The translations under genes and the position numbers were made by a program. Shown piece after piece: positions 1 to 64,000 of a DNA stretch of 64,000 bases. How positions within the stretch are numbered: position 1 is the stretch's first letter; each line of letters starts with the position of its first letter. Location: positions 1-64,000 of the IMG/VR virus record IMGVR_UViG_3300020123_000589; one strand, 5' to 3'. A model generated the notes under the pieces. That model was not told the DNA's origin. It saw only the letters and a list, made by a program, of their open reading frames with translations, and did no database searches. This DNA is from a virus.

Positions 1-240
1 ATGGTAATGGATGTTGGACCTTTTAGATTTTATCGTGTTCAAGAGGGTGGCACTCTTTGTGTCAGCATCAAATGGTTGGATAATTTACCCTTTGGTTGGG
101 AATATAGTTGGGCAGATGTAGCTAGAGGTGAAGAACATCCCTGGATTAATTTAAGAATTGGAAAACTTAATATTTTTTCTTTTGAAGCTTGGAGATGGGG
201 ATTGGAATTTTGGTTTTTGGGATTTTGGATTATTTTATAA
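1..240 (+). CDS. Hypothetical aromatic-rich protein
   Basis: 79-residue protein with no family I recognise. It is rich in Trp and Phe, and its last 25 residues (from FSFEAWRW to the end) are hydrophobic and aromatic, which could be a membrane-associated tail. The window begins exactly on its first ATG, so an upstream extension or ribosome binding site cannot be judged; a second in-frame ATG lies at position 7. Confidence 0.45.
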   Translation: MVMDVGPFRFYRVQEGGTLCVSIKWLDNLPFGWEYSWADVARGEEHPWINLRIGKLNIFSFEAWRWGLEFWFLGFWIIL

Positions 241-254
241 GATAGGAGAAAAAT

Positions 255-434
255 GTGGAACCAATAAATGAACGTGAAGCCCGTCAGTATTTCGATGACA
301 TTTATTTGGCAATTTTAGGTTCAAATATAAAGAACGGACATACTCAAGATCCAGAAGAACTTTTAAAAATAGCTCATCGTCAGTGGCAAGCATTAATAAA
401 ACACATGAAAGAGTTAAGGGTAGACGAGATTTAA
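255..434 (+). CDS. Hypothetical 59-aa protein (GTG start)
   Basis: Small mostly helical protein beginning MEPINEREARQYFDDIY, unknown function. The GTG at 255 is chosen because TAGGAGAA lies at the right distance, while the ATG two bases earlier meets a stop after four codons. It follows the previous stop by 14 nt. Confidence 0.6.
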   Translation: MEPINEREARQYFDDIYLAILGSNIKNGHTQDPEELLKIAHRQWQALIKHMKELRVDEI

Positions 435-473
435 GCAGTACGATATAAACTAAAAACACAAAGGAGAATCAAA

Positions 474-659
474 ATGGCAAGACGTACATTATCAGCACAA
501 GTCAAAGAAGGAATCCTACGCGATTTAGCGGCAGGTGTTAGTCCAGCAGTTGTAGCAAAAACGTTTGGAATCAGTATTCCAACAGCGTATAATTATAAAA
601 ATCGCGCTGCGGCTTCAGCAGTACCAGTAGAGCAGTTGGAGAACACGGCTGGTTGCTAA
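474..659 (+). CDS. Small helix-turn-helix DNA-binding protein
   Basis: 61 residues. Residues about 12-45 form a homeodomain-like helix-turn-helix of the resolvase/transposase type: GILRDLAAGVSPAVVAKTFG, then the recognition helix SIPTAYNYKNR. This suggests a small transcriptional regulator, or a DNA-binding protein left from a recombinase; no catalytic domain is present. A good AAGGAG lies 9 nt upstream. Its stop overlaps the next start (TAATG). Confidence 0.7.
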   Translation: MARRTLSAQVKEGILRDLAAGVSPAVVAKTFGISIPTAYNYKNRAAASAVPVEQLENTAGC

Positions 660-847
660 TGGATCTGCATTACAGCATAAGAGAGCTAAATGATATCGAG
701 GCAAGGGTGAGCCGTTCCATTGGTGCATTAGAGGCCAATGGAACGCTCATCGGCACCGAACACTCTCTGATCGTAATAAAGAACTTGATTGAAGAGAATA
801 AGCAGCTTAGGGATGAATTGGTGAAAAGGAATTCAAATGAATCTTAA
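659..847 (+). CDS. Hypothetical coiled-coil protein
   Basis: 62 residues from the ATG that overlaps the upstream stop codon. It is helical with heptad-like spacing near the end (LIVIKNLIEENKQLRDELVK), suggesting a short coiled coil. Function unknown. An in-frame TTG two codons upstream is possible but less likely. Confidence 0.6.
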   Translation: MDLHYSIRELNDIEARVSRSIGALEANGTLIGTEHSLIVIKNLIEENKQLRDELVKRNSNES

Positions 848-1199
848 ATTCTTCGATCTCGCTAAGAAAGTTTCAAAGCTTTCCAATCACAAGCATCATA
901 AGATTGGTAGTGTGATTGTGCGTGGAAACAAAGTAATAAGTGTCGGAATCAATAACATTAAAACCCATCCTCGTAGCTTGCACCCGTTCTTCTCGCTTCA
1001 TTCGGAGATGGCCGCTATCTTGTTGGCCAAGCAGGATTTAATTGGTTGTGAAATTTATGTGTTCAGGCAGATTAAGGATGGCACTACTGCAATAGCGAAG
1101 CCCTGCCAGTATTGTGAGCAGATGATTAAAGAAGCATCGATAAAAGAAATACATTACACTGTTACAAATGGGTATAAATCGGAGAAAGTGAATGCGTGA
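837..1199 (+). CDS. Cytidine/dCMP deaminase-like protein
   Basis: 120 residues with the zinc-deaminase signature: HSE (His55, catalytic Glu57) and PCQYC (Cys90, Cys93). This family hydrolytically deaminates cytosine in nucleosides, nucleotides or nucleic acids. A role in dCMP-to-dUMP supply for thymidylate synthesis is common in phages, but the C-terminal extension of typical phage dCMP deaminases is missing, so the substrate is uncertain. It overlaps the upstream gene by 11 nt and the downstream macro-domain gene by 8 nt, so the three are probably cotranslated. Confidence 0.8.
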   Translation: MNLKFFDLAKKVSKLSNHKHHKIGSVIVRGNKVISVGINNIKTHPRSLHPFFSLHSEMAAILLAKQDLIGCEIYVFRQIKDGTTAIAKPCQYCEQMIKEASIKEIHYTVTNGYKSEKVNA

Positions 1200-1641
1200 A
1201 GTTAAAGGTAATCTTTTCGACCAAAAGGTAGATGTCGTTTGTGTGACAACCAATGGCAGCTTAAAGGCTGATGGTAGAGCCGTTATGGGAGCTGGTTGTG
1301 CAAAGCAAGCAGCTGAAATGTTTCCAGAACTTCCATTGATCCTAGGAACGAAACTTCAAACATTTGGGAATTACCTTCATTATCTAAAATACTACGAAGA
1401 TCGTGGTTACACAATCTGCTCATTTCCTGTAAAACATTTCTGGCAAGATCAACAAGCGGATTTAAAATTAATCGAAGCATCTTGTAAGGATTTGGTTGAA
1501 TCTACAATGCCAGATGTCAAAGTTGCACTTGTGCGTCCTGGATGTGGAGTAGGTAGAAGGGATTGGGAAACAGAAGTAAAACCCCTTTTGTCGAAGTACC
1601 TTGATGATCGCTTCATCGTGGTGGATAATGGAAATGTGTAG
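1192..1641 (+). CDS. Macro-domain protein (ADP-ribose binding)
   Basis: 149 residues that fit a single macro domain. The N-terminal strand leads into VVCVTTNGSLKADGRAVMG and GAGCAKQAAEMFP, the ligand-binding loop of the Poa1/ALC1-like group. The C-terminal RPGCGVGRRDWE resembles the second phosphate-binding loop. Macro domains bind or hydrolyse ADP-ribose derivatives, including ADP-ribose-1''-phosphate from tRNA splicing and ADP-ribosyl groups on proteins or DNA. An ADP-ribose counter-defence or NAD-recycling role is inference. Confidence 0.85.
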   Translation: MREVKGNLFDQKVDVVCVTTNGSLKADGRAVMGAGCAKQAAEMFPELPLILGTKLQTFGNYLHYLKYYEDRGYTICSFPVKHFWQDQQADLKLIEASCKDLVESTMPDVKVALVRPGCGVGRRDWETEVKPLLSKYLDDRFIVVDNGNV

Positions 1642-1780
1642 CCATTCCCACACTAAGATTAAAACTTCTCATTATCCATTGACGGGTGATGGACAACGTG
1701 TGTGGATCTTAAACGAATTTTGTTTGACTTGTGGGGAAAAACTTAAAACGAAAGAAAGGATATTTTATGGAAACAATTAA
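1628..1780 (+). CDS. Small zinc-binding protein
   Basis: 50 residues (48 if the ATG at 1634 is used). CSHSH near the start and CLTCGEK later could form one zinc site. It starts inside the macro-domain gene. No recognised family; the overlapping arrangement and paired Cys/His support it being real. Confidence 0.5.
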   Translation: MEMCSHSHTKIKTSHYPLTGDGQRVWILNEFCLTCGEKLKTKERIFYGNN

Positions 1781-1907
1781 AACAAAGAAAGAAAAGAAAA
1801 CCAAAGCAATAAAGAAACAAAAAATTAATCGTAATAAAGTTCTTTACAAAAATCTGCTTGATCTCAGAGAATTATTGAAAGACAAAGAAGAGTACCGACT
1901 AGGATGA
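1767..1907 (+). CDS. Lysine-rich small protein
   Basis: 46 residues, about one third Lys, beginning METIKTKKEKKTKAIKKQ. It is basic enough to bind nucleic acid but carries no motif. AAAGAAAGGA precedes the start, and its TGA overlaps the next ATG. Confidence 0.5.
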   Translation: METIKTKKEKKTKAIKKQKINRNKVLYKNLLDLRELLKDKEEYRLG

Positions 1908-2203
1908 AAAAGTTACTCGTTCTTTCTTTGCTGTTGACAGGCTGTGCTTCTGTAAAGTATAGAGTTGTTGGGTGGTATGGGGTAAGTACAGATACGGCCA
2001 ATCACGTTATGCTGGAAAATGGAAAGGTAGCTACTATTGTAGGAAACCCAAGAATTACCTGCTACACTGATTATGTGCATCTTTTAGCAGATGGGTATTT
2101 TGTGAACCTTTTTGGGGGATATTTAGTTGTAGATCAATTTGGCAAAGATTATGTATGGCTTAACGATTCAGGAAACTATTGTGTGCTTGGAGACAAAGAG
2201 TAA
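1904..2203 (+). CDS. Predicted lipoprotein
   Basis: 99 residues. N-terminal signal MKKLLVLSLLLTGCAS contains a lipobox (LTGC) with lipidated Cys at residue 14. The mature part is beta-rich and unrecognised. Lipoproteins in this position of phage genomes often act in superinfection exclusion or lysis (known for others, inference here). A second lipoprotein of similar size is at 17097. Confidence 0.75.
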   Translation: MKKLLVLSLLLTGCASVKYRVVGWYGVSTDTANHVMLENGKVATIVGNPRITCYTDYVHLLADGYFVNLFGGYLVVDQFGKDYVWLNDSGNYCVLGDKE

Positions 2204-2463
2204 TGTGTTGTCCTAAGTGTGGTGTAATACTTCATTTAGATCCACAGAGTAAAGAAACGAACATGTCTTTTAACACTACAAAGTTTGGTAAGGTTCCTGA
2301 AGGATTTTATCAATGCTGGGGTTGTGGCTTTGCAAGACCCGAAGTTTGGTGGGATGCGATTGAGCTTGATGTGCACACAGAAATTAAATTCCCAGAAGAA
2401 AAGAAAGAGGAAGAGTTGCCAGAAGAATTAACTGGATATTGTGAAAGCCCATGGGCGGAATAA
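2203..2463 (+). CDS. Zinc-ribbon protein
   Basis: 86 residues from the ATG overlapping the upstream stop. MCCPKCG and later CWGCG form a four-Cys zinc ribbon over residues 2-46. The rest is acidic (EEKKEEELPEEL). Likely a small nucleic-acid or protein-binding adaptor; function unknown. Confidence 0.65.
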   Translation: MCCPKCGVILHLDPQSKETNMSFNTTKFGKVPEGFYQCWGCGFARPEVWWDAIELDVHTEIKFPEEKKEEELPEELTGYCESPWAE

Positions 2464-2464
2464 A

Positions 2465-2677
2465 ATGAGTGGTATTAGAAAACTTAAAATTACTTGTCCG
2501 AAATGCAGTGGCTTCCGTGCCATTGCTGGTAAAAGTACTGGAGCTTATCCTGGTGTACCTGCCACTCTGCCATGCCCACGTTGCAATAGCACAGGTGAAG
2601 TGTTCGAAGATAGTTTAACTGAAGCAGAAAGAAATCCAAAGCCAAAACAATTCTTTTTAAGAGATGACAACCCCTAA
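2465..2677 (+). CDS. DnaJ-type Cys-rich zinc-finger protein
   Basis: 70 residues with CPKCSGFR and CPRCNSTGEV separated by about 25 residues, the CxxCxG pattern of the DnaJ cysteine-rich domain without a J domain. Phages often carry such isolated domains of unknown role. The ATG at 2465 is preferred over an in-frame GTG at 2441, which would overlap the upstream gene. Confidence 0.65.
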   Translation: MSGIRKLKITCPKCSGFRAIAGKSTGAYPGVPATLPCPRCNSTGEVFEDSLTEAERNPKPKQFFLRDDNP

Positions 2678-2853
2678 TGTCAAAGAAACAAAAACTCAAA
2701 ACAGGTCCTAAATCCAAACCTACCTGTGCTAAAGGACATAACATTGCTGTCGTGGGCCGTACTAAGTCGGGTAACTGTAAACAATGCAAGAGCGATTATT
2801 ACAGAGTACGTAGAGAATTTATTCGTGACCATTTCAATGAAAAGCTCTCTTAA
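2677..2853 (+). CDS. Orphan GHD-type zinc-finger protein
   Basis: 58 residues built around one copy of the pattern C-x2-GH[DN]-x4-GR-x3-G-x-C-x2-C. The same finger occurs three times each in the HNH endonucleases at 31178 and 46441. It may be a remnant of such an endonuclease, or a free DNA-binding finger. Start ATG overlaps the previous stop (TAATG). A late-type promoter begins over its last codons. Confidence 0.6.
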   Translation: MSKKQKLKTGPKSKPTCAKGHNIAVVGRTKSGNCKQCKSDYYRVRREFIRDHFNEKLS

Positions 2854-2883
2854 AACTATAATAAAATGTGGTATTATTAGATA
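2850..2883 (+). promoter_or_regulatory. Late-type phage promoter, copy 1
   Basis: TTAAAA, then TATAATAAAA, then GGTATTATTAG: the motif repeated before 26231, 33225, 53981 and 63570. Here it ends AGATA rather than AGGGA. It sits 37 nt upstream of the endonuclease gene at 2920. Confidence 0.6.
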
Positions 2884-2919
2884 CCATACACGCTGTTATT
2901 ATAGTTTAAGGAGCCACAT

Positions 2920-3771
2920 ATGAATGCTCATGCTGAAAAAGCAATTTTAAAAAATAGGAATGGATACAGAAAAACAATGCCAAATTGGAAAAAGCTTGAT
3001 AGGAAAATTAAGCAAGCAAATAAAAATTTTAGGTTAGTCAAAAGTACTTATCGTGGATTTAAATATTATGCCCAATTTTTTGATGTAAAATTTGGATATT
3101 TTTGGGCTAGAGTTGCAGATGTATATTTTGGTAAAATACGACACCATCCTAAAGATAGTAACATAAGAGTCAAAACAGCAAAAGAAGTTGAACAACTTGT
3201 TCAACTTAAAAATCCAAATGTATCTCTTATTTATAAAACGTATAAAGGTTCTAAAATTTTATGCAAGTGGTTTGAAAAAGGTTACGGATATTTTTGGTCA
3301 GTTCCAAATTATATGACGGCTAAGAAAAATGAAACCGTTGGGCATCCGAAATCTATGGGACTTCGCATAACCAAAGTTAAAGAGCGGAATTTATTAAATA
3401 AGTACGGTGTTACTAACGTAATGCAGATTCCTGAAATAGCCTTTAAATCCCAACATAACGGTCTTTATATTACCGTTTTAAAACATTGGAAAACAGGTAA
3501 AAAACTTTTTTGTAAAGGATCTTATGAAGTTAGAGTTGTAAGCTTTTTAAATTTTAATAAAATAGATTTTAATTGGCAAATCCCAATTAAACTCCTCAAT
3601 AGCAAACGTTTATACATTTGTGATTTATACCTTCCCGATTCTGATGTGTATATCGAAATTAAAGGATGCTGGAGGGGGCCCTCTCGATCAAAATGGTTAG
3701 AATTTAAACACAAATTTCCAAATTCCGTCTTATGGTCAACGAAGGTGCTTAAGCAATTAGGAATATTATGA
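2920..3771 (+). CDS. Putative PD-(D/E)XK homing endonuclease
   Basis: 283 residues. The C-terminal domain (about 200-283) has the PD-(D/E)XK nuclease arrangement: KGSYEVRVVSFLNF, then ICDLYLPDSDVYIEIKG (Asp, then Glu-x-Lys), then a final strand with SVLW. The N-terminal 190 residues hold two similar segments (KSTYRGFKYYAQFFD...FGYFWA and YKTYKGSKILCKWFE...YGYFWS) that are probably DNA-recognition repeats. This layout fits mobile endonucleases of large phages. It has its own late-type promoter and overlaps the next gene by 4 nt. Confidence 0.7.
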   Translation: MNAHAEKAILKNRNGYRKTMPNWKKLDRKIKQANKNFRLVKSTYRGFKYYAQFFDVKFGYFWARVADVYFGKIRHHPKDSNIRVKTAKEVEQLVQLKNPNVSLIYKTYKGSKILCKWFEKGYGYFWSVPNYMTAKKNETVGHPKSMGLRITKVKERNLLNKYGVTNVMQIPEIAFKSQHNGLYITVLKHWKTGKKLFCKGSYEVRVVSFLNFNKIDFNWQIPIKLLNSKRLYICDLYLPDSDVYIEIKGCWRGPSRSKWLEFKHKFPNSVLWSTKVLKQLGIL

Positions 3772-4349
3772 GTAAAAAACAAAAGTATAGTGACAATTGT
3801 ATACTCGTAATTGATATCGAGGCAACATGCCTTGAAAACCAGAATGGTCAACCACAAGAAGAATTTATTAGCGAGATTATCGAAATTGGCTACGCCGTTC
3901 TGGATTACAAAATAAACGAAATTAAAGGAACGGGATCAATAATTATTAAACCCATACAATCAGTAGTTACGAAATTTTGTACTGATTTGACTGGACATAC
4001 TCAAGAATCTGTAGATCGTGGAATTTCTTTTGCAGAAGCATGTCAGACATTGCAAAGTGATTTGATGTCTGGTGGTAGGCTTTGGGCTTCCTACGGAAAT
4101 TACGACCTTGACATGTTTAAAAAGGAATGCCAGAGAAAGAACGTTAAGTATCCGTTTGTTGCACAGCACCTCAACATAAAAGCGATGGCGACTGTGCTTA
4201 ATGGCAGTGTTAATGGATTAGGACGCACCCTATCCTTACTCAAGATGAACTTTGAAGGGCGGCACCATTCAGGCCACGATGATGCTTACAACACTGCCAG
4301 GATTCTCCAGCATTACAAGAATAAATTTGGAGCACAAATTTTTGCATAA
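3768..4349 (+). CDS. DnaQ-like DEDDh 3'-5' exonuclease
   Basis: 193 residues covering one exonuclease domain. ExoI is VIDIEATCLE (Asp16, Glu18), ExoII is around NYDLDM (Asp113), and ExoIII is HHSGHDDAYNTA (His167, Asp171). The family removes 3' nucleotides from DNA or RNA using two metal ions. The I/V-DIEAT form is commoner in ERI1/RNase T-like enzymes than in polymerase proofreading subunits, so an RNA substrate is possible. Its 3' end overlaps the next small gene. Confidence 0.85.
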   Translation: MSKKQKYSDNCILVIDIEATCLENQNGQPQEEFISEIIEIGYAVLDYKINEIKGTGSIIIKPIQSVVTKFCTDLTGHTQESVDRGISFAEACQTLQSDLMSGGRLWASYGNYDLDMFKKECQRKNVKYPFVAQHLNIKAMATVLNGSVNGLGRTLSLLKMNFEGRHHSGHDDAYNTARILQHYKNKFGAQIFA

Positions 4350-4539
4350 TTGTATCTGCGGTCATTCTGAAGAAGAACACGAAGCACATAAACTTAGTAT
4401 GATGAATCTAGGTGGTGTTCATTGGTGTAGAGGGTGTTCTATTGAAAATAGATTTTCTCCTCCAAACATGTTTCACGATTTCAAATTAGACAATCTCTCT
4501 TATATTGAAGATTTAGCTAAGAAAAAGGGCCTAATTTAG
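4342..4539 (+). CDS. CGH zinc-finger protein with DNL tail
   Basis: 65 residues from TTG 4342, chosen because TTTGGAG precedes it and the product begins MHN-C-I-C-G-H like the paralogue at 24425. N-terminal CICGH...EEH plus WCRGC form a zinc site. The C-terminus HDFKLDNLSYIEDLAKKK ends in GLI. This is the first clear member of a family in which different N-terminal domains share the tail DNLxYIExLAKxRxLI. Function unknown. An in-frame TTG at 4327 is an alternative start. Confidence 0.75.
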   Translation: MHNCICGHSEEEHEAHKLSMMNLGGVHWCRGCSIENRFSPPNMFHDFKLDNLSYIEDLAKKKGLI

Positions 4540-4564
4540 TTGATTTTTAGATGCAAAATAACCC

Positions 4565-4593
4565 TTGACAAACCTTCCTTTTTCTGCTATACT
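4565..4593 (+). promoter_or_regulatory. Sigma70-type promoter
   Basis: TTGACA (4565-4570), 17-bp spacer, TATACT (4588-4593). Predicted start of transcription is near 4600, giving a leader with AAAGGAG before the gene at 4632. Confidence 0.85.
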
Positions 4594-4631
4594 TAAGAGA
4601 CAAGGAATAGAAGCAAAAAGGAGATCAAACT

Positions 4632-5216
4632 ATGACTCACAAGAGCGTAATTTTGTCTGCCATTGCCCTTGCTTCAATTCTTACCCTGGGGATCGAGAAA
4701 ATTATTTATTTGCCCAGCACAATGAAGGTGTATCGTCGTAATTTGAAGGATCTGCATTATTACAAAGAAGCTACACTCTTAACTGACTGTCTTTATCGTG
4801 AAGGCACTCCAGTCAGCACTAGAACGATTAAAGAAACTCTTGAAGCTATTGATAAGTTTGTACCTAAGTATTTTCCCAACGGTCCTTACACTCGTGAAGA
4901 TTTTGTAGCTATGGCATGGTTGGAATCTGGGTTTAATCAGTTTGAAGTGGGAACTCATGGAGAGAAAGGTATTTTCCAAATCATGCCGGATGAATACCAG
5001 GATAACAACATCAAATTAAATAAATACGATATTGCTACCAACACTGAACTTTGTATGACTGTTTTGCAAGCAAAGTTTCACAAATTTCCAGATTATAAAA
5101 AAGCCGTGATTGCTTACAATGGGGTTGTTCGAAATAAAAACGGCAAATGGTCAGAGAAGTATTGGAAAGGTTTTGAGAAGCGCAGATCTGTGGTGGATAC
5201 GTTATTTAATTCATGA
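4632..5216 (+). CDS. Lytic transglycosylase (SLT domain)
   Basis: 194 residues. An N-terminal hydrophobic segment (VILSAIALASILTLGI) acts as membrane anchor or signal. The soluble-lytic-transglycosylase domain covers about 70-175: MAWLESGFN with catalytic Glu98, GIFQIMP at 113-119 and IAYNG at 160-164. It cleaves the MurNAc-GlcNAc bond in peptidoglycan, forming 1,6-anhydroMurNAc. With its own early-type promoter it could act in lysis or local wall remodelling; virion-borne use cannot be excluded. Overlaps the next gene by 4 nt. Confidence 0.85.
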   Translation: MTHKSVILSAIALASILTLGIEKIIYLPSTMKVYRRNLKDLHYYKEATLLTDCLYREGTPVSTRTIKETLEAIDKFVPKYFPNGPYTREDFVAMAWLESGFNQFEVGTHGEKGIFQIMPDEYQDNNIKLNKYDIATNTELCMTVLQAKFHKFPDYKKAVIAYNGVVRNKNGKWSEKYWKGFEKRRSVVDTLFNS

Positions 5217-5416
5217 GGATAAAAGTTTTATGCAGATGTGGGCATGAGAAACGGGAACACCAAAAAGATTATATAGTTTGCGTTGGATGTTTTACTAAAT
5301 ATGAAGGTTGGAAGAGGAACAAAAATACAAAAGCTTTGGAACTTGGATGTAGAAAGTTTGTTCCAGATAACCTGGATTACATAGAAAAGTTGGCAAAGAG
5401 TAGAGGACTTGTGTGA
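5213..5416 (+). CDS. CGH zinc-finger protein with DNL tail
   Basis: 67 residues. LCRCGHEKREH and CVGC form the zinc site; the end is PDNLDYIEKLAKSRGLV. The ATG overlaps the transglycosylase stop. The DNL codons (GAT AAC CTG) differ from those of the 4342 paralogue, showing long divergence at DNA level. Confidence 0.8.
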   Translation: MRIKVLCRCGHEKREHQKDYIVCVGCFTKYEGWKRNKNTKALELGCRKFVPDNLDYIEKLAKSRGLV

Positions 5417-5955
5417 GTACATTTTGGCTGTCTATTTTATTCTTTGTGATTGGATTGATTGAATTTGCGGTCGATCAATACGAGAAATTAGTATCGGTCA
5501 GGTTAAAAATACTGCCCACGTTGCTTTACAGTGTCATAAACAACTCGATTGATTTTCTTATGTACGTTTTTCTCTTTAAAATTTTGATTCAGTTTTGGGA
5601 GAATTGGCACGATGGGGTTCACGACTATTACAAACTCATTCCCTTCATTGCGTATACGGTTGGTAAGATTGTTGGAACTGTCGGAGCCCTTTACGTTTAT
5701 TCTGAAACAAAGAAAAAGAAAGACAGAGAAAAAGCTTTAAAATTAGCTGAGCGGCAGCACAAGAAAACAAATGGCAAGAAACGAACCAAGAGACAGAAAG
5801 CTAAAGATGACAAACATAATTCAGATGTAGCAGCTACTATGCTTGATCCTGTTGAAATGGAAGATTTAAAAGCAGAAGTGAAAGAACGCGCCATTGAAAA
5901 TGCAACGCAGCAAATTTCTAAAAAAATTGACGAGGCTCTAAATGAAAACAATTAA
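5413..5955 (+). CDS. Membrane protein with basic cytoplasmic tail
   Basis: 180 residues from a GTG overlapping the previous stop. Three hydrophobic segments lie at about 3-20, 45-62 and 75-95, followed by a strongly basic then acidic helical tail (KKKKDREKALKLAERQHKKT). The size and the neighbouring transglycosylase allow a holin role, but the long charged tail is unlike classical holins. The fold recalls DUF5698-type membrane proteins only loosely. Confidence 0.6.
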   Translation: MSTFWLSILFFVIGLIEFAVDQYEKLVSVRLKILPTLLYSVINNSIDFLMYVFLFKILIQFWENWHDGVHDYYKLIPFIAYTVGKIVGTVGALYVYSETKKKKDREKALKLAERQHKKTNGKKRTKRQKAKDDKHNSDVAATMLDPVEMEDLKAEVKERAIENATQQISKKIDEALNENN

Positions 5956-6133
5956 AGCAAGTTTAAAATTAAATAAGAATGGTAGGTTGTTTTGCAGCGT
6001 TCACAACACGTACAGAGTGGTTAAACCGCCAAAGAGTAATTGTAAAATTTGTTGGGTTCTTTACAACAACTCTTCCAAGCAAGATATCATAGATTATTTA
6101 ACAGAAATCTTGGATAGGAACGGAACATTATAA
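5942..6133 (+). CDS. Small zinc-finger protein
   Basis: 63 residues with FCSVHNTYRV then NCKICW, a C-x2-H / C-x2-C site spaced as in small phage zinc fingers, followed by a helix. Overlaps the membrane-protein gene by 14 nt and abuts the next gene. Confidence 0.6.
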   Translation: MKTIKASLKLNKNGRLFCSVHNTYRVVKPPKSNCKICWVLYNNSSKQDIIDYLTEILDRNGTL

Positions 6134-6670
6134 ATGAACCCAATTAAAGCGCAACGTACCTGGCATTCCCTTTCAACCAAATGGATTAATGCTTCTCCCT
6201 ACGGGATGGGAAGTTTTTCTCCACGACCCAAAAGAAATTCAAGACGCAAATCTAAAGTGAAGCGAGGGTTGTTGGTGAATTATATTCCCGTAGAAGTGGT
6301 AAACGCTATCACAGGTGAAGTATCAAAAGGGTATATGCGTGACCTTTCAATTAAACGGTTGCGTAAATGGCTTGAATTCCACAACCACAAAGCCCAGGTG
6401 GAGCAAGTGTACCTTTCAAATAAAACTACCCTTCAGCACTTATCTGAAAAGGATATAAAAGATTTCCCCATCCTAATAAAATTAGGCAGGTATCAAGTAC
6501 CCTACTTGATCGACCACGCTAGAGCGGATATAATTGTACGTGGTAGGAAAACAGTGACACTCAATTTAAAAACTGTGGATAATTTAAAATACCTTGAAAC
6601 TATAGCAGATAGAAAGAGTAAAGTGATTAGATTATTTAATAAAATTAAGAAAACTAAAAAGTCTAAATGA
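6134..6670 (+). CDS. Hypothetical basic protein with internal DNL motif
   Basis: 178 residues. The basic N-terminus (PRPKRNSRRKSKVKRG) is followed by an unrecognised domain. Near the end is VDNLKYLETIADRKSK, a variant of the DNL tail, followed by a lysine-rich extension. If homologous, the tail here tolerates extra C-terminal residues. The basic ends suggest nucleic-acid binding. Confidence 0.6.
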   Translation: MNPIKAQRTWHSLSTKWINASPYGMGSFSPRPKRNSRRKSKVKRGLLVNYIPVEVVNAITGEVSKGYMRDLSIKRLRKWLEFHNHKAQVEQVYLSNKTTLQHLSEKDIKDFPILIKLGRYQVPYLIDHARADIIVRGRKTVTLNLKTVDNLKYLETIADRKSKVIRLFNKIKKTKKSK

Positions 6671-6846
6671 TAAATAAACAGTGGATGAATGATTTTGCTT
6701 ATGAGGTAAAGAAATGTCCCAAATGCCATCAAAAATCCTTCTGCTTGATTTTTAGCAGCGAAGAGTTTGGAGATGAGTGGGAATGTGCTGAAGACAGGTG
6801 TGGATACAATCCAAAGTGTTCATGCAACAATTGTAAAATAAGATGA
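6667..6846 (+). CDS. Zinc-ribbon protein, 59 aa
   Basis: Seven cysteines: CPKCHQKSFC, CAEDRCG and CSCNNC, enough for one or two zinc sites. The ATG overlaps the previous stop and its own TGA overlaps the next ATG, so it is embedded in a translationally coupled chain. Unknown role. Confidence 0.6.
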   Translation: MINKQWMNDFAYEVKKCPKCHQKSFCLIFSSEEFGDEWECAEDRCGYNPKCSCNNCKIR

Positions 6847-7157
6847 AGTATCCAGGTGATTGGTTTTGTAAATTGTGTGAAAAACAATTTAAAAGCCACC
6901 TTCAAATCGGTGAAGAAGCGATTGAGTTTGATTACCTAAATGAAAACGGTGGTAAAATTAAAGTAAAAAACAACAATAATTGGTGTTTTGAAGATGTCCC
7001 CACCGCCAATACAGAACAAAATAGTTGGGTATTTGAGCCTGTAGATAACTTGACCCAGGTTGAACTATTGGCTAAACAGAGGGGCATAACAAAAGGGAAA
7101 AACCCTAGTAAAATACCCCTTGACAAACAAGAAGATAGCAGGTATACTATAAAATAA
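6843..7157 (+). CDS. Zinc-finger protein with internal DNL motif
   Basis: 104 residues. FCKLCEKQFKSHL gives a C-x2-C...H finger. VDNLTQVELLAKQRGI at about 67-82 matches the DNL tail but is followed by 22 more residues. A sigma70-type promoter lies in the DNA of this extension, so the extension may be an older stop pushed downstream to accommodate the promoter (inference). Confidence 0.65.
   Translation: MKYPGDWFCKLCEKQFKSHLQIGEEAIEFDYLNENGGKIKVKNNNNWCFEDVPTANTEQNSWVFEPVDNLTQVELLAKQRGITKGKNPSKIPLDKQEDSRYTIK
7120..7148 (+). promoter_or_regulatory. Sigma70-type promoter
   Basis: TTGACA (7120-7125), 17 bp, TATACT (7143-7148), inside the end of the upstream gene. Predicted leader of about 27 nt contains GAGAAGG before ATG 7182. 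Confidence 0.85.
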
Positions 7158-7181
7158 AGATAGGGCAGAGAAGGTTGAGAT

Positions 7182-7475
7182 ATGAAAGGTAAGAGCTTAA
7201 TAGGAGGTGTGGAACAAGAGGGTAAGAGGATTTACCCTCCAGATTGGCCTTGTAAAGCTTGTGGTAGAGCTTGGAAGGTTCATGTGAAAAAAGGGGAGCC
7301 CTCTTACGATAAAAGTCCTTGGCTAGATAATTGGTGTTGGGGACGGATTAAAGGATCAGACAAATTAATGGAGAATCAATTAAAGAAGCTACTCTTCTTC
7401 ATACCTGTAGACAATCTTTCATACATTGAGATTAAAGCCAAGTCAGCAGGGAAGTTGAATAAAAGGAATAAATAA
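7182..7475 (+). CDS. Zinc-finger protein with DNL tail
   Basis: 97 residues. PCKACGRAWKVHV is an N-terminal finger and NWCWG a further Cys. The end is VDNLSYIEIKAKSAGKLNK, a DNL tail in which the usual LI terminus is replaced by a lysine-rich end. First gene behind the 7120 promoter. Confidence 0.7.
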   Translation: MKGKSLIGGVEQEGKRIYPPDWPCKACGRAWKVHVKKGEPSYDKSPWLDNWCWGRIKGSDKLMENQLKKLLFFIPVDNLSYIEIKAKSAGKLNKRNK

Positions 7476-7627
7476 TGGGCAGTTGTCTTTTGTTGATAAT
7501 TTTATTGCTTTCTGTTAAGTGTTTGCTTGCAGGACATATTTTAATAGGCGTACTTCCATGGATGATTTTAGGAATTGGTGCATATTTTCGACCCAATTAT
7601 CCGTGGGGTCCTGATGGTCCTCGCTAA
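7475..7627 (+). CDS. Small membrane protein, 50 aa
   Basis: ATG overlaps the previous stop (TAATG). Two hydrophobic stretches (CLLLIILLLSVKCLLAG and ILIGVLPWMILGIGAYF) suggest a helical hairpin; the end is proline- and glycine-rich. Function unknown. Confidence 0.55.
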   Translation: MGSCLLLIILLLSVKCLLAGHILIGVLPWMILGIGAYFRPNYPWGPDGPR

Positions 7628-7641
7628 GGAGAATGAATAAA

Positions 7642-7878
7642 ATGTCTTATCCGATATCTAGATGTCGCTTTCCAAATGACGTGCTTAAAATTATTTCCTT
7701 GGCAAGTAGCCACGGAATAGCAGCTTCTGTAATTGAAGCAGAAAAAGCATGGGAAGAGGCTTCAGATGATGCTTGCGCTGGATGGCTTGGTGTAAATGCT
7801 TTTAGCGATGAAGAGATTTGGGATAGGTTGCCCAGTTGGTTTAAAGGCGAAGAAGAGGATGATGATACAAATGATTAA
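7642..7878 (+). CDS. Hypothetical acidic protein
   Basis: 78 residues from ATG 7642, which lies 10 nt after AAGGAG; the in-frame ATG at 7633 is too close to that site. Rich in Trp and acidic residues, ending EEEDDDTND. Helical and unrecognised. Confidence 0.6.
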   Translation: MSYPISRCRFPNDVLKIISLASSHGIAASVIEAEKAWEEASDDACAGWLGVNAFSDEEIWDRLPSWFKGEEEDDDTND

Positions 7879-7984
7879 ATGTGTCATAGATGACGGAGCA
7901 AAACTCAAAATATACATTGTTGGTCTTTTTCTTGGATTCTTGTGTGGACTTGAATTTGGATATGCCATCTGGGGGATAAGATGA
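7862..7984 (+). CDS. Small membrane protein, 40 aa
   Basis: One hydrophobic helix (IYIVGLFLGFLCGLEFGYAI) after a short polar start. The ATG at 7862 overlaps the acidic-protein gene; ATG 7859 or 7871 are alternatives. Its TGA overlaps a 24-codon reading frame at 7981-8055 that I do not call. Confidence 0.45.
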   Translation: MIQMIKCVIDDGAKLKIYIVGLFLGFLCGLEFGYAIWGIR

Positions 7985-8002
7985 AACGAGAAATGAACAT
8001 CC

Positions 8003-8031
8003 TTGACAAATTCGCTTACTGGGTATATAAT
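8003..8031 (+). promoter_or_regulatory. Sigma70-type promoter, possibly leaderless
   Basis: TTGACA (8003-8008), 17 bp, TATAAT (8026-8031). Transcription should begin near 8038, two bases before the GTG of the following gene. Confidence 0.75.
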
Positions 8032-8039
8032 TTTATTAT

Positions 8040-8243
8040 GTGGGCGACAAGGTGAGTAGAGCGAGTTGTCTCTGTCCAAAGTGTTCAGATGAACAGTTTG
8101 ATCCATCTGAATGTATGTTTTGTGCTAGGAAAATAAAGGGTAAAGGGAATTTGAGAAGCACAAGCGGAGCTAGAATGTGTGTTGGATGTTTGAAAGAAGC
8201 TATGAAATTACTGGCAGAAATAATCGAGAAAGAGGCTAGTTAA
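8040..8243 (+). CDS. Multi-cysteine zinc-ribbon protein
   Basis: 67 residues from GTG 8040 (GTG 8052 also possible). Eight cysteines arranged CLCPKC, CMFC, MCVGC, suggesting two zinc sites as in treble-clef/ClpX-type ribbons (CMFCARK...MCVGCLKEA resembles the ClpX N-terminal zinc domain). If so it could be an adaptor mimic, but that is speculative. The promoter places the mRNA start almost on the start codon. Confidence 0.6.
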   Translation: MGDKVSRASCLCPKCSDEQFDPSECMFCARKIKGKGNLRSTSGARMCVGCLKEAMKLLAEIIEKEAS

Positions 8244-8245
8244 AA

Positions 8246-8554
8246 ATGTTATTCACTTTTTTGTTTCATGATGGAAGTGAGATTGTATTTCGCGCTTCCG
8301 ATGTAAAACATTTTACAGGTCACGCAGCGATTACAGATGCTACAATCGTAAAGAATACAAAGAATGGAGTTCCAGTTGGAAAGCATTTTGATAGATTTAA
8401 TATTGCATTGAATTCAGATCTTTTTGGAATGTATCCAGAAGAGGAAGCAAAAGAGTTTGTTGCTAATTGTACTGGTTTTTGTCATATCCATCATTTGACA
8501 CTTACATATTCTGGTAAGTGCCCTACGTGTGCCGAAGGAGAAATACCATTCTAA
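8246..8554 (+). CDS. Hypothetical protein with C-terminal zinc site
   Basis: 102 residues. A beta-rich N-terminus is followed by NCTGFCHIHHLTL and KCPTCAEGE, a His/Cys cluster probably binding zinc. No family recognised. Its stop overlaps the next ATG. Confidence 0.6.
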   Translation: MLFTFLFHDGSEIVFRASDVKHFTGHAAITDATIVKNTKNGVPVGKHFDRFNIALNSDLFGMYPEEEAKEFVANCTGFCHIHHLTLTYSGKCPTCAEGEIPF

Positions 8555-8907
8555 TGTCAAATAAACTCTATCGTTGTGTTCGCCAAGGACATGTAGCTAA
8601 GCTCTTCGTAGATAATACAGAGTTATTATTGGATGTGGCTAATCAATTACACCCTTCTGATGCTACATGCGAATTTGGTTATTTTGGGAGTGGACCTTCA
8701 CAGACGGCACTGGCCATTCTCTTTGATGCGACTGGAGATAGAGAAAATTCATTAAAGTACTACCACGATTTTAAATTTGAATTCATCGCTCCTGCTCCTT
8801 ACGATCTTGGGTTCACAATTTTAGAAGAGCAGGTAAAATCATGGCTTAAAAACCGTATCGAAGCTAACAACAATAGTGGGCCAAGTGGGTGGGGTTGGGG
8901 AATTTAA
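8554..8907 (+). CDS. DUF6166-like protein
   Basis: 117 residues. The centre GSGPSQTALAILFDATGD followed by YHDFKFEFIAPAP and a C-terminal VKSWL matches the pattern I know as DUF6166 in phages and plasmids; function unknown. Glycine/tryptophan-rich end (GPSGWGWGI). Confidence 0.6.
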   Translation: MSNKLYRCVRQGHVAKLFVDNTELLLDVANQLHPSDATCEFGYFGSGPSQTALAILFDATGDRENSLKYYHDFKFEFIAPAPYDLGFTILEEQVKSWLKNRIEANNNSGPSGWGWGI

Positions 8908-8929
8908 ATGAGAATTGGAGGTTGTTTTC

Positions 8930-9073
8930 ATGCGTAAATTGGAAGCAGTATTTGCTGTTGCACTCGGAGTAGCGTTGGTTGCCGTTCTTATCTGGGGTAT
9001 TGCAAAAGCTACCAAAGATTTGGCTAATACCATTGCGATGGGTATTGGTAACATTTCTACTCCTGTTGAATAA
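8930..9073 (+). CDS. Small membrane protein, 47 aa
   Basis: Single transmembrane helix (VFAVALGVALVAVLIWGIA) after a short basic start. GGAGG is 8 nt before ATG 8930; a ten-codon frame starting at 8908 overlaps it and may couple translation. Confidence 0.6.
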   Translation: MRKLEAVFAVALGVALVAVLIWGIAKATKDLANTIAMGIGNISTPVE

Positions 9074-9085
9074 GTGGAGAATTTT

Positions 9086-9244
9086 ATGATCCCTTGCGTG
9101 ATGTGTAATAAAGAGTTTGAGAAAAATCAGCTTGACTTTCTTGGCCGCTGCGACGATTGTTTTAAGCTGTTCATGACAATGCCAGAAGCAGATAGGCCGA
9201 AGCTAGGTGTGCCCTTCGTACCTATTTATAATGGCGATAAATAA
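9086..9244 (+). CDS. Small zinc-ribbon protein, 52 aa
   Basis: CVMCNKEF and CDDCFKLF form a compact four-Cys zinc ribbon, followed by a proline-rich tail. Good AGTGGAG upstream. Unknown role. Confidence 0.6.
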   Translation: MIPCVMCNKEFEKNQLDFLGRCDDCFKLFMTMPEADRPKLGVPFVPIYNGDK

Positions 9245-9315
9245 TGATGACTGAGTTAACTAGGTTGTTGTGGTCTTTATTTGCTGTCGGTATACTATGG
9301 ATTTTGTGGCGATAA
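9244..9315 (+). CDS. Possible 23-aa membrane peptide
   Basis: ATG overlaps the previous stop. Nearly all of it is one hydrophobic helix (LLWSLFAVGILWILW). Too short to be certain, but position and composition match the other tiny membrane genes here. Confidence 0.3.
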   Translation: MMTELTRLLWSLFAVGILWILWR

Positions 9316-9322
9316 ATATCTC

Positions 9323-9351
9323 TTGACAAAGGGACAAATAGCTGCTACACT
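9323..9351 (+). promoter_or_regulatory. Sigma70-type promoter for structured RNA
   Basis: TTGACA (9323-9328), 17 bp, TACACT (9346-9351). Predicted RNA start near 9358, about 230 nt before the next start codon. Confidence 0.8.
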
Positions 9352-9357
9352 AAGTTT

Positions 9358-9580
9358 ATAAGAAGTTCCTTGATAGCGGGAAGATAACCACAAAGACGTT
9401 AATCAGTCAGGTGTGGAAAGCAAGGTAGGAAAGTGTCCCCTTCTTCTAAGGGCTACCGAGAAAGTATACGAGAGCAGAGGATGTTGCTAGGAGTGATTAC
9501 TTACCAATACCCTCTCTCGCTACCAAGGAATAGATTTGAAGGAGGCCACGGTTGGTCTTAAACCCTAAACGATCCTTCAC
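9358..9580 (+). ncRNA. Candidate structured non-coding RNA or leader
   Basis: No reading frame fills this 270-nt gap, but it holds nested complementary segments. CCTTG 9368 pairs CAAGG 9421 around CCACA 9388/TGTGG 9412. GGTAG 9424 pairs CTACC 9453 around CCCTT 9438/AAGGG 9448. CGAGAG 9469 pairs CTCTCG 9514, extended by AGG/CCT. GAAGGA 9538 pairs TCCTTC 9573 around GGCCA 9544/TGGTC 9553. TAGCG 9374 can also pair CGCTA 9518. It may be an independent small RNA or a long regulatory 5' leader of the 9587 gene, whose only Shine-Dalgarno-like sequence is inside the last stem. Confidence 0.65.
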
Positions 9581-9586
9581 CAATTT

Positions 9587-9928
9587 ATGAACAAACTAAT
9601 TAAAATAGCTGTGTGGGCATTGGTAATAAGCATTCTTGCTTCCAGTGTGGGATTGATAGCAAGGGCTTTTGGGGATGATTACAAAACTCTATCACATCAA
9701 TTCAACGTTGTATACGCTGATCTGCTTTCTAAGAAAATCAAAGCATTCCCAAAGAATGCTCCTGTTATTTTGTTCCTAAAGAATGGTTCTGAAGTGGTTG
9801 GAATATTTAAAGGGTATAGCGAATACGATGAAGGTATTTGGATTAAAGAAAGAGGACATTGGTTGCAATCAGTTTACGGAATCAATGAGCTGTTTGACGT
9901 TTCTATTAACGTGAAGGAACCAGTGTAG
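9587..9928 (+). CDS. Membrane-anchored hypothetical protein
   Basis: 113 residues. N-terminal transmembrane or signal segment (IAVWALVISILASSVGLIA), then a beta-rich domain containing VILFLKNGSEVVGIFKGY, which resembles an Sm/SH3-like barrel. No ordinary ribosome binding site immediately upstream; GAAGGAGG at 9538 is folded into the upstream RNA structure. Confidence 0.6.
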   Translation: MNKLIKIAVWALVISILASSVGLIARAFGDDYKTLSHQFNVVYADLLSKKIKAFPKNAPVILFLKNGSEVVGIFKGYSEYDEGIWIKERGHWLQSVYGINELFDVSINVKEPV

Positions 9929-9938
9929 AGGAATTATA

Positions 9939-10121
9939 ATGATTGTATACTTATCTATTCTTGGAAAATTATTTGTTGATGGTGTAACAATAAGTATATT
10001 TCCCCATGGACCACTTCTTTTCGATGTATACAACTTAACTGGATACCTGATGGAAGTTCTGTTTAATGGAGATCGATTGAACGTTATGTTTGCTCTGTTA
10101 CATTTTTGGGGCGTACTATGA
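9939..10121 (+). CDS. Small hydrophobic protein, 60 aa
   Basis: Hydrophobic throughout with no clear topology; GAGGAATTATA upstream gives a good start. Its stop overlaps an 11-codon frame (10118-10153), probably a spacer peptide rather than a gene. Unknown role. Confidence 0.5.
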   Translation: MIVYLSILGKLFVDGVTISIFPHGPLLFDVYNLTGYLMEVLFNGDRLNVMFALLHFWGVL

Positions 10122-10157
10122 TTACAACTGAAAATGGAATTACGTGGTATTGAATAA

Positions 10158-10364
10158 ATGAACATTGAAAACTTCTGTGAGTTTGTCAAAGGCATTCATG
10201 CCGATCCCTTCAAATTGGTTAAAAATTTAACTTTGAGAGAGTATTACGCTTTGAAGGATCACATCCAGATGTGTAATAAATGTACACAGCTTTTAGATGA
10301 TGTGAATGAAAAGTACAGAGATTACAAACCAGATCCTAATTTTAATGATGGGAGGTTTAATTAA
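10158..10364 (+). CDS. Hypothetical helical protein
   Basis: 68 residues, helical, with CNKC in the middle (MCNKCTQLLDDVNEKY). It resembles the phage proteins with a lone CxxC helix turn but I cannot assign it. Confidence 0.55.
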   Translation: MNIENFCEFVKGIHADPFKLVKNLTLREYYALKDHIQMCNKCTQLLDDVNEKYRDYKPDPNFNDGRFN

Positions 10365-10475
10365 ATGTTTTGTATAAATTTACACAATTTCTTTGCAGAT
10401 GCTGGCGAATGGTTTCTTTCTTGGCCACATCCTAAAGATTTTAAACGCAAGCCTTTTAGAGAGTGGGGCAGATAA
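10365..10475 (+). CDS. Possible 36-aa peptide
   Basis: ATG immediately after the previous stop, with GGGAGG upstream; sequence contains FADAGEWFLSWPHPKDFKRK. Short and unrecognised. Confidence 0.4.
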   Translation: MFCINLHNFFADAGEWFLSWPHPKDFKRKPFREWGR

Positions 10476-10476
10476 C

Positions 10477-10620
10477 ATGAAATGCTGGTGGATATTCTTT
10501 CATGAATGGAAAATATGGGAAGATGTTCAAATTTATGACCCGTATGAAGGATTGGAAAATAGTGGCCAAAGACGTTACTGTACAAAGTGTGGAAAGAAAC
10601 AAGTAAGAAGGGTATTTTAA
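10477..10620 (+). CDS. DUF1660-like small zinc protein
   Basis: 47 residues. MKCWWIFFHEW at the start and YCTKCGKKQVR at the end match the short Cys/His phage family usually labelled DUF1660 (a C...H and C-x2-C zinc site). ATG 10477 is chosen because the family begins MKC; a longer in-frame start would overlap the upstream gene. Confidence 0.6.
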   Translation: MKCWWIFFHEWKIWEDVQIYDPYEGLENSGQRRYCTKCGKKQVRRVF

Positions 10621-10621
10621 T

Positions 10622-10834
10622 ATGGCTGATATGCAAAAAGTGGCAAGCAGCAATATTGATGAAATAGGTTACGACAAAGTTGCTTGTGTCCTTTATGTTC
10701 GTTTCACTTCAGGCACTCTTTATAAATACTCCAACGTAGATGAAGGAGTGTTTGACCGATTTAAATTGGCTAAAAGTAAAGGAGCCTTCTTTGCAAAAGA
10801 AATCAGAGCGAGTTACAAAGCCGAAAAAGTCTAA
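10622..10834 (+). CDS. KTSC-domain protein
   Basis: 70 residues, entirely a KTSC domain: VASSNIDEIGYD, a central LYVRFTSGTLYKYSNV and AKSKGAFFAKEIRASY. KTSC domains occur alone in phages or fused to nucleic-acid enzymes such as lysyl-tRNA synthetase-like proteins and are thought to be small beta-rich binding modules. Function here unknown. Confidence 0.85.
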   Translation: MADMQKVASSNIDEIGYDKVACVLYVRFTSGTLYKYSNVDEGVFDRFKLAKSKGAFFAKEIRASYKAEKV

Positions 10835-11009
10835 GAAAGTATTTACCCCAAGTACACTTGAAGATCGCATAGAATTTTTGAGGAGTGCTATTAGAAGTGC
10901 AACCGAGAGAGATGGAGTACCCTGTATGTGTATTCTCTGCGAGGCATTACAGTTCGACTACATGGCTAAAATGGGTGAAATAAATTTAAAGACGGGAGAA
11001 CGAAAATGA
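10791..11009 (+). CDS. Hypothetical basic protein (TTG start)
   Basis: 72 residues. No ATG fits, and TTG 10791 sits 7 nt after AAAGGAG inside the KTSC gene, giving a 44-nt overlap; ATG 10740 would overlap more. The basic N-terminus (KPKKSKK) precedes a helical domain with CMCILC. Possibly nucleic-acid or metal binding. Confidence 0.5.
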   Translation: MQKKSERVTKPKKSKKVFTPSTLEDRIEFLRSAIRSATERDGVPCMCILCEALQFDYMAKMGEINLKTGERK

Positions 11010-11167
11010 TTCACTTAAAGAGATTCGGGATAGGGTTGTTATTTATTTTGTTTATTTCGTTCATGTTAGCATTTATTTTTACGTTGGCAACATTTCCACG
11101 AGTAGCTCTTGGTTCGCTAATTGTATGTTTAGCTTATTTTATTGGTGCATTTATATCATCGGAGTAA
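11006..11167 (+). CDS. Small two-helix membrane protein, 53 aa
   Basis: Two transmembrane segments separated by PRVALGS. ATG overlaps the previous TGA (ATGA). Placed just before the RNA ligase, three nucleotides away. Unknown role. Confidence 0.6.
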   Translation: MIHLKRFGIGLLFILFISFMLAFIFTLATFPRVALGSLIVCLAYFIGAFISSE

Positions 11168-11170
11168 GTA

Positions 11171-12298
11171 GTGCAAGTAAATCCTCAGAATTATTTGGCT
11201 GAGCACAATCTTTGGGATATTGATAATTTAAAAGCTCACGCCGAACAGAATAATGTTCAAGTGATTGAGTCTAAAGATTATCCGTTTCTTGTTATGTTGC
11301 ATTATAAAAATGATTGTGTTTGGGATAATAACTGGAGCCCTTTTGCGCGTATGTGTCGGGGACTTATTTTAGATATGCACGATCAAAGGGTCCTAGCCTA
11401 TCCCTATGATAAGTTTTTCAATATGTCCCAAGTTCCCGAAACTAGCTACGATGTTTTAAAAGATAAGAAAGAGTTCGAAATCTCTGAAAAACTTGACGGC
11501 TCAATGATTTTGGTGTTCCAAGATCCTTCTACTGGAGAGTATGTAGCCACCACTAAAGGGTCCTTTGGAAGTGAACATGGCAAATTCGCTACGTCAATAT
11601 TACCAAATTCTATTAAACAAACTAAATGGGTTGAAGAGTATACATTAATGTTTGAGTTGATTTCTAGAGAGTTTCGTATAGTAATCGACTACAAAGCAAA
11701 AGGATACGCAGAAGGGCTTTATTTAATTGGCGCAAGAGAACGCAAAACAAATAGGTTGCTTACCTACTCTGAGGTGGCCGAATTAGCTGCCTCGCTTTCG
11801 ATTCCAGCCCCGAAGAGTTACTCCTTTGACTCCTTGGACCAGTTGGTGGAAAAGACGAAGGATTTGCCTATGTCCGAAGAGGGCTTTGTTTTACGTTATC
11901 CCGATGGGTTAATGGTTAAAGTGAAGGGTGCCGCTTATTTAAAAGCGCACAAGTTTATAAGCTGTTTGTCTGATAAAAATATCCTTGAAGCGGTAAGTGA
12001 AGGCGTAGAAGGTCCTTTCATAGAAATTTGTCCAGACGAGTTTCAAGCTGACGTGATAGAGAAAATTGCTTATTTTAAAAGCCGTAAGGTTGATCTTTTG
12101 AATCAGTGTTATAAATACTTTGCTGAGGCACCTAAAGAAGAGGGACGTAAAGTTTTTGCTCTTTGGGTCCAAGCCAATGTGACACAGAGCTTGAAGGGCT
12201 GCTTATTTCAATTGATGGATTGCAAGATGTTGAAAGATAAAGACTTGTATGATATAATTAGTAAGACAGAGAAACCGAGTGTGAAAACCAGGATATGA
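11171..12298 (+). CDS. T4 Rnl1-type RNA ligase
   Basis: 375 residues, close to the 374 of T4 Rnl1. Motif I EKLDGSM puts the adenylated Lys at about 107. The preceding ARMCRGLILD is the conserved N-terminal family motif, EEGFVLRYPDG is motif IV and MVKVKGAAYLKAH is motif V. Rnl1 joins 3'-OH and 5'-phosphate RNA ends and in T4 reseals tRNA anticodon loops cut by host nucleases. GTG start at 11171. The HD-kinase at 19483 could supply matching ends; the cREC gene at 13864 points to the same process. Confidence 0.9.
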   Translation: MQVNPQNYLAEHNLWDIDNLKAHAEQNNVQVIESKDYPFLVMLHYKNDCVWDNNWSPFARMCRGLILDMHDQRVLAYPYDKFFNMSQVPETSYDVLKDKKEFEISEKLDGSMILVFQDPSTGEYVATTKGSFGSEHGKFATSILPNSIKQTKWVEEYTLMFELISREFRIVIDYKAKGYAEGLYLIGARERKTNRLLTYSEVAELAASLSIPAPKSYSFDSLDQLVEKTKDLPMSEEGFVLRYPDGLMVKVKGAAYLKAHKFISCLSDKNILEAVSEGVEGPFIEICPDEFQADVIEKIAYFKSRKVDLLNQCYKYFAEAPKEEGRKVFALWVQANVTQSLKGCLFQLMDCKMLKDKDLYDIISKTEKPSVKTRI

Positions 12299-12693
12299 TT
12301 AAACAATTTGCAATTGCGGTAGCTTTGGTACAACTAAGTGTGCAAGCATTTGCTATTTGTATTTATAATGCTGACTATAAATTGGTATGCACACATGAAG
12401 CTAGTGTTGTATTACCAGCGAAGGATGCACGAAACATTTTAATGAATCACATGTATCAACAACATGTAGAAGCTATTGATTGGTGGCTTAAGGAAATTAA
12501 TAGTAGAATAGAAAAGGAATCACGACACTTAAATGCATCTACTCGTATAAATGTAACGGCAGCGAGTGGAGAAGTGCAAGAATATTTAGCCTTGACATAT
12601 GAGGACGAAGGATATCATTCTGAATTAACACCAGGATGGGATATGAAAAAGAAGATGCCTGATGGAAGGACATATTTGAGTTTATCGTGGTAA
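12295..12693 (+). CDS. Exported hypothetical protein
   Basis: 132 residues. Signal peptide MIKQFAIAVALVQLSVQAFA with probable cleavage after AFA; the mature protein has two Cys near its start that could form a disulfide. Likely periplasmic. It starts within the ligase stop (ATGA). Confidence 0.65.
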   Translation: MIKQFAIAVALVQLSVQAFAICIYNADYKLVCTHEASVVLPAKDARNILMNHMYQQHVEAIDWWLKEINSRIEKESRHLNASTRINVTAASGEVQEYLALTYEDEGYHSELTPGWDMKKKMPDGRTYLSLSW

Positions 12694-12700
12694 TTAAAAT

Positions 12701-12829
12701 ATGAAGCCTGATGAAATTATGTTGTTGGCAATAGCCGGAGTACTTATTGGAATATTGTGCAACTTTCCAGTTCTAGCTTTCTCGTGCGTTGTTCTAGCTG
12801 GTATTTCCTTTTGGATTGGTATTCAATGA
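12701..12829 (+). CDS. Small membrane protein, 42 aa
   Basis: Two hydrophobic segments in 42 residues (IMLLAIAGVLIGILC and FSCVVLAGISFWIGI). Its stop overlaps the next ATG. Unknown. Confidence 0.5.
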   Translation: MKPDEIMLLAIAGVLIGILCNFPVLAFSCVVLAGISFWIGIQ

Positions 12830-13314
12830 CATCTGCATGGGGACAGTTCAGGGATTTTATTAATTCCAAAGAAATTGGATATACCTTCAATCGTCAAAAA
12901 TTATTTGAGAGTCTTTCTAGAATTAACCCATCTACTATAGATGCGTATCGTTCTCTCATTCAACAAGCTAAGTTTATTGTGAGAGTCGGTCGTGGACAGT
13001 ATAAACTTATTTCGCATTTGCCAGAAGGATTGACAATGGGTTCTCTCTTTGCGTTACTGTGTGGAGACAATCTTACGTATGTTGAATCGCTGCAAAATCA
13101 AAAAGATTTTAAAATACTTAAAGATCAATTTATAAAAGAACGTAAGGTAGTACTTTCACAATTGATAGAAGATGCTCAAAAGCATGTCGAGTATGCACAA
13201 ACGATTGAGTTTCCAGCTCTTGGATTAAAGAAACAGATACGAACCTGGAAACGGGAACTGGAGAAAACTCCCAATCCAACCAAAGCATGGCTACAAAAGA
13301 AGAACAGTAAATGA
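12826..13314 (+). CDS. Winged-helix-like protein with internal DNL motif
   Basis: 162 residues from ATG 12826. Residues about 15-65 resemble a winged helix (a three-helix start, then FIVRVGRGQYKLISHLP as the wing). GDNLTYVESLQNQKDFK at about 84-100 matches the DNL tail but continues into a basic coiled region. This is the only DNL protein with a clear DNA-binding-like domain. Confidence 0.55.
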   Translation: MTSAWGQFRDFINSKEIGYTFNRQKLFESLSRINPSTIDAYRSLIQQAKFIVRVGRGQYKLISHLPEGLTMGSLFALLCGDNLTYVESLQNQKDFKILKDQFIKERKVVLSQLIEDAQKHVEYAQTIEFPALGLKKQIRTWKRELEKTPNPTKAWLQKKNSK

Positions 13315-13595
13315 AAAGAATTCATAAAATAGATTTTGCTGAAGAATTATTTAACAGGCCAGATGAACGTAAGCCACCGTTAAAAGATGGTATTTTTTAT
13401 TTGAAAGCGACTTTTATTTGTCCAGAATGTGAATACAAAGAAGATGTTCTTATTAATAAAGACAAAGAAGTTTATCATGAATGCAATCAGGGTAATTTTA
13501 GAGCTGTAGTTCCAGAACTTAAAATACCAACATCATCACAGCCAGTTGTAAACGTAAAGGCAATCGAGGCACCGAGAAAAAGGAGAATCAAATGA
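13311..13595 (+). CDS. Zinc-ribbon protein
   Basis: 94 residues. CPECEYKED...YHEC offers three Cys and a His for zinc; the tail EAPRKRRIK is basic. Overlaps both neighbours by 4 nt. Confidence 0.6.
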   Translation: MKRIHKIDFAEELFNRPDERKPPLKDGIFYLKATFICPECEYKEDVLINKDKEVYHECNQGNFRAVVPELKIPTSSQPVVNVKAIEAPRKRRIK

Positions 13596-13708
13596 ATAAT
13601 TTGTTACTAGCTTCAGACGTGTTTCTTTTAATGGTGGTCCTATTCTTACTTCGTCGTGATTTTCAAGTGAGATTGGCACGTAAGCATCATAAACGATTGC
13701 CGAGGTAA
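13592..13708 (+). CDS. Small membrane protein, 38 aa
   Basis: Hydrophobic helix (LLLASDVFLLMVVLFLL) with a basic cytoplasmic end (RRDFQVRLARKHHKRLPR). AAAAGGAG upstream. Unknown. Confidence 0.5.
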   Translation: MNNLLLASDVFLLMVVLFLLRRDFQVRLARKHHKRLPR

Positions 13709-13712
13709 TAGA

Positions 13713-13862
13713 ATGTCTACAAAGATACAAAAGAAAAACTATAAAATTATTATTGGTACTTCTTTCATCCTATTAGGTTTATTAGGTGATTGGCGATTAT
13801 TTTTAAGCACCTTACCAATTGGGTTATTATGGTTTCTTCTCGGTCTGACAATAAGTAAATAA
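13713..13862 (+). CDS. Small membrane protein, 49 aa
   Basis: Basic start then two hydrophobic segments (IIIGTSFILLGLLGDW and LPIGLLWFLLGLTI). Follows the preceding membrane gene directly; the two may act together. Confidence 0.5.
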   Translation: MSTKIQKKNYKIIIGTSFILLGLLGDWRLFLSTLPIGLLWFLLGLTISK

Positions 13863-13863
13863 A

Positions 13864-14289
13864 ATGTTAAAACTATTTGTTGATGATTATCGACCCGCTC
13901 CAGAAGGTTGGCATTTAGCTAAGACAATTACGGAAGCGGTTCGTATTTTGTCTGGGCCTGTCTATGCCGATGTTGTGAGCCTCGATCACGATATCATTTA
14001 CCGTGAGGGGAAGCATTCTTTCTCTGAAGAAACTTTTGCTACTGTGGCTCGTTATATTGCATTGATGTCAAAAGAAAGATTGCCTAAGATCGTATACATC
14101 CATACTGCGAATCCAACAGGTGCGAGGGACATTGAAGAAATCTTAGATGGAATTGTACCTACAGAAAGAGTTGGAGATTCTGTTAATTTTGATTTAACAG
14201 CTCCTTCAACATACAAAGAAGATTTAATTAAAGCAGAACAAGAACGGGAAAAGAATGCCCAAGAACATAAATTCGAAGGAGAATTCTAA
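13864..14289 (+). CDS. cREC-like receiver-fold protein
   Basis: 141 residues. LFVDDYRPAPEGW, VSLDHDI and VYIHTANPTGARDIE match the family known as the cyclic-phosphate processing receiver (cREC), a receiver-like fold with a conserved Asp pair and SLDHD. It was proposed from genomic context to act on 2',3'-cyclic phosphate ends in RNA repair. Its presence with an Rnl1 ligase and an HD-kinase in the same early region supports that. The acidic/basic helical tail is additional. Confidence 0.7.
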   Translation: MLKLFVDDYRPAPEGWHLAKTITEAVRILSGPVYADVVSLDHDIIYREGKHSFSEETFATVARYIALMSKERLPKIVYIHTANPTGARDIEEILDGIVPTERVGDSVNFDLTAPSTYKEDLIKAEQEREKNAQEHKFEGEF

Positions 14290-14441
14290 TGGCTAAAAAT
14301 AAACCAACTAAACCAAAAAATATTTGGCAATATTCTAACTGGCTTTGTAAATCTGGAAGGATTACCCAAGAAGAATACGCAACCCTTTGCCAATTTGCGG
14401 ATAAATTGGAACAAGATACATTTGATCTTTGCTTAGAATAA
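14289..14441 (+). CDS. Hypothetical 50-aa protein
   Basis: TAATG overlap with the cREC gene. Basic start (MAKNKPTKPKN) then NIWQYSNWLCKSGRITQEEYATLC, a helical hairpin. Unknown. Confidence 0.5.
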   Translation: MAKNKPTKPKNIWQYSNWLCKSGRITQEEYATLCQFADKLEQDTFDLCLE

Positions 14442-14445
14442 AAGT

Positions 14446-14568
14446 ATGCATTGGCCTCGGCACTGCTTTACTTGTAAAGTGTGGAGAAACAAAACAATTC
14501 GTGGATGGTGGTGCTTTTATTTTCACAAGACATCTTGTATAGTTTTAGGATGTTGTGCGGAGAAATAG
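14446..14568 (+). CDS. Cys/Trp-rich 40-aa peptide
   Basis: Starts MHWPRHCFTCKVWRN and ends VLGCCAEK; five Cys and several His could bind zinc, similar in style to the DUF1660-like protein at 10477. Its stop lies just before the next ATG. Confidence 0.4.
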   Translation: MHWPRHCFTCKVWRNKTIRGWWCFYFHKTSCIVLGCCAEK

Positions 14569-14569
14569 T

Positions 14570-14740
14570 ATGAAGAATAAAATTGGTTGGCCCGAAGCAT
14601 TGAAAGCGGTTGTTTATTATCTGGTAATAGGTTGGGTTCTTTCTTCCATAGCGTCTTGTACGGCCAGAGCTATTGAAGCAGGAAAACAGATTGGACAACC
14701 ACGACATATACATGCAGTAGGAGAAAAATATGAACGATGA
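14570..14740 (+). CDS. Small membrane protein, 56 aa
   Basis: One hydrophobic segment (AVVYYLVIGWVLSSIASC) then a polar tail. GCGGAGAAAT supports ATG 14570 over the upstream in-frame GTG. A lipobox-like SIASC is present but the N-terminus is not typical of a signal peptide. Confidence 0.5.
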   Translation: MKNKIGWPEALKAVVYYLVIGWVLSSIASCTARAIEAGKQIGQPRHIHAVGEKYER

Positions 14741-15014
14741 CAACATTGTACCTAAAAGACTTTATAATATAAAATTATTGAATGAGGATTTACAAAAGCA
14801 AAATAACGATTTCTTTACCGCAGAGAATGTAAAGATTTCTCCCGCAGGTGTATTAGAAGCCGATAGAGTTTGGCAGGATGTGGAGTTTACAACCAAAGTA
14901 TTTTATTCCGGCCCATATTTAATTACAGAGCTTGGACCTGATGAATTAGAAGAATGGTTTTCTCCAGAACAGAATCATCACCACCATCATGAGCACGAAG
15001 AGGATGAGGAATAA
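14730..15014 (+). CDS. Hypothetical protein with His/Glu-rich end
   Basis: 94 residues, unrecognised, ending in five consecutive His then EHEEDEE. The tail could bind metals. Start has GGAGAAAA upstream and overlaps the preceding gene by 11 nt. Confidence 0.6.
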   Translation: MNDDNIVPKRLYNIKLLNEDLQKQNNDFFTAENVKISPAGVLEADRVWQDVEFTTKVFYSGPYLITELGPDELEEWFSPEQNHHHHHEHEEDEE

Positions 15015-15016
15015 TT

Positions 15017-15322
15017 ATGGATGACAAGAAATTTAAAGAAATGGCTGAGTTTGAAGCGCAGAATGATTGTACCGTAATTTCTCCGTTCTTTGCTAGGCAA
15101 ATTGAAGAAGCAAAACAAGCCGAAGAACAAATTAAACAAAAGCAACATTTCTTTTATGTTATCTTACAAGACAGGGAAAGAAAGATTGTTGACATTACAC
15201 ATTACAACGATTATGATGTTGCTTTAATGCGCGGAATGGAAAAGTCTAAAGAGACTGGAACATACTGGTCGATCTATTCCCTTAATGGTAAATTTGTGGA
15301 TGGCAACTTTGTTGGAAAATAA
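15017..15322 (+). CDS. Hypothetical protein
   Basis: 101 residues. A helical Gln/Lys-rich first half (EEAKQAEEQIKQKQ) is followed by a small alpha/beta domain (FFYVILQDRERKIVDITHYN). Unknown. Confidence 0.6.
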   Translation: MDDKKFKEMAEFEAQNDCTVISPFFARQIEEAKQAEEQIKQKQHFFYVILQDRERKIVDITHYNDYDVALMRGMEKSKETGTYWSIYSLNGKFVDGNFVGK

Positions 15323-15500
15323 GTTACCTTGTATTATTTGTAACAAAGAATGGATTGAGCATCATCTAGCAGAATATTATGGAGATTTGTTTCTCCCTTT
15401 TTGTTATCCTGTTAAATCAAATAATCCTATGGCACATTATACACCAATGAATAATCTGGATTACATAGAGTACCTTGCAAAACAGAGGAACTTGGTGTAA
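15300..15500 (+). CDS. Zinc-finger protein with DNL tail
   Basis: 66 residues from ATG 15300. LPCIICNKEWIEHH is the finger (C-x2-C...H-H) and FCYP adds a Cys. It ends MNNLDYIEYLAKQRNLV, with Asp replaced by Asn in the DNL core. Overlaps the preceding gene by 23 nt. Confidence 0.7.
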   Translation: MATLLENKLPCIICNKEWIEHHLAEYYGDLFLPFCYPVKSNNPMAHYTPMNNLDYIEYLAKQRNLV

Positions 15501-15504
15501 AGTT

Positions 15505-15747
15505 ATGAGAAGGGATTATTTAGATGGGTCGTGGAATTGGGACATATGTGGCAATTGTAAACATCACCATCTCAGCCATACAAATTGGTCCGAGGTAGGA
15601 TCAGGAAAATTGGAATGGGTAGAACGTTGTCGTGTTACACATTACGGACCATCTAAATTAGAAAAGCAATGTAGCTGTACTGAATGGGTACCAAAAGATA
15701 ATCTGGACCTCATTGAATTTTTAGCTGAAAAAAGAAATTTAGTTTAA
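15505..15747 (+). CDS. Zinc-finger protein with DNL tail
   Basis: 80 residues. WDICGNCKHHHLSH is a CGNCKHxxxxH finger; further C at RCRV and CSC. Ends KDNLDLIEFLAEKRNLV. Immediately follows another member, so these two are adjacent paralogues sharing only the finger and the tail. Confidence 0.7.
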   Translation: MRRDYLDGSWNWDICGNCKHHHLSHTNWSEVGSGKLEWVERCRVTHYGPSKLEKQCSCTEWVPKDNLDLIEFLAEKRNLV

Positions 15748-15760
15748 AAGGAGAGATTTG

Positions 15761-15907
15761 ATGTTACATGGATTGTTATTTGTATTTTTAGCTAGTGTTG
15801 TTGCACGAGTTGGTTGGGGCTTTGGTGGGAAGCTTGTTTTCGTTTATAATTGGACCGTTTGGAAAGTGGTACCAAACAAAATTGTTACTCAGTTAACTAT
15901 TAATTAA
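15761..15907 (+). CDS. Small membrane protein, 48 aa
   Basis: Hydrophobic start (MLHGLLFVFLASVVARVGWG) and amphipathic end. Strong AAAAGGAGAG site. Followed by a terminator-like hairpin. Confidence 0.55.
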   Translation: MLHGLLFVFLASVVARVGWGFGGKLVFVYNWTVWKVVPNKIVTQLTIN

Positions 15908-15920
15908 AAAATGAACAACC

Positions 15921-15950
15921 GTTTCGGAGAACTTAAGCCGAAACTATTTT
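15921..15950 (+). terminator. Probable intrinsic terminator
   Basis: Perfect 7-bp stem GTTTCGG / CCGAAAC with a 10-nt loop followed by TATTTT. The U-run is short, so it may be partial. Confidence 0.55.
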
Positions 15951-15972
15951 AACAAAAGGATGGATAAATAAA

Positions 15973-16311
15973 ATGCCTGAAAGACCGTTAGGACCCGCAG
16001 ATTGGCTAAAGAGAACAGTGACGGACTTTGACAAAGCAAATGCACCCGCACCACAGGTTGAAGAAGTAAAGAAAGAACTCGTAGAAGAAGTAGTAAGACT
16101 TGATCCAGCCGCTCCACCAGTGAAAGTAGAAGAGCCCGTGAAGGTTGAGGAAGTAGCAAAGCCAGTACCACCCGTTGTTGAAGAGCCTAAGCTTGATGCA
16201 ACACCAGCTTCAACGGTGCCACCAGCAGTAGCTTCACCAGCACCTGTTGTTACACCAGCTCCAGTTACAACGCCTGTATCTGCACAGCCACCTACTTCTC
16301 CCCTAAAGTAA
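15973..16311 (+). CDS. Pro/Val/Ala-rich low-complexity protein
   Basis: 112 residues. After MPERPLGPADWLKRTVTDFD it is a disordered run of P, V, A, E and K with an imperfect repeat (VKVEEPVKVEEVAKPVPPVV), then alanine/proline/threonine-rich sequence. TonB-like linkers look like this, but there is no membrane anchor. Role unknown. Confidence 0.6.
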   Translation: MPERPLGPADWLKRTVTDFDKANAPAPQVEEVKKELVEEVVRLDPAAPPVKVEEPVKVEEVAKPVPPVVEEPKLDATPASTVPPAVASPAPVVTPAPVTTPVSAQPPTSPLK

Positions 16312-16320
16312 TTTAGGGAG
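16298..16320 (+). promoter_or_regulatory. Hairpin sequestering ribosome binding site
   Basis: CTCCCCTAAA / TTTAGGGAG with loop GTAA (one bulged C) spans the stop codon of the upstream gene and contains the GGGAG Shine-Dalgarno of the gene at 16327. Ribosomes finishing upstream would open it, which implies translational coupling. Confidence 0.6.
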
Positions 16321-16326
16321 AGTAGG

Positions 16327-16590
16327 ATGCGAGTAGTACATTGTAAAAAAGAACCTTATGATGTTTATATTGGTCGCCCTGGACCATGGGGAAATCCATT
16401 TGTTATTGGACCCGATGGTACCAGGGAAGAGGTTGTAGAAAAATATCGAACGTGGCTGTTTACAAAGCCTGAATTGATAGCAAAAGCTAAAGCAGAATTG
16501 GCTGGAAAAGTATTAGGATGTTGGTGCTCACCTCAAGCATGTCACGGAGATGTCTTAATGGAGATTGCTCAAGAAGGAAAATTAATATGA
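16327..16590 (+). CDS. DUF4326-domain protein
   Basis: 87 residues covering the whole domain: YIGRPGPWGNPFVIGPDGTR, a helical YRTWLF segment and LGCWCSPQACHGDVL at the end. DUF4326 proteins are common in phages and have no proven activity; the conserved CWC...CHGD looks like an active or metal site. Translation probably depends on the upstream hairpin. Confidence 0.85.
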   Translation: MRVVHCKKEPYDVYIGRPGPWGNPFVIGPDGTREEVVEKYRTWLFTKPELIAKAKAELAGKVLGCWCSPQACHGDVLMEIAQEGKLI

Positions 16591-16688
16591 TAGCTTTCCT
16601 TTGGGGTTTAATAGCTTGGACAGAAGGACATCCTTTCAAAGCTGCCTATAAAGAAATGAAAGAATTTAACAAATATCATGATAAATAA
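16587..16688 (+). CDS. Possible 33-aa peptide
   Basis: ATGA overlap with DUF4326 gene; hydrophobic start (IAFLWGLIAWTEGHPF), then a helical basic end. Weakly supported. Confidence 0.35.
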   Translation: MIAFLWGLIAWTEGHPFKAAYKEMKEFNKYHDK

Positions 16689-16869
16689 TCCTTTTCATTT
16701 GGATATCAAAGGTTGTGTGAAAAGCAAGGGGGTTATTTGTATCCCCTTGCCGGAACTTATTAAATTGTTTGATAAGTTTCCTTATCACCTTGGGAAGGAT
16801 TTTAAAGAACTTCTTGGACAAGCAAATGTATCAGAGAAAATTCAGGAGGTTAACGAGGAAGCCAAATGA
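16678..16869 (+). CDS. Hypothetical protein
   Basis: 63 residues, helical after residue 24 (LPELIKLFDKF), two Cys. Unrecognised; overlaps both neighbours slightly. Confidence 0.5.
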   Translation: MINNPFHLDIKGCVKSKGVICIPLPELIKLFDKFPYHLGKDFKELLGQANVSEKIQEVNEEAK

Positions 16870-17084
16870 ATAACAAATTAAAATGGGCCATTGGAATATT
16901 GGTAGCGGTAGGCTTGGCAACATTATTTAGATGGGCTTATTTATACGAGAAACAACAAGAACAACTATACTATAACATTTGCCGTGAGCACGGTGGTTCA
17001 GACGCTGATTGTAAATTGTTTGCTACTTATGCGGGAAATATAAAGATCCATCTTGCAAATGGAGAGACAATATCAAGAAGTTAA
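16866..17084 (+). CDS. Single-pass membrane protein
   Basis: 72 residues. Transmembrane helix WAIGILVAVGLATLFRWAYL, then a periplasmic-looking part with two Cys (ICREHGGSDADCKLF) that could form a disulfide. GAGGTTAACGAGG upstream. Confidence 0.6.
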   Translation: MNNKLKWAIGILVAVGLATLFRWAYLYEKQQEQLYYNICREHGGSDADCKLFATYAGNIKIHLANGETISRS

Positions 17085-17096
17085 TGAGGAAATGAA

Positions 17097-17351
17097 ATGA
17101 AAAGATTAATCGCATTGAGTGTGTTGGGATTATTACTGTCTGGATGCAGTGTTTCACATTCTTTAATAAATAGAAAGCATGAAATAGTTTGTTACGATGT
17201 TACTTCTAAAGTTACAACATATAATATTGTAACCTCTGGAAATGTTTATGCTTTTGTGGTACAAGGACATTCAGTATTGGCATTTTATGTAGACGGCGAC
17301 AAGCAAATACAACTCATTTCTCTCGTTAAGAATAGTTGTACGATTTACTAG
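17097..17351 (+). CDS. Predicted lipoprotein
   Basis: 84 residues. Signal MKRLIALSVLGLLLSGCS with lipobox LSGC; a beta-rich mature part with two Cys. Similar in size and style to the lipoprotein at 1904 but not obviously homologous in the mature region. Confidence 0.75.
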   Translation: MKRLIALSVLGLLLSGCSVSHSLINRKHEIVCYDVTSKVTTYNIVTSGNVYAFVVQGHSVLAFYVDGDKQIQLISLVKNSCTIY

Positions 17352-17363
17352 GAGGTGTAAGAT

Positions 17364-17894
17364 ATGCGTGTTTATCTGTCAGGTTCAATGGGTTCTAGGT
17401 TTGCAGAGGAAGTAAAGGCTGAACGTGCCGAAGCTTCTGAAGCTCTCGCAAAGGTTGGTGTTCATGCCGTAGATCCAGCAGCCGCAGAGAAACAGCTGTG
17501 GGGTGAACACAACAAATCCAAGATTCAGACAAACATGAAGATGAGAATTATGGAAGCAATGGTTCGCCAGGATCGCTGGTTGATTAGGCGTTGCGACGCA
17601 CTACTTGTTCTTACGGGCGATAGCCCAAGTGATGGTACATGGCATGAAACTGCCTATGCTCTTCAACTTGGAATTCCTGTAATTATGATTTCCCCAAGAC
17701 GTTGCCAGAAGAAGAACCCATTGGTGGGTTGGAGCAATGTTTTAATTAGGGACATTGTACCAGACCTCAAGGCAGCTTGTCGTCTTCTCAAGCGCAGGTA
17801 CTTGAAGGATGAAGAGGAACATAAATCGTATTTCAATGCCGCCATAAAGAATGCAAAAAGAAGCATTAAAAACGATAAGCGCAAAAAGCATTGA
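17364..17894 (+). CDS. Nucleoside 2-deoxyribosyltransferase-like protein
   Basis: 176 residues. MRVYLSGSMGSR at the start, RRCDALLVLTGDSP and DGTWHETAYALQLGIPVIMI fit the Rossmann-like deoxyribosyltransferase/DUF4406 group (YLxGPM, then Asp, then E-x2-A-x3-G-P-V). Those enzymes cleave or exchange N-glycosidic bonds of deoxynucleosides or nucleotides. The C-terminus is very basic (KNAKRSIKNDKRKKH), unusual for the family and suggesting nucleic-acid contact. The 17891 promoter lies over its last codons. Confidence 0.65.
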   Translation: MRVYLSGSMGSRFAEEVKAERAEASEALAKVGVHAVDPAAAEKQLWGEHNKSKIQTNMKMRIMEAMVRQDRWLIRRCDALLVLTGDSPSDGTWHETAYALQLGIPVIMISPRRCQKKNPLVGWSNVLIRDIVPDLKAACRLLKRRYLKDEEEHKSYFNAAIKNAKRSIKNDKRKKH

Positions 17895-17919
17895 CAAACA
17901 TAGCAAAATCTGCTATACT
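17891..17919 (+). promoter_or_regulatory. Sigma70-type promoter giving leaderless mRNA
   Basis: TTGACA (17891-17896), 17 bp, TATACT (17914-17919). The expected +1, seven bases after the -10 hexamer, is the A of ATG 17926. Confidence 0.8.
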
Positions 17920-17925
17920 GTAAGC

Positions 17926-18138
17926 ATGGAAAAATGTATAATTTGTGGGCATGATCGAACTGTCCATGGCCGCCCAAGTGGATGGCACCCAGGGTTAACA
18001 TTTTGTGTGAAGTGTTTAGAACTAACACTAGATTTTCCAAATATAGAATCATTACCTTCATCACATCAAATGTATCACAATTTCAATGACAACCTTCTCT
18101 ACATTGAACGCTTGGCCAAAGAAAGAAATTTGATATGA
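17926..18138 (+). CDS. CGH zinc-finger protein with DNL tail
   Basis: 70 residues. CIICGHDRTVHG and FCVKCLEL form the zinc site; it ends YHNFNDNLLYIERLAKERNLI minus nothing. ATG 17926 coincides with the predicted transcription start, so this gene is probably read from leaderless mRNA. Its stop region ATGATG starts the next DNL gene. Confidence 0.8.
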   Translation: MEKCIICGHDRTVHGRPSGWHPGLTFCVKCLELTLDFPNIESLPSSHQMYHNFNDNLLYIERLAKERNLI

Positions 18139-18362
18139 TGATTAAAGCAACACATTTATGTCGTTGTGGGCATCAAGCAAATTCACATACTTCTGGAGTA
18201 TTCCCTTGCGACCATCCTGATGGGGTTCCTCTTGAAGTAGTTCAGAACAACAGCTATTCTAATTGTGGAAAATGTTCTAGTAGCGGTGGTACTTGTAAAC
18301 ATTTCGAATTACCTAATCTGGACCTTATTGAATATTTAGCTGAGAAGCGAGGATTGATTTAA
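18135..18362 (+). CDS. CGH zinc-finger protein with DNL tail
   Basis: 75 residues. LCRCGHQANSHTSG, then CDHP, CGKC and CKHF: more Cys/His than other members, possibly two zinc sites. Ends LPNLDLIEYLAEKRGLI (Pro-Asn in place of Asp-Asn). Confidence 0.75.
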   Translation: MMIKATHLCRCGHQANSHTSGVFPCDHPDGVPLEVVQNNSYSNCGKCSSSGGTCKHFELPNLDLIEYLAEKRGLI

Positions 18363-18363
18363 T

Positions 18364-18831
18364 ATGGAAGATAGGGATAACATTCGCGTTGACCTTCTTA
18401 AGTTTCGCCGTAAAGCGTATTTGTCTTATTCAGAGAATTCTCCAGAAAGAAAGAAGTTCCTAAAAACAATTTTAGAAAATGAATTACGATTTAAAGAAAA
18501 AGACATTCCTAAAGATTTAGTTAATTTCCTGATAGAAGGGGATAGGGTAGTGTTGCAAGATACTATTAAAGAAATTGTTCTTTGTGTTATAGGGATTGCT
18601 TTATCTTGGACGGTTGCTGTTCTTGGCCGTCCGTTATTTCATGGGATTATTTCTTCTATTTTTGCTGGTGCGGGTATTGGATGTTTGTTGGCTGCAATTC
18701 GACATGGGTACGATTATTTTAAATATCGTAAAAGTCTTAATGTCATAAAGCAATATTCAAATGATATGAGACAGCAAATGAATAGAATTTCTAACGAGAT
18801 TAAACGATTGGATGGACCGTATGGATTTTAA
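18364..18831 (+). CDS. Membrane protein with cytoplasmic coiled ends
   Basis: 155 residues. Two transmembrane helices at about 74-93 and 98-117 (EIVLCVIGIALSWTVAVLG and IISSIFAGAGIGCLLAAIR), flanked by charged helical ends. Unknown; topology resembles small phage membrane-remodelling or exclusion proteins. Confidence 0.6.
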   Translation: MEDRDNIRVDLLKFRRKAYLSYSENSPERKKFLKTILENELRFKEKDIPKDLVNFLIEGDRVVLQDTIKEIVLCVIGIALSWTVAVLGRPLFHGIISSIFAGAGIGCLLAAIRHGYDYFKYRKSLNVIKQYSNDMRQQMNRISNEIKRLDGPYGF

Positions 18832-19150
18832 AGCGGGGGATTTTGTTCATTGCTCTGGAATGCCAGAAGAAACTAGGATAGTAATTCATCCAACAGGAAT
18901 AGGTTTGGGTCACACAGAGAAAGAAATTATGGTTTTGGCACTAGGAGAAAGTTCAAAAGGGTATTACAATAATGTAATTAGAGGTTCTGGGTATGTAAAA
19001 ACAACCCCGTCTAAGAAACTCGTTGAAGATGCAAAAGATAAGATTAAAAAGTCTTTGTTAAGTATACGTAGGAATGGACATATCTACGTAGATAATTTGA
19101 CATACATCGAAATAACTGCTAGACTGAGAGAGTATGAAAAAGAAATTTAA
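18821..19150 (+). CDS. SH3-like paralogue 1 with DNL tail
   Basis: 109 residues. Starts MDFKAGDFVHCSG (the x-x-GDFV opening shared by this cluster), followed by beta-rich sequence, a helix (PSKKLVEDAKDKIKKSL) and VDNLTYIEITARLREYEKEI. The tail ends in KEI rather than LI. First of six neighbouring proteins with the same plan. ATG 18812 is an alternative start. Confidence 0.65.
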   Translation: MDFKAGDFVHCSGMPEETRIVIHPTGIGLGHTEKEIMVLALGESSKGYYNNVIRGSGYVKTTPSKKLVEDAKDKIKKSLLSIRRNGHIYVDNLTYIEITARLREYEKEI

Positions 19151-19508
19151 TTATTGGGAGATTGTTCATACCGTTTATCCAGAGGACGCTGCCGCAAAAG
19201 ATGCTTATGGAATTGTATTCGATAACCGTAATAAAAGTGGACCTTATGGAGGTTGGTACCCATTACAGCCAATCATTGGGTATTTGAACTGGAAAAGCGG
19301 AGATCAAGAATTTGTTAATATCCATAATATTCGTGAAATAGAACAGTACGGTTATAAGATGCATGTAGCTAAACCCGTCACAAAAGAGATTATTAAAGGA
19401 CTTAAGTATAATTTTTATTTTATGAATAAACATTACAAATGGTTTGATAATCTTTCACTAATAGAAGTATTGGACAAACTGAATGAATACAGTCGAGCAA
19501 TTTCATAA
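19134..19508 (+). CDS. Paralogue-cluster protein 2 with DNL tail
   Basis: 124 residues. Opens KKFNYWEIVHTVYPEDAA, Gly/Tyr/Trp-rich middle (GPYGGWYPLQP), then FDNLSLIEVLDKLNEY at the end. The tail form LDxLxxY matches its cluster neighbours. Overlaps the previous and next genes by 17 and 26 nt. Confidence 0.65.
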   Translation: MKKKFNYWEIVHTVYPEDAAAKDAYGIVFDNRNKSGPYGGWYPLQPIIGYLNWKSGDQEFVNIHNIREIEQYGYKMHVAKPVTKEIIKGLKYNFYFMNKHYKWFDNLSLIEVLDKLNEYSRAIS

Positions 19509-20667
19509 TTTAATAATTACCTGTCAGCCAATCGATCTCAGAGATTTCAAAGAGATTATTGGAGAGCTTTTGCCTTTAGAAACCTGTCAACAAGATCCAA
19601 CATGGCATGGCGAGGGTGACGTACTTTCCCATACCAATCTTGTGATGAAAGAAACTCTTGAACAGATGCAAAATGTCCGTGAAGGTTTCCCAAGAATTGC
19701 TTTATACATCGCCGCACTTTTGCACGACATCGGCAAACCAGATACAGCCAAACCAAAGAAGAATGGATTTAATAGCTTTCACGGTCATGAGAAGGCAGGT
19801 GTATGGAGAGCAAAAGAATTCCTAAAGAAATACTTCCCACAATTTAATTTTCGCCAACGTGATCTTATTTTAAATTTGGTTGAGTATCACGGCCATCCCA
19901 AACGAATGATTGAAGATGGTTCTAATGATGATAAATTTAAAAAGCTTTCTCTTGAAGTTCCTACACATCTAGTTTATAATTTAGAGATGGCTGATTTCAA
20001 AGGCCGTATTGCAAACGACATTCCAAAGGCACTTGTTGTTCTCGATCAGTTTAAAAAGCGATGTGAGGACTTAAATATTTATGGGAAGACTTATCAAATT
20101 CCTAACTCTAAAGACCTTACAAATCTCCAGTATTCTATTTTTCGATGGAACATTCTGATGCACCATAAGAAAGAAGATGATCAAAAAGAGATTGACAGGA
20201 TTATCAAATTGACCGATAAGCCGAATCATCCTTTAGAACTTACCCTATTGATTGGTGTTCCTGGGAGTGGTAAGACCACGTATCGAAACACACTGACAAA
20301 TAGCAAGGTTATTAGCATGGATGAAGAAAGAATTAGGTTGTGTGGTGATGTAAATGATATGTCCAAAAACCAGGAAGTATTTAATAACTGCTTTAAAGAG
20401 TTGAATAAGAGCTTAAGAGTTGGTGAGAATGTTATTTGGGATGCCACCAACCGCACAAGAAAAATACGTAAAACGCTCATAGATGCCGCTAGAAGCCACG
20501 GAGCCTGGGTTTCCATCATCTACTGGGATCTTACGATAGAAACCCTCTTAAAACGAAACGCTGAGCGTGAGAAGGTCGTTCCAGATGACATTGTGTGGCG
20601 GTTTTACAAGGACCTAGAAACCCCAGCTTCATATGAGTATGAGAAGTTGCATGTGTTTGAAGAATGA
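19483..20667 (+). CDS. HD-domain + polynucleotide kinase fusion
   Basis: 394 residues. The HD phosphohydrolase domain (about 20-200) has His50, HD at 81-82 (LLHDIGKP), HGHEK at 100-104 and EYHGHP at 135-139. The kinase domain (about 253-394) has the P-loop GVPGSGKT at 258-265, SMDEERIR and IWDATNRTRKIRK. In T4 Pnk the 5'-kinase is joined to a HAD-type 3'-phosphatase; here an HD domain takes that place. The likely task is healing RNA ends for the Rnl1 ligase at 11171 (inference). Confidence 0.85.
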   Translation: MNTVEQFHNLIITCQPIDLRDFKEIIGELLPLETCQQDPTWHGEGDVLSHTNLVMKETLEQMQNVREGFPRIALYIAALLHDIGKPDTAKPKKNGFNSFHGHEKAGVWRAKEFLKKYFPQFNFRQRDLILNLVEYHGHPKRMIEDGSNDDKFKKLSLEVPTHLVYNLEMADFKGRIANDIPKALVVLDQFKKRCEDLNIYGKTYQIPNSKDLTNLQYSIFRWNILMHHKKEDDQKEIDRIIKLTDKPNHPLELTLLIGVPGSGKTTYRNTLTNSKVISMDEERIRLCGDVNDMSKNQEVFNNCFKELNKSLRVGENVIWDATNRTRKIRKTLIDAARSHGAWVSIIYWDLTIETLLKRNAEREKVVPDDIVWRFYKDLETPASYEYEKLHVFEE

Positions 20668-20849
20668 TTTGTTATAAATGTAAACACGAGGAGTATGAGC
20701 ATAGGTGTTCAGAAGCATACCCCAACATCCCATTATGTTGGTATTGCTTTGGAAGTGTTAACCCCTGGAAAATAGATCCTTACCACAATTTCCAAATGGA
20801 CAATTTGGATCTTATAGAACATCTAGCTAAAGAACGTAATTTAATATGA
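20664..20849 (+). CDS. Zinc-finger protein with DNL tail
   Basis: 61 residues. MICYKCKHEEYEHRC and LCWYC form the zinc site; ends YHNFQMDNLDLIEHLAKE then RNLI. Overlaps the kinase gene by 4 nt and the next gene by 4 nt. Confidence 0.8.
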   Translation: MICYKCKHEEYEHRCSEAYPNIPLCWYCFGSVNPWKIDPYHNFQMDNLDLIEHLAKERNLI

Positions 20850-20986
20850 AAGATTATTCACCCATTCCAATTGATATAGAAGCATTCAAGGCCGCTTTAA
20901 AATCTGAATTTGACAATGGCTACATAGACAATCTTCGATATATTGAACTTCTTGATTGGTTAAAACAATATGAAAAAGAAACCTGA
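20846..20986 (+). CDS. DNL-tail-only protein, 46 aa
   Basis: Twenty-odd residues (MKDYSPIPIDIEAFKAALKS) lead straight into YIDNLRYIELLDWLKQYEKE. No zinc finger and no SH3-like part. As an almost free tail it could compete with the tailed proteins for a shared partner. Missed by a 60-codon cut-off. ATGA overlap upstream; overlaps the next gene by 17 nt. Confidence 0.7.
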   Translation: MKDYSPIPIDIEAFKAALKSEFDNGYIDNLRYIELLDWLKQYEKET

Positions 20987-21293
20987 ATTTGTTGAGTGGG
21001 TAGATTTGAAAGTGGGGGATTTCGTAGAATCAAAAGACTCTTATCTTTTCTGCTTTTCCATTGGAAATGTTTTTGGTGGGCCAAGCTGTTTGGGACAAGG
21101 CAAACCAAAAGTTAATAACCCCGATATTGAATACATAAATCAGTGGCTTATTTTTGGAAAGTATAAACGATTTACACCATCAAAACCATTTATAAAATTG
21201 TGTAAGAAATTACTGAAATACAATCTTAAACAAAAGCATATAGACAACCTCTCATACATAGAATCCCTTGCGTCCCTTAAAAAATATGACTGA
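20970..21293 (+). CDS. SH3-like paralogue 3 with DNL tail
   Basis: 107 residues. WVDLKVGDFVESKDSYLF is the cluster opening; then FTPSKPFIKLCKKLLKYN, then IDNLSYIESLASLKKYD. The helix before the tail is shared with the neighbours at 18821, 21480 and 22157. Confidence 0.7.
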   Translation: MKKKPEFVEWVDLKVGDFVESKDSYLFCFSIGNVFGGPSCLGQGKPKVNNPDIEYINQWLIFGKYKRFTPSKPFIKLCKKLLKYNLKQKHIDNLSYIESLASLKKYD

Positions 21294-21483
21294 GTATTGC
21301 ATCTGCGGTCATAAAATAAGTAAACATACTTCTTTTGCTGTGTTAAGTACTTCTTCTAGCGCACAATATTGTTCGGAATGCTTTCACTCTAAAAATTTTA
21401 TACCTGGGCATTGGGTACACCCGTTCAAACTTGATAATCTCAAACTGATAGAAGACTTAGCAAAACAAAAGAATTTGATATGA
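21286..21483 (+). CDS. CGH zinc-finger protein with DNL tail
   Basis: 65 residues. YCICGHKISKHTS and YCSEC form the zinc site; HPFKLDNLKLIEDLAKQKN ends in LI. Inserted between two SH3-like paralogues. ATG 21286 overlaps the upstream stop. Confidence 0.8.
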   Translation: MTEYCICGHKISKHTSFAVLSTSSSAQYCSECFHSKNFIPGHWVHPFKLDNLKLIEDLAKQKNLI

Positions 21484-21809
21484 CACCCATCAATGAAGTG
21501 CCAGTTGGAAAATTTTGTAGGTTTGCTGGAAATGTTGTTTATATTTATAAAAATAACTTTAAGGATTTTTATGGAGTAATTCCTGTAGTTGGAGTCGTGC
21601 CAAGGTATAAAAAATTTGGATATAGTGTATACGTTTACAAGCGAATTAAAAACGAATGGATTAAAGCAGCAAGAAAACACATAGATAGAATTTACAAAAC
21701 TCCAGATCACATCTTAATGAATAACGGAGTTGTGGTAGAATCTGAGGTAAGGCTAGACAACCTCACTTATATCGAGAATATAGATATTTTAAAATCGTAT
21801 GGAATTTAA
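21480..21809 (+). CDS. SH3-like paralogue 4 with DNL tail
   Basis: 109 residues. VPVGKFCRFAGNVVYIYKNN is the variant opening (VGKF for VGDF). A helix (WIKAARKHIDRIYK) precedes LDNLTYIENIDILKSYGI. Confidence 0.7.
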   Translation: MTPINEVPVGKFCRFAGNVVYIYKNNFKDFYGVIPVVGVVPRYKKFGYSVYVYKRIKNEWIKAARKHIDRIYKTPDHILMNNGVVVESEVRLDNLTYIENIDILKSYGI

Positions 21810-22185
21810 ACCAGGAGATATTTTATACCGTAAGTATTCAGACAAGAACGATTTGTATTGTGTAATTGTTATTACAGAAGGTCCGTTCAATATCGGACAA
21901 AATGTTAAATTTGTACGTTCCTTACCATACTATTATTCCCCTGAATTTCATTCGGGAGTACCGAAACTTTTAGGCGAATCAAGCAGTTCAGTAGAAACTT
22001 GGTACATCAAAGTGGATTTAAATAACTACGATATTAAAGATAAATTTTTAAAGAAAATAAAAGATTTTTTGGAAAACAACTTGGGCAAATTAGTAGTGAG
22101 CGACACAATTTTAGACAATCTTCTTTACATTGAAATCCTTGCAGAACTTAAGAAATATGAACCCAAAGAAAAAGACGATAAATAA
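21799..22185 (+). CDS. SH3-like paralogue 5 with DNL tail
   Basis: 128 residues. FKPGDILYRKYSDKNDLY opening, beta-rich middle, helix KDKFLKKIKDFLENN, then LDNLLYIEILAELKKYE with eight extra residues. Confidence 0.7.
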   Translation: MEFKPGDILYRKYSDKNDLYCVIVITEGPFNIGQNVKFVRSLPYYYSPEFHSGVPKLLGESSSSVETWYIKVDLNNYDIKDKFLKKIKDFLENNLGKLVVSDTILDNLLYIEILAELKKYEPKEKDDK

Positions 22186-22495
22186 TTTAAATGTTGGGAA
22201 GTTTGTAAAGTGCAACGGCTCAACGCTATACACATACAAATCAATGAATTCATACATGAATTATCCTTCTCTTGACGGTTTACTAATTATCGAGAGACAC
22301 CCAGAAAAAACTTTAACATGGACAGATCTTAAAAATTATTCTTTTATATCCAAACCAAAAAAGAAACACATTGACAACGCTATTAAGCAGTTAAAGAATA
22401 CATTAAAATTTCAAGGTATTGATAATCTTTCTTATGTAGAAAACCTTGACATCTTGAAAAATTACCTTAAATCTGATATAGTAGAAGAAGATTAA
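22157..22495 (+). CDS. SH3-like paralogue 6 with DNL tail
   Basis: 112 residues. LNVGKFVKCNGSTLYTYKS opening, helix KKKHIDNAIKQLKNTLKF, then IDNLSYVENLDILKNY with a short acidic end. The coding region for the end contains the 22454 promoter. Confidence 0.7.
   Translation: MNPKKKTINNLNVGKFVKCNGSTLYTYKSMNSYMNYPSLDGLLIIERHPEKTLTWTDLKNYSFISKPKKKHIDNAIKQLKNTLKFQGIDNLSYVENLDILKNYLKSDIVEED
22454..22482 (+). promoter_or_regulatory. Sigma70-type promoter
   Basis: TTGAAA (22454-22459), 17 bp, TATAGT (22477-22482). Leader to ATG 22502 would be about 13 nt with no clear ribosome binding site. Confidence 0.6.
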
Positions 22496-22501
22496 TTTGT
22501 T

Positions 22502-22978
22502 ATGTTTAATAAAGCTGAGTGGGCAAAAAAGTACAACAAAGACTATTATCAAAAACATAAAGATATTTTAAATAAGCATAAACGAGAAGAACGAGCTAAG
22601 AAAGGCGCAAAACCAAGAAACAGAAATAAACAAATAGAATCCAAAAAGCAAATAAAAAATAAACTACCATTAAAACCAAAAATAACGAGAAAAAGATATC
22701 CAAAACAAGTAGCTATTTGGTTATCTATGATAAAATCTAAATACAGATTATCACCAAAGGATTGGACAAATTTAGTCTTAAAATCAAATGGTCGTTGTGA
22801 AATGTGTATTGAACAATTTAAAAGTGGAAGAGATTGTTGTACGGATCATAATCATAAAACAGGAAAGGTTAGAGGGCTTCTTTGTTTAACCTGTAATTTG
22901 AAATTGGGTATTGTTGAGAAGGGATTAGATCCTATAAATTTTTTTGAAGTTTCGTTGAAATATTTAGAATCAAATTGA
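22502..22978 (+). CDS. Endonuclease VII-type HNH endonuclease
   Basis: 158 residues. A basic helical N-terminus (KYNKDYYQKHKDILNKHKRE) is followed at about 95-150 by C-x2-C, CTDHNHKTGKVRGLLCLTCN and LG, the zinc-HNH signature of the T4 gp49/endonuclease VII family. Gp49 resolves branched DNA; the basic KxYYxKxK leader is also common in mobile phage HNH enzymes, so a homing function is equally likely. It has its own promoter, unlike the surrounding operon. Confidence 0.8.
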   Translation: MFNKAEWAKKYNKDYYQKHKDILNKHKREERAKKGAKPRNRNKQIESKKQIKNKLPLKPKITRKRYPKQVAIWLSMIKSKYRLSPKDWTNLVLKSNGRCEMCIEQFKSGRDCCTDHNHKTGKVRGLLCLTCNLKLGIVEKGLDPINFFEVSLKYLESN

Positions 22979-22985
22979 ATTTTAG

Positions 22986-23052
22986 TTTGAGACGTAAGCT
23001 TTTATTATCTTCTTATATATGTTATAGTGTATGCAAGGGATTACGTCTCAAA
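22986..23052. repeat. 12-bp perfect inverted repeat around a promoter
   Basis: TTTGAGACGTAA (22986-22997) and TTACGTCTCAAA (23041-23052) are exact reverse complements separated by 43 bp that contain the -10 element of the next promoter. Candidate operator pair, or an RNA hairpin in read-through transcripts. Confidence 0.7.
23019..23028 (+). promoter_or_regulatory. Extended -10 promoter
   Basis: TGT-TATAGT with -10 at 23023-23028; no good -35. Expected start near 23035, between the arms of the inverted repeat. Leader contains AGGGAG before ATG 23070. Confidence 0.5.
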
Positions 23053-23069
23053 ACTTTAGGGAGTTGTAA

Positions 23070-23567
23070 ATGGTCTTTATTAGGCAAGTATACATGCAAG
23101 AATATAATCAAAAATATTATAGTACGAATAAAAAACAATTGAACGAGCAAAAACAAAAAAGACGTGATGATGGCTACGGAACCTTCCATGGGCATGTTGA
23201 AGCTATACATGATCCTATTAGGCGATATGCTTCTCAATGGCATATTCCAATTGACAGTCTCAAGAAATTTAAACGTTGGTCCTTTAATGATCCTGAGTAT
23301 GAAAAATTATTTAAAGTGTGGGAAGAATCTGGATTTGAGAAAGCATTGGCTCCCGTAGTTATGAGACGGATTAAAAAGCGTGGGTTTGTACTTGACAATT
23401 TGTTCTGGTCTACCAAAGGGCAACATGCTTGGTGGAGTGGAATATTGGATGATATTAAAAACATGAGCAAAGAGATGGAGAAGAGACAGACTAAAAATAA
23501 TCCAGCTAGTGAAAATGAGCAACAAGAAATGATTAACAGATTGAAAGCAAAGAGGAAAAGCAAGTGA
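23070..23567 (+). CDS. Hypothetical, possibly endonuclease-derived protein
   Basis: 165 residues. The basic helical start (EYNQKYYSTNKKQLNEQKQK) resembles that of the HNH protein just upstream, and KKRGFVLDNLFWSTKGQ recalls the segment following the HNH core in phage endonucleases, but no catalytic His/Asn set is seen. It may be a decayed or accessory partner. Regulated by the extended -10 promoter and inverted repeat. Confidence 0.5.
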   Translation: MVFIRQVYMQEYNQKYYSTNKKQLNEQKQKRRDDGYGTFHGHVEAIHDPIRRYASQWHIPIDSLKKFKRWSFNDPEYEKLFKVWEESGFEKALAPVVMRRIKKRGFVLDNLFWSTKGQHAWWSGILDDIKNMSKEMEKRQTKNNPASENEQQEMINRLKAKRKSK

Positions 23568-23800
23568 ATAATGGCAATCTTCACATCCCGTACAATATGA
23601 AATGTGGTGGATGCCAGCATGATGCTTCAGATCATTGGGCCAGTTGGAATGGAGTTGTGGTTGCTGCTGGAACATGTTATAGTTGTATAAAGGAACAGCC
23701 TACCTGTAATTTTGGCCATTGTGCATCTTTTAAATTTGATAATTTAAATTATGTTGAAGTGATGGCAGAACGAAGGGAGCAGAAAAAGAATTTAATATGA
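23564..23800 (+). CDS. Zinc-finger protein with DNL tail (GTG start)
   Basis: 78 residues from GTG 23564. KCGGCQHDASDHW and TCYSC form the zinc site; FKFDNLNYVEVMAERREQ then KKNLI ends it, with three residues inserted before the terminal LI. Stop overlaps the helicase-loader start. Confidence 0.75.
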   Translation: MNNGNLHIPYNMKCGGCQHDASDHWASWNGVVVAAGTCYSCIKEQPTCNFGHCASFKFDNLNYVEVMAERREQKKNLI

Positions 23801-24432
23801 TTCGTGCAAGGATTAATGAGGAGCCATTCGAATATCGTGATGCTTCATTGAATTCCTATGCCTTCTCTCAGGAATCCATAAAGATTCTACCAACGCTTAA
23901 GACTTTCTCAAATCGGGTAGAATCAATGTCCAAGGGTCTTAATCTCTTTCTTTGGTCGCCTAATAATGGCGCAGGGAAGACGTACCTTTCGTATGCCATT
24001 TTAAAGCAAGTAAGACAATTTGAGCAGCCTTTGTGGATCAGAGATAAAGAAGCCACACTGCCGTGCGGCAATGTAAAAACAATGGCTATTAATTTTAAAC
24101 ATTTTGTAGACCTTTGCAAAACATTCGATGATGGTGCGAAGAAATACCAGGAAGCCCTTTATAATGCTGATTATCTATTGATTGATGAAGTATCGTCGAA
24201 CATGCTTTCCCAGAATCCCCATGAAGATAAGAGACAGCTACTGGTTGTATTAGATGACAGGTTATCAGAGTTTCGTCCAACAATTATTACAAGCAACAAC
24301 TCACCTGAAGAGTTTCTAAATGCTTTTGGCCCAAACATTTATTCCAGGTTACAATCTCGAACAGAGTTCATCGAAGTTCCTGGACGTGATATGAGGCCGA
24401 TTTTAAAGATGGTGGATGCAGAGAATGCATAA
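23797..24432 (+). CDS. DnaC/IstB-type AAA+ helicase loader
   Basis: 211 residues. Walker A SPNNGAGKT at 54-62, Walker B YLLIDEV with Asp130-Glu131, sensor I TIITSNNS near 169 and a C-terminal SRLQSR box. The family loads a replicative helicase onto DNA using ATP. It sits between DNL genes and is translationally coupled to both. No helicase is in this window, so its partner could be elsewhere in the phage or the host DnaB. Confidence 0.85.
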   Translation: MIRARINEEPFEYRDASLNSYAFSQESIKILPTLKTFSNRVESMSKGLNLFLWSPNNGAGKTYLSYAILKQVRQFEQPLWIRDKEATLPCGNVKTMAINFKHFVDLCKTFDDGAKKYQEALYNADYLLIDEVSSNMLSQNPHEDKRQLLVVLDDRLSEFRPTIITSNNSPEEFLNAFGPNIYSRLQSRTEFIEVPGRDMRPILKMVDAENA

Positions 24433-24634
24433 TTTGTGTAAGTGTGGGCATTCTTTAGAAGAACATACAAGCCCCAATCTATATTTAGACGATTATGGAA
24501 ACATGACCAACTTCGTTGGTAGGTGTAATCATGATAAATCTTATTTTAAAAATATGTGTAGTTGTGGTTGGTTTAGCGAAGTGGATAATTTAACTCACAT
24601 TGAATTGCTTGCAAAGCAGAAAGGTTTAGTGTGA
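24425..24634 (+). CDS. CGH zinc-finger protein with DNL tail
   Basis: 69 residues. MHNLCKCGHSLEEHT, RCNH and MCSCGW; ends VDNLTHIELLAKQKGLV. Start of the same MHN form as the 4342 protein. Overlaps the helicase-loader gene by 8 nt. Confidence 0.8.
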   Translation: MHNLCKCGHSLEEHTSPNLYLDDYGNMTNFVGRCNHDKSYFKNMCSCGWFSEVDNLTHIELLAKQKGLV

Positions 24635-24849
24635 AGAAAAAGAACAAAGATATTCTTTGCCAATGTGGGCATGAGAAGCATTTTCACAAAACATTAGGAT
24701 CTCCAGTTTGGGATGAATTTTGTAATGGAGGCAAAGTTAGGGATCGAAGTATACACGGTAGTTATATTTATGTTTGCATTTGTTCAGAATATAAACCAGA
24801 TAACCTTCTCCACATAGAAACCATTGCTAAAAAGAGAAAACTAATATGA
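24631..24849 (+). CDS. CGH zinc-finger protein with DNL tail (GTG start)
   Basis: 72 residues. LCQCGHEKHFHK, FCNGG and VCICSEY; ends PDNLLHIETIAKKRKLI. GTGA overlap with the previous gene. The four neighbours from 24425 to 25567 all carry the tail. Confidence 0.8.
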   Translation: MKKKNKDILCQCGHEKHFHKTLGSPVWDEFCNGGKVRDRSIHGSYIYVCICSEYKPDNLLHIETIAKKRKLI

Positions 24850-25130
24850 ATAACCACAAACTTTTTCGCCACATGTTTGAATTGCCAGAAGAAGATAGAG
24901 GAGATATTAATCAGCTTGTTGATATTCTTAGTGGTGCGGAGCACGACTTCCGAAATGTAGGAGTTGAGCTTACATACGAAGGATTTAAAGAATATTTTAA
25001 AAGAATGCTTGGCCCTTTGCCTGGAGCTGCTAGTAGTACTCGATCAAACTATTCCAGGTTATTAAAAATCCTGGAAGGTGACAACTTGGATATCATTGAA
25101 GAAGCAGCAGAGAAAAAAGGACTATTGTGA
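24846..25130 (+). CDS. Helical DNL-tail protein
   Basis: 94 residues without Cys. A helical domain (LFRHMFELPEEDRGDINQL) is followed by GDNLDIIEEAAEKKGLL. The tail form GDNLDIIE is shared with the proteins at 25127 (NNLDIIE) and 30113, forming a subgroup. Confidence 0.7.
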   Translation: MNNHKLFRHMFELPEEDRGDINQLVDILSGAEHDFRNVGVELTYEGFKEYFKRMLGPLPGAASSTRSNYSRLLKILEGDNLDIIEEAAEKKGLL

Positions 25131-25567
25131 AAACTCCAGGTAATTATGGAGAACTCATTGCAAACTATATAGGTGGAACTTTGTGGTCTTACGTTACATA
25201 TGGAGATTACCAAGGAGATTATGTAGCCTTAATTTATAAAGATTCTAATTTGCTAGTGTACAAAGGATTATATGGTTCTTGCGGTGGTTGTGATTGGTTA
25301 TCTGATTATTATAGTGACGAAGAAATCCCAGAAGAAAAGATTAAAGAATACATGATGGATATACAACCATTTCTTACGATTCCGTCTGATTCCCTTCCTA
25401 AAACCGAAGGGGATTTGATTGCGCTGTTGCCAGCAAATACGAGAATTTGGTTGGACGATGAATACGCAGAAGTTAAAGTGCGTGACATATTGAAACAAAT
25501 AAATGAACCTACATGTAATAATTTAGATATTATCGAAACAGAAGCAAAGGGTAAAGGATTGATATGA
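25127..25567 (+). CDS. Hypothetical DNL-tail protein (GTG start)
   Basis: 146 residues. Beta-rich domain opening GELIANYIGGTLWSYVTYGD with CGGC, later a SH3-like ALLPANTRIWLDDEYAEVKV, then CNNLDIIETEAKGKGLI. Its ending TTGATATGA gives the start of the ThyX-like gene. Confidence 0.65.
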   Translation: MKTPGNYGELIANYIGGTLWSYVTYGDYQGDYVALIYKDSNLLVYKGLYGSCGGCDWLSDYYSDEEIPEEKIKEYMMDIQPFLTIPSDSLPKTEGDLIALLPANTRIWLDDEYAEVKVRDILKQINEPTCNNLDIIETEAKGKGLI

Positions 25568-26184
25568 AACGCATTCTTGGATCTGGGTATATCAAGAAGA
25601 TCGATTCGAATGGCACGGATGGTATTTTGATTGAAACGATTAAAGATCTTCATTCAGATTACAAAGAATCTAAATTTCCTATTCAACGAATGTTTGACGA
25701 TGGTCCAATAGATGCGTTTGAACACTACAATTTTACATTTAAGTTTAAGATTCCTAATTCTCTTCTTCATATTTTTAAATATTATCGTATTGCTATTTTG
25801 ACTGAACTTCCTGAGATTGAATTAAATGGGTACGTGCCTCCTATATTTTTTAAGGATGGTCAACAAGTAATCGCAGCAGAAGATAATGAGCTGCATACAA
25901 AATTTCATAATTTCTACAAAAATCTTTTTAATTTCTTTAACAAACTTTACGAACAAAAAGTAGCCACACACCAGCTTGAATATATCCTACCCTGCGGTAG
26001 AATGATAGAATTTTATTGGACAGTGAATCTAAACGATTTGATGTTGTTTTTACGCACAAATTTAAGAAGCCAAATGCCAGAAGCAAAAGAGATTGCCCAA
26101 GCAATTTTAGAGTATTTTAAAGAGGAATTTCCATTGCTTTCGTCTATATTTTTGAAGCGGGAATTTCCACCAAAGATCGTCTGA
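25564..26184 (+). CDS. Divergent ThyX-like protein
   Basis: 206 residues. The order of features fits flavin-dependent thymidylate synthase: FEHYNFTFKFKIPNSLLHIF, then a segment in the RHR motif position, then YILPCGRMIEFYWTVNLNDL and LRSQMPEAKEIAQAILEYF. The ThyX signature RHR-x7-S is however replaced by YYRIAILTEL, so flavin/dUMP chemistry may be lost. It may be an inactive or repurposed homologue; the deaminase at 837 would fit a thymidylate pathway if active. Confidence 0.6.
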   Translation: MKRILGSGYIKKIDSNGTDGILIETIKDLHSDYKESKFPIQRMFDDGPIDAFEHYNFTFKFKIPNSLLHIFKYYRIAILTELPEIELNGYVPPIFFKDGQQVIAAEDNELHTKFHNFYKNLFNFFNKLYEQKVATHQLEYILPCGRMIEFYWTVNLNDLMLFLRTNLRSQMPEAKEIAQAILEYFKEEFPLLSSIFLKREFPPKIV

Positions 26185-26216
26185 AAAACGTAATAAAATT
26201 TGGTGTTAGAGTAAGG
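26182..26216 (+). promoter_or_regulatory. Late-type phage promoter, degenerate copy 2
   Basis: TGAAAA, GTAATAAAA, TTTGGTGTTAG, then AGTAAGGAG. Spacing of the blocks equals the other copies though the sequence is weaker. Precedes the gene at 26231. Confidence 0.45.
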
Positions 26217-26230
26217 AGTATAAAAATTCT

Positions 26231-26794
26231 ATGAGCAATTCATCTATAGTAGGTTCCAATACGACCTCAACATGGGGCTCGGCCACATATTCAACAGGTC
26301 AATTCTTGTCTGCTTCGTGTAGTGCATGTTATCAAACGTATAATGTCAACAGTGGACATTATTGCCAAGGCACTACGTTGCCAATTACTTGGACTACTAC
26401 GACAGGTACCACCCTTCAAAATATGGGCACCATTACCTTTGGATCGAATTTTAAAAATGTAAAAGAGATTACAACAGATATTGAGCTGATTTATGAATGG
26501 AGTGACTCGTCATTTAATATGAAACTTCCTGCGAAATTTGGGGATTGTTTTCTAAAGGTGGGTTACACTTGGTCGCCATTGTACCCACTCATCTTCTCTG
26601 CCATTGAGAACGATTCTAAAGAATTATCCTTTCATTTGGTTACAGGTATTACAGATAAATCGTTTGAAGGAGACACAGTAATTTTGAAATCAGTAACATC
26701 AACTAAGATTGAAGATAATTTAACTTTATTACAGTTAGCAGAAAAGGTTCGTAACCATTTTAAAGAATATGATAAAACCAATCCTACTTTATAA
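26231..26794 (+). CDS. Hypothetical protein
   Basis: 187 residues. Ser/Thr-rich start with CSACYQTY and HYCQG (possible zinc site), a beta-rich centre and a C-terminal helix. EDNLTLLQLAEKVRNHF near the end resembles the DNL tail but lacks the I-E pair. Preceded by a degenerate late promoter, so possibly expressed late. Overlaps the deformylase gene by 26 nt. Confidence 0.55.
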   Translation: MSNSSIVGSNTTSTWGSATYSTGQFLSASCSACYQTYNVNSGHYCQGTTLPITWTTTTGTTLQNMGTITFGSNFKNVKEITTDIELIYEWSDSSFNMKLPAKFGDCFLKVGYTWSPLYPLIFSAIENDSKELSFHLVTGITDKSFEGDTVILKSVTSTKIEDNLTLLQLAEKVRNHFKEYDKTNPTL

Positions 26795-27233
26795 TCAGGC
26801 CATACTTAATACAGCTTGTAAACCCGTTACAGATTTCAACGATCCAACTTTGGAACAGTTGGTTCAGGATCTTTTGGATACGTGCGCTGCTAACAATGGT
26901 GTTGGATTAGCTGCAAATCAAATTGGAAGCGAACTATCCGTTTGCGTTTTGGACGTGGAGAACAGAACAAAAAAGATGGTTTTAATTAACCCTAAAATCA
27001 TTTCGTACTCAAAGAAGAAACATAAGATGGCAGAGGCTTGTCTATCATGCCCAGGGTTATCCGTTACACTTAAACGTCCAGAGAGTATAATTGTAGATGC
27101 GAATTTATTAACTGGTGAATTGGTTCGTTATCAATTTGATGGGTACGACGCTAGAATTTTAATCCACGAACACAATCATTTATTTGGATTTACGATTGCG
27201 AAGACTGTAAATAGCTACCTTCCCAAGTTATAA
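26769..27233 (+). CDS. def: Peptide deformylase
   Basis: 154 residues, full-length for the family. Motif I GVGLAANQIG (44-53), motif II EACLSCPG with metal-binding Cys91, motif III HEHNH (133-137). It removes the formyl group from the N-terminal Met of new proteins. The usual HExDH has Asn for Asp, and Glu-Ala-Cys replaces Glu-Gly-Cys, both tolerable variants. Phage deformylases are known from cyanophages, where they are thought to speed turnover of photosystem proteins or processing of phage proteins. Confidence 0.9.
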   Translation: MIKPILLYNQAILNTACKPVTDFNDPTLEQLVQDLLDTCAANNGVGLAANQIGSELSVCVLDVENRTKKMVLINPKIISYSKKKHKMAEACLSCPGLSVTLKRPESIIVDANLLTGELVRYQFDGYDARILIHEHNHLFGFTIAKTVNSYLPKL

Positions 27234-27240
27234 TTAAGAT

Positions 27241-27432
27241 ATGGAAGAGATTTGTATTTGTGGTCACGAGATAAATGAACATCATGATGGTTCAATTTCA
27301 AACATACCAGTTTGTAATTTGTGTAGAGAATTGAATATGGGTATTGGTGAAGACGATTGTTATCACGAATTTAAACTTGACAATTTACGATGTATTGAAC
27401 AAGAAGCTAAACGCAGAAATTTAATAAACTAA
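27241..27432 (+). CDS. CGH zinc-finger protein with DNL tail
   Basis: 63 residues. ICICGHEINEHHD and VCNLC form the zinc site; HEFKLDNLRCIEQEAKRR ends NLIN, one residue past the usual Ile. Confidence 0.8.
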   Translation: MEEICICGHEINEHHDGSISNIPVCNLCRELNMGIGEDDCYHEFKLDNLRCIEQEAKRRNLIN

Positions 27433-27446
27433 AGAGGAGATAAGAA

Positions 27447-27752
27447 ATGAGAGACGGAACAATTCACAGTTACTTTGAGAACGTAGTTAAATATATGCAG
27501 CAAGTTGAGCAATCAGCAAGGTTGGGAATTACTGGGGAGGCCGTTCGTGGAGCCGCATTGCAACAGTTGTTGGTAAAGAAAGGTTTGATTACGGAAGCCG
27601 AGTTGACCGAAGCTATTGGTGATGTTATTCGCAAAGCAAATGAAGCCAAGCCTGATCCAGCAACAGAAGCTCCAAAGGTTGAGATTGTTCCAGCCACCCC
27701 AGAACAAACGCAAGCAGTTGAAAAGAGTGTGGTTGAGGAACCCAAAGCATAA
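27447..27752 (+). CDS. Hypothetical helical protein
   Basis: 101 residues. Residues 1-68 are helical (AALQQLLVKKGLITEAELTE looks like a small helical hairpin seen in subunit tails of nitrile hydratase-like proteins, probably coincidental); the end is Pro/Glu/Ala-rich and disordered. Strong AGAGGAG site. Confidence 0.55.
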   Translation: MRDGTIHSYFENVVKYMQQVEQSARLGITGEAVRGAALQQLLVKKGLITEAELTEAIGDVIRKANEAKPDPATEAPKVEIVPATPEQTQAVEKSVVEEPKA

Positions 27753-27940
27753 TGGCAATCCACACTAGCGTCTTATCATTTGCAGATTTTATAAATAGCC
27801 AATCAATGTTGAAAATTATTCAACAGGAGGTAGGGGTGATTAAAAATATGTATGTGTACCAAGATCCCTATCAGGCAGCATATTTAATAAAATGGGAAAT
27901 TAACGATTCAGATTCTAATTGGATCAGAGAAGATTTTTAA
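27752..27940 (+). CDS. Hypothetical protein
   Basis: 62 residues, alpha/beta, no motif. Starts on the previous stop (TAATG). Confidence 0.5.
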   Translation: MAIHTSVLSFADFINSQSMLKIIQQEVGVIKNMYVYQDPYQAAYLIKWEINDSDSNWIREDF

Positions 27941-27955
27941 AGGGAGATTTAATAC

Positions 27956-28135
27956 ATGAGCCACGACCTATACAAAATCACTGTTTCATTTGTTGTGTGC
28001 GATGGTATGAGAGATAAAGTGTTAGAAGAAATTCGTGATTTAACACAACACATAGAAAAGAATGCATTGGATCATGCTTCCAATAAAAAGATTAAAGTGA
28101 CGCATGAACCAGCAACAGAAGAAGATCTGCATTAG
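27956..28135 (+). CDS. Hypothetical 59-aa protein
   Basis: Begins MSHDLYKITVSFVVCDGMRD; small beta-alpha protein with AAGGGAG upstream. Unknown. Confidence 0.55.
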   Translation: MSHDLYKITVSFVVCDGMRDKVLEEIRDLTQHIEKNALDHASNKKIKVTHEPATEEDLH

Positions 28136-28152
28136 GAGTGGGGAGATAATAA

Positions 28153-28668
28153 ATGAATTTTAATCCAGAATGTTATCGATGTTCCAACGAGGGTTGGGTT
28201 ATAAACTCTTTAGGTACTTATATAAATTGTCCTGTTTGCCACGACAGCCGATTAATTAGAATTTTAAAAGCCAATGTTTTTAAATTATTGGTTTGTCTTT
28301 TTAAATTCTTTTCTGACTCTTTGAATAAAATTAATTGGACTTCAGAAGAGATTTTGAGATTTGAGCGATTTTATAACGTAGAATTGGAAGGGAAAATTGA
28401 ACAACGTCAGGAATTGCCTTTTAATTCATACGACGAACTTTTTAAAACTGGAAATACGGTTTTAAAAAATAAATATGCTTATAAAATTATAAGTAGTTAC
28501 GTTGTCGGTTATACGGAGTCAATTACATTAGTTGGAACGGCTTTAGAAGTGCTCACAGGATCGCAGGATTTGCTTCCCTTGGCCGAAAAGACGCATAATA
28601 ATGCCGTTATGGGGAAAGATACAGCCAATGAATTTTGGAAGGCTGTAGACGAAGTAGTTAAAAACTAG
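28153..28668 (+). CDS. Zinc-ribbon protein with helical domain
   Basis: 171 residues. CYRCSNEGW...INCPVCHD (residues 7-30) is a CxxC...CxxC ribbon; the remainder is helical, with a hydrophobic patch FKLLVCLFKFF. The DnaJ-like ribbon suggests a chaperone- or nucleic-acid-linked role, unproven. Confidence 0.6.
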   Translation: MNFNPECYRCSNEGWVINSLGTYINCPVCHDSRLIRILKANVFKLLVCLFKFFSDSLNKINWTSEEILRFERFYNVELEGKIEQRQELPFNSYDELFKTGNTVLKNKYAYKIISSYVVGYTESITLVGTALEVLTGSQDLLPLAEKTHNNAVMGKDTANEFWKAVDEVVKN

Positions 28669-28678
28669 GAGATATGAC

Positions 28679-29197
28679 ATGAGTGAAGAAATGATACAAA
28701 ATCCAGAACCAGTAAAAGAAACTGTAACGATTAGCAAAGAGCAACTTGAAGCTATGCAAGAACAGCTTAGAGTTCTTTCTCAACAATTCCAAAAAGATGT
28801 TGTTCATCCAGTTCAACCTATTGCACCAGCACAAACAGTCATTACGGCTGATTCTAATGCGGCTAAACCAGAACAACCTAAAGAAGTTATTTTAGAGGAA
28901 GTAGATACAGCTTCTTTATTTAAACAGAATCCTTGGAGCATTGGAAATAAAGTAAGGGTGTCTGAAAAATATCCTCAGATTCAGGGTGGTGTAAATTGGA
29001 AAGGCCGTGTAGGAACTATCAACAAGATCCTGAAAGATCCTTCGGGCGTAAAGATGGTTGAGGTTGCTTTTGGTGATGTTCAAGTACCTTTTCATCGTCC
29101 ACACCCAACAAAGCCTGGAGTGACACAAAAAGGTTATCGTATTCAAAAAGCCGTCCAAACATTCGATGATTCCTGTTTGGAGCCTGTATACGAATAA
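28679..29197 (+). CDS. Coiled-coil plus SH3-like protein
   Basis: 172 residues. Helical coiled segment at about 18-42 (SKEQLEAMQEQLRVLSQQF), a Pro/Ala linker, then NKVRVSEKYPQIQGGVNWKG leading to a KOW/SH3-like barrel (RVGTINKIL). Similar KOW-like segments are in the 1168-residue protein at 38337. Confidence 0.6.
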   Translation: MSEEMIQNPEPVKETVTISKEQLEAMQEQLRVLSQQFQKDVVHPVQPIAPAQTVITADSNAAKPEQPKEVILEEVDTASLFKQNPWSIGNKVRVSEKYPQIQGGVNWKGRVGTINKILKDPSGVKMVEVAFGDVQVPFHRPHPTKPGVTQKGYRIQKAVQTFDDSCLEPVYE

Positions 29198-29385
29198 TGA
29201 AGTCATCTTTAGAAGATAAATGCGTCTGCGGCCATACTTATGGGAGACATTCAAAAGCTCCTTTTAGATATTGTTTTTTAGATTGTTATTTTGAAAATAA
29301 ACCTCAAGAAGAATGGCAGCATACGTTCAAGTTAGATAACCTCACCTTAATTGAAAAGCTTGCTAAAGAACGAGGGCTTGTTTGA
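29197..29385 (+). CDS. CGH zinc-finger protein with DNL tail
   Basis: 62 residues. CVCGHTYGRHSK and YCFLDC form the zinc site; HTFKLDNLTLIEKLAKERGL ends in V. Confidence 0.8.
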   Translation: MKSSLEDKCVCGHTYGRHSKAPFRYCFLDCYFENKPQEEWQHTFKLDNLTLIEKLAKERGLV

Positions 29386-29627
29386 ATTGTGGTGCCCGAG
29401 GAGCTGTATCAGTAAAAAAACTTCAAGTAGAAGTTTTAAATTGTATTTGTGGTAATAAACCTTGGGCTGGAATAGAATATTGGGATGATGAAGATTTAAA
29501 GATGTTTTCTATTAGGTGCCCACGATGTTATACAAATATTTGTGGAACTTTAGATGCAATCGATGATACCGTAAATCTTTGGAATGCTTGGGCGAGTGGG
29601 GAACAGAAAGAATTATCTTGGTTTTAA
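29382..29627 (+). CDS. Lar-like zinc-ribbon protein (TTG start)
   Basis: 81 residues from TTG 29382, overlapping the preceding TGA. CICGNKPWAGIEYW, SIRCPRCYTNICG and NLWNAWA match the restriction-alleviation (Lar) / phage zinc-ribbon family, which ends in W-N-x-[RW]. Lar relieves type I restriction; many phage homologues have no tested role. Confidence 0.6.
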   Translation: MNCGARGAVSVKKLQVEVLNCICGNKPWAGIEYWDDEDLKMFSIRCPRCYTNICGTLDAIDDTVNLWNAWASGEQKELSWF

Positions 29628-29640
29628 AGAGGAATTTAAT

Positions 29641-30111
29641 ATGATTCAATGGAAACGTCAGAACATTTTTAATCTCCTTTGTCTCTTTGGTGACGACAAA
29701 CCCCATTCTTGGATGGAAACAGTCAATCTAGGTACGCGCTTCTTTGCGAACATTCCAATTCAAAATCACCAATATAAAACCCACCAAGAAAAGTTCGAAG
29801 CCTTCTTTCAAAAAGCCATTGAGTATGGTATAATTGAAATGATAGCAACTCCATATGTAATTAAAGAACGCACAAAGAAAGTGTATCAGATTAGCAAACA
29901 CGATTTTAATTACAAGCTAAGTGAAAAAGGTGACAGGTTATTGCGGCAGGAACAGGCAGAGCGTACTAATGATGGATTTTATTACAACATGTTTAATCGT
30001 TCAACCGAGGGAGATTTTGGCATTGATCGCTTTGCGCCACTAACTCCTACAAATCTTGGAGTAAAAGATAAACAAATTTATAAAGCAAGAGATTTAAGAA
30101 AAGGAATTTAA
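29641..30111 (+). CDS. Hypothetical DNA-binding-like protein
   Basis: 156 residues from ATG 29641 (GAGGAAT upstream). Helix-rich with a winged-helix-like middle (KAIEYGIIEMIATPYVIKER...YKLSEKGDRLL), the latter resembling the wing of phage transcription or replication regulators. Family not recognised. Confidence 0.55.
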   Translation: MIQWKRQNIFNLLCLFGDDKPHSWMETVNLGTRFFANIPIQNHQYKTHQEKFEAFFQKAIEYGIIEMIATPYVIKERTKKVYQISKHDFNYKLSEKGDRLLRQEQAERTNDGFYYNMFNRSTEGDFGIDRFAPLTPTNLGVKDKQIYKARDLRKGI

Positions 30112-30112
30112 T

Positions 30113-30418
30113 ATGAGCAACCTTCACAAGATTTTCAAAGAGTTACAGAAGCTCGACTTCCAAGATTTTGATGCTGTATGTGATGCTTGGCGCGAGCACT
30201 ACAATGTTAAAATTAATTGTAAAAATATGGGGATTAAATACTCAGATAAATACTTAGTTAATTCTCTTACAAAGAGACGAAATTCACTAACCAATGCTGT
30301 TGCTACTTGCCCACCAACACTAAATCAAAGCGGCAGAGATAAGAAAATTGAGCAAATTATTCTTGGAGATAATCTTGATATTATTGAAGAAACCGCAAAG
30401 AAGAAAGGATTGATATGA
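30113..30418 (+). CDS. Helical DNL-tail protein
   Basis: 101 residues without zinc ligands. A helical domain is followed by GDNLDIIEETAKKKGLI. Same tail subtype as 24846 and 25127. Its TTGATATGA end supplies the start codon of the site-2 protease gene. Confidence 0.7.
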   Translation: MSNLHKIFKELQKLDFQDFDAVCDAWREHYNVKINCKNMGIKYSDKYLVNSLTKRRNSLTNAVATCPPTLNQSGRDKKIEQIILGDNLDIIEETAKKKGLI

Positions 30419-31176
30419 TACTAAGCATTTTAGCCGTAGTTTTGGGACTCGCAGTAGTAATTGGAATTCACGAAGCTTCTCACATGCTTGTTTCTAAGTT
30501 GTTTGGTGTGAAGGTTTTAAAATTTTCTTTAGGGTTTGGACCCGTTCTTTTCTCCAAGAAGATTAAGGGAACATCTTATGAACTGGCCGCATTACCATTG
30601 GGTGGTTATGTACAGTGTTCAGGCGAGAACCCAGAAAGTAATGTAAAGGATGGTTTCTTCAGCCTACCCTGGTGGAAACGTTCTCTAATCGCTCTAGCTG
30701 GCCCTGTAGCGAACTTAATCCTTGGGTTTGGTCTTGTATTTGCATTACTTGTTTTATTCAAAGGTTGGCCCATTGTAGCAGGATTACAGAAAGCATGGGA
30801 ACTGTTTTCATTCGTTATTGTAACCACATTAAAATGGGTATTTGGGATGCTTCCAAAAACCTCTGAAGCAGTAGGTGGTACATCTGGATTATCTGGACCC
30901 ATTATGGTAACAAAGATACTCCTTTCTTCAGCAAGAGAAGGGGCAGCACAATTTCTATTTGTGTTATCTCTTATTTCTTTAAGCTTAGGGCTATTTAATT
31001 TGTTTCCGATTCCTGGGCTTGACGGAGCACATATCCTCATTTATATATTAGAAGGTGTATATGGTCGAAAATTTCCGTCCAAAGTGTATTATATTTGGAA
31101 TTTGATTGGAATAATTTTATTAGGAACATTAATGTTATTTATGTGTGGTATGGACATATTCAACTTATTTAAATAA
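30415..31176 (+). CDS. Site-2 (M50) intramembrane metalloprotease
   Basis: 253 residues with several transmembrane segments. HEASH at 19-23 supplies two zinc His and the catalytic Glu; NLFPIPGLDGAH at 195-206 supplies the zinc Asp. The family (RseP, SpoIVFB) cuts membrane-embedded substrates such as anti-sigma factors. It lacks the PDZ domains of RseP (about 450 residues). The hydrophobic order fits an RseP-like N-terminus followed by the LDG helix. A phage-encoded site-2 protease is unusual; substrate unknown, with host anti-sigma factor, signal-peptide remnants or a phage membrane protein as options. Confidence 0.88.
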   Translation: MILSILAVVLGLAVVIGIHEASHMLVSKLFGVKVLKFSLGFGPVLFSKKIKGTSYELAALPLGGYVQCSGENPESNVKDGFFSLPWWKRSLIALAGPVANLILGFGLVFALLVLFKGWPIVAGLQKAWELFSFVIVTTLKWVFGMLPKTSEAVGGTSGLSGPIMVTKILLSSAREGAAQFLFVLSLISLSLGLFNLFPIPGLDGAHILIYILEGVYGRKFPSKVYYIWNLIGIILLGTLMLFMCGMDIFNLFK

Positions 31177-31177
31177 T

Positions 31178-31897
31178 ATGAAAAAAGGTCAGTTAAAGCA
31201 ATTTTGTTCAAGAGGACATGATACTTTTGCAGTTGGGAAAGATAGAAATGGATATTGTAAACAATGCAAGAAAGAATGGCAGTCTTCTCCAAAGAATCAA
31301 TTTTGTCCTAAAGGGCATGATACATTTGTTACAGGAAGATACAAAAATGGACATTGTGTTGAATGCAAAAAAGAATGGAGTCGAGAATATATTATTATAT
31401 CACAGCCACAATTCTGTATGAATGGGCACGACACAAATATTTGTGGTAGACATAAAAATGGTAAATGTGCCGCTTGTGACAAACTTTCTAAGCAAAAAGG
31501 AAAAGAAAGAACTAATTTACATACCAAAAAGCGGTTATTGATTGATAGTTCTTTTAGGTTAAAAAAGAGATTACGCAGTAGGCTTAGAGAGGTTTTAAAA
31601 GAAAACAAAAAACAAGGTTCTGCCATTAAAAATTTAGGTTGTACAATCGAATTTTTGAAAAGGTATCTAGAGTTTAAATTTCATGATGGTATGACTTGGG
31701 ATAATTGGGGTAAAGTTTGGCAGTTGGATCATGTTGTGGCATTATGGAGATATGATTTAACAGACAAAGAACAATTCCTAAACGCCTGTCATTACACCAA
31801 TCTTCAGCCCCTAACTATTGAAGACCACAATAAGAAAAGCTCTGAAGATCTTAAAGATTTTTTTGCTCATCAAAGAAAATTAAAACTAAACGTATAA
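31178..31897 (+). CDS. HNH endonuclease with three GHD zinc fingers
   Basis: 239 residues. Residues 8-100 hold three copies of C-x2-GHD-x4-G[RK]-x3-G-x-C-x2-C ([33 protein letters not shown]). The C-terminal HNH has WQLDHVVALW, CHYTNLQPL and DHNKKS. Likely a mobile homing endonuclease in which the fingers recognise DNA. Inserted between the site-2 protease and a zinc protein. Confidence 0.8.
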   Translation: MKKGQLKQFCSRGHDTFAVGKDRNGYCKQCKKEWQSSPKNQFCPKGHDTFVTGRYKNGHCVECKKEWSREYIIISQPQFCMNGHDTNICGRHKNGKCAACDKLSKQKGKERTNLHTKKRLLIDSSFRLKKRLRSRLREVLKENKKQGSAIKNLGCTIEFLKRYLEFKFHDGMTWDNWGKVWQLDHVVALWRYDLTDKEQFLNACHYTNLQPLTIEDHNKKSSEDLKDFFAHQRKLKLNV

Positions 31898-32241
31898 TGA
31901 ATCCAAGAATAATCAACGATACATTTGAACAAGAGCAGCATATTTGTTCTTTTTGTGAGTGTCAATCTGGAAATCATCTAGTATTTCATCGTTGTCCTTT
32001 ATTCGACAATACTTTTATTTGTAGGGAAGATTGTCAAGTTTCTATGATGAAAGAGGATATCGATGTTCAAGTATCGGCTAAGCTTGGCAGACTTGTTACA
32101 AAAGAATTTATAAATGAAACATGCAGAAATTGCGGATTGAATAATGCTTGTCAAAATCAAAAACTTGCAGATCAATTAGAAAAAGGATTACCAGGAGATA
32201 ATAATGGGACACAACCAGAAGGGCCAGCTAAAACAAGATAG
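31897..32241 (+). CDS. Zinc-binding protein
   Basis: 114 residues. CSFCECQSGNHLVFHRC resembles the ClpX-type start, then C-x5-C (ICREDC) and CRNCGLNNAC: nine Cys, probably two zinc sites. It overlaps the ClpP-like gene by 38 nt; a functional link with it is possible but only by position. Confidence 0.6.
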   Translation: MNPRIINDTFEQEQHICSFCECQSGNHLVFHRCPLFDNTFICREDCQVSMMKEDIDVQVSAKLGRLVTKEFINETCRNCGLNNACQNQKLADQLEKGLPGDNNGTQPEGPAKTR

Positions 32242-32860
32242 CGACGAAGAAATTTCCCTTCCATCAAATGCCAATCCATTTGATGAATATGCTCACAATA
32301 CGTATGAAGAATTACTAGAAGAACGCATCATACTTTTGAATGGGGATATCAGAGAAAACATAATTGAAAGAGCAGCTATCCCTCTCATGCAAATGGCGCA
32401 AGAAAAAGGTCCCATTCAGATTTATGTGAATAGTTTTGGTGGGTCTATTAATGATAGCCAAGCCATCGTTGACATCATGCAAACGGTAGATAACCCAATT
32501 ATAACGATGGCTTTTGGTAAAGCAATGAGTGCTGGCTTCGATATCTTTTTAGCGGGTGATTACAGAATTGCATATCCAAATAGTTTGTTTATGTGTCACT
32601 CTGGGTCAGCTTCTTTGGGTCTTCAAACCCTCCCAGCATTAAATATTGAGGCCGAACTTCATAAAGAATACTTTAAACGTTGGTCATCGTTCTACGCATC
32701 CCGAACCCAGATGTCAGAGAAGGAATGGTTAGATATTTTAAATGTGGGTAATAACAGATATTTCTTTCCAGAAGAAGCACTTAAGCTTGGAATTGTACAT
32801 CATGTTGTTAGTCTTGGCAAGAAACCACCAATGAAACAAGTGCTTAAGATGAAATGGTAA
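32204..32860 (+). CDS. ClpP-like serine protease
   Basis: 218 residues. YEELLEERIILLNGDI, IYVNSFGGSINDSQAIVDIM, GKAMSAGFD (Ser109), FMCHSGSASLG (His132) and PEEALKLGIV line up with ClpP (family S14). The position of the catalytic Asp (ERDRF in E. coli ClpP) reads GNNRY here, so Asp appears to be Asn184. It may work as a Ser-His dyad, be weak, or be inactive and dominant in mixed rings. A prohead-protease role is possible since large phages use S14 relatives, but it is far from the portal gene. Confidence 0.85.
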   Translation: MGHNQKGQLKQDSDEEISLPSNANPFDEYAHNTYEELLEERIILLNGDIRENIIERAAIPLMQMAQEKGPIQIYVNSFGGSINDSQAIVDIMQTVDNPIITMAFGKAMSAGFDIFLAGDYRIAYPNSLFMCHSGSASLGLQTLPALNIEAELHKEYFKRWSSFYASRTQMSEKEWLDILNVGNNRYFFPEEALKLGIVHHVVSLGKKPPMKQVLKMKW

Positions 32861-32864
32861 TTTT

Positions 32865-33122
32865 ATGAAATTGTATATAGTGACTCTTTTCAGCCCCTCT
32901 GGACTAAGTGACCAAATTATTAAAGTATTTTCCACCAAAGATAATTTGGATAAGTGGATGGAATGTGCTAGGTTGATGGATAGGGAGCTTTACGGAGATC
33001 AGGGTAGGGATGTAACGCAATCCTATAAGATTAAATCAGCCGATTTAGACAATCTTGATTTCATAGAGTTGTACGCTGATGCTAGAAGTCTTGGAGCCCA
33101 AGTTAAATCTAGTCAACCTTAG
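32865..33122 (+). CDS. Small protein with DNL tail variant
   Basis: 85 residues. MKLYIVTLFSPSGLSD opening of an alpha/beta domain; LDNLDFIELYADARSLGA then seven more residues. The last DNL protein in the window, just before the first strong late promoter. Confidence 0.6.
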   Translation: MKLYIVTLFSPSGLSDQIIKVFSTKDNLDKWMECARLMDRELYGDQGRDVTQSYKIKSADLDNLDFIELYADARSLGAQVKSSQP

Positions 33123-33135
33123 TGACGGAAACACC

Positions 33136-33170
33136 TTTAAAAATATAATAAAAACTGGTATAAGTAGGGA
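33136..33170 (+). promoter_or_regulatory. Late-type phage promoter, copy 3
   Basis: TTAAAAATATAATAAAAACT followed by GGTATAAGTAGGGA. Marks the start of the long late genes. Confidence 0.7.
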
Positions 33171-33224
33171 TTACAACATCTCTATGATTAATTTTATAAA
33201 AGGATCGACGAACTAGAGAGATTT

Positions 33225-33398
33225 ATGAGTAAGAAAGAAATCAAAATACGTAAGAAATGGCCCGTTCCAGATTTTGACCCAACAACAAAGGTTCACAAGG
33301 TTGACACTTCTTACCAACGTAAGAGCAATAAGAAATTGATTGAAGATGCTCTATTGGAAGCGGAAGAGGACGACCAAGATTTAGATTTTAATTTCTAA
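33225..33398 (+). CDS. Hypothetical 57-aa protein
   Basis: Basic start (MSKKEIKIRKKWPVP) and very acidic end (EEDDQDLDFNF), probably disordered. First gene behind the third late promoter, with GAGAGATTT upstream. Possibly a small virion or scaffold-like protein (inference from position). Confidence 0.6.
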   Translation: MSKKEIKIRKKWPVPDFDPTTKVHKVDTSYQRKSNKKLIEDALLEAEEDDQDLDFNF

Positions 33399-33411
33399 TA
33401 GGAGACTCATC

Positions 33412-34470
33412 ATGAATTGGATTTCAGAGATGTTCGAAAATAAAGGTATAACCAAAGAAGCATCTACAGATGCTGCTCAAGAATTTCAAAAGAAAGTAAA
33501 AGCTTCTGGATGGGTTGAAGGTGCAATGGGTATTGATGAAACTTCCATAATCAAAGAAGCTGATGCTAAAATCGAAGCAGAGCTAAAAGTTCGTGACGAG
33601 TTGACCAAGGAAGCAGCCTATGAAGCTTTCCAAACAACTGAGGAAACCCTTAAACAAGATTACGCCAGGGACGCTTCTATATTGTCAGATTTTACTTTAG
33701 CATCCATGATCGCAGAAATGCGTGGACACGCTAAACAGGATTTTATGGAGAATGCAACAGAGTATTTTGAAAAGGCAAAGAAAGATGTCAAATCAGATCG
33801 CAAAGCTGCTGAGAAAGAACTTCTAGAGGGCACGGGAATGTCAGCTCAACTCGACTGGCGTAAATCTTTTGCTGATTATAAGAAAGATGAAACTCCTAAA
33901 CAGGCTACTGAGAAGGAACTTTACAATCCTAAGCTAAAAGATGTCAATGACGATCTTTCTAAGGGTGGAAAGGTTGATGCCTACGCTGAAACTGATGAAC
34001 AACACGCAAAAACTATGTTGGGCATTGGCCGTGAGGAGAAAGAGCGAACAGATGTTACAGCACAACCTGGAGAGATCCAGAAGGATGCCGCTCTCGTCCG
34101 TGACCCAGATACCGAACTCAAGGTTGGAACAATCATCCGTCTAGCTCGTTCCATCATGAGCCACGAAGGGCAGATTCTTAATGAAGGCACAAGCTGGGAA
34201 ATTACAAATATAGATGGATTTCATTATCGTCTTTCAGCTAATGGCCAAACACACGTAATCAGTTCTCATGACACACCAAAGTTTAATAAAATTGCTTCTC
34301 AAGAAATTGAGAATCACGCAACCAAAGAACAAATTATAACAAAACTAGCCGAAATTAATTCACCTTGGGCAGTAGTGGTTGATAAAGACGGAAAAGAAGT
34401 TGTAGCCCGTATTGCTGATGAACAAGTTTCAAAAGAATCTGAAGAAGAGTTAAAAGATTTAAATAAATAA
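33412..34470 (+). CDS. Putative virion-associated protein
   Basis: 352 residues. Helical Lys/Glu/Ala-rich sequence to about 220 with repeated K-[EDQ]-A steps (ITKEAST, IIKEADA, LTKEAAY, IQKDAAL), then a small SH3-like segment (GTIIRLARSIMSHEGQIL...WEITNIDGFHYRL) and a helical end. The K-x-A steps recur throughout the giant proteins downstream. Late promoter and position suggest a structural protein; no family recognised. Confidence 0.6.
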   Translation: MNWISEMFENKGITKEASTDAAQEFQKKVKASGWVEGAMGIDETSIIKEADAKIEAELKVRDELTKEAAYEAFQTTEETLKQDYARDASILSDFTLASMIAEMRGHAKQDFMENATEYFEKAKKDVKSDRKAAEKELLEGTGMSAQLDWRKSFADYKKDETPKQATEKELYNPKLKDVNDDLSKGGKVDAYAETDEQHAKTMLGIGREEKERTDVTAQPGEIQKDAALVRDPDTELKVGTIIRLARSIMSHEGQILNEGTSWEITNIDGFHYRLSANGQTHVISSHDTPKFNKIASQEIENHATKEQIITKLAEINSPWAVVVDKDGKEVVARIADEQVSKESEEELKDLNK

Positions 34471-34515
34471 GAAGTTGTCCCCTCCCCATTAAAAATATTG
34501 TAAAGGATACCTATT

Positions 34516-36108
34516 ATGGCTATTATTATACGTTCCGTCACCAACAATACACCTTATCTACTCACTTTAAAGGTTCCAAGTCTAGAAGCAAATCTTTCTC
34601 CAGTATCTGTTGCACCGTCAGCAACATTGGATCTTCTTTCAGTTGTTACCGAAGACGACCTGATTGCCATGCAACTTTATTTGGAAGGAATGGTTTCTAG
34701 AGGAAGTCTAACTGTTGCAGCTACGTTTGATACAGCTACATTAGAAGAGGGTTATAATGGTGGAGGTGGCGGCGGAGCTAATACGACGTTAAGTAATTTA
34801 ACGTCACCCACAGCACTAAACCAAGACATTCTTCCAGCTTCTGATGGTAGTCGATCTTTAGGAAGTTCTTCAGTACAATTTGGTCAACTCTATACTTACA
34901 ATGTTATTTCTAATAATGATGATTTGGATCTTACCTCAGCATTTAATGTTTATTTAGCTTCAGGACCCTCATCCGACATTATATTAAATGCGGGTTCAGG
35001 GCATATTAATGTAGATACACATAATATTACAAATATGGCAGACCCCGTTAATCCCCAAGACGCTGCCACAAAGAATTACGTTGATACGCATAGTGCAGCT
35101 CCCGCCGGAAATCCAAATGATATTCAGTTCAATAATGGTGGAGCTTTCGGTGCAAATGATGTTTTTTTCTGGGATAACAATACAGAAACGTTAAATGTTC
35201 CAAAAACAGGAATTGTAATTAGTCCGTTGGGTGGTGGCAATTCAGATGGATCAATTGGGGTTGATAATGGCCACAATCTTCAAATTGCTGCAAGTAATAC
35301 TAATTCTGCATCGTTAATTTTATTTGGTTTTACTCCTAACATGTTCTTAAATCCAACAGGAGCATCGGGTGTTAATGATACAAGTTCTTCTAATACTGCC
35401 GATCCTTCAGCAGCCTGGGATATTCAATCAACTACAAAAGGACTACTTCTCCCACGTCTAACAACAGTTCAAAGAGACGCTATAGTTTCTCCAGCAACAG
35501 GTCTTGAAATTTATAACACCGATACTAATCAGGATGAATATTATAACGGAACTACCTGGAACGCAATTGGAAATACAGCAGTTGCAGGTGCAAATACTCA
35601 GCTTCAATTTAATGCCAGTGGGAGTTTTGGTGCAGATTCCAATCTTGTATGGGATAATACGAACAAGGTTTTAACTGTTACCACTGGAGATTCACAGTTT
35701 TATGCTATTAGTGCCTCTCCCGCCATAAAAATTCTTGGACACGCCTTATCGCCGTCTGCCGAGTTAGATTTTTATAAGAGCGATAATAGTTTTGCTTTGG
35801 GATCTATTTTCACCGATGAAACGACAAATAACTTTGCCATTGCTGGTGGTAATTCAGCGGGGGATATTGTTATCAGTCCTTTTTCGGCTAAGGGTGTATT
35901 AATTAATAGTAACTCTTCTGCACATCCAGATGCGAGTGCAATGTTTGAAATAGATTCTACAACACAAGGTTTTCTCTCACCTAGAATGACAACGGTGCAA
36001 AAAGATGCAATAGCTTCTCCCGCTGAAGGATTAACAGTATACGATATAACACTGCATAAATTAAGTGTTTGGACTGGAGCAGCTTGGGAGACTGTAACAT
36101 CGGCGTAA
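34516..36108 (+). CDS. Tail-fibre protein 1
   Basis: 530 residues. N-terminal domain (1-75) probably attaches to the particle; then Gly/Asn/Ser-rich beta repeats. Two copies of a module of about 48 residues (STTKGLLLPRLTTVQRDAI...TGLEIYNTDT; STTQGFLSPRMTTVQKDAI...GLTVYDITL) lie near 310 and at the very end, alternating with IQFNNGGAFGAN / LQFNASGSFGAD linkers. Such repeats are typical of fibres and adhesins. Its last module matches the first module of the fibre gene at 36317. Confidence 0.75.
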   Translation: MAIIIRSVTNNTPYLLTLKVPSLEANLSPVSVAPSATLDLLSVVTEDDLIAMQLYLEGMVSRGSLTVAATFDTATLEEGYNGGGGGGANTTLSNLTSPTALNQDILPASDGSRSLGSSSVQFGQLYTYNVISNNDDLDLTSAFNVYLASGPSSDIILNAGSGHINVDTHNITNMADPVNPQDAATKNYVDTHSAAPAGNPNDIQFNNGGAFGANDVFFWDNNTETLNVPKTGIVISPLGGGNSDGSIGVDNGHNLQIAASNTNSASLILFGFTPNMFLNPTGASGVNDTSSSNTADPSAAWDIQSTTKGLLLPRLTTVQRDAIVSPATGLEIYNTDTNQDEYYNGTTWNAIGNTAVAGANTQLQFNASGSFGADSNLVWDNTNKVLTVTTGDSQFYAISASPAIKILGHALSPSAELDFYKSDNSFALGSIFTDETTNNFAIAGGNSAGDIVISPFSAKGVLINSNSSAHPDASAMFEIDSTTQGFLSPRMTTVQKDAIASPAEGLTVYDITLHKLSVWTGAAWETVTSA

Positions 36109-36127
36109 TAAGTTGAGGTTGTTAGCT

Positions 36128-36304
36128 ATGCTTTGTGACAAGGATAATGTCCCGTTAAAGATTGGTGACACTGTTACAAAGGATGGCTGTCTTTATATTG
36201 TTCGAGACGTTGTGGTTTATGAGTTGGCAGTAGAATTGGTATGTGAGGATAAATTAACAAGAAATTATAAATCCTTTCAGCCACGAGATGTAATGAAAAT
36301 TTAG
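36128..36304 (+). CDS. Small beta-rich protein between fibre genes
   Basis: 58 residues from ATG 36128 (GAGG nine bases upstream; TTG 36113 is the alternative). NVPLKIGDTVTKDGCLYIV and a C-terminal QPRDVMKI look like a small SH3-like barrel. Located between two fibre genes that share repeats, so it may be an insertion or a fibre chaperone. Confidence 0.55.
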   Translation: MLCDKDNVPLKIGDTVTKDGCLYIVRDVVVYELAVELVCEDKLTRNYKSFQPRDVMKI

Positions 36305-36316
36305 AGGGTAAATAGA

Positions 36317-38314
36317 ATGGGAACACTTTATACAGTTTCAAGTACTGATGGAAGTATTACTACAGCGGGAGCGATTACATCCACGTCAACAACTCATGGT
36401 TTTCAACCTCCCAGTATGACAACAACTCAGAGGAACGCCATTCCCACACCAGCCGATGGTTTGATTGTTTACGATACGACTCTTCATCAACTTTGGGAAT
36501 ATCAAAATGGAGCGTGGGCTGAAGTTGGTGGTGGTGGAAGTACTCCTCCAGCTGGCGCAAATACACAGGTTCAATTTAATAACTCAGGTGTTTTTGGTGC
36601 AAGTTCAAATTTTACATGGGATAACGGTGCTACGACACTTAGTTTAATTGGAACTTTACCAATTTTAAGTTTAAGATCAGATACAGAAGCAGCTGTTGCT
36701 TTTCAATCCGCCGATGGTTTAACTACTTTTGGAACATTGATTGATTTAGGAGCTACAGGAATTGGTTTAAGTCATCCCACTCTTGTAGATACAAATGTAG
36801 GAGCACTACATTTAAGTGTTGCTTCGACCCAAGCTTTTGTAACTGATGGTCCTGATACTCCTGATGATCCTAGTGCTATTTTTGAAATAACATCAACTAC
36901 TAAGGGTTTTCTTCCTCCCCGTCTAACTACATCTCAAAGAGATGCTATTGCTTCTCCTGCTACTGGATTAGAGATTTATAATACAGATACGAATGATGTA
37001 GAGAAATGGGATAGTACATCGTGGAAATCTATTGGTAGCGTAACAAGCAATGAAAAAATCTATTTGGGGAATTCAGATAATGCTTGGATTAAATTTGACA
37101 CGGGGATTAATCAGCTTCAATTTCATTCTAAAGCTAGTAATGTAGCCCAAAATTTTACTTTTGGGGCTGGAGAAGCTGTAGATGCAACTATAAATCTTTC
37201 GACTCTAAATGGAGGAACTGCTTCAGTTTCTTTAGAGAATTCTTCAGGATTTTTAGAATTGTTTGCAGGTACGAGTAATCAGATTAACCTAGAAGGTCAT
37301 GTTTATGTTGATCCTAATGAGAATGACATTCTTATGGACGCTTCTGCTGCTTTGCAAATAGATTCAACAACACAAGGATTCCTCCCTCCTAGAGTAACGA
37401 CAACGCAGAGAGATGCCATTTCAACCCCAGCAACTGGTTTACAAATTTATAATACAACTACAAATCAATCAGAATTTTATAACGGAACAATTTGGACATC
37501 TGGTGGAGGTGGTGGATCTCCTGGTGGAGCTAATACAGATATTCAATTTAATAACTCAGGGGCATTTGGTGGTGTATCCACTTTAACTTGGGATGGTACT
37601 TCAGTAAGTGCAACAGGTCTTTCTGTTGGTAATGGAATAATCGCTTTTCCTGGTGGGGATTTAAATATACAAACAGGTGGAAATTTAGCTATTACTGATG
37701 GCAGTAGTTTTGATATTAGTGGTGGTGGAAATATATTTGTTACTGGTGGTCAATTACAGGCCAGCACGAGTACTTTTTCCTCTAATCCTTCTGCTCTATG
37801 TCAATTAGATTCTACAACACAAGGTTTTCTCCCCCCAAGAATGACAACCACACAAAGGAATGCTATCAGTAGCCCAGCTACTGGATTGGTTGTTTATAAT
37901 ACTACTTTAAACGAAACAGATGTTTATAATGGGACAAGTTGGGTTTCAATTGGTAATGGTAATTTTCCATCAAGAGTATCTAATGTAGCATTAACAGCCC
38001 AACCTTCCGCTATTGCTACGACAACTTTATTTACTCCAACAACTACGGGAACTTACAGAGTCTCAGTATATATTGTAGATACAGCGGCTGGTAGTGCTGG
38101 AACGGTGGCAGCAACAATTGGGTGGACTGACGATGAACAAGCTCAGACAATTTCTACTTCTACTGTTCCATTGGCAACATTAGGTGCGTTTACGAACTCA
38201 ACATTTTTTATTGAAGCTACTTCAGGTAATAATGTTACGTATGCAACCACATTTGTAGGAGCCCTTGGAAGCCCACAATATTCATTATATGTAACGGCAG
38301 AAAGACTTTCATAA
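36317..38314 (+). CDS. Tail-fibre protein 2
   Basis: 665 residues. Four copies of the STTxGFLPPRMTTTQRxAI module near residues 23, 195, 350 and 495, separated by VQFNNSGVFGAS / IQFNNSGAFGGV linkers and G-rich stretches. The unique C-terminal 115 residues (FPSRVSNVALTAQPSA onwards) form a beta-rich domain, likely the receptor-binding tip. There is no N-terminal attachment domain like that of fibre 1, so it may bind fibre 1 through the shared repeats. Confidence 0.75.
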   Translation: MGTLYTVSSTDGSITTAGAITSTSTTHGFQPPSMTTTQRNAIPTPADGLIVYDTTLHQLWEYQNGAWAEVGGGGSTPPAGANTQVQFNNSGVFGASSNFTWDNGATTLSLIGTLPILSLRSDTEAAVAFQSADGLTTFGTLIDLGATGIGLSHPTLVDTNVGALHLSVASTQAFVTDGPDTPDDPSAIFEITSTTKGFLPPRLTTSQRDAIASPATGLEIYNTDTNDVEKWDSTSWKSIGSVTSNEKIYLGNSDNAWIKFDTGINQLQFHSKASNVAQNFTFGAGEAVDATINLSTLNGGTASVSLENSSGFLELFAGTSNQINLEGHVYVDPNENDILMDASAALQIDSTTQGFLPPRVTTTQRDAISTPATGLQIYNTTTNQSEFYNGTIWTSGGGGGSPGGANTDIQFNNSGAFGGVSTLTWDGTSVSATGLSVGNGIIAFPGGDLNIQTGGNLAITDGSSFDISGGGNIFVTGGQLQASTSTFSSNPSALCQLDSTTQGFLPPRMTTTQRNAISSPATGLVVYNTTLNETDVYNGTSWVSIGNGNFPSRVSNVALTAQPSAIATTTLFTPTTTGTYRVSVYIVDTAAGSAGTVAATIGWTDDEQAQTISTSTVPLATLGAFTNSTFFIEATSGNNVTYATTFVGALGSPQYSLYVTAERLS

Positions 38315-38336
38315 GAATTTATAAGAGGATAATTAT

Positions 38337-41300
38337 ATGCTCGATAAACTAGCTGGTTTGGCAACTCAGATACGCGATTTGGAACGCAGTCTTAAAGAGA
38401 TGGATACTAAGAAAGCAAATCCCACAAAGGTTAAAGAGATTACAGATGTAATCAAAGACCTGAAGAGTATGCTTGAAGAAAAAAAGCAGAAGAAAGAAGA
38501 GCGTAGAAAAAAGAAAGAAGAATCTGCCAAAGCTGAGCCAAAAGTTGAAGCCACTGTTCAGCCTACCGAGGTTGTTAAAGAATCTGCTCCAACTCCTACC
38601 GAAGAAGTAGTAAAAGAAGCTGATGTAAATAAATTTGCAATTGATTCTAAAGTGGAACCTATTCGCGGAACACCTGGAAGTTGGGGTGTCGTTATTCGTG
38701 AGGCAGGAATTAATGGAGATCCTCTTTGCTACGTGAAATGGCACGAAGGTACACTTAAGGAAGCCCACGGTGAATATGGTGCGTATTATCCAAGTGATTT
38801 GCGATTGAAAGCTGAAGTAATAGCTGAAGCTAAGGACCCAACAGATTACGTACCTCGTGAACAATTATACAATCTCGAAGCCGATCTTAAATCCAACTAT
38901 GAGAAAATGATTTCTGATTTACAGGAAGAGATCAAAACAGCCCAAGACAAAGGTGAATATGCTTGGGTTGGAAGGCTGGAAGAGAAGCTTGCTGATGCAC
39001 AAAAAGCTTATAAAGAGAAGTTTAGTGAGAAACACGCAGATTCACAATTTAAATGTGAAAACTGTGGTTCCGAACTTGGACCTCTTGGGCAATCCCATTT
39101 AGAGAATCTTCCAGGTGGAGAACAAAAGTGGACTTGTAATAAAAAGAAAGCAGAAGATGAAAATGGTTCTGGTGGAACTACACGTCTTAAAGTAGTTGAT
39201 CAGAATCCTCCATATGATAAAGATCCTCAAGAGAAATCAACAGGATATGGCGGTGATCGTCCAATGGGTGCTATGATCGCTCCTAATAGTGACGAAAACT
39301 CTTTACCTTTGGAATCTTCTTTAAATAAAGATGCAACACACACTCTTAAAATTAAGAGTCTCGATGATGCTCAAGCCGAGTGTTCAGAAGGTGATTGGCA
39401 TTTTAGTGGCACAGGGGCTAGAACAAAAGAAGAACTTGAAGAACAATTTAAGAAACATACACATAAGAAAGCGTCTCTAAAATTTGCCGACCTTGATCTA
39501 GACTCCATAGATAAACGTTGGGCTCTTTATGTTGATGGAAAGCTTGCTATTCGCACCCTCACCCGCTCTAAGGCAGAACGCATTGCTAAAGAAAGATTCC
39601 CAGAGCAAGTAGCTGCTGGTAAGTACGAAATTAAACGAGAAGATCATACACCCGTAGAAGCTTCTTTAGACAAACAAGCTATCAACATAACTGTAGGCGA
39701 AAAGCTTTTTGTTGTTAATCCTTTAGCTAAAACAGCAGATAACGAGTATTGCTACGATGTCAATTTAGCTAATGGTTCTAAACTGTTTAAAATTACTTCG
39801 AAAGAAGAAATGGGACAGGAACATCTCACTTATGTTATTGGCACAGAGCTTGGACAGAAGAAAGAAGCCAAAAATAAATGTGTAATTTGTAATATGGAGT
39901 TTGATACATGGCCAGAGTATGATGCACATAAGAAAGAAAAACATAGTCCAAAGATGGCTAAACTTACATCCAATCTCGCCTTTTTAAAGAAAGGTTCATT
40001 TGTTTCTATTCTAGATATTGATAATACTAAAAAGCAAGTTAAGTTTGCTTCCTTGGATGGTTCACTTAGAGGGTGGGCACCAATGCAAAAGTTTGCTACT
40101 ATGGATGTTCCAGAAGCTAATTTAATTGATCATGAAGGGCATAAAGATGAAGTATTGGCTGACAACGGTGGGAAAGAGATTCTTGTAATTTGCCCAGCCG
40201 GATCAGTTAATGTTGAGTGGCGAACTATTGAAGCTCCTCCAGCTACACCAGAGAGTTTGAATGATATTGAAGCAGCGGGACGATTGAAAGTCGGAGATCG
40301 TGTTCGTGTGTCGGAAGGTTCTGGACTTGAATCTGGGGTGACTGGAACCATCGTTTCTATGTGGGAATTTAACTCAAATATTGGAACAAATGAACGAGGG
40401 GTTCCAAATATTGAAGGATATTATAAACCCGTAGACTGGTCACGAGAAGTTCCTCTAAAACTTGATGATGGTTCATACATAACGATGTTTAAGAACAGAG
40501 TATGGCCAGTCAATCCTGATGTAACAGCCAAAGCAGAATTCCCAGGTGGGCAATGTGCTGGATGTGGTAAAGATCTTCCAACTGTTTGGGGCGAAACTTA
40601 TTGTAAAGAGTGCTCAGACAAAAAAGGTTTGCCACAGAAAAAAGCTGATGAAGAAATGCCAGAAAATGAACAATCCGAAGAGGATATTTATATTCATGAT
40701 GAACGTGGGCAAACTATTGCCTCAAGCCCCGCTCATGGTATTATTGCTAAACAAATTGGTGATGATTGGGAAATGCTTTATGCAGATATCGATCAGTGGA
40801 TGATTGACAATAATTTTTTTCCATCCGTTTGGTGGGTAAGTGACCACGGAAATGTTCATAAAGCAGAAAGTTTTTACGAGTGGACATCCAATAAAACTAA
40901 AACAGCATCATTAAACAAAGATGCCCACATTCGCCACGAAGATGGAAAATGGGTTATTTATAGTCATGACTTTAAAAAGAAGCTTGGAACATATGATTCT
41001 AAAGAAGCCGCAGAGAAACGCTTAAAGCAGATTGAATACTTTAAACATGAAGGATCTTTGCAGCCACTCTCGAAGAAAGAAGCAGTACAAAAAGAGGCTC
41101 TTGAGAATCAGCCTTGCGATGAGTCTGGATGCAATGAACCAGCCGTTCAATACGGTCATGGTGGTGTATGGTGTGCTAAACATAAAAAATCTTCTAATAA
41201 AGAAGCTTCATCTGAAGTTCCTATGCCAGCAGATAAATGTGAAGAATGTGGTAAGGAACTTGGTCCAGAAGCATTCCTTTCCAAATGGCCAGTTTGTGGT

Positions 41301-41843
41301 AAATGCACAAAGAAACGCCACGAGAAAGCTTTGGGTAAACATAAGAAAGCCGATCAAGATATTTCTTTGGAACAACAGGTTCAAGGATTTCGAGATCGCA
41401 TGAATGCTGTAACCGAAAGATTGGCTAACCCCCCTGCCAAAACAGCCGATTTAGAAACAACTCAGGATCTATCTAATGTGGATGTTAAGGATCTTTCCGA
41501 AGGTATTCTTCACATGATTGATATGATCGAATCTAAAGTGGGAGAGAATGTTTCAGCCGATCCAGAACTTCATCCAATGCTTGAGGATCTTGAGAATAAG
41601 GTTTACGAGATTGAAATGAAGCTTGGAATTAAACCCGAACTTCCCGAACATGAGAAGGCAGAGCCCGAACATAAAGAGATTGTTGAAGAAGTAGAAAAAG
41701 AATCTGCTGTTGAAGTTAAAGCCGATGATGTTAATACACCACCGCAAACACTTCCACCTACAGGATTCAAATATGCTTGGGACCCCAAGAACATGGCTTG
41801 GATTTTAGTTCAGATTACTGGTGCTCCAGGTGGCGGCTACTAA
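38337..41843 (+). CDS. Giant modular protein with zinc fingers
   Basis: 1168 residues. Order: coiled coil (1-70), linker, barrel with GTPGSWGVVIRE (~105-155), coiled coil, zinc ribbon CENCG...WTC (~239), KKASLKFADLD segment, a C2H2-like finger CVIC...YDAHKKEKH (~514-537), KOW-like KVGDRVRVSEGSGLESGVTG (~648), ribbon CAGCG...YCKEC (~741), a WVIYSHDFKKKLGTYDSKEA module (~870), CDESGCNEP...WCAKH (~927), ribbon CEECG...CGKC (~968), and a C-terminal AWDPKNMAWILVQITG. Domains are separated by SLNK[QD]A / K-x-A linkers. Probably a virion or injected protein; exact role unknown. Confidence 0.65.
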   Translation: MLDKLAGLATQIRDLERSLKEMDTKKANPTKVKEITDVIKDLKSMLEEKKQKKEERRKKKEESAKAEPKVEATVQPTEVVKESAPTPTEEVVKEADVNKFAIDSKVEPIRGTPGSWGVVIREAGINGDPLCYVKWHEGTLKEAHGEYGAYYPSDLRLKAEVIAEAKDPTDYVPREQLYNLEADLKSNYEKMISDLQEEIKTAQDKGEYAWVGRLEEKLADAQKAYKEKFSEKHADSQFKCENCGSELGPLGQSHLENLPGGEQKWTCNKKKAEDENGSGGTTRLKVVDQNPPYDKDPQEKSTGYGGDRPMGAMIAPNSDENSLPLESSLNKDATHTLKIKSLDDAQAECSEGDWHFSGTGARTKEELEEQFKKHTHKKASLKFADLDLDSIDKRWALYVDGKLAIRTLTRSKAERIAKERFPEQVAAGKYEIKREDHTPVEASLDKQAINITVGEKLFVVNPLAKTADNEYCYDVNLANGSKLFKITSKEEMGQEHLTYVIGTELGQKKEAKNKCVICNMEFDTWPEYDAHKKEKHSPKMAKLTSNLAFLKKGSFVSILDIDNTKKQVKFASLDGSLRGWAPMQKFATMDVPEANLIDHEGHKDEVLADNGGKEILVICPAGSVNVEWRTIEAPPATPESLNDIEAAGRLKVGDRVRVSEGSGLESGVTGTIVSMWEFNSNIGTNERGVPNIEGYYKPVDWSREVPLKLDDGSYITMFKNRVWPVNPDVTAKAEFPGGQCAGCGKDLPTVWGETYCKECSDKKGLPQKKADEEMPENEQSEEDIYIHDERGQTIASSPAHGIIAKQIGDDWEMLYADIDQWMIDNNFFPSVWWVSDHGNVHKAESFYEWTSNKTKTASLNKDAHIRHEDGKWVIYSHDFKKKLGTYDSKEAAEKRLKQIEYFKHEGSLQPLSKKEAVQKEALENQPCDESGCNEPAVQYGHGGVWCAKHKKSSNKEASSEVPMPADKCEECGKELGPEAFLSKWPVCGKCTKKRHEKALGKHKKADQDISLEQQVQGFRDRMNAVTERLANPPAKTADLETTQDLSNVDVKDLSEGILHMIDMIESKVGENVSADPELHPMLEDLENKVYEIEMKLGIKPELPEHEKAEPEHKEIVEEVEKESAVEVKADDVNTPPQTLPPTGFKYAWDPKNMAWILVQITGAPGGGY

Positions 41844-41855
41844 CAGGGGCAAATT

Positions 41856-42608
41856 ATGAAAGAAATGCCCACGGCAATCCTGCCAGCAGATTCTGAATAT
41901 GTTTATGTACCCGACACGGACAGTTGGAATGTTCAGAAAAAGTCAGGTAATAAAAAACTGTCCAAAAATGATTACGGCAAGGAAGCAATTTGTCCAATTT
42001 GTGGTGAATGGAAACCTTCCAAATATTCCCCCGCTGAATTACAAGAAATAGATTGGGCATGTTCCGACTGTCTTAGTAAACATCCTAAAGAAGTACAGGA
42101 ATTAGAACAAAAGGAAGAGATGGGAGAAGCTCCCCCTACGCTTCCATCAAAACCTACTCCCCCAGAAAATCGTGGTCAAAAAGAAATTACCAAATTTGAT
42201 CCAGAATTTGAATGGCTCCTTAAGCTTGTAAATGTTGCAATAAAAGCAGGAGTTCCCGCCTCTGAAATTAAAGCACTTTCTCAATCCCACCCTTTCAAAA
42301 CCATTGATGATGCTGGCGATTTAGCCGCGCAGATTTGGACACTTGCTACCGAAAAATATCAGATACCGCGAGAATATTTGATTAAGAAACTACCTGAAAA
42401 AAGATCCAGTTTAAAGACTGCTTATGAAGGTGGTTATCCTACCGAAAATGATGCTACAACTTGGGGTACTGCTGCTCCTGGTACTTATGCGTATCAACCA
42501 AATATTACACACGATGCTCCTACAGGATTACGTGAAGGTGATACTGGGGAACCGATCACCATTTGTCCTAAATGTAAATCAGATAGAGTTGAGCAGTGTG
42601 ATGATTAA
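41856..42608 (+). CDS. Modular protein, probable 5' part of a split gene
   Basis: 250 residues. CPICGEWKPS...WACSDC is a zinc ribbon at about 46-71, then a Pro-rich linker, a helical domain (LLKLVNVAIKAGVPASEIK) and a C-terminus ending ICPKCKSDRVEQCDD. That end is half a zinc ribbon; the other half (KFKCQECSHIFDV) begins the gene at 43469, after the HNH gene. I infer an endonuclease insertion split one gene here. Confidence 0.6.
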   Translation: MKEMPTAILPADSEYVYVPDTDSWNVQKKSGNKKLSKNDYGKEAICPICGEWKPSKYSPAELQEIDWACSDCLSKHPKEVQELEQKEEMGEAPPTLPSKPTPPENRGQKEITKFDPEFEWLLKLVNVAIKAGVPASEIKALSQSHPFKTIDDAGDLAAQIWTLATEKYQIPREYLIKKLPEKRSSLKTAYEGGYPTENDATTWGTAAPGTYAYQPNITHDAPTGLREGDTGEPITICPKCKSDRVEQCDD

Positions 42609-43482
42609 TTCTAAAATTACAGACTTAACAGGGAAAATATTTGGTAGACTCACAATTATTAAATTAGATAAGGTTGTAAATTATTGTTCTTATTGGTTAG
42701 CCAAGTGCTCTTGTGGAAACGTCATAAGTGCTCGAAGAAGTAATCTTATAAATGGACATATTCAATCTTGTGGATGTTTGTCGCATGAATTGCGCGTACA
42801 ACGTGGGAAAGACAATAAAATACATGGGATGGAAGGAACAAGGTTTTATAGAATTTGGCATGGAATGAAAGGTAGATGTTTAAATCCAAATGACAAGGAT
42901 TACCCAAAGTATGGTGGAAAGCTTTGTGAGAGGTGGTTTGAGTTTCTTAATTTTAGAAACGATTTATACAACAGCTATGTAAAGCACGTAGAAGAGTTTG
43001 GGGAGGAAAATACCAGTTTAGACAGGTTTCCTAATCAGATTGGCAATTATGAACTTAGCAACGTTCGCTGGGCGACTAGAGAAGAACAACAGCAAAATAC
43101 CAGAATGTCTGCAAAAACGGGTAATTACGAAAAACATATTTATTGGAAAAATCGGATTCAAGATACAATTTGTCAAGCATTAAAACGTCAAACAAATAGC
43201 CCAATACTTGAACAATATGTAGGATGCAATTTGAATGACCTTCGTAAACACATTGAATCCCAATTTCAAGAAGGAATGACTTGGAATAATCATGGACGTA
43301 GCTACGGGCAGTGGCAAATTGATCACATTATTGGTTGTAATAATTTTGATCTTTCTAATGAGGCAGAACGAAAGCAGTGTTTCTATTATGTTAACTTACG
43401 ACCGATGTGGAAAGAAGATCATGTAAAAAAGAGTGTTCGTAGATTACAAGTTACAAAAGAGATTGCCAATGCCAAAATTTAA
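42601..43482 (+). CDS. HNH homing endonuclease
   Basis: 293 residues from ATG 42601, overlapping the upstream stop. The N-terminal Cys cluster (CSYWLAKCSCGNVISARRSN, then SCGCLSHE) is followed by FYRIWHGMKGRCLNP, CERWFEFLNF, TSLDRFPN and NVRWATREEQQQNT, as in phage homing endonucleases. A second segment, WQIDHIIGCNNFD...YVNLRPMWKEDH, is a canonical HNH. It fills the gap between two half zinc ribbons and overlaps both, so it probably moved into a coding region as a free-standing gene. Confidence 0.85.
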   Translation: MINSKITDLTGKIFGRLTIIKLDKVVNYCSYWLAKCSCGNVISARRSNLINGHIQSCGCLSHELRVQRGKDNKIHGMEGTRFYRIWHGMKGRCLNPNDKDYPKYGGKLCERWFEFLNFRNDLYNSYVKHVEEFGEENTSLDRFPNQIGNYELSNVRWATREEQQQNTRMSAKTGNYEKHIYWKNRIQDTICQALKRQTNSPILEQYVGCNLNDLRKHIESQFQEGMTWNNHGRSYGQWQIDHIIGCNNFDLSNEAERKQCFYYVNLRPMWKEDHVKKSVRRLQVTKEIANAKI

Positions 43483-45697
43483 ATGCCAAGAGTGCAGCCA
43501 TATTTTTGATGTAGATCGTATCCCCAAGATTGATAGAGGGTCTGATGCTCCAACAGTGAATGATTATTCAGGCAATTTTTTTTGGGGTCCCCGTGACCTC
43601 GGAACGGTACATCAGCATAGTCCAGCAGACTCTGGTTGGGCTCCCGCAGGTACAGAAAATTACGATGGAGTTTCATCTAACGTGATGATGAGTTCTTTCA
43701 ACAGCTTTATGCACAAGCAATCAAATTTAAGCAAAGCAGCTCATTGTGGTCCCTGCTCCGTACTTAAGATGGAAGTTCTTCACATCCTCATTGATCTTTA
43801 TTACAAAGACAATTCTTTATTCCCCGAAGAAGTTATTGAAGAACTTTCTGTAGCTGCAACGGAACTCAATATTGATAATTTTAATGATATTTTAGAAAGC
43901 GTTATCACAGAATATTTAGAAGAGAAAGCCGAAAAGGTTGGAGACAAATTGCCAAAGCTTAAGAATCTTTTGGTTGCTTTGAAAGATATTTCGCCTAAGC
44001 TTGGCAAAGATATTGAGGTTGTTGATAAGCAGGAGAATGTGGATAAAGAAGCTTCATCACATGTGCAAAATATTAATGGTGTTCGTGTATACCGAAATCC
44101 TCAACCAGAACAAGCTGTTAATTTATTTAGACATTCAAAAGAACAAGCGTTACGTTATATTGCTACAGAATATGGGGATATTTATATGTGGGATGCTTTT
44201 GATGTTGAGCATTCACAAATGGCTGAAGATCTTGGTCTAACAGATGACCCAAACTGGTATGACGGTGCAGGTACAATTATCTCAGAGAAACAGGCATATG
44301 AGAGAGCAAAAACATTTAATCCATCTTCTTTAGAGCCCCAAGTAGCTAATTTAAAACAAGCAGCCAAAGAAGTTCCAGCCCTTTCAAACAAAGTAGTTAC
44401 AGATTTGATTCCGATGTTTGTTGATAAAACAGAACCCCCAGACCATAAGTGTAAGACATGTTCTTTTAAAATAGAGAAAGACGGCAAAGCCACTTGTGTG
44501 ATTATGAAAGGTGAAATCAATTTAGAAAAGGGAAGTTGTAATTATTGGTCTGAAAGAGAAGTACCACAAAATGCCAATTCGTCCAAGATGGAAAGAAAAA
44601 CTGCTGGATATGTAGAAGTAGATGGATTGATTAATTGTAGCACCTGCTCCTACTACGAACATGATTTTTGTAAACTCTGGCAGGGGTCTGTTAAAGACGA
44701 ACAATGTTGCATGGCTTGGGAAGGAACTACAACAAAAGAAGCAAGTATAAATTTTCAACAGGCCATGGAGAAAGCTACAAAAGAGTTGATGGGGGAATGC
44801 AAATTAAATGATATAAAAGATATCTCTGGTGGTTATTGTGAAGATTGGGTAGCAACCGTAAAAAAATATTTTCCAAATATTAAACGAGTGGATTATTCCA
44901 TTGGTAAATATATTCCGCATTCTGTAATTGAATATAACGGAAAATTTTATGATAGTGAAACACCACAAGGGGTTTCATCTTTAGATGAATTACCCTTTTC
45001 CAAACGATATGTAAATGAAGGACCAATTGCTTTGGAAGATTATACAAAAGAAGGATCATTAAATAAACAAGCCAATCCTCCGAGTAGATTTTGGATTGCA
45101 CCAAATGGGAAAGAGTTTGATGCAGGTACTAACCACGGAGCTTGGATTAAAGTAAATAAAGATTTGCTTGACAAACAATATGGAATAAAGAATCCAAATC
45201 TTGGATACGTATGGGATGCCTTGTTAAATAATGGTTGGGTTCGTGTATCAAATGAGCCAGCAGGAACAGGATTTCAAATTCAAGTTAAAAATTTAAAAAG
45301 CTTACCATCTTTTCTCGATGATTTTGTATCTCAAAATTTTAATGAGGGTAATCGTATTGAGATGGGAGATCAAAGCGGTAATTTAGTGCAAATTTATAAT
45401 CCCTTTCCCTCTCTTCAGAAAGCGGTCAATAGAGCGTTGTCATTAAGACAAACGGCAAATGCCAACTTAAAGCAAACATCCCTTCTCGATGAAGTATTGG
45501 ATCAAACGACCCAGGACGCTATTGCAGCTGAATACGGTCCTTCAATGCTCATTGCACTTAGATTCTATAATGATGCTGCACGTTATGGACAATCACCAGA
45601 TCGTGCGATGGCCTATGCTTTAGAAGAAGTAAAAAGAATGCATCGTCCATTGGAACAAAGAAAATTTTTAGAAGTGTTGGATACTTATTTTCAGTAA
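43469..45697 (+). CDS. Modular protein, probable 3' part of a split gene
   Basis: 742 residues from ATG 43469. Starts MPKFKCQECSHIFDV (half ribbon). Then a helical domain (~80-190); a PEQAVNLF...IYMWDAFDVEH module (~213-258); Cys-rich CKTCSFKIEKDGKATC (~330) and CSTCSYYEHDFC...CCMAW (~392); a possible cysteine-peptidase-like fold (GGYCEDWVATVKKYF then HSVIEYNGKFYDSE, ~450-500); and a W module from FWIAPNGKEFD to PFPSLQKAVNRA (~540-660). Probably particle-associated. The start overlaps the HNH gene, so translation of both may be coupled. Confidence 0.65.
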   Translation: MPKFKCQECSHIFDVDRIPKIDRGSDAPTVNDYSGNFFWGPRDLGTVHQHSPADSGWAPAGTENYDGVSSNVMMSSFNSFMHKQSNLSKAAHCGPCSVLKMEVLHILIDLYYKDNSLFPEEVIEELSVAATELNIDNFNDILESVITEYLEEKAEKVGDKLPKLKNLLVALKDISPKLGKDIEVVDKQENVDKEASSHVQNINGVRVYRNPQPEQAVNLFRHSKEQALRYIATEYGDIYMWDAFDVEHSQMAEDLGLTDDPNWYDGAGTIISEKQAYERAKTFNPSSLEPQVANLKQAAKEVPALSNKVVTDLIPMFVDKTEPPDHKCKTCSFKIEKDGKATCVIMKGEINLEKGSCNYWSEREVPQNANSSKMERKTAGYVEVDGLINCSTCSYYEHDFCKLWQGSVKDEQCCMAWEGTTTKEASINFQQAMEKATKELMGECKLNDIKDISGGYCEDWVATVKKYFPNIKRVDYSIGKYIPHSVIEYNGKFYDSETPQGVSSLDELPFSKRYVNEGPIALEDYTKEGSLNKQANPPSRFWIAPNGKEFDAGTNHGAWIKVNKDLLDKQYGIKNPNLGYVWDALLNNGWVRVSNEPAGTGFQIQVKNLKSLPSFLDDFVSQNFNEGNRIEMGDQSGNLVQIYNPFPSLQKAVNRALSLRQTANANLKQTSLLDEVLDQTTQDAIAAEYGPSMLIALRFYNDAARYGQSPDRAMAYALEEVKRMHRPLEQRKFLEVLDTYFQ
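45086..45450 (+). repeat. W module, copy 1 (protein-level repeat)
   Basis: About 120 codons from FWIAPNGKEF to the PFPSLQKAVN motif, with GWVRVS, LPSFLDDFV and IEMGDQSG between. Three further copies are in the protein at 48501. Confidence 0.7.
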
Positions 45698-45700
45698 GAC

Positions 45701-45729
45701 TTGACTCCTTTCGATAAGTGTGGTATAAT
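45701..45729 (+). promoter_or_regulatory. Sigma70-type promoter giving leaderless mRNA
   Basis: TTGACT (45701-45706), 17 bp, TATAAT (45724-45729). Expected +1 at about 45736, one base before ATG 45737. Confidence 0.85.
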
Positions 45730-45736
45730 AGAGAGA

Positions 45737-46444
45737 ATGGAAATAAATAAACTGATTGATCATACTGAGTTGCAACCCAATAAGCCGCTTGGCCGTTATA
45801 CGGAGTTAGTACGAGAATCTATTTTTCATAAATTTCATTCTGTATGTGTTTCTAGTTTTCATACACCACTAGTTGCCAATTTTCTTCATTCATACGTCCA
45901 CACAGATATGAATTTAAATATTGCGGTAGCAACGACAATCGGATTCCCTTTAGGCACCAGCAGCATCCAAGCAAAAGTAGTTGAGATGCAACAAGCATTT
46001 AACGATGGTGCAACAGAGTTTGATTTTTGTATTAATACAGGTTTAGTGAAAACAAAAGAATGGAAGCACATTAAAGATGAATTTGTTACACTTCGTAATG
46101 CAATACCCACAACTGAAAAGTTTCATCCAATTTTGAAGGTTATTTTAGAAGTGGGGTTGTTGGAAGATGACGAGATAAAAAGAGCTTGTGATATTGCAGT
46201 TGCAGCAGGTTTGGATTTTGTCAAAACATCTTCAGGATTCCTTTCAAAATTAGAACCAAAACAGACCTCCAGATATGTCAAATTGATGTCCGATCAAGTT
46301 AAAGGTAGTGGGATGTTGGTTAAGGCCAGCGGTGGAATAAAGACTTTAAGTGATGTTAATTTGATGCTAGAAAACGGTGCGAATCGAATTGGCACGTCAA
46401 ATGGTGTATCAATAATGAAAGAAATAGAGGAGAATAAGAAGTGA
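45737..46444 (+). CDS. deoC: Deoxyribose-phosphate aldolase
   Basis: 235 residues. LIDHTELQP at 6-14, [15 protein letters not shown], the Schiff-base Lys163 in DFVKTSSGF and KASGGI at 196-201 identify DeoC, which splits deoxyribose-5-phosphate into glyceraldehyde-3-phosphate and acetaldehyde. ATG 45737 is chosen because the family starts just before the LIDHT motif; no ribosome binding site is present and the promoter points to a leaderless mRNA. An early-type promoter inside late genes suggests a recent arrival, perhaps together with the HNH gene that follows; sugar salvage from degraded host DNA is its likely use. Confidence 0.92.
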
Positions 46445-47097
46445 CAAGTAGACGAAAACAATTTTGCCCTAAAGGACATGACACATTTGTATTTGGACGT
46501 GATAGTAATTATAGATGCAATGCGTGTAGAAAGCCAGTTTCTTTAGGCATAAGAGCAGCTGAGCCAACTATAAAAAAGCAATTTTGTCCACAGGGGCATG
46601 ATACATTTATTGTGGGTAGGAATAAAAGTGGTGGGGGTTGTAAGGAATGTAGTAGAGAAAACAGACGGATTTCGTATAGAAAAACTGCAACTGGAAAGTC
46701 AGTTGGTCGGCCAAAATCTAGCAAAAACAAGCACATTAAACAAGTTTGTAGACGTGGACATGATCTTTCTATAATTGGAAGAGATCAGTTTGGTAATTGT
46801 AAAAGATGTATGAAGCTTTGCCATAGAGCGAATGCTGTTAAATATGCAATGGATAGACAACTTCGAGTACCAAAATTTGGTCAGCGAGGTATTTTACAAA
46901 TATATAAAAATTGCCCTAAGGATAAAACTGTAGATCACTACATCCCTCTGCGAGGCAAAAAAGTATCGGGTTTGCATGTAAGTTGGAATCTACAATATTT
47001 AACTATGATAGAAAATATTAAAAAGTCCAATAAAATAAATCTTTTGGAAGCTTCCGAATGGTATGGTAAATTGTTGGAAAAAGCGGAGCTAAAATAA
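46441..47097 (+). CDS. HNH endonuclease with three GHD zinc fingers (GTG start)
   Basis: 218 residues. Three fingers ([33 protein letters not shown]) then [24 protein letters not shown]... IKKSNK as a compact HNH. Relative of the protein at 31178 with a different nuclease domain, showing exchange of nuclease behind conserved fingers. GTGA overlap with deoC. Confidence 0.8.
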
Positions 47098-47125
47098 CAG
47101 AAAAGAATTGAAAAGGAGATACGAA

Positions 47126-47557
47126 ATGGACAAATATTACGTCAGCGATGGTAACGGTGGGAAAGAGATTCCCATCATAAAGAAAGAAGACCCCTACAAA
47201 GCTATTCTAGCGAAGGCTGAGGCACCTACAAGCCGCGAAAAGGTACACGATGAGGTTGTAGCTGGTGATGCCACTACAAAAGAATACAAGACTTCTTTTG
47301 CTGGAAAAGAAGAATCTGTTGTTACAGAACCAGAAAAAGAACTCGTTTATGGTCATTGCAATAATTGTCGTGTTGAACTTACTGAAGATAAAGTAACAAA
47401 GAACGCCATTGATTATCAGAGAAATGAAGATGGAAGCCTTAGCAAAATCGCGTCTAGATTTAGTGTATTTTGTAAAAATTGTATGAAGTTTATTACAATA
47501 ATTGACAGGGATGCTGTTAAGATGCTCCAAGATATGATCAAAAAAGGTGTTCGATAA
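47126..47557 (+). CDS. Zinc-binding protein
   Basis: 143 residues from ATG 47126 (AAAGGAGA nine bases upstream). Disordered acidic first half (GKEESVVTEPEKE), then GHCNNCRVEL...VFCKNCMKF, a ribbon, and a helix. YVSDGNGGKEIP at the start is shared in style with proteins of the giant cluster. Role unknown. Confidence 0.6.
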   Translation: MDKYYVSDGNGGKEIPIIKKEDPYKAILAKAEAPTSREKVHDEVVAGDATTKEYKTSFAGKEESVVTEPEKELVYGHCNNCRVELTEDKVTKNAIDYQRNEDGSLSKIASRFSVFCKNCMKFITIIDRDAVKMLQDMIKKGVR

Positions 47558-47580
47558 GAACAGGAGAAAGCACTAATTTT

Positions 47581-47805
47581 ATGATTGCATTAGCTGAAAG
47601 GAAGGTTGCCGTGAAGAAATATACCGATGCGTGGATCAAGTGCGAATTATGCCACTACGGAAACAATTTCATCATTGAAATTAAAAAGAATGACGATAAA
47701 TATTTCTATGCGGAAAAATGCCCACGCTGTAATTCTTACGGTGAATTTCGTGAATGTACTTGCCGTGAAGCATCAAAATATTTACTTTTGGACGACATGC
47801 CTTAA
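47581..47805 (+). CDS. Zinc-ribbon protein
   Basis: 74 residues. KCELCHYG...KCPRCNSYGEFRECTC gives a ribbon with extra Cys. GTG 47611 is an alternative start with a better AAGGAAGG. Unknown role. Confidence 0.6.
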   Translation: MIALAERKVAVKKYTDAWIKCELCHYGNNFIIEIKKNDDKYFYAEKCPRCNSYGEFRECTCREASKYLLLDDMP

Positions 47806-47848
47806 GCCGTACCCGCCCCACACAAATCTGCTGTATAAGGACTTCCAT

Positions 47849-48499
47849 ATGAAAAAGTTATTAGGCGTTGTTATTGCCTGTTCTTTGCTTTTGTCTGCCT
47901 GTTTACCTCGTGATATTGCTCTCGCTAGGCGTTGTCTTTCCTCCACAGTTTTAGTTCATATAAAAATTGCTAAAGGAGATAAGCGCGGCATGGGTACTTG
48001 CTCAGGTGTTTATGTAGCCCCCAATCTCATTTTAACAGCTAATCATTGTGTAGATATGGAAGATGGACTCGAATTAAAAGGAATTTGGATTCGAAATGTT
48101 TATGATGAAGCTGCAAAAGCAGAAATTGTAAAAGTAGATGCTGAGAAAGATTTGGCATTGCTCAAGACATCGCTTAAAGGCATTCCAGTTTCCTTAGCTA
48201 GGAAAGTAACAGTGGGAGAAGAAGTTTGGGTAATTGGGCAACCTCTCGGTTTAAAGTTTGTTGTAACTAAAGGCATCATTAGCAGCCTTAATGTTTCAAC
48301 TTTGAGTTTTCCAATAAATCATTTTATTACGGATGCTGTTGTTTTGCCAGGAAATTCGGGTGGACCCGCTTTCAATTCAAGGGGTCAGCTCGTAGGTATT
48401 TTAACAATGAGTACGTCTGTATTTGGGGTATTTGGTGCAGCTGGTTTAGGTATTGTAGTTCAAATCGACGAAGTGAGAAAATTTTTAAAACAAAAATAA
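47849..48499 (+). CDS. Trypsin-like serine protease lipoprotein
   Basis: 216 residues from ATG 47849. Signal MKKLLGVVIACSLLLSAC with lipobox Cys18. Catalytic triad: TANHC (His66), AEKDLALLK (Asp101), LPGNSGGPAF (Ser170). Resembles the protease domain of DegP/DegS (S1C) without a PDZ domain. Anchored in the envelope, it could degrade periplasmic proteins or trigger an envelope-stress cascade. Located among virion genes, two bases before the 1789-codon gene. Confidence 0.88.
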   Translation: MKKLLGVVIACSLLLSACLPRDIALARRCLSSTVLVHIKIAKGDKRGMGTCSGVYVAPNLILTANHCVDMEDGLELKGIWIRNVYDEAAKAEIVKVDAEKDLALLKTSLKGIPVSLARKVTVGEEVWVIGQPLGLKFVVTKGIISSLNVSTLSFPINHFITDAVVLPGNSGGPAFNSRGQLVGILTMSTSVFGVFGAAGLGIVVQIDEVRKFLKQK

Positions 48500-48500
48500 C

Positions 48501-51500
48501 ATGCAAAAGAAAGCAAATATCCTCGACTGGCCTAAGCCATCTTTAGAGCCAGCTATTTGGAATCCAGATAATACTTTAAAGCCTGAAGTTAAGGAATTCA
48601 TTTTAGGTTTTATCCATTCCTTTGCCAAAGCGAATAATTTTAAAGATATTAATGCCTGGATAACAGATGTTAAATTTGTTGGTTCCCTAACAACAAATTG
48701 TTGGAATTCCAATTCTGATATGGATATTCATATCGCTGTAGATCTTTCCAAGTTTGTCGAAGTGGAACATCCCGAGATGTCTGAGCAAGAAGCCAGCGAT
48801 TATTTAGACGGTATTCGTAAACAGGTTGATCAAGTGAAAGCTAAAGTTCCAGGTACTGAGCATCCTACAGAAATCTATTTTGAAACAGAGTTTACCACAC
48901 ATGCCAGCCAGGAATTCTCTGGTACGTATTCAGTTTTGCAGGATAAGTGGCTCTTAGAACCCCATATTGTTGGACAAGATTTTGACATGTCCACGCTACA
49001 TCCCGACCTATTAAATTTAGCCAAGGAAACAGCATCAGAGTTGGATGCCTCTTTTGGTGAGCTTAAGAGAGATGTTCAGGATATTAAAGAGCTTGAAGAA
49101 ACTCTTAATTATTGGCCACCTGAGCAAAGGGAACTGCTTGAAAAGAAATTGCAAAAGAGATTAGATGAACTTGAACAGGATATTAAAGTACTCGTAGAGT
49201 TACGTGAGGATGTGGCGGAGAAGCGTAAGCATTATAAAGCTTTGTCTGAGCAAGAAGTTCGATTTAAATACTTGCAGAAGTACTTTTACATGCATGTCCT
49301 TACAGATCTTAAAACCCTTCTAAAACAATCCCCTGAACTATCTGTTAAAGATATTCCAATTGTTGAGAATATTATGCAGCAAGCCTCCTTAAAATTAGCC
49401 TACCAAGAAGAAGAGAATCGAATTTTGGTAGATATGGATGATACTATTTGTCATGAAGCTTCCGATGGTGAATGTGGAGAGCCTATGGAAGGGGTTAAAG
49501 AAGCCCTTACAAAGCTCAAAGAAATGGGTTACGAGATTGTAATTTTTAGCCATAGAGCAGATGATAAACATGGCGAAGATGAAATCAAAAAGTATCTAGA
49601 AGCTCATGAGATTCCCTATGATTCTATATATAAAGGTGAAAAACCTTTAGCCAGATTTCAGATAGATGATCGAGCGATCCATTTTGATAATTGGAATAGT
49701 GTATTAAAGCAGATTGAGAAATCAGCTTCTCTTTCAACCAAATATTGGATTGATCCTAATGGCAAAGAATATCAAGTGGGGACAGCTTTAGGGCATTACG
49801 GATGGGTTGCTAAGAACATTTTAAAAGTTGATGATGAAGCCGTTAAGAATGATAAAAATCTCTTAAATCAAGTTTATAATAAAACAGAGCAAATGATGGA
49901 AGAAGGTTGGGCAAGAATTTCTTCTGAAAGTGGGGGGCAATTTGCTATAGAAGTTAATAAGTTAGAAAACCTACCTTCTTATCTGGATAATTTTATTGCC
50001 GCACATTTTAATCAGGCAGAAGCTGAAAACGGTGTTGGTATTGAATTAGATGACCAACAGGGAAGCTTTGTAACAATTACAGATCCCTTTCCTAATATTC
50101 AACAAGCTGTTACAAAGAAACTTAATAATCAAATGTCAGTAGCAGCAAAAATCCTTTCCAAAAAAGAAGCTACTGCTTTCAATCCATACCAAGATGAATC
50201 CTTGAAACAAGGACCTCCTTATGCTATTTATATTGGAACACAGGAGATGGGGGAAGGATATGCTCCTGTTAAGCTTTACAATATTTTTGGGGAGCATCCC
50301 AGATTTGGAAGTACTGTGGCTGAAGAAACTCTACAGGAATTGGGCATTCCAATACGAGAAACCAAAACGGCACAGTTAGGCTCTGAATACGACTTCAGTT
50401 CCACACATTTTTTGTTGCCAAAAGAGATTGCTGAGAAAATAATTAGATGGGCTGTGGAAACCATCCCAGAAGATCAAATAGTTCATGATAGCAAAGATCC
50501 AGGAACTAAAGGGGTTCAACTAGAATCTCACATCACTTTAAAATATGGTTTGCTTACCGATGACTTTGAAGAGGTGAAGAAAGCCCTTGAAGGTGAGAAA
50601 GCTCCCCATCTAAAATTTGGTAAAACCTCTTTCTTTGAACCCGAAGGGAAGGATTACGATGTTGTAATTATTCCCGTAGAAAGTGAAGACCTTCAAAAAT
50701 TAAATGAGAAGCTTTGTTCTCAAGTAGAACATGATGATCTGCAATTTAAAGAGTACCATCCCCATGTGACAGTTGCCTACATTAAAAAAGGTTTGGGGCC
50801 AAAGTATGAAGGGAAAGATATTTTAGAAGGTGAAGAACTTGATTTAAATGTACTAACCTTCTCTCCCAAGGAAGGTTCTAAACAGGAAATGGAACTTGGT
50901 AAAGCAACAGAGAAAAGCTCTAGTTTTATGCCATCAAATACAGATTTGGCACCAAGTAATGATTGGATTTCTGAAACAGGCTACCCAGGCAATTCTGAAA
51001 TGGATGCACCACAGAATGTTTCCGACGAGTCCACTTGGTATTCACCAGAGAATGATCGACCAAGAACGAGGAATTTTTGGCAGAAGATGCTTAGCTTGTT
51101 TCAGAAGCCTTTAAGTAAGAAAGAACCTAAGAATATCGTGCCTGTGAAAGAGGCTTCCTCCAATGTTTTCATGCTAGATACTGATTCTGGATTACAAACC
51201 AAAGCGTTAAAAGATCCTACATCAGAACAAGCCGTAAATTTATTTAACAGTACTCGTGGAGAAATTCATCAGCTTCGCTGGTTTATTCCTGTTGATGGCC
51301 ATTTATATATGTGGGATGCTTATGATTTAACTCATTGGGATGCCATTAAACAAATCGGAATTCCAGCCACTCGATTAGCGGAAGATATAAATACAGGAGT
51401 TGCACGTACTGAATATGAAGCTGAAATAATTGCCGAAGAATTTAAAGAGTTTGGATTTGTTAATATGAATAAACAAGCAAAACAATGGGTTACACCAACC

Positions 51501-53870
51501 GAACATGTAAATCAGCCAGGAATGGCTTGGGGTTGGGCTGACTACATTTACAATTACGTAGAGGAAAACTGGCAGGATTTGTTAGTAGGTTGGTTAAATT
51601 TAGATCCTAAGAACTATGTGAAACCCGTTGTTCTAATTGAAAAGATTTATCAGGATGAGGGTGGAGTATCTGCTTGGGTTCATATTGAGTTTGTGAATAC
51701 AGCAGCCAATACAGATGCTTTCATGAAGCTTGTTATTTCTGCTCGTATTGAAGGTGAACAAAGTATTGAGCCTGAAGGCCCAGAATATTTTGAGCATTTA
51801 ACAGATTGGGAAATTGATGTGAAGGATTACGGAAAGAGTGATGAGTTGGAGAAATCGAGTAGCTATGGTCCAACCAACTATCAAGGCCCTTCTGTAGCCG
51901 ATCACGGATATCAGAATAGTGCGTGGGATGATATGAACGTCACTTATTCTCCTGAAGAAGATGAAAAGTTCCTAGATCAGAATGGTGCAGATGGATATCC
52001 TAATCGTTGGATGGGCAGACATCGTGGACCATACTATACGAATGAAGGTAAAGTAGTTAAGATGCTTGAAGATACTAAGCCGCAAAAGCAAACTTCTTTA
52101 GAAAATTTTCTTCCTGAACAAGAATTCATCCCAGAACATTTAAATGCTGGGACAGCTATTATGACAGATGATGGATCTATTTATTGGAGCGACGAGCCTC
52201 ATATGATTCATGTCAAATTAATTAAAGAATTGGGTATTCCCGTTGAGCACATTGTTTCTGGTGGTCGTATAGTAGATGGAGATTACCACGATTTAGGACC
52301 TCGCTCAGATGCAATGAGATATGTTGAAATGGAATTGGCTAAGCAGCGTGTTGAAAAAAAGAGAAAAGAGCGAAGAGCATTAGGAAAAAAAGATATTAAA
52401 GCCGATTTTACGGATAAAGGATATTGGGTTGATCCATCTGGAAAATTTTATTCAGTTAGAGAAAGTGGTGATGGTATAACTCATTCAATGTGGGCAGCGG
52501 AACACATTGATGCATTGTACCCAGATATATCTGATAATGAATATAACGATGCCTATGATTTTTTACTAGAACACGGATGGGTTAGAATTGGAGATTCAAG
52601 TGTGGCAGATTATGGAGTTGAGGCACTTGATCCCCTCAATCTACCTTCTTATGTTATTGATTGGGTGAATAACCACGTACATGGAAAAGTTGATATTGAA
52701 AAATATCCAGCCCGTAGGGGAACTAGAGCAGTCATTGAACTTCCCGTCGATGATTTACAAGAAACGATCAACAACGAATTCAAATTACAAAAATTAGCTC
52801 CCGTTGCTAAACAAGCAGCCATCTCAGGTCAAACAGTGAATACCATTCTAAAACTCATTGAGCAGAATGGCGGAGCTACTTACAATCTTGCAAGTAATAA
52901 AAACCTCGTCGGTACGGATGCTTTCTCGGTTGCAATTTATCCAGATCGAGAACAAATAGTAAACCTTGTAGATTATAATAATTTAGAAGGATACCTAGTT
53001 GAGAATGAAGATTTGTTATCCGACCCCAATAATTCTTTTGGAGCTTGGGTAAGTGGTGGGAAAACTTATTTGGATGTCGTAGCTACGATAAAAGATAAGA
53101 ATCAAGCTATGAAGCTTGGACAGGAACATAAACAACTTGCAATCTTCGACCTCAAGAATTTGGTTGAGATTCCATTGCAGAGAGTGGCTAAGCTTGCTGC
53201 TTTACTACGATCTTGGATTGATCCACAAGGAAAAGTTCATGATATTAGCCCCAATCCATCTCACAAAATGTGGGTTTATAAAAATCTTGTGGACCCCTCT
53301 ACGCCCATTCCTCAAGTCGAAGATGAAGTTTGGAAAAAAGTTGCTGAGATGTTTGAATCTGGTTGGACCAGAGTTTCTACAGATTCTCATAATATAGAAG
53401 CTTCGTTGGTTTTGGAAGTTAAAGATTTAAAACGACTACCTCCTTATTTAGATAATTTTGTAGCGGAGAATTTTCAGGAAGGTCGCCCAATAGAACTTGG
53501 AGACTCTAAAGGCAAAGTAGTTTTAGTTTATGATCCTTTTCCTTCTCTTCAAAACGCGGTAAATAAAGCTTCAAGACAGCCCAAGGTAGCTGCTGCTGTC
53601 AGCGACCGCGAACAACAGAAATATTATGATGAGATTTATTCAGATCGTTGGAGAGATGATTCAGATAAGATAGACGGCGGTAATGAATATTATGATTGGG
53701 CTGAGGGCGGAAGTAATGATTACCCCAATCCAAAAGATGAAGAAAAAGAACATTGTTTACTTGATCAGCTTGAGAAACCAATAAATCGTAACAACCCTGT
53801 AGGTCTTGGCGAATATGCCATAACTTACTACGACGCTTTTCCAGACCAGGGAGACAAAGGGGGCATTTAA
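48501..53870 (+). CDS. Giant protein with nucleotidyltransferase, HAD and 2H domains
   Basis: 1789 residues. Nucleotidyltransferase-like start (GSLTTNCWNSNSDMDIHI, residues 61-78, with the DxD pair Asp73/Asp75); coiled coil (~190-255); HAD-type phosphatase (DMDDT ~311-315, FSHRAD, GEKP, DDRA ~389); W module (~414-545); 2H phosphoesterase (SHITLKYG ~676, HPHVTVAYI ~753); AVNLF...YMWDAYDLTHW module (~910); region of ~1030-1110; SIYWSDEPHMIH module (~1225); W modules (~1307-1437 and ~1571-1694); acidic end. Nucleotidyltransferase, phosphatase and 2H activities all occur in RNA end repair. Size and place suggest an injected virion protein; processing is possible at K-x-A linkers. Confidence 0.75.
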   Translation: MQKKANILDWPKPSLEPAIWNPDNTLKPEVKEFILGFIHSFAKANNFKDINAWITDVKFVGSLTTNCWNSNSDMDIHIAVDLSKFVEVEHPEMSEQEASDYLDGIRKQVDQVKAKVPGTEHPTEIYFETEFTTHASQEFSGTYSVLQDKWLLEPHIVGQDFDMSTLHPDLLNLAKETASELDASFGELKRDVQDIKELEETLNYWPPEQRELLEKKLQKRLDELEQDIKVLVELREDVAEKRKHYKALSEQEVRFKYLQKYFYMHVLTDLKTLLKQSPELSVKDIPIVENIMQQASLKLAYQEEENRILVDMDDTICHEASDGECGEPMEGVKEALTKLKEMGYEIVIFSHRADDKHGEDEIKKYLEAHEIPYDSIYKGEKPLARFQIDDRAIHFDNWNSVLKQIEKSASLSTKYWIDPNGKEYQVGTALGHYGWVAKNILKVDDEAVKNDKNLLNQVYNKTEQMMEEGWARISSESGGQFAIEVNKLENLPSYLDNFIAAHFNQAEAENGVGIELDDQQGSFVTITDPFPNIQQAVTKKLNNQMSVAAKILSKKEATAFNPYQDESLKQGPPYAIYIGTQEMGEGYAPVKLYNIFGEHPRFGSTVAEETLQELGIPIRETKTAQLGSEYDFSSTHFLLPKEIAEKIIRWAVETIPEDQIVHDSKDPGTKGVQLESHITLKYGLLTDDFEEVKKALEGEKAPHLKFGKTSFFEPEGKDYDVVIIPVESEDLQKLNEKLCSQVEHDDLQFKEYHPHVTVAYIKKGLGPKYEGKDILEGEELDLNVLTFSPKEGSKQEMELGKATEKSSSFMPSNTDLAPSNDWISETGYPGNSEMDAPQNVSDESTWYSPENDRPRTRNFWQKMLSLFQKPLSKKEPKNIVPVKEASSNVFMLDTDSGLQTKALKDPTSEQAVNLFNSTRGEIHQLRWFIPVDGHLYMWDAYDLTHWDAIKQIGIPATRLAEDINTGVARTEYEAEIIAEEFKEFGFVNMNKQAKQWVTPTEHVNQPGMAWGWADYIYNYVEENWQDLLVGWLNLDPKNYVKPVVLIEKIYQDEGGVSAWVHIEFVNTAANTDAFMKLVISARIEGEQSIEPEGPEYFEHLTDWEIDVKDYGKSDELEKSSSYGPTNYQGPSVADHGYQNSAWDDMNVTYSPEEDEKFLDQNGADGYPNRWMGRHRGPYYTNEGKVVKMLEDTKPQKQTSLENFLPEQEFIPEHLNAGTAIMTDDGSIYWSDEPHMIHVKLIKELGIPVEHIVSGGRIVDGDYHDLGPRSDAMRYVEMELAKQRVEKKRKERRALGKKDIKADFTDKGYWVDPSGKFYSVRESGDGITHSMWAAEHIDALYPDISDNEYNDAYDFLLEHGWVRIGDSSVADYGVEALDPLNLPSYVIDWVNNHVHGKVDIEKYPARRGTRAVIELPVDDLQETINNEFKLQKLAPVAKQAAISGQTVNTILKLIEQNGGATYNLASNKNLVGTDAFSVAIYPDREQIVNLVDYNNLEGYLVENEDLLSDPNNSFGAWVSGGKTYLDVVATIKDKNQAMKLGQEHKQLAIFDLKNLVEIPLQRVAKLAALLRSWIDPQGKVHDISPNPSHKMWVYKNLVDPSTPIPQVEDEVWKKVAEMFESGWTRVSTDSHNIEASLVLEVKDLKRLPPYLDNFVAENFQEGRPIELGDSKGKVVLVYDPFPSLQNAVNKASRQPKVAAAVSDREQQKYYDEIYSDRWRDDSDKIDGGNEYYDWAEGGSNDYPNPKDEEKEHCLLDQLEKPINRNNPVGLGEYAITYYDAFPDQGDKGGI
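49740..50135 (+). repeat. W module, copy 2
   Basis: YWIDPNGKEYQVG through GWARIS, LPSYLDNFI and DPFPNIQQAV inside the 1789-residue protein. Confidence 0.7.
52419..52800 (+). repeat. W module, copy 3 (divergent)
   Basis: YWVDPSGKFYSV, GWVRIG, LPSYVIDWV and PVDDLQETINN: same order of motifs, most divergent copy. Confidence 0.6.
53212..53580 (+). repeat. W module, copy 4
   Basis: SWIDPQGKVHD, GWTRVS, LPPYLDNFV and DPFPSLQNAVN; the closest relative of copy 1. Confidence 0.7.
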
Positions 53871-53878
53871 AAACCCTC

Positions 53879-53912
53879 TTAAAAATATAATAAAATCAGG
53901 TATTATTAGGGA
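53879..53912 (+). promoter_or_regulatory. Late-type phage promoter, copy 4
   Basis: The 34-bp sequence (TTAAAA, TATAATAAAA, TCA, GGTATTATTAGGGA) is identical to copy 5. Followed by a leader with TTAGAAGT and AATCGATAG shared with copy 5. Confidence 0.75.
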
Positions 53913-53980
53913 ATGCCGTATCTACGCCCATAATTTTTATTTTAGAAGTAATTTTAATCGATAGTTTTGGAGGCTTTAAA

Positions 53981-55144
53981 ATGCGAGACATTACAAAGTT
54001 TAACCGTGAATTTTCAGAGAATGCTTTGAAGAAACAAGCTGAAGAGCTTGCTAATAAAGTTGAGCCTACATCTGCTCCAATAGAGATTCAAGAGGTTGAA
54101 GCCGACCTTAAGGATTTTTCGCTTACAGATAGCGGAGCTTATCTAAATGTTTCTCATCCAGCATTGCATGATGCTACGATTGGTGTAGTATCTAAGAATG
54201 AATATTCCAATGGCAATAAAGAAGCTATTTTACGATCTGTTTTGGAAAGTAAGTTTGCAGAATATCAGAATACTCACAGTCTTAAAATTACTGGAAGCTT
54301 TGTTGAGCCCTCAATTAATCCCGCTCCCAAAGAAGAAGTTGTTATTATTCCTGTTGAAAAGAAAGCCTCTGAAGAAAAACAGATTGAACCAGCCAAAGAA
54401 ATTACCTCCGATCTTCCCCTCCTACGATCTTCCGATTCATTTAGACAGAATGTAGAAACAGTTGCTTTTCGAGCATCAGAAAAACTTAATCGTTTCGTTG
54501 CCGCTGCTACAAATGGTTTGGTTGATCATCTTCGAAGTTTGAAATACGATATGCCAAAGGTTAATGAAGTTGATGCTTCCGCCCTCTCTGAGAATGGCGA
54601 TAGCTTCAACGGTTTTATTACTGCTTCTGTTTCATTAGAAAATTCAACAGGCCCTAAATATTTGAACCTTCCAATTACCATTTCTGCTTCTAAAGTTGTT
54701 TACCCCAATGAGAAAGAAACCGCTGATTTTGTTTCTAAAGGTATTGATCTTCGATCTAAGCTTGAAGAGACTCTTGCTATTGAAGCTCTTACTGCCATGG
54801 CTAAAGTGGATGCCGATGAAGCTTGGGTAAAAGAAAATATTTCAAATATACTTTTCGAGAAGACTGCTGAAATTAAGAAAGAAGCCTCGGATTATACCGA
54901 TGGAATTTCTAGCACAGGACCTGGATCTCATATCAAATTGCAGAAGCACCTCTTACCTGGCGAATTAGCCGATTGGGAAGTGGGCGATACTATTTATAGC
55001 GATGGCAAAAAATGGAAACTCGTCAGTAAAGATGATGGCCTCGATAGTAATGATAAAAATGCTGGTTCCGCCAGTTTATGGGATTTCGTTGAATGTATGC
55101 CGGAAGAAGGTGATGAAAAAATAAAAGCTGACATCCCCCGCTAA
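53981..55144 (+). CDS. Putative virion-associated protein
   Basis: 387 residues. Helical ends and Lys/Glu/Ala-rich linkers (KKASEEKQIEPAKEI), a central region with SASKVVYPNEKE, and a C-terminal barrel-like piece (LADWEVGDTIYSDGKKWKLV). First gene behind late promoter copy 4, with TTTTGGAGG. Not recognised. Confidence 0.6.
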   Translation: MRDITKFNREFSENALKKQAEELANKVEPTSAPIEIQEVEADLKDFSLTDSGAYLNVSHPALHDATIGVVSKNEYSNGNKEAILRSVLESKFAEYQNTHSLKITGSFVEPSINPAPKEEVVIIPVEKKASEEKQIEPAKEITSDLPLLRSSDSFRQNVETVAFRASEKLNRFVAAATNGLVDHLRSLKYDMPKVNEVDASALSENGDSFNGFITASVSLENSTGPKYLNLPITISASKVVYPNEKETADFVSKGIDLRSKLEETLAIEALTAMAKVDADEAWVKENISNILFEKTAEIKKEASDYTDGISSTGPGSHIKLQKHLLPGELADWEVGDTIYSDGKKWKLVSKDDGLDSNDKNAGSASLWDFVECMPEEGDEKIKADIPR

Positions 55145-55173
55145 CCTACCGATTTGATTAGGAGTTTCAACAA

Positions 55174-58100
55174 ATGAAAAATTTACTTGCTTCTTGGTTC
55201 AGAAATCTTACTGCTTTTGATGACGGAGCAGTTAAAAAAGAATTCAGTATTGTCGATCCCACCGCTGCCCAAGCTGATGGATTGAATACTGTTATTCTTG
55301 CTGTTTCCCCATCAGACGGAAATTCTCCAACAATGGTTTCTTTATATTTTGATGGAACAGGTGTAAAATTGTTTGAGAAGAAATATCAAGACGATCAAGA
55401 TGCTCAAACTGAAATGTCAGCTATGGCACATGATTTAGAAGAAGCTGCTACACTAAGTAAAGAAGGTAAAACTGAAGAAGCTAAGAATTTAGCTACATCC
55501 CTATTTGATAAATATAAGAGAAGTTCCGATCCTCTCTCAAATGAACAACCCACACCAACCATGACACAAGCAAGTCAAAATGCTCCTCTCGTTTATAAAG
55601 GATTTTCTATAAAAAAACTTGAAGATGGTAGTTGGCAAGCATCTCAGGATGAGTTGGCATTTACAGCTGATTCTATTGATTCGGTTAAAGCCAAGGTTGA
55701 TAACATGCTTCGCAAGGCGTATGGTAAGAAGTTAGCCAAACGCGCCGAAATCGTAATGCAGAACCTTTTCTTTAGTACTCCCGACGAAGCTATGGAATAT
55801 CAAGAAAAAATGAAAAAGCTTCAAGGTCCAGAAGGTGGAGAAGGTAAACCACTCTGGGAGCAAATGAGTGGTGAAGAGCAAATAGCTCCTTCTAATGAAA
55901 CAGCACCCGAAGAAGATAATGAACTTGCACCTCCCTCTTTGAGTTTTGATCGTATTGAGAAAGACAAAGCTAAGTCTGATAAAGATATTGGCAAGAGAAT
56001 TAAAGAACAGGTTAAAACAGAAGTAGAATCTGCTCTTGAACAAAAAAGTGCATCTGTGTTTGGCCCAGATCAAGAAGATCTTGTTGAAGCTCTTCGAAAG
56101 AATGGACGCAATTGGGATGAAATTAAAAAGATTTTTACTAAAGAACTTTCTTATAATGAAGATGATACAACCGTATTTTTAGACAGTATTCGTCAGAAAG
56201 AAGAGGGTGGAATGTCTGAAGGATTGCCCATGGCTCCAAAGCCTCCAGAAGATTTGGTATCTCCAGAAACCCACGATAAATTGGTTAAAGAAATTGAAGA
56301 TAAATCCGAACCAAAGCCCGAACCTTTGCCCCTAGCTGATGAAATTGCTCGTGCAGATAATGCTGAAATTAGAAAGGTTGCTAGAGAGATGACTGAAGAT
56401 GAAAAATTATCTTGGGACAAAACCCAGGTTGGTGAATTTGGAAGAAATAAAGATGGTTCTCCTCGCCCATCTCTAGAAGAAGTAACTAAACGAAGGCATG
56501 AGAAAGAACGTAAAGAAAAAGAGAATAAAAGCAAGCAATCTTCTCAATCTAAAGTAGCACTAAACCCTCTCCAAGAGCCTCCAGCCGTTGGACAAAATCC
56601 TGGTCAGCCTTTGGCTGCTCCAGTTGAAGAAGCTCCAACATTTGATTCTCCAGTTCCTCCATCACAAGATTCCAATCCAGAACCTGAATTCCTAGAAGCA
56701 CCTAAAGAAGGTGACAGAGTTTATGTTATGGGAGATTATGAAACTGGTCAAGATGGATTTGAAGGAACAATGGTTTCTGACTATACAAGCAAAGGCGATG
56801 ATTATGCTGTTATTGCTAAAGATGATGGAGAGAATGCAGAAGTCGCTTTGCATCGCGTTGTGAAAGCTTCTCAGAAGAAAGTAGCTCAGGTTTATTATGA
56901 GAAGGTAGCTTCTGTTACAGATTCTAGCCGAGGTCGTAATTGGAAAGTTACTTATTATGATAAGAATGATAAAGTAATTTCGTCTCATATAATTAAAGAT
57001 CGTACTGAAGCTGAGGCTGAAAGAGAAGCAACAGGCGATATGCCTTCAGGTTGTGAAGATTGGAGTATGATGCCCGTCCAATCTAAGAAAGCCGCTAATG
57101 AAGATCGTTGGACTAAGCTTGTTTATGAGTGTCCTTCTTGCGAGACACAGTTTACTGAATCTAAGAAACCTATGAGTGCCTGTCCTATTTGTCGTACTCC
57201 TGCTGATAAAATAAAATTAATAAAAGAAGCTGAAGGACTTCCTGAAGGACAGAATAGATTGAGAACAATTAATCCCCATAATCGCTTTTGTGACAAATGC
57301 GGAGACAAATTAGACCCAAGTAATCCAAGTCCTCGTTGTGCCCATTGTTCCAAAGCAAAATCTTTTATTCCACCACTAACCGAACATGATCTTCAGGAAA
57401 AGGATGCCGATCTAGAAGTCGAAGGTAAAGGCAACGAAGATGTAATTAGAATGTTCATTGATAATTCTTTCCCAAAGGATAAAATGCCTGTTTGGGGAAC
57501 GCCTAATCTTAAAATTACCAAATATCCAAATGGTTGGGCTTTAGTTAATTATCAAACACCTATTTTATATCGCGGTAACAATAACCCAGATGTAGTTGTG
57601 TTTAATACACATAATTATTCAGTTACTACAAAGAAAATTCAAAATCAAATTCGTAGTATGTTTCGCGGTCAGTCTGTTAAAGAGACAGATGAGGCTGGAA
57701 TATATTCTGCAATCGACCAATCTAATTTGGCTGTTCCAGAACCTGAATTTGGTACAGAGCTTCAATCTCTTCATGAATCTGCTTTGAAAATTAAGGCTGA
57801 CCTAGAACACGAAGGCGAAATCGCTATTTATTTTCATAAAGAAGGAATTGAAAAGAAAGCTTCTGATGATTCTGCATTTGAAGGTAATGGCTGGTGCCGA
57901 GTTTGGATTCAAGATGATGAAATTTCTTCAGATAAAAGATATCCAGAAATTTTAAAATTAGCAGATGAAACCACTCGTATTGATGCTTTAAAAGATTTAG
58001 CACGAGAATTAGCACACGAGGCTTTACGACTTGCAGACAGCGCAGGAGCTAAAGTTGGAGTACAGGCGTGGTTTGAATCTTTACATCCTTCAGATCACGA

Positions 58101-59073
58101 CAGGATTGATTGGGTTGCTTTGGCTAATCCAACACAAGAGAATGTTGAATCTGCTCAAGATCCTAAGATTGAAAAGAAAGCAGCCGTTTTGCCAGAAGTT
58201 GTAAAACAAGAAGTTATGTCCATGACTCCTGATATGAATATGCGAGGAGCAACCGCGTATCGTTTCAGTGTTGAGGGTGACAAAATTTATCGTGGTGAAT
58301 GGCGTATGGGATTTGAAAAGGATGATTTTGGTCCGTATCAATTTATTTATGATTTAGAAACAAAAGAATTTAAAGAAAATCCAAGTTATCAACAGTCGGC
58401 ATTCGCATCGTTGAAACAAGCAGCAGAACCTCTCCTCGGACCAACGGGTGAACCATTGCCAGCGAAACCAGAGACTCCAACAACTTTTAAAAAGCATCTA
58501 AAAGCACCACCCTCAACAGACCGCGAGAAAGCTCAACCCGCTTCAATTGAACAAGCCCAGCTTGTTAAAGAAGTAGAAAGCTCCTTAACTAGTCTTGAAT
58601 CCATCAAATCGATGGTGGAACAAGCCAAGGCAAAGCTTAATGCCGAAATCAAAACAATTGAAGAGAAGGGTGGCAGAGTACAAATAGAAGGCGAACTCAA
58701 AGAGAAGATTGATCGTCTTTCTAAGATGGTTGAAGCTGTGCAAAATCAAATGATTTATGCTGGAGATACAATGGTTCGTTTGGTTCAAGAAACTAAAGAA
58801 AAACCTTTTAAACCTGGCGATAAATGGAAAATCGAGAAACTTACTGAACGCCTTTCTAAATATGAGGATGCCGCAGCATTTTTAAAGAAAGCAGAAGATG
58901 GAGCGCAACACTTAGCTACATCAGAAGATATTCGTGAATTGTATTTCTTTCCACGTAAGATGAGCAAACTTCATAAATCAGCTGGATTTTTAGAAACACT
59001 AGACTCCGTGTATAATGATGTACTAGAGGCTTTAAAATTAATTATTGGAAGTGAAGAACCAGCGGCGGTATAA
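55174..59073 (+). CDS. Giant modular protein with rubredoxin-like ribbon
   Basis: 1299 residues. Order: alpha/beta start (1-130), GFSIKKLEDGSWQASQ module (~145), helical acidic and Pro-rich stretches (~205-490), a KEGDRVYVMGDYETGQDGFE barrel (~510), WKVTYYDKNDKVISS (~590), a rubredoxin-like YECPSCET...ACPICRTP (~650), ribbon FCDKCG...RCAHC (~704), an alpha/beta module (~755-960), YRFSVEGDKIYRGEWRMGFE (~1030), and a C-terminal coiled coil (~1125-1235). Same architecture style as 38337 and 48501. Lies just before the packaging genes. Confidence 0.6.
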   Translation: MKNLLASWFRNLTAFDDGAVKKEFSIVDPTAAQADGLNTVILAVSPSDGNSPTMVSLYFDGTGVKLFEKKYQDDQDAQTEMSAMAHDLEEAATLSKEGKTEEAKNLATSLFDKYKRSSDPLSNEQPTPTMTQASQNAPLVYKGFSIKKLEDGSWQASQDELAFTADSIDSVKAKVDNMLRKAYGKKLAKRAEIVMQNLFFSTPDEAMEYQEKMKKLQGPEGGEGKPLWEQMSGEEQIAPSNETAPEEDNELAPPSLSFDRIEKDKAKSDKDIGKRIKEQVKTEVESALEQKSASVFGPDQEDLVEALRKNGRNWDEIKKIFTKELSYNEDDTTVFLDSIRQKEEGGMSEGLPMAPKPPEDLVSPETHDKLVKEIEDKSEPKPEPLPLADEIARADNAEIRKVAREMTEDEKLSWDKTQVGEFGRNKDGSPRPSLEEVTKRRHEKERKEKENKSKQSSQSKVALNPLQEPPAVGQNPGQPLAAPVEEAPTFDSPVPPSQDSNPEPEFLEAPKEGDRVYVMGDYETGQDGFEGTMVSDYTSKGDDYAVIAKDDGENAEVALHRVVKASQKKVAQVYYEKVASVTDSSRGRNWKVTYYDKNDKVISSHIIKDRTEAEAEREATGDMPSGCEDWSMMPVQSKKAANEDRWTKLVYECPSCETQFTESKKPMSACPICRTPADKIKLIKEAEGLPEGQNRLRTINPHNRFCDKCGDKLDPSNPSPRCAHCSKAKSFIPPLTEHDLQEKDADLEVEGKGNEDVIRMFIDNSFPKDKMPVWGTPNLKITKYPNGWALVNYQTPILYRGNNNPDVVVFNTHNYSVTTKKIQNQIRSMFRGQSVKETDEAGIYSAIDQSNLAVPEPEFGTELQSLHESALKIKADLEHEGEIAIYFHKEGIEKKASDDSAFEGNGWCRVWIQDDEISSDKRYPEILKLADETTRIDALKDLARELAHEALRLADSAGAKVGVQAWFESLHPSDHDRIDWVALANPTQENVESAQDPKIEKKAAVLPEVVKQEVMSMTPDMNMRGATAYRFSVEGDKIYRGEWRMGFEKDDFGPYQFIYDLETKEFKENPSYQQSAFASLKQAAEPLLGPTGEPLPAKPETPTTFKKHLKAPPSTDREKAQPASIEQAQLVKEVESSLTSLESIKSMVEQAKAKLNAEIKTIEEKGGRVQIEGELKEKIDRLSKMVEAVQNQMIYAGDTMVRLVQETKEKPFKPGDKWKIEKLTERLSKYEDAAAFLKKAEDGAQHLATSEDIRELYFFPRKMSKLHKSAGFLETLDSVYNDVLEALKLIIGSEEPAAV

Positions 59074-59075
59074 CC

Positions 59076-59330
59076 GTGGATACTCTTATAGAACTTCTTA
59101 GCAGTGTAAAAGTTATTGGACCCCTTGGTGTTGTAGCAGTTATTGAAGCGTGGGCTTTATATTCGTTGTTTAATAGACTTGAAGAAGCTCAGAATAAGAG
59201 GTTGGAAGATTGGCAAGCTATGAAAGATGAGTACACACAATTAAGTAGCGACATCAATAAAACTTTGGATGTATTAATTAAAACATTGGGCCGTAAAAAT
59301 GGCAACGGAAATGGTGGCTGCAATGGATAA
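59076..59330 (+). CDS. Small membrane protein with coiled tail (GTG start)
   Basis: 84 residues. One transmembrane helix (VIGPLGVVAVIEAWALYSLF) then a coiled coil (RLEEAQNKRLEDWQAMKDEY) and a Gly/Asn end. The topology matches phage proteins of the holin/spanin-accessory kind, without proof. Confidence 0.55.
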   Translation: MDTLIELLSSVKVIGPLGVVAVIEAWALYSLFNRLEEAQNKRLEDWQAMKDEYTQLSSDINKTLDVLIKTLGRKNGNGNGGCNG

Positions 59331-59523
59331 AATAACCGTTAATGGATTGGATAAATCCAAATCAAAACTAGGATTAAATATGTCTACAAATGATAAATTG
59401 GTTAAACAGATACAAGAACAAATTTCTCTAGCTGGAGTACAGGTTAAGAAAAGAATGAAAAAAATACAGCTAGAACTTTTAGAGGAATTAAACGATGAGT
59501 CTGGAAACGGAGTTAGTTTGTAA
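59323..59523 (+). CDS. Hypothetical coiled-coil protein
   Basis: 66 residues from ATG 59323 (an ATG at 59299 would extend it into the preceding gene). Helical, amphipathic (KLVKQIQEQISLAGVQVKKR). Directly precedes the terminase; small size and coiled coil would allow a small-terminase-like role, but no DNA-binding motif is seen. Confidence 0.55.
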   Translation: MDKITVNGLDKSKSKLGLNMSTNDKLVKQIQEQISLAGVQVKKRMKKIQLELLEELNDESGNGVSL

Positions 59524-59668
59524 GCATTGTGGGAATGAATATTTTTATATCGTTTACGATTTGTCAATAGGACACGTAGAGGGTAAAGAAACACAATTTG
59601 AATTACTGAAATGTATGGATTGTGGCACGATGAATACAAAAACATTTGAGACGACAAGAGAAAATTAA
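59495..59668 (+). CDS. Zinc-ribbon protein, 57 aa
   Basis: LVCKHCGNEYF and KCMDCGTM give a four-Cys ribbon. Starts inside the preceding gene and its TAA overlaps the terminase ATG, so it is coupled to terminase translation. Possibly a packaging accessory protein. Confidence 0.6.
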   Translation: MSLETELVCKHCGNEYFYIVYDLSIGHVEGKETQFELLKCMDCGTMNTKTFETTREN

Positions 59669-61296
59669 TGTACAATTTTGCAGAATTAGTTTCTTCATCC
59701 TACGATGAGACTAAAATATCTAATTTATCTAAAGCTGCCTATGATACAAGCTTTTGGTCCTTACAAAATTTAGGCGTAGATTTGTATGACAACCAAATTG
59801 ATATTGTAAATAGTGTCTGTGATATTGGAGAAAAATACCTAGCCATTCTTTGTGCTAGAGGTTCTGGAAAAACTCACGGTGTTGCTGTAGCTCTTGTAAA
59901 GCTTTGTTTGGATTACCCAGGTTTATCAGTTGGTATATTTGGTCCGAAAGAGGACCAAGCCAACCGTATTATTAAAGAAGAACTTCTCGGTCATCTTTTG
60001 CTTCCGTCCTCTCCTTGCTATAATTTCATTGAATGGGGTAAAACTTCTGGTTCATATGTGAGATTCAAGAATGGTTCATATATTGAATCTCATTCAGCAT
60101 CAGAACAGAGCCAGCAGGAAGGATACCACTATTCTATTGTTGTTGTAGATGAAGCCCATGCCGTTAGCGATGCAAGCATATCCACTCGTATTTCAGGAAT
60201 GTTGGGCTCCTTTAAAATTTCTAAACTTATTAAAATTGGTGTTGCAGTAGGTAGAAATCATTTTTGGAAAAGCTGTGCTGCCCCCAATACCGCCTTCAAA
60301 GTAATTGTTAAAGATTGGACACAATGCCCAATTCTTCTCAATCAGGGTTCCATAACCTATGAAGGCATGGAACTTCCAAAAGAGGTTATCGACAAAATGC
60401 CGATAACACTTAAGAGACAATATTTTCCAGACCGTTCTGATCTTCATTATGATTCTGTTGTAGGCATGACAGAATTAGATTTCAATTCCCATTATGCAAT
60501 GATATGGGAGAATGATGCAAATTTAGTTCTCAATGAAGAGAATCAAATCAGATTAGTTTCTGGTGATTTCGATCCACTTGAGAAAGCCAATAAAGCAAGA
60601 ATGGATAAGTATTTCTTTGGACTTGATACCGCTTCTGGATCTATTCTTCCTGGGCGTAGAGATAGAGACTTTAACAATTTAGCTATTTGGCGTAAGACCC
60701 ATGATAATATTTGTCAGAAAGTAGCTGTGTTTGAATGGCAGGACGTTCCTCCCTCAGATTTAATGGAAGATATTAAAGCCATTATTCATCCAGAAACAGG
60801 TTTGTTTCCTTGTGTATTTGGATTAGCCGATTTTAGTAACATTGCAATTAGCATGGTAGATTTTTTTAAGAAAGAGAAAATCCCCATAGATGGAATTCAA
60901 TATCAAGCCACTGAACCTACTACCCATAAAAACTATAAAAATGCAATGTTCGATCAGTATGTATTCGAACTTGAATGTGGTAGAATACAATATCCCAAAC
61001 TTGATAAATTTCAGAAGGATAAAGTTTTTAATAAATCCTACCAAGAATGGTGTTTTATTGAGCGGCATCAGAAACAAGGGATAAATGCCATTATTGAAGC
61101 TCCTTCAGCAGATTTTCATGATGATGCACCAAATGCTGATGTTCTAGCAGTTTGGGCCGCAACACGAGTGGAGAATTATCAGGGTACCTTTGCGACTCGT
61201 CCAATGATTTCCCCAGTTGGTGGTCCAGGTTCTGTAGCTTCACGAGGTATTCCAAATCCAGCAGATCAGTCTTTAAAAAGTAGATTTTTGAAATAA
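59668..61296 (+). CDS. terL: Terminase large subunit
   Basis: 542 residues. ATPase: Walker A ARGSGKT (63-69), Walker B IVVVDEAH (Asp161-Glu162). Nuclease: FFGLDTASG (~318), FGLADFS (~390) and DAPNADVLAVWAA (~486) carry the acidic metal ligands of the RNase H-like fold. It drives DNA into the prohead with ATP and cuts the concatemer. Adjacent portal gene confirms the packaging module. Confidence 0.9.
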   Translation: MYNFAELVSSSYDETKISNLSKAAYDTSFWSLQNLGVDLYDNQIDIVNSVCDIGEKYLAILCARGSGKTHGVAVALVKLCLDYPGLSVGIFGPKEDQANRIIKEELLGHLLLPSSPCYNFIEWGKTSGSYVRFKNGSYIESHSASEQSQQEGYHYSIVVVDEAHAVSDASISTRISGMLGSFKISKLIKIGVAVGRNHFWKSCAAPNTAFKVIVKDWTQCPILLNQGSITYEGMELPKEVIDKMPITLKRQYFPDRSDLHYDSVVGMTELDFNSHYAMIWENDANLVLNEENQIRLVSGDFDPLEKANKARMDKYFFGLDTASGSILPGRRDRDFNNLAIWRKTHDNICQKVAVFEWQDVPPSDLMEDIKAIIHPETGLFPCVFGLADFSNIAISMVDFFKKEKIPIDGIQYQATEPTTHKNYKNAMFDQYVFELECGRIQYPKLDKFQKDKVFNKSYQEWCFIERHQKQGINAIIEAPSADFHDDAPNADVLAVWAATRVENYQGTFATRPMISPVGGPGSVASRGIPNPADQSLKSRFLK

Positions 61297-61305
61297 GGAT
61301 ATGAA

Positions 61306-61530
61306 ATGAGAAAAGAACGAGCATTGGAGGATTCAAAAAACTATTTAATTTCTGTGCATGATGCTCTTCGTACAGCCTTCAGAAATGCTACTCCAGCAGA
61401 ACAGGTATTTCTAACAAACGTTTTAGAGGGAATCGAGAAGGATGTAAAGCAACTTGAAGCGTTAAAAGAAATGATGGAAGTATGGAAGATCAAAAAAGAT
61501 AAGAAGTTAGAAATGACTACAGAGGAATAA
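61306..61530 (+). CDS. Hypothetical helical protein between terL and portal
   Basis: 74 residues, all-helical with heptads (LEGIEKDVKQLEALKEMMEV). AAGGAT upstream. Possibly a head-assembly accessory or small-terminase-like protein; no sequence signature. Confidence 0.55.
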   Translation: MRKERALEDSKNYLISVHDALRTAFRNATPAEQVFLTNVLEGIEKDVKQLEALKEMMEVWKIKKDKKLEMTTEE

Positions 61531-61532
61531 AA

Positions 61533-63227
61533 ATGAGCCGACCTAAAGGCAGTAAAAATATTTCTAAACAAGCCGAGAAGCAGGTTATTATTGGTGAGGG
61601 AATTAGTGGGTCCACTTCATCAAGTGGGATGGATGCTGGTCTGACCAAAATTGGTTCTCTTGCTAAGACTGCCAATTATGGCGTATCTCAGACTTCTTCA
61701 TTTTTCTACAGTCCTGAACTCACAACTGAGAGCTGGCTTCTCCCTAAATCACGTCAAGAAACTTGCCGTTGGGCGCGTGTATTCTATAATTTAAATCCTA
61801 TTGTGCATAGTGTAATTAACATGCATTCTAAGTATCCTTTTTCCAAATTTGAACTCGTTTGTGGAGATCCTACGGTTAAACAGTTTTATGAACAGATGGC
61901 ATTCAATAAGAATTTCAATTTGACCGATTTTATTGGACAAGCTTCGTTAAGTTATGAGAAATTTGGTGAGGCTCTTTGTTTTGGTACTATGGAGAAAAAG
62001 GGAGACAAATTTCAATGGACGAAGTTTGTTCTCCTTGAACCAGAACTTATCGATGTCAAATCAGATATGATGAGTGGTAAGCAAACCTTTGAGATGGTTC
62101 CAACAGCCGAACTTAAACAGCTTGTTACTTCTACTCGTCCTGAAGATGCAGATGCTCAAAAACAGTTAGAAGAGTGGTCCCCAGAAATTGTTAAAGCCAT
62201 TAAAGAAAATAGAAATATTCGTTTATCAGATGAGAACGTTTCTATCATTGCTAATCTTACTGATCCCTCAGCTACTCGTGGAACAAGCCGTATTCAATGT
62301 CTATTTAAAGATTTAATTTTAAATGATTTTATTCGTTTGGCACAGATGGCCTACGCCCAACGATATGTGTTTCCAGTTGAAATGTGGTCCATCGGGGATA
62401 TTGCTAACAACATTATTCCAAGTACAACAGATTTGCAGAATTGGAAACAGCTCATCAATCAATCAATTCAACAACCTCCATTCTCTCTCGTTACTCCTCC
62501 TTACGTTAAGTATGAAGCTTTGAGTACCGCAGGAAAAACATTTCCTGTAAATACAGAATGGTATGAATATACATTAAGTCAGTTGATGATTGGATTGGGT
62601 GTTAATAAGAATTTAATGACGGGGGATGGCCCTTCTTTCAGTGCAGGTCTTAAAGGTATGTCTCTTCATCGTTTGATGATGGAATATAAATTCGTAAGAG
62701 ATAAATTTGAAGATTGGATTATTCACAGATTTTTTGAACCCATTGCTGAAAAGAATGGTTTTTATACGACTGAGAATGGCGAGAAAAAATTAATTTTACC
62801 TGAAATTTCTTGGAAAAAATCTCTTGATATTGAGGATGCAGAAGCAGAACGCGACATGTTTGTAAAAATGTGGGAATCTGGAGTTATTAGTACAGAAACT
62901 TTGTTTACTAAATTCCCCACTCTTGATTTTAAAACGGAACAAAAGAAATTAGAACTTGAACGTGGAACAATTTATGATAAGGGTGATGGAGCAAGGTTGC
63001 CTGAGAAGATCCATAAATCAGTTGTAAAACCTGGAGGAGATACAGGATTTGGTGGAAAAGGCGGTGGTGGTGCACCAGGAGCTATTGTTCCAATTAAGCC
63101 CGTCAAACCAGTTAAACCAGGAGAAGAGCCAGAAGCTGGAGAAATTCCAGTTCCAGGTGCTCCAGAAAGTACCCCAGAAGGTGGTGGAGAAGCTACAGCT
63201 CCCACTTCCATCGCTCCAACAGTATAA
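61533..63227 (+). CDS. Portal protein
   Basis: 564 residues, directly after terL. ETCRWARVFYNLNPIVHSVI is the usual portal opening; a helical stem region with SLSYEKFGEALCFG (wing/clip fold) and MIGLGVNKNLMTGDGPSFSAG (as in phage portal families that carry xxGxNxxxxxGxGxSxxxxG) support it. The C-terminus is Gly/Pro-rich and disordered. Forms the 12-fold ring through which DNA passes. Confidence 0.8.
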   Translation: MSRPKGSKNISKQAEKQVIIGEGISGSTSSSGMDAGLTKIGSLAKTANYGVSQTSSFFYSPELTTESWLLPKSRQETCRWARVFYNLNPIVHSVINMHSKYPFSKFELVCGDPTVKQFYEQMAFNKNFNLTDFIGQASLSYEKFGEALCFGTMEKKGDKFQWTKFVLLEPELIDVKSDMMSGKQTFEMVPTAELKQLVTSTRPEDADAQKQLEEWSPEIVKAIKENRNIRLSDENVSIIANLTDPSATRGTSRIQCLFKDLILNDFIRLAQMAYAQRYVFPVEMWSIGDIANNIIPSTTDLQNWKQLINQSIQQPPFSLVTPPYVKYEALSTAGKTFPVNTEWYEYTLSQLMIGLGVNKNLMTGDGPSFSAGLKGMSLHRLMMEYKFVRDKFEDWIIHRFFEPIAEKNGFYTTENGEKKLILPEISWKKSLDIEDAEAERDMFVKMWESGVISTETLFTKFPTLDFKTEQKKLELERGTIYDKGDGARLPEKIHKSVVKPGGDTGFGGKGGGGAPGAIVPIKPVKPVKPGEEPEAGEIPVPGAPESTPEGGGEATAPTSIAPTV

Positions 63228-63231
63228 TACT

Positions 63232-63462
63232 ATGCTAAATAAAACAGGTTCTCCTACGAAATTAACAGTTGTTAAACAAGGTGCATTTGAGGTTGATTTA
63301 AACCTTTTAGCGTCGATGCTTAAAGAACAATGGCCAGATAAAACTTTAACAGTGAACAATCTGCACGAAGCCCTAAAAAGTATCGGTATTGTTGAATATA
63401 AGGCCGAAGATATGCAAGAACTTATTGGAAGATTACAAGCAATTGGTTTTGTGGTTAAGTAA
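63232..63462 (+). CDS. Hypothetical helical protein
   Basis: 76 residues from ATG 63232, five bases after the portal stop. Helical with VDLNLLASMLKEQWPDK; the end EDMQELIGRLQAIGFVVK looks like a small winged helix. Role unknown. Confidence 0.55.
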   Translation: MLNKTGSPTKLTVVKQGAFEVDLNLLASMLKEQWPDKTLTVNNLHEALKSIGIVEYKAEDMQELIGRLQAIGFVVK

Positions 63463-63484
63463 GAAAAAAACGTCTAAAACCCCC

Positions 63485-63518
63485 TTAAAAATATAATAAA
63501 ATCAGGTATTATTAGGGA
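63485..63518 (+). promoter_or_regulatory. Late-type phage promoter, copy 5
   Basis: Identical 34 bp to copy 4, then AGTAG and a leader with TTAGAAGGATCAGAATCGAT. Drives 63570 and whatever head genes follow beyond the window. Confidence 0.75.
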
Positions 63519-63569
63519 GTAGTGTAAAATAGTTATTTTAGAAGGATCAGAATCGATAGGAGAATGTTT

Positions 63570-63836
63570 ATGGCACCACAAGATAAGCCACGCAAAGAAA
63601 TAGATTTCGTAACCATCGGAGAAGATGGCAAAGAACATTTGAATTTACATATTTTTGTTGAGTCCCTTTTAACTCTTGCTATGGGTAAATCTCTTGATAT
63701 GGGACGATTGGCTATTCAACATAAAGAAGCTTTTGAACAATTTCAAAGAACAATCAAAGATGATTCATATGACCGTATTGAGTTTGCCAAACGAGTTTTG
63801 AAGAAATATGGATACGAGAGTAATATTCGTGAATAG
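63570..63836 (+). CDS. Hypothetical head-region protein
   Basis: 88 residues from ATG 63570 (AGGAG 7 nt upstream; ATG 63564 is too close). Alpha/beta, with a helical end (YDRIEFAKRVLKKYGYES). First gene behind the fifth late promoter. Confidence 0.55.
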   Translation: MAPQDKPRKEIDFVTIGEDGKEHLNLHIFVESLLTLAMGKSLDMGRLAIQHKEAFEQFQRTIKDDSYDRIEFAKRVLKKYGYESNIRE

Positions 63837-63841
63837 CTAAT

Positions 63842-64000
63842 ATGACATTTGTTTTAATTCATGGGTTAGCGAAAACTAAATTTTATAAAGCATGGCAGTG
63901 TATGAAATCTCGCTGTTTAAGTAGTAATGATCCTTCATACGTTCATTATGGCGCACGAGGGATAAAAGTTTGTGATAGATGGCTAGGCAAAGATGGATTT
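63842..64000 (+). CDS. HNH homing endonuclease, truncated by window end
   Basis: First 53 codons only. FYKAWQCMKSRCLSSNDPSY, HYGARGIKVCDRWLG is the standard N-terminal region of phage HNH endonucleases and resembles part of the protein at 42601 (FYRIWHGMKGRC). The catalytic HNH would lie beyond 64000. Confidence 0.7.
   Translation, partial: MTFVLIHGLAKTKFYKAWQCMKSRCLSSNDPSYVHYGARGIKVCDRWLGKDGF

What the first reader, a model, noticed from the sequence alone, without database searches (positions are those of the whole stretch)
4342..33122. A shared C-terminal DNL tail on at least 27 different early proteins
Seen directly: proteins at 4342, 5213, 6134, 6843, 7182, 12826, 15300, 15505, 17926, 18135, 18821, 19134, 20664, 20846, 20970, 21286, 21480, 21799, 22157, 23564, 24425, 24631, 24846, 25127, 27241, 29197, 30113 and 32865 end, or nearly end, in DNLxYIExLAKxRxLI. 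Their N-termini are unrelated: zinc fingers, SH3-like barrels, helical domains, a winged helix. DNL is spelled GAC AAT CTC, GAT AAC CTG, GAC AAC CTT, GAT AAT TTA and GAC AAT TTG, so it is conserved as protein rather than recently copied. No established family I know has this tail. Inference: a common docking helix to one hub (host polymerase, ribosome, protease, phage compartment), or a degradation or localisation tag.
Basis: partly seen in the sequence, partly recalled or inferred. Interest (0 to 1): 0.92.

Follow-up and report, generated by a model that had tools for sequence, protein, structure and literature searches.

The report
Shared C-terminal docking tail in phages
A family of uncultured bacterial viruses puts nearly the same 16-residue helical tail on the ends of about 40 to 50 otherwise different small proteins, which suggests that they all plug into one common, still unknown partner during infection.

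Summary
The window lies in a 151-kb uncultured tailed-phage record; at least 38 proteins there, and 52 in a related virus, end in D-N-L-x-x-[IVL]-E-x-x-A-K-x-R/K-x-L-[IV]. About 0.4 copies are expected by chance in the combined proteomes; 82 are seen. N, L and E are invariant in 93 of 93, D in 90. Selection acts on the protein: the seven-residue core has pN/pS 0.09 with saturated synonymous change, against 0.35 for the bodies. "27 different proteins" is partly right: 58 of 93 are one zinc-finger superfamily and about 12 one SH3-like family. The remaining bodies include several mutually unrelated families and two membrane proteins. In one case (25127-25567) homologues in E. coli phages stop where the tail starts, so the tail is an added module. 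It is predicted to be a helix capped by the Asp. It is absent from a 210-kb relative with the same capsid, portal and polymerase genes, and was found in no other IMG/VR contig. Best reading: a portable docking helix (short linear motif) recruiting a lineage-specific toolkit to one hub. The hub is unknown; the phage's own, extremely conserved ClpP protease is a testable, unproven candidate.

The parts
4342..4539 (+). zinc-finger (CxCGHxxxxH) protein with tail DNLSYIEDLAKKKGLI (tail 4489-4539)
5213..5416 (+). zinc-finger protein, tail DNLDYIEKLAKSRGLV (5366-5416)
6134..6670 (+). 178-aa protein of its own family, tail-like DNLKYLETIADRKSKV (6578-6670, 30 aa from end); orthologue G1_32676 keeps it
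6843..7157 (+). zinc-finger-like protein, DNLTQVELLAKQRGIT 37 aa from end (7044-7157)
7182..7475 (+). zinc-finger-like protein, DNLSYIEIKAKSAGKLNKRNK (7410-7475)
12757..13314 (+). protein with internal DNLTYVE 82 aa before its end (13066); not a tail, but conserved in G2_3519
15285..15500 (+). zinc-finger protein, tail NNLDYIEYLAKQRNLV (15450-15500)
15475..15747 (+). zinc-finger protein, tail DNLDLIEFLAEKRNLV (15697-15747)
17926..18138 (+). zinc-finger protein, tail DNLLYIERLAKERNLI (18088-18138)
18135..18362 (+). zinc-finger protein with variant tail PNLDLIEYLAEKRGLI (18312-18362)
18812..19150 (+). SH3-like family protein, tail DNLTYIEITARLREYEKEI (19091-19150)
19134..19508 (+). singleton body, tail DNLSLIEVLDKLNEYSRAIS (19446-19508)
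20664..20849 (+). zinc-finger protein, tail DNLDLIEHLAKERNLI (20799-20849)
20846..20986 (+). 46-aa protein, tail DNLRYIELLDWLKQYEKET (20927-20986)
20970..21293 (+). SH3-like family protein, tail DNLSYIESLASLKKYD (21243-21293)
21480..21809 (+). SH3-like family protein, tail DNLTYIENIDILKSYGI (21756-21809)
21799..22185 (+). SH3-like family protein, tail DNLLYIEILAELKKYEPKEKDDK (22114-22185); AlphaFold2 model: tail is helix 107-120
22130..22495 (+). SH3-like family protein, tail DNLSYVENLDILKNYLKSDIVEED (22421-22495)
23564..23800 (+). zinc-finger protein, tail DNLNYVEVMAERREQKKNLI (23738-23800)
24416..24634 (+). zinc-finger protein, tail DNLTHIELLAKQKGLV (24584-24634)
24631..24849 (+). zinc-finger protein, tail DNLLHIETIAKKRKLI (24799-24849); AlphaFold2 model: tail is helix 58-68
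24846..25130 (+). body of its own family (with 30113), tail DNLDIIEEAAEKKGLL (25080-25130)
25127..25567 (+). phrog_28969-type domain with added tail NNLDIIETEAKGKGLI (25517-25567); Seuratvirus homologues end before the tail
27241..27432 (+). zinc-finger protein, tail DNLRCIEQEAKRRNLIN (27379-27432)
29197..29385 (+). zinc-finger protein, tail DNLTLIEKLAKERGLV (29335-29385)
30113..30418 (+). body of its own family (with 24846), tail DNLDIIEETAKKKGLI (30368-30418)
32204..32860 (+). ClpP-type protease 1 (PF00574); candidate partner only; the second, canonical ClpP lies outside the window at G000:123551-124168
32865..33122 (+). singleton body, DNLDFIELYADARSLGAQVKSSQP (33048-33122); orthologue G2_21721 has DNLDFVD

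Best explanation
The tail is a portable C-terminal docking helix, that is, a short linear motif. Asp1 caps a short amphipathic helix; Asn2, Leu3, Ile6, Glu7 and Ala10 form one conserved face that binds a single common partner, while the variable N-terminal domains (zinc fingers, SH3-like barrels, membrane anchors, others) each do a different job or bind a different target. The phage lineage thus runs a 'variable head, constant plug' toolkit of small accessory proteins, probably used early in infection. Shown: the shared tail, its protein-level selection, its attachment to unrelated bodies, its addition to a domain that lacks it elsewhere, and its absence from a tail-less relative. Predicted: the helix. 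Inferred: the existence of a common partner and the takeover role. The identity of the partner is unknown; the phage's own ClpP protease, with host or phage AAA+ partners, is one concrete candidate, at roughly one in five.
For: Enrichment 82 versus 0.4 expected, with N, L and E invariant in 93/93 and D in 90/93. Core pN/pS 0.09 with pS 0.86, against 0.35 for bodies; among orthologue pairs core identity is 82% versus 55% for bodies. Bodies are mutually unrelated by profile comparison. Seuratvirus homologues of 25127 end just before the tail. Two membrane proteins carry it after their hydrophobic stretches. Helix predicted from just after Asp in two unrelated folds, at the best-scored end of both models. 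Tail genes avoid the structural block: 1 of 38, against 68 of all 224 + strand ORFs of at least 45 aa lying there, P = 9e-6. Lineage restriction.
Against: No partner has been identified and none could be tested. Two thirds of copies are one paralogous family, so part of the repetition is descent rather than repeated recruitment. AlphaFold models are of medium confidence (mean pLDDT 62 and 71) and do not show whether the tail stays free or packs on its own domain. The C-terminal half is more variable and is partly shaped by overlap with the next gene's start.
Confidence: 0.62

Rival explanations
1. Degradation or adaptor tag: the tail is a degron, or the carrier proteins are adaptors that bring host targets to a ClpP-containing protease. 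The phage encodes two ClpP-type subunits that could pair with host ClpX/ClpA/ClpC.
For: Both tail-bearing viruses carry two ClpP genes, and the tail-less 210-kb relative has none. The canonical ClpP at G000:123551 is 98% identical between the two viruses while synonymous sites are saturated (pS 0.74, pN 0.029), the strongest constraint outside structural genes. It matches solved ClpP at E = 5e-47. 52 of 57 exact 16-mers end in I, V or L, often after basic residues, loosely like the MuA degron RRKKAI listed in PMC8138137. Precedent for a phage adaptor-like protein on a Clp protease: SPO1 Gp53 (PMC6873191).
Against: 36 of 93 tails do not end at residue 16, and many of those lack a hydrophobic end. 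The invariant part is the DNLxxIE core, not the end. More than 50 other genes share the same presence/absence pattern, and ClpP is well conserved in general. G006 and the other records may be incomplete.
Confidence: 0.2
2. Cargo or packaging signal: the tail loads small proteins into the capsid or another phage compartment, to be injected with the DNA, as encapsulin cargo peptides or the T4 capsid-targeting sequence do.
For: Same logic of one short terminal peptide on unrelated cargo (PMC8346489; PMC9958956). The phage has a ClpP-like protease next to the structural block, a location at which some phages keep a prohead protease (own knowledge).
Against: Only 1 of 38 G000 tail genes lies in the structural block, although the tail-less relative shares capsid, portal and terminase. 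Two carriers are membrane proteins. 40-50 cargo types per virion would be unusual. The T4 signal is N-terminal.
Confidence: 0.1
3. DNA- or RNA-level element: the tail-coding sequence is conserved because it carries the ribosome-binding site and overlapping start of the next gene, or a recombination site.
For: 22 of 38 G000 tail genes end in ATGA, GTGA or TTGA against 39 of 186 others. The last codon is mostly ATA, GTA or GTG. Some codon bias (GAC, CTC, TAC) in the core.
Against: The core uses many synonymous spellings, pS is saturated (0.86) and pN/pS is 0.09. Tails without an overlapping next gene keep the core. I/V at the end exceeds what ATGA alone gives (74% against 22%).
Confidence: 0.04
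4. Tail-tail assembly: the amphipathic helices pair with each other and build homo- or hetero-oligomers of the carriers, without a separate hub.
For: Amphipathic pattern and co-occurrence of about 40 copies per genome.
Against: Invariant Asp1, Asn2 and Glu7 look like specific recognition rather than a coiled-coil repeat; not tested.
Confidence: 0.1

Closest known systems
Encapsulin C-terminal targeting/cargo-loading peptides
   Same: One short C-terminal peptide on unrelated proteins docking to one partner (PMC8346489).
   Different: Different sequence; no shell partner shown; carriers avoid the structural genes; 40-50 carriers per genome.
T4 capsid-targeting sequence of internal proteins
   Same: A roughly 10-residue peptide conserved between phage proteins that directs them to one place (PMC9958956).
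   Different: N-terminal, few carriers, serves head assembly; here C-terminal, and 1 of 38 carriers near structural genes.
ClpX C-terminal degrons (ssrA, MuA, FtsZ)
   Same: C-terminal peptides recognised on unrelated proteins; more than half of the tails end in basic residues then L-[IV].
   Different: The conserved part is the inner DNLxxIE core, and 36 of 93 tails extend past or stop short of residue 16.
SPO1 Gp53, phage adaptor-like protein for ClpCP
   Same: Phage protein acting on a host Clp protease (PMC6873191); a model for the ClpP reading.
   Different: A single 25-kDa protein; no shared tail mentioned in the abstract; no homology tested.

Membership tests
Short linear docking motif shared by unrelated proteins | Same short motif on bodies without common ancestry | tested here: met
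   Body groups unrelated by phmmer clustering and hhalign; module absent from Seuratvirus homologues of 25127
Short linear docking motif shared by unrelated proteins | Selection on the motif residues at protein level | tested here: met
   pN/pS 0.09 in the core against 0.35 in bodies, pS saturated
Short linear docking motif shared by unrelated proteins | Binds a common partner | not testable with these tools
ClpX C-terminal degron (ssrA or MuA type) | Recognition residues at the extreme C-terminus | tested here: not met
   57 of 93 end exactly at residue 16 and 52 of those in I/V/L, but 36 do not
ClpX C-terminal degron (ssrA or MuA type) | Tag-dependent proteolysis | not testable with these tools
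   Needs a bench assay
T4-type capsid-targeting sequence / internal proteins | N-terminal location on head-internal proteins | tested here: not met
   Tail is C-terminal; 1 of 38 carriers in the structural block
Encapsulin cargo-loading peptide | Cargo encoded beside its shell protein | tested here: not met
   Carriers lie away from the capsid genes; shell binding itself not testable
FtsZ C-terminal peptide (..DYLDIPAFLRKQAD) mimic | LDIPxFLR core with Pro after Ile | tested here: not met
   Tail position 6 is I/V/L in 93 of 93 and position 7 is always Glu; FtsZ peptide as listed in PMC8138137
Any Pfam or PHROG family | Profile match covering the tail | tested here: not met
   No Pfam family below E 0.05 for ten tested carriers; significant PHROG matches cover only bodies of a few carriers

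The most novel reading that the evidence does not exclude
A phage lineage has evolved a plug-in adaptor system: one phage-encoded hub, possibly its own ClpP-based protease, receives about 40-50 interchangeable small adaptors through a common C-terminal helix, each adaptor choosing a different host or phage target. This would be a bacterial-virus counterpart of the poxvirus ankyrin/F-box families (comparison from own knowledge).
Probability: 0.18. Interest if true: 0.93.

Novelty: new variant of a known kind. Interest (0 to 1): 0.76.

Why it matters
Most small phage accessory proteins have no known function and no homologues. A tail shared by about 40 of them turns them into one question: what does the tail bind? 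One peptide pull-down could assign a common pathway to dozens of unknown proteins at once, and the tail offers a search handle and an engineering tag. Shared terminal peptides are a known principle; a set this large on phage accessory proteins was not found in the papers I could search.

Tried and rejected
Known family: Pfam, PHROGs and the PDB by sequence and fold gave nothing for the tail. The PDB profile hits are chance-level; PEA-15 matches the start of the motif at E 0.16. INPHARED searches with whole zinc-finger proteins found nothing significant. FtsZ-peptide mimicry rejected (no Pro, invariant Glu). Membrane-targeting helix judged unlikely because carriers that already have hydrophobic membrane stretches keep the tail. 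A purely nucleotide element rejected by pN/pS. Failed or spoiled searches: the single genome-contig scan used a pattern one base too short, so bacterial genomes were not properly searched and its 6 hits are chance; two viral scans and one handle search also used mis-spaced patterns and are void except as controls. A match in G003 and the singletons are not tails. Literature searches on shared C-terminal motifs in phage proteins found no description, but subscription papers are not covered.
Full report
WHAT WAS CHECKED. The window is bases 1-64000 of G000, a 151,359-base IMG/VR virus record. It encodes a tailed phage: terminase and portal matches, RecA, DnaB-type helicase, AAA ATPase, SbcCD-like pair and an A-family DNA polymerase with an N-terminal uracil-DNA-glycosylase domain. 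I read the rest of the record and translated everything. Twenty-six carry the tail; 18135 has PNL, and the ORF at 12757 (listed as 12826) has the motif far from its end. Twelve further G000 proteins outside the window carry it.

MORE THAN CHANCE. Two IMG/VR records, G001 and G002, are overlapping pieces of one related virus (identical over the 2,994 overlapping bases fetched). The DNA pattern for DNLxx-hydrophobic-E gives 38, 40 and 32 hits on the coding strand in G000, G001 and G002, against 0, 1 and 2 on the other and 0 for the reversed pattern. In the translated proteomes 82 are observed against 0.4 expected; across 93 tails (38 G000, 21 G001, 31 G002, 3 G004) N2, L3 and E7 are invariant, D1 is D in 90, and 57 tails sit exactly 16 residues from the end. 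A blind search for C-terminal gapped motifs finds DNLxxxE first in G000 and in G001+G002, and nothing similar in G006 or in 50-kb stretches of T4 and SPO1.

WHAT CARRIES IT. Clustering after removing the tail gives one zinc-finger superfamily of 58 (CxCGHxxxxH..C..C..C..F), an SH3-like group of about 12 (alignment A3; clustered less tightly), a pair of related bodies (24846, 30113) with orthologues, and a series of small or single families. hhalign of bodies finds no kinship between groups except, weakly, the two zinc-binding ones. Two carriers have long hydrophobic stretches.

THE TAIL IS A MODULE UNDER PROTEIN-LEVEL SELECTION. For 25127-25567 the body is phrog_28969-like; three Seuratvirus homologues end within a residue or so of where the tail begins. 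Among likely orthologue pairs the seven core residues are 82% identical against 55% for bodies. Pooled over 15 pairs, core pS is 0.86 and pN 0.08 (ratio 0.09), the rest of the tail 0.26, bodies 0.35. The Leu of DNL uses all six Leu codons. The end of the tail is doubly constrained: 22 of 38 G000 tail genes overlap the next start by ATGA, GTGA or TTGA, against 39 of 186 others, which favours ATA, GTA or GTG as last codon; yet I/V ends 74% of ATGA tail genes and only 22% of other ATGA genes.

SHAPE. AlphaFold2 on alignments of own-lineage sequences predicts a helix beginning right after Asp1 in both a zinc-finger carrier (58-68, local pLDDT about 79-86) and an SH3-like carrier (107-120, about 78-89); overall confidence is moderate and no PDB fold matches. 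My inference: Asp is the helix N-cap and L3, I6, A10 with E7 form the contact face.

WHERE IT OCCURS. Only 1 of 38 G000 tail genes is in the 33-112 kb structural block (P = 9e-6), so carriers are accessory, probably early, genes; no expression data exist. A 210-kb relative, G006, shares capsid-region genes, portal, terminase, polymerase, RecA and helicases, but has no tail, no detected zinc-finger or SH3-like carrier family and no shared C-terminal motif. A 38-kb relative, G005, also lacks it. Correctly spaced strict patterns over IMG/VR returned this lineage, plus a few isolated matches that are not C-terminal tails. A contig, L070, overlaps the end of G000 and carries the same two tail genes. 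The GTDB scan was spoiled by a spacing error, so occurrence in bacterial genomes is untested.

MECHANISM. The pattern of one constant, strongly conserved end on many fast-evolving unrelated heads is best explained by docking to a common partner (confidence about 0.6 for the general statement). Which partner is open. One lead: both tail-bearing viruses encode two ClpP-type proteases, the tail-less relative none; the canonical one (G000:123551) is 98% identical between the viruses with saturated silent sites, the strongest constraint among non-structural genes, and it is absent from G006. Many other genes share that presence pattern, so this is only a lead. A phage adaptor-like protein acting on a host Clp protease is known (SPO1 Gp53, PMC6873191).

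NOVELTY. The tail belongs to no family in the libraries searched. The principle, a terminal peptide shared by unrelated proteins, is known from encapsulin cargo (PMC8346489), the T4 head (PMC9958956) and Clp degrons (PMC8138137). None of these families' defining features is fully met. I therefore call it a new variant of a known kind, with a plug-in adaptor system of a new category as the most novel reading not excluded.

Noticed in passing
G000:123551-124168 and window 32204-32860: Two ClpP-type proteases in one phage; the first is a canonical ClpP 98% identical to its counterpart in G002 while synonymous sites are saturated.
   Followed up: partly
G000:145192-147843 (L006:1192-3843): Family A DNA polymerase with an N-terminal uracil-DNA-glycosylase domain in one 883-aa ORF.
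   Followed up: no
window 48501-53870: 1789-aa protein with phosphoheptose-isomerase-like, polynucleotide-kinase-like and 2'-5' RNA-ligase-like segments, near the structural genes; perhaps a large virion-borne enzyme.
   Followed up: no
window 31145-31897, 42424-43482, 63842-64501; G000 118415-118984, 144387-145298, 150751-151245 and others: A second set of paralogous genes (up to 8 related members; some look like HNH homing endonucleases) scattered through the genome.
   Followed up: no
G000:125703-126869 and 141258-141662: A 388-aa multi-pass transporter-like protein and a small release-factor-like protein (GGKGGQN motif), both about 90% conserved with G002 and without a hit in G006.
   Followed up: no
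window 26231-26794, G000 117530-118222: Possible diverged tails: DNLTLLQLAEKVR near the end (conserved in G2_14409) and PTLDYIEAVAEARGLVK.
   Followed up: partly
L002:7244-7316 and 7911-7986, L004:8891-8966 and 9084-9158: Four phage tRNA genes (Ala, Met, Asp, Thr).
   Followed up: no
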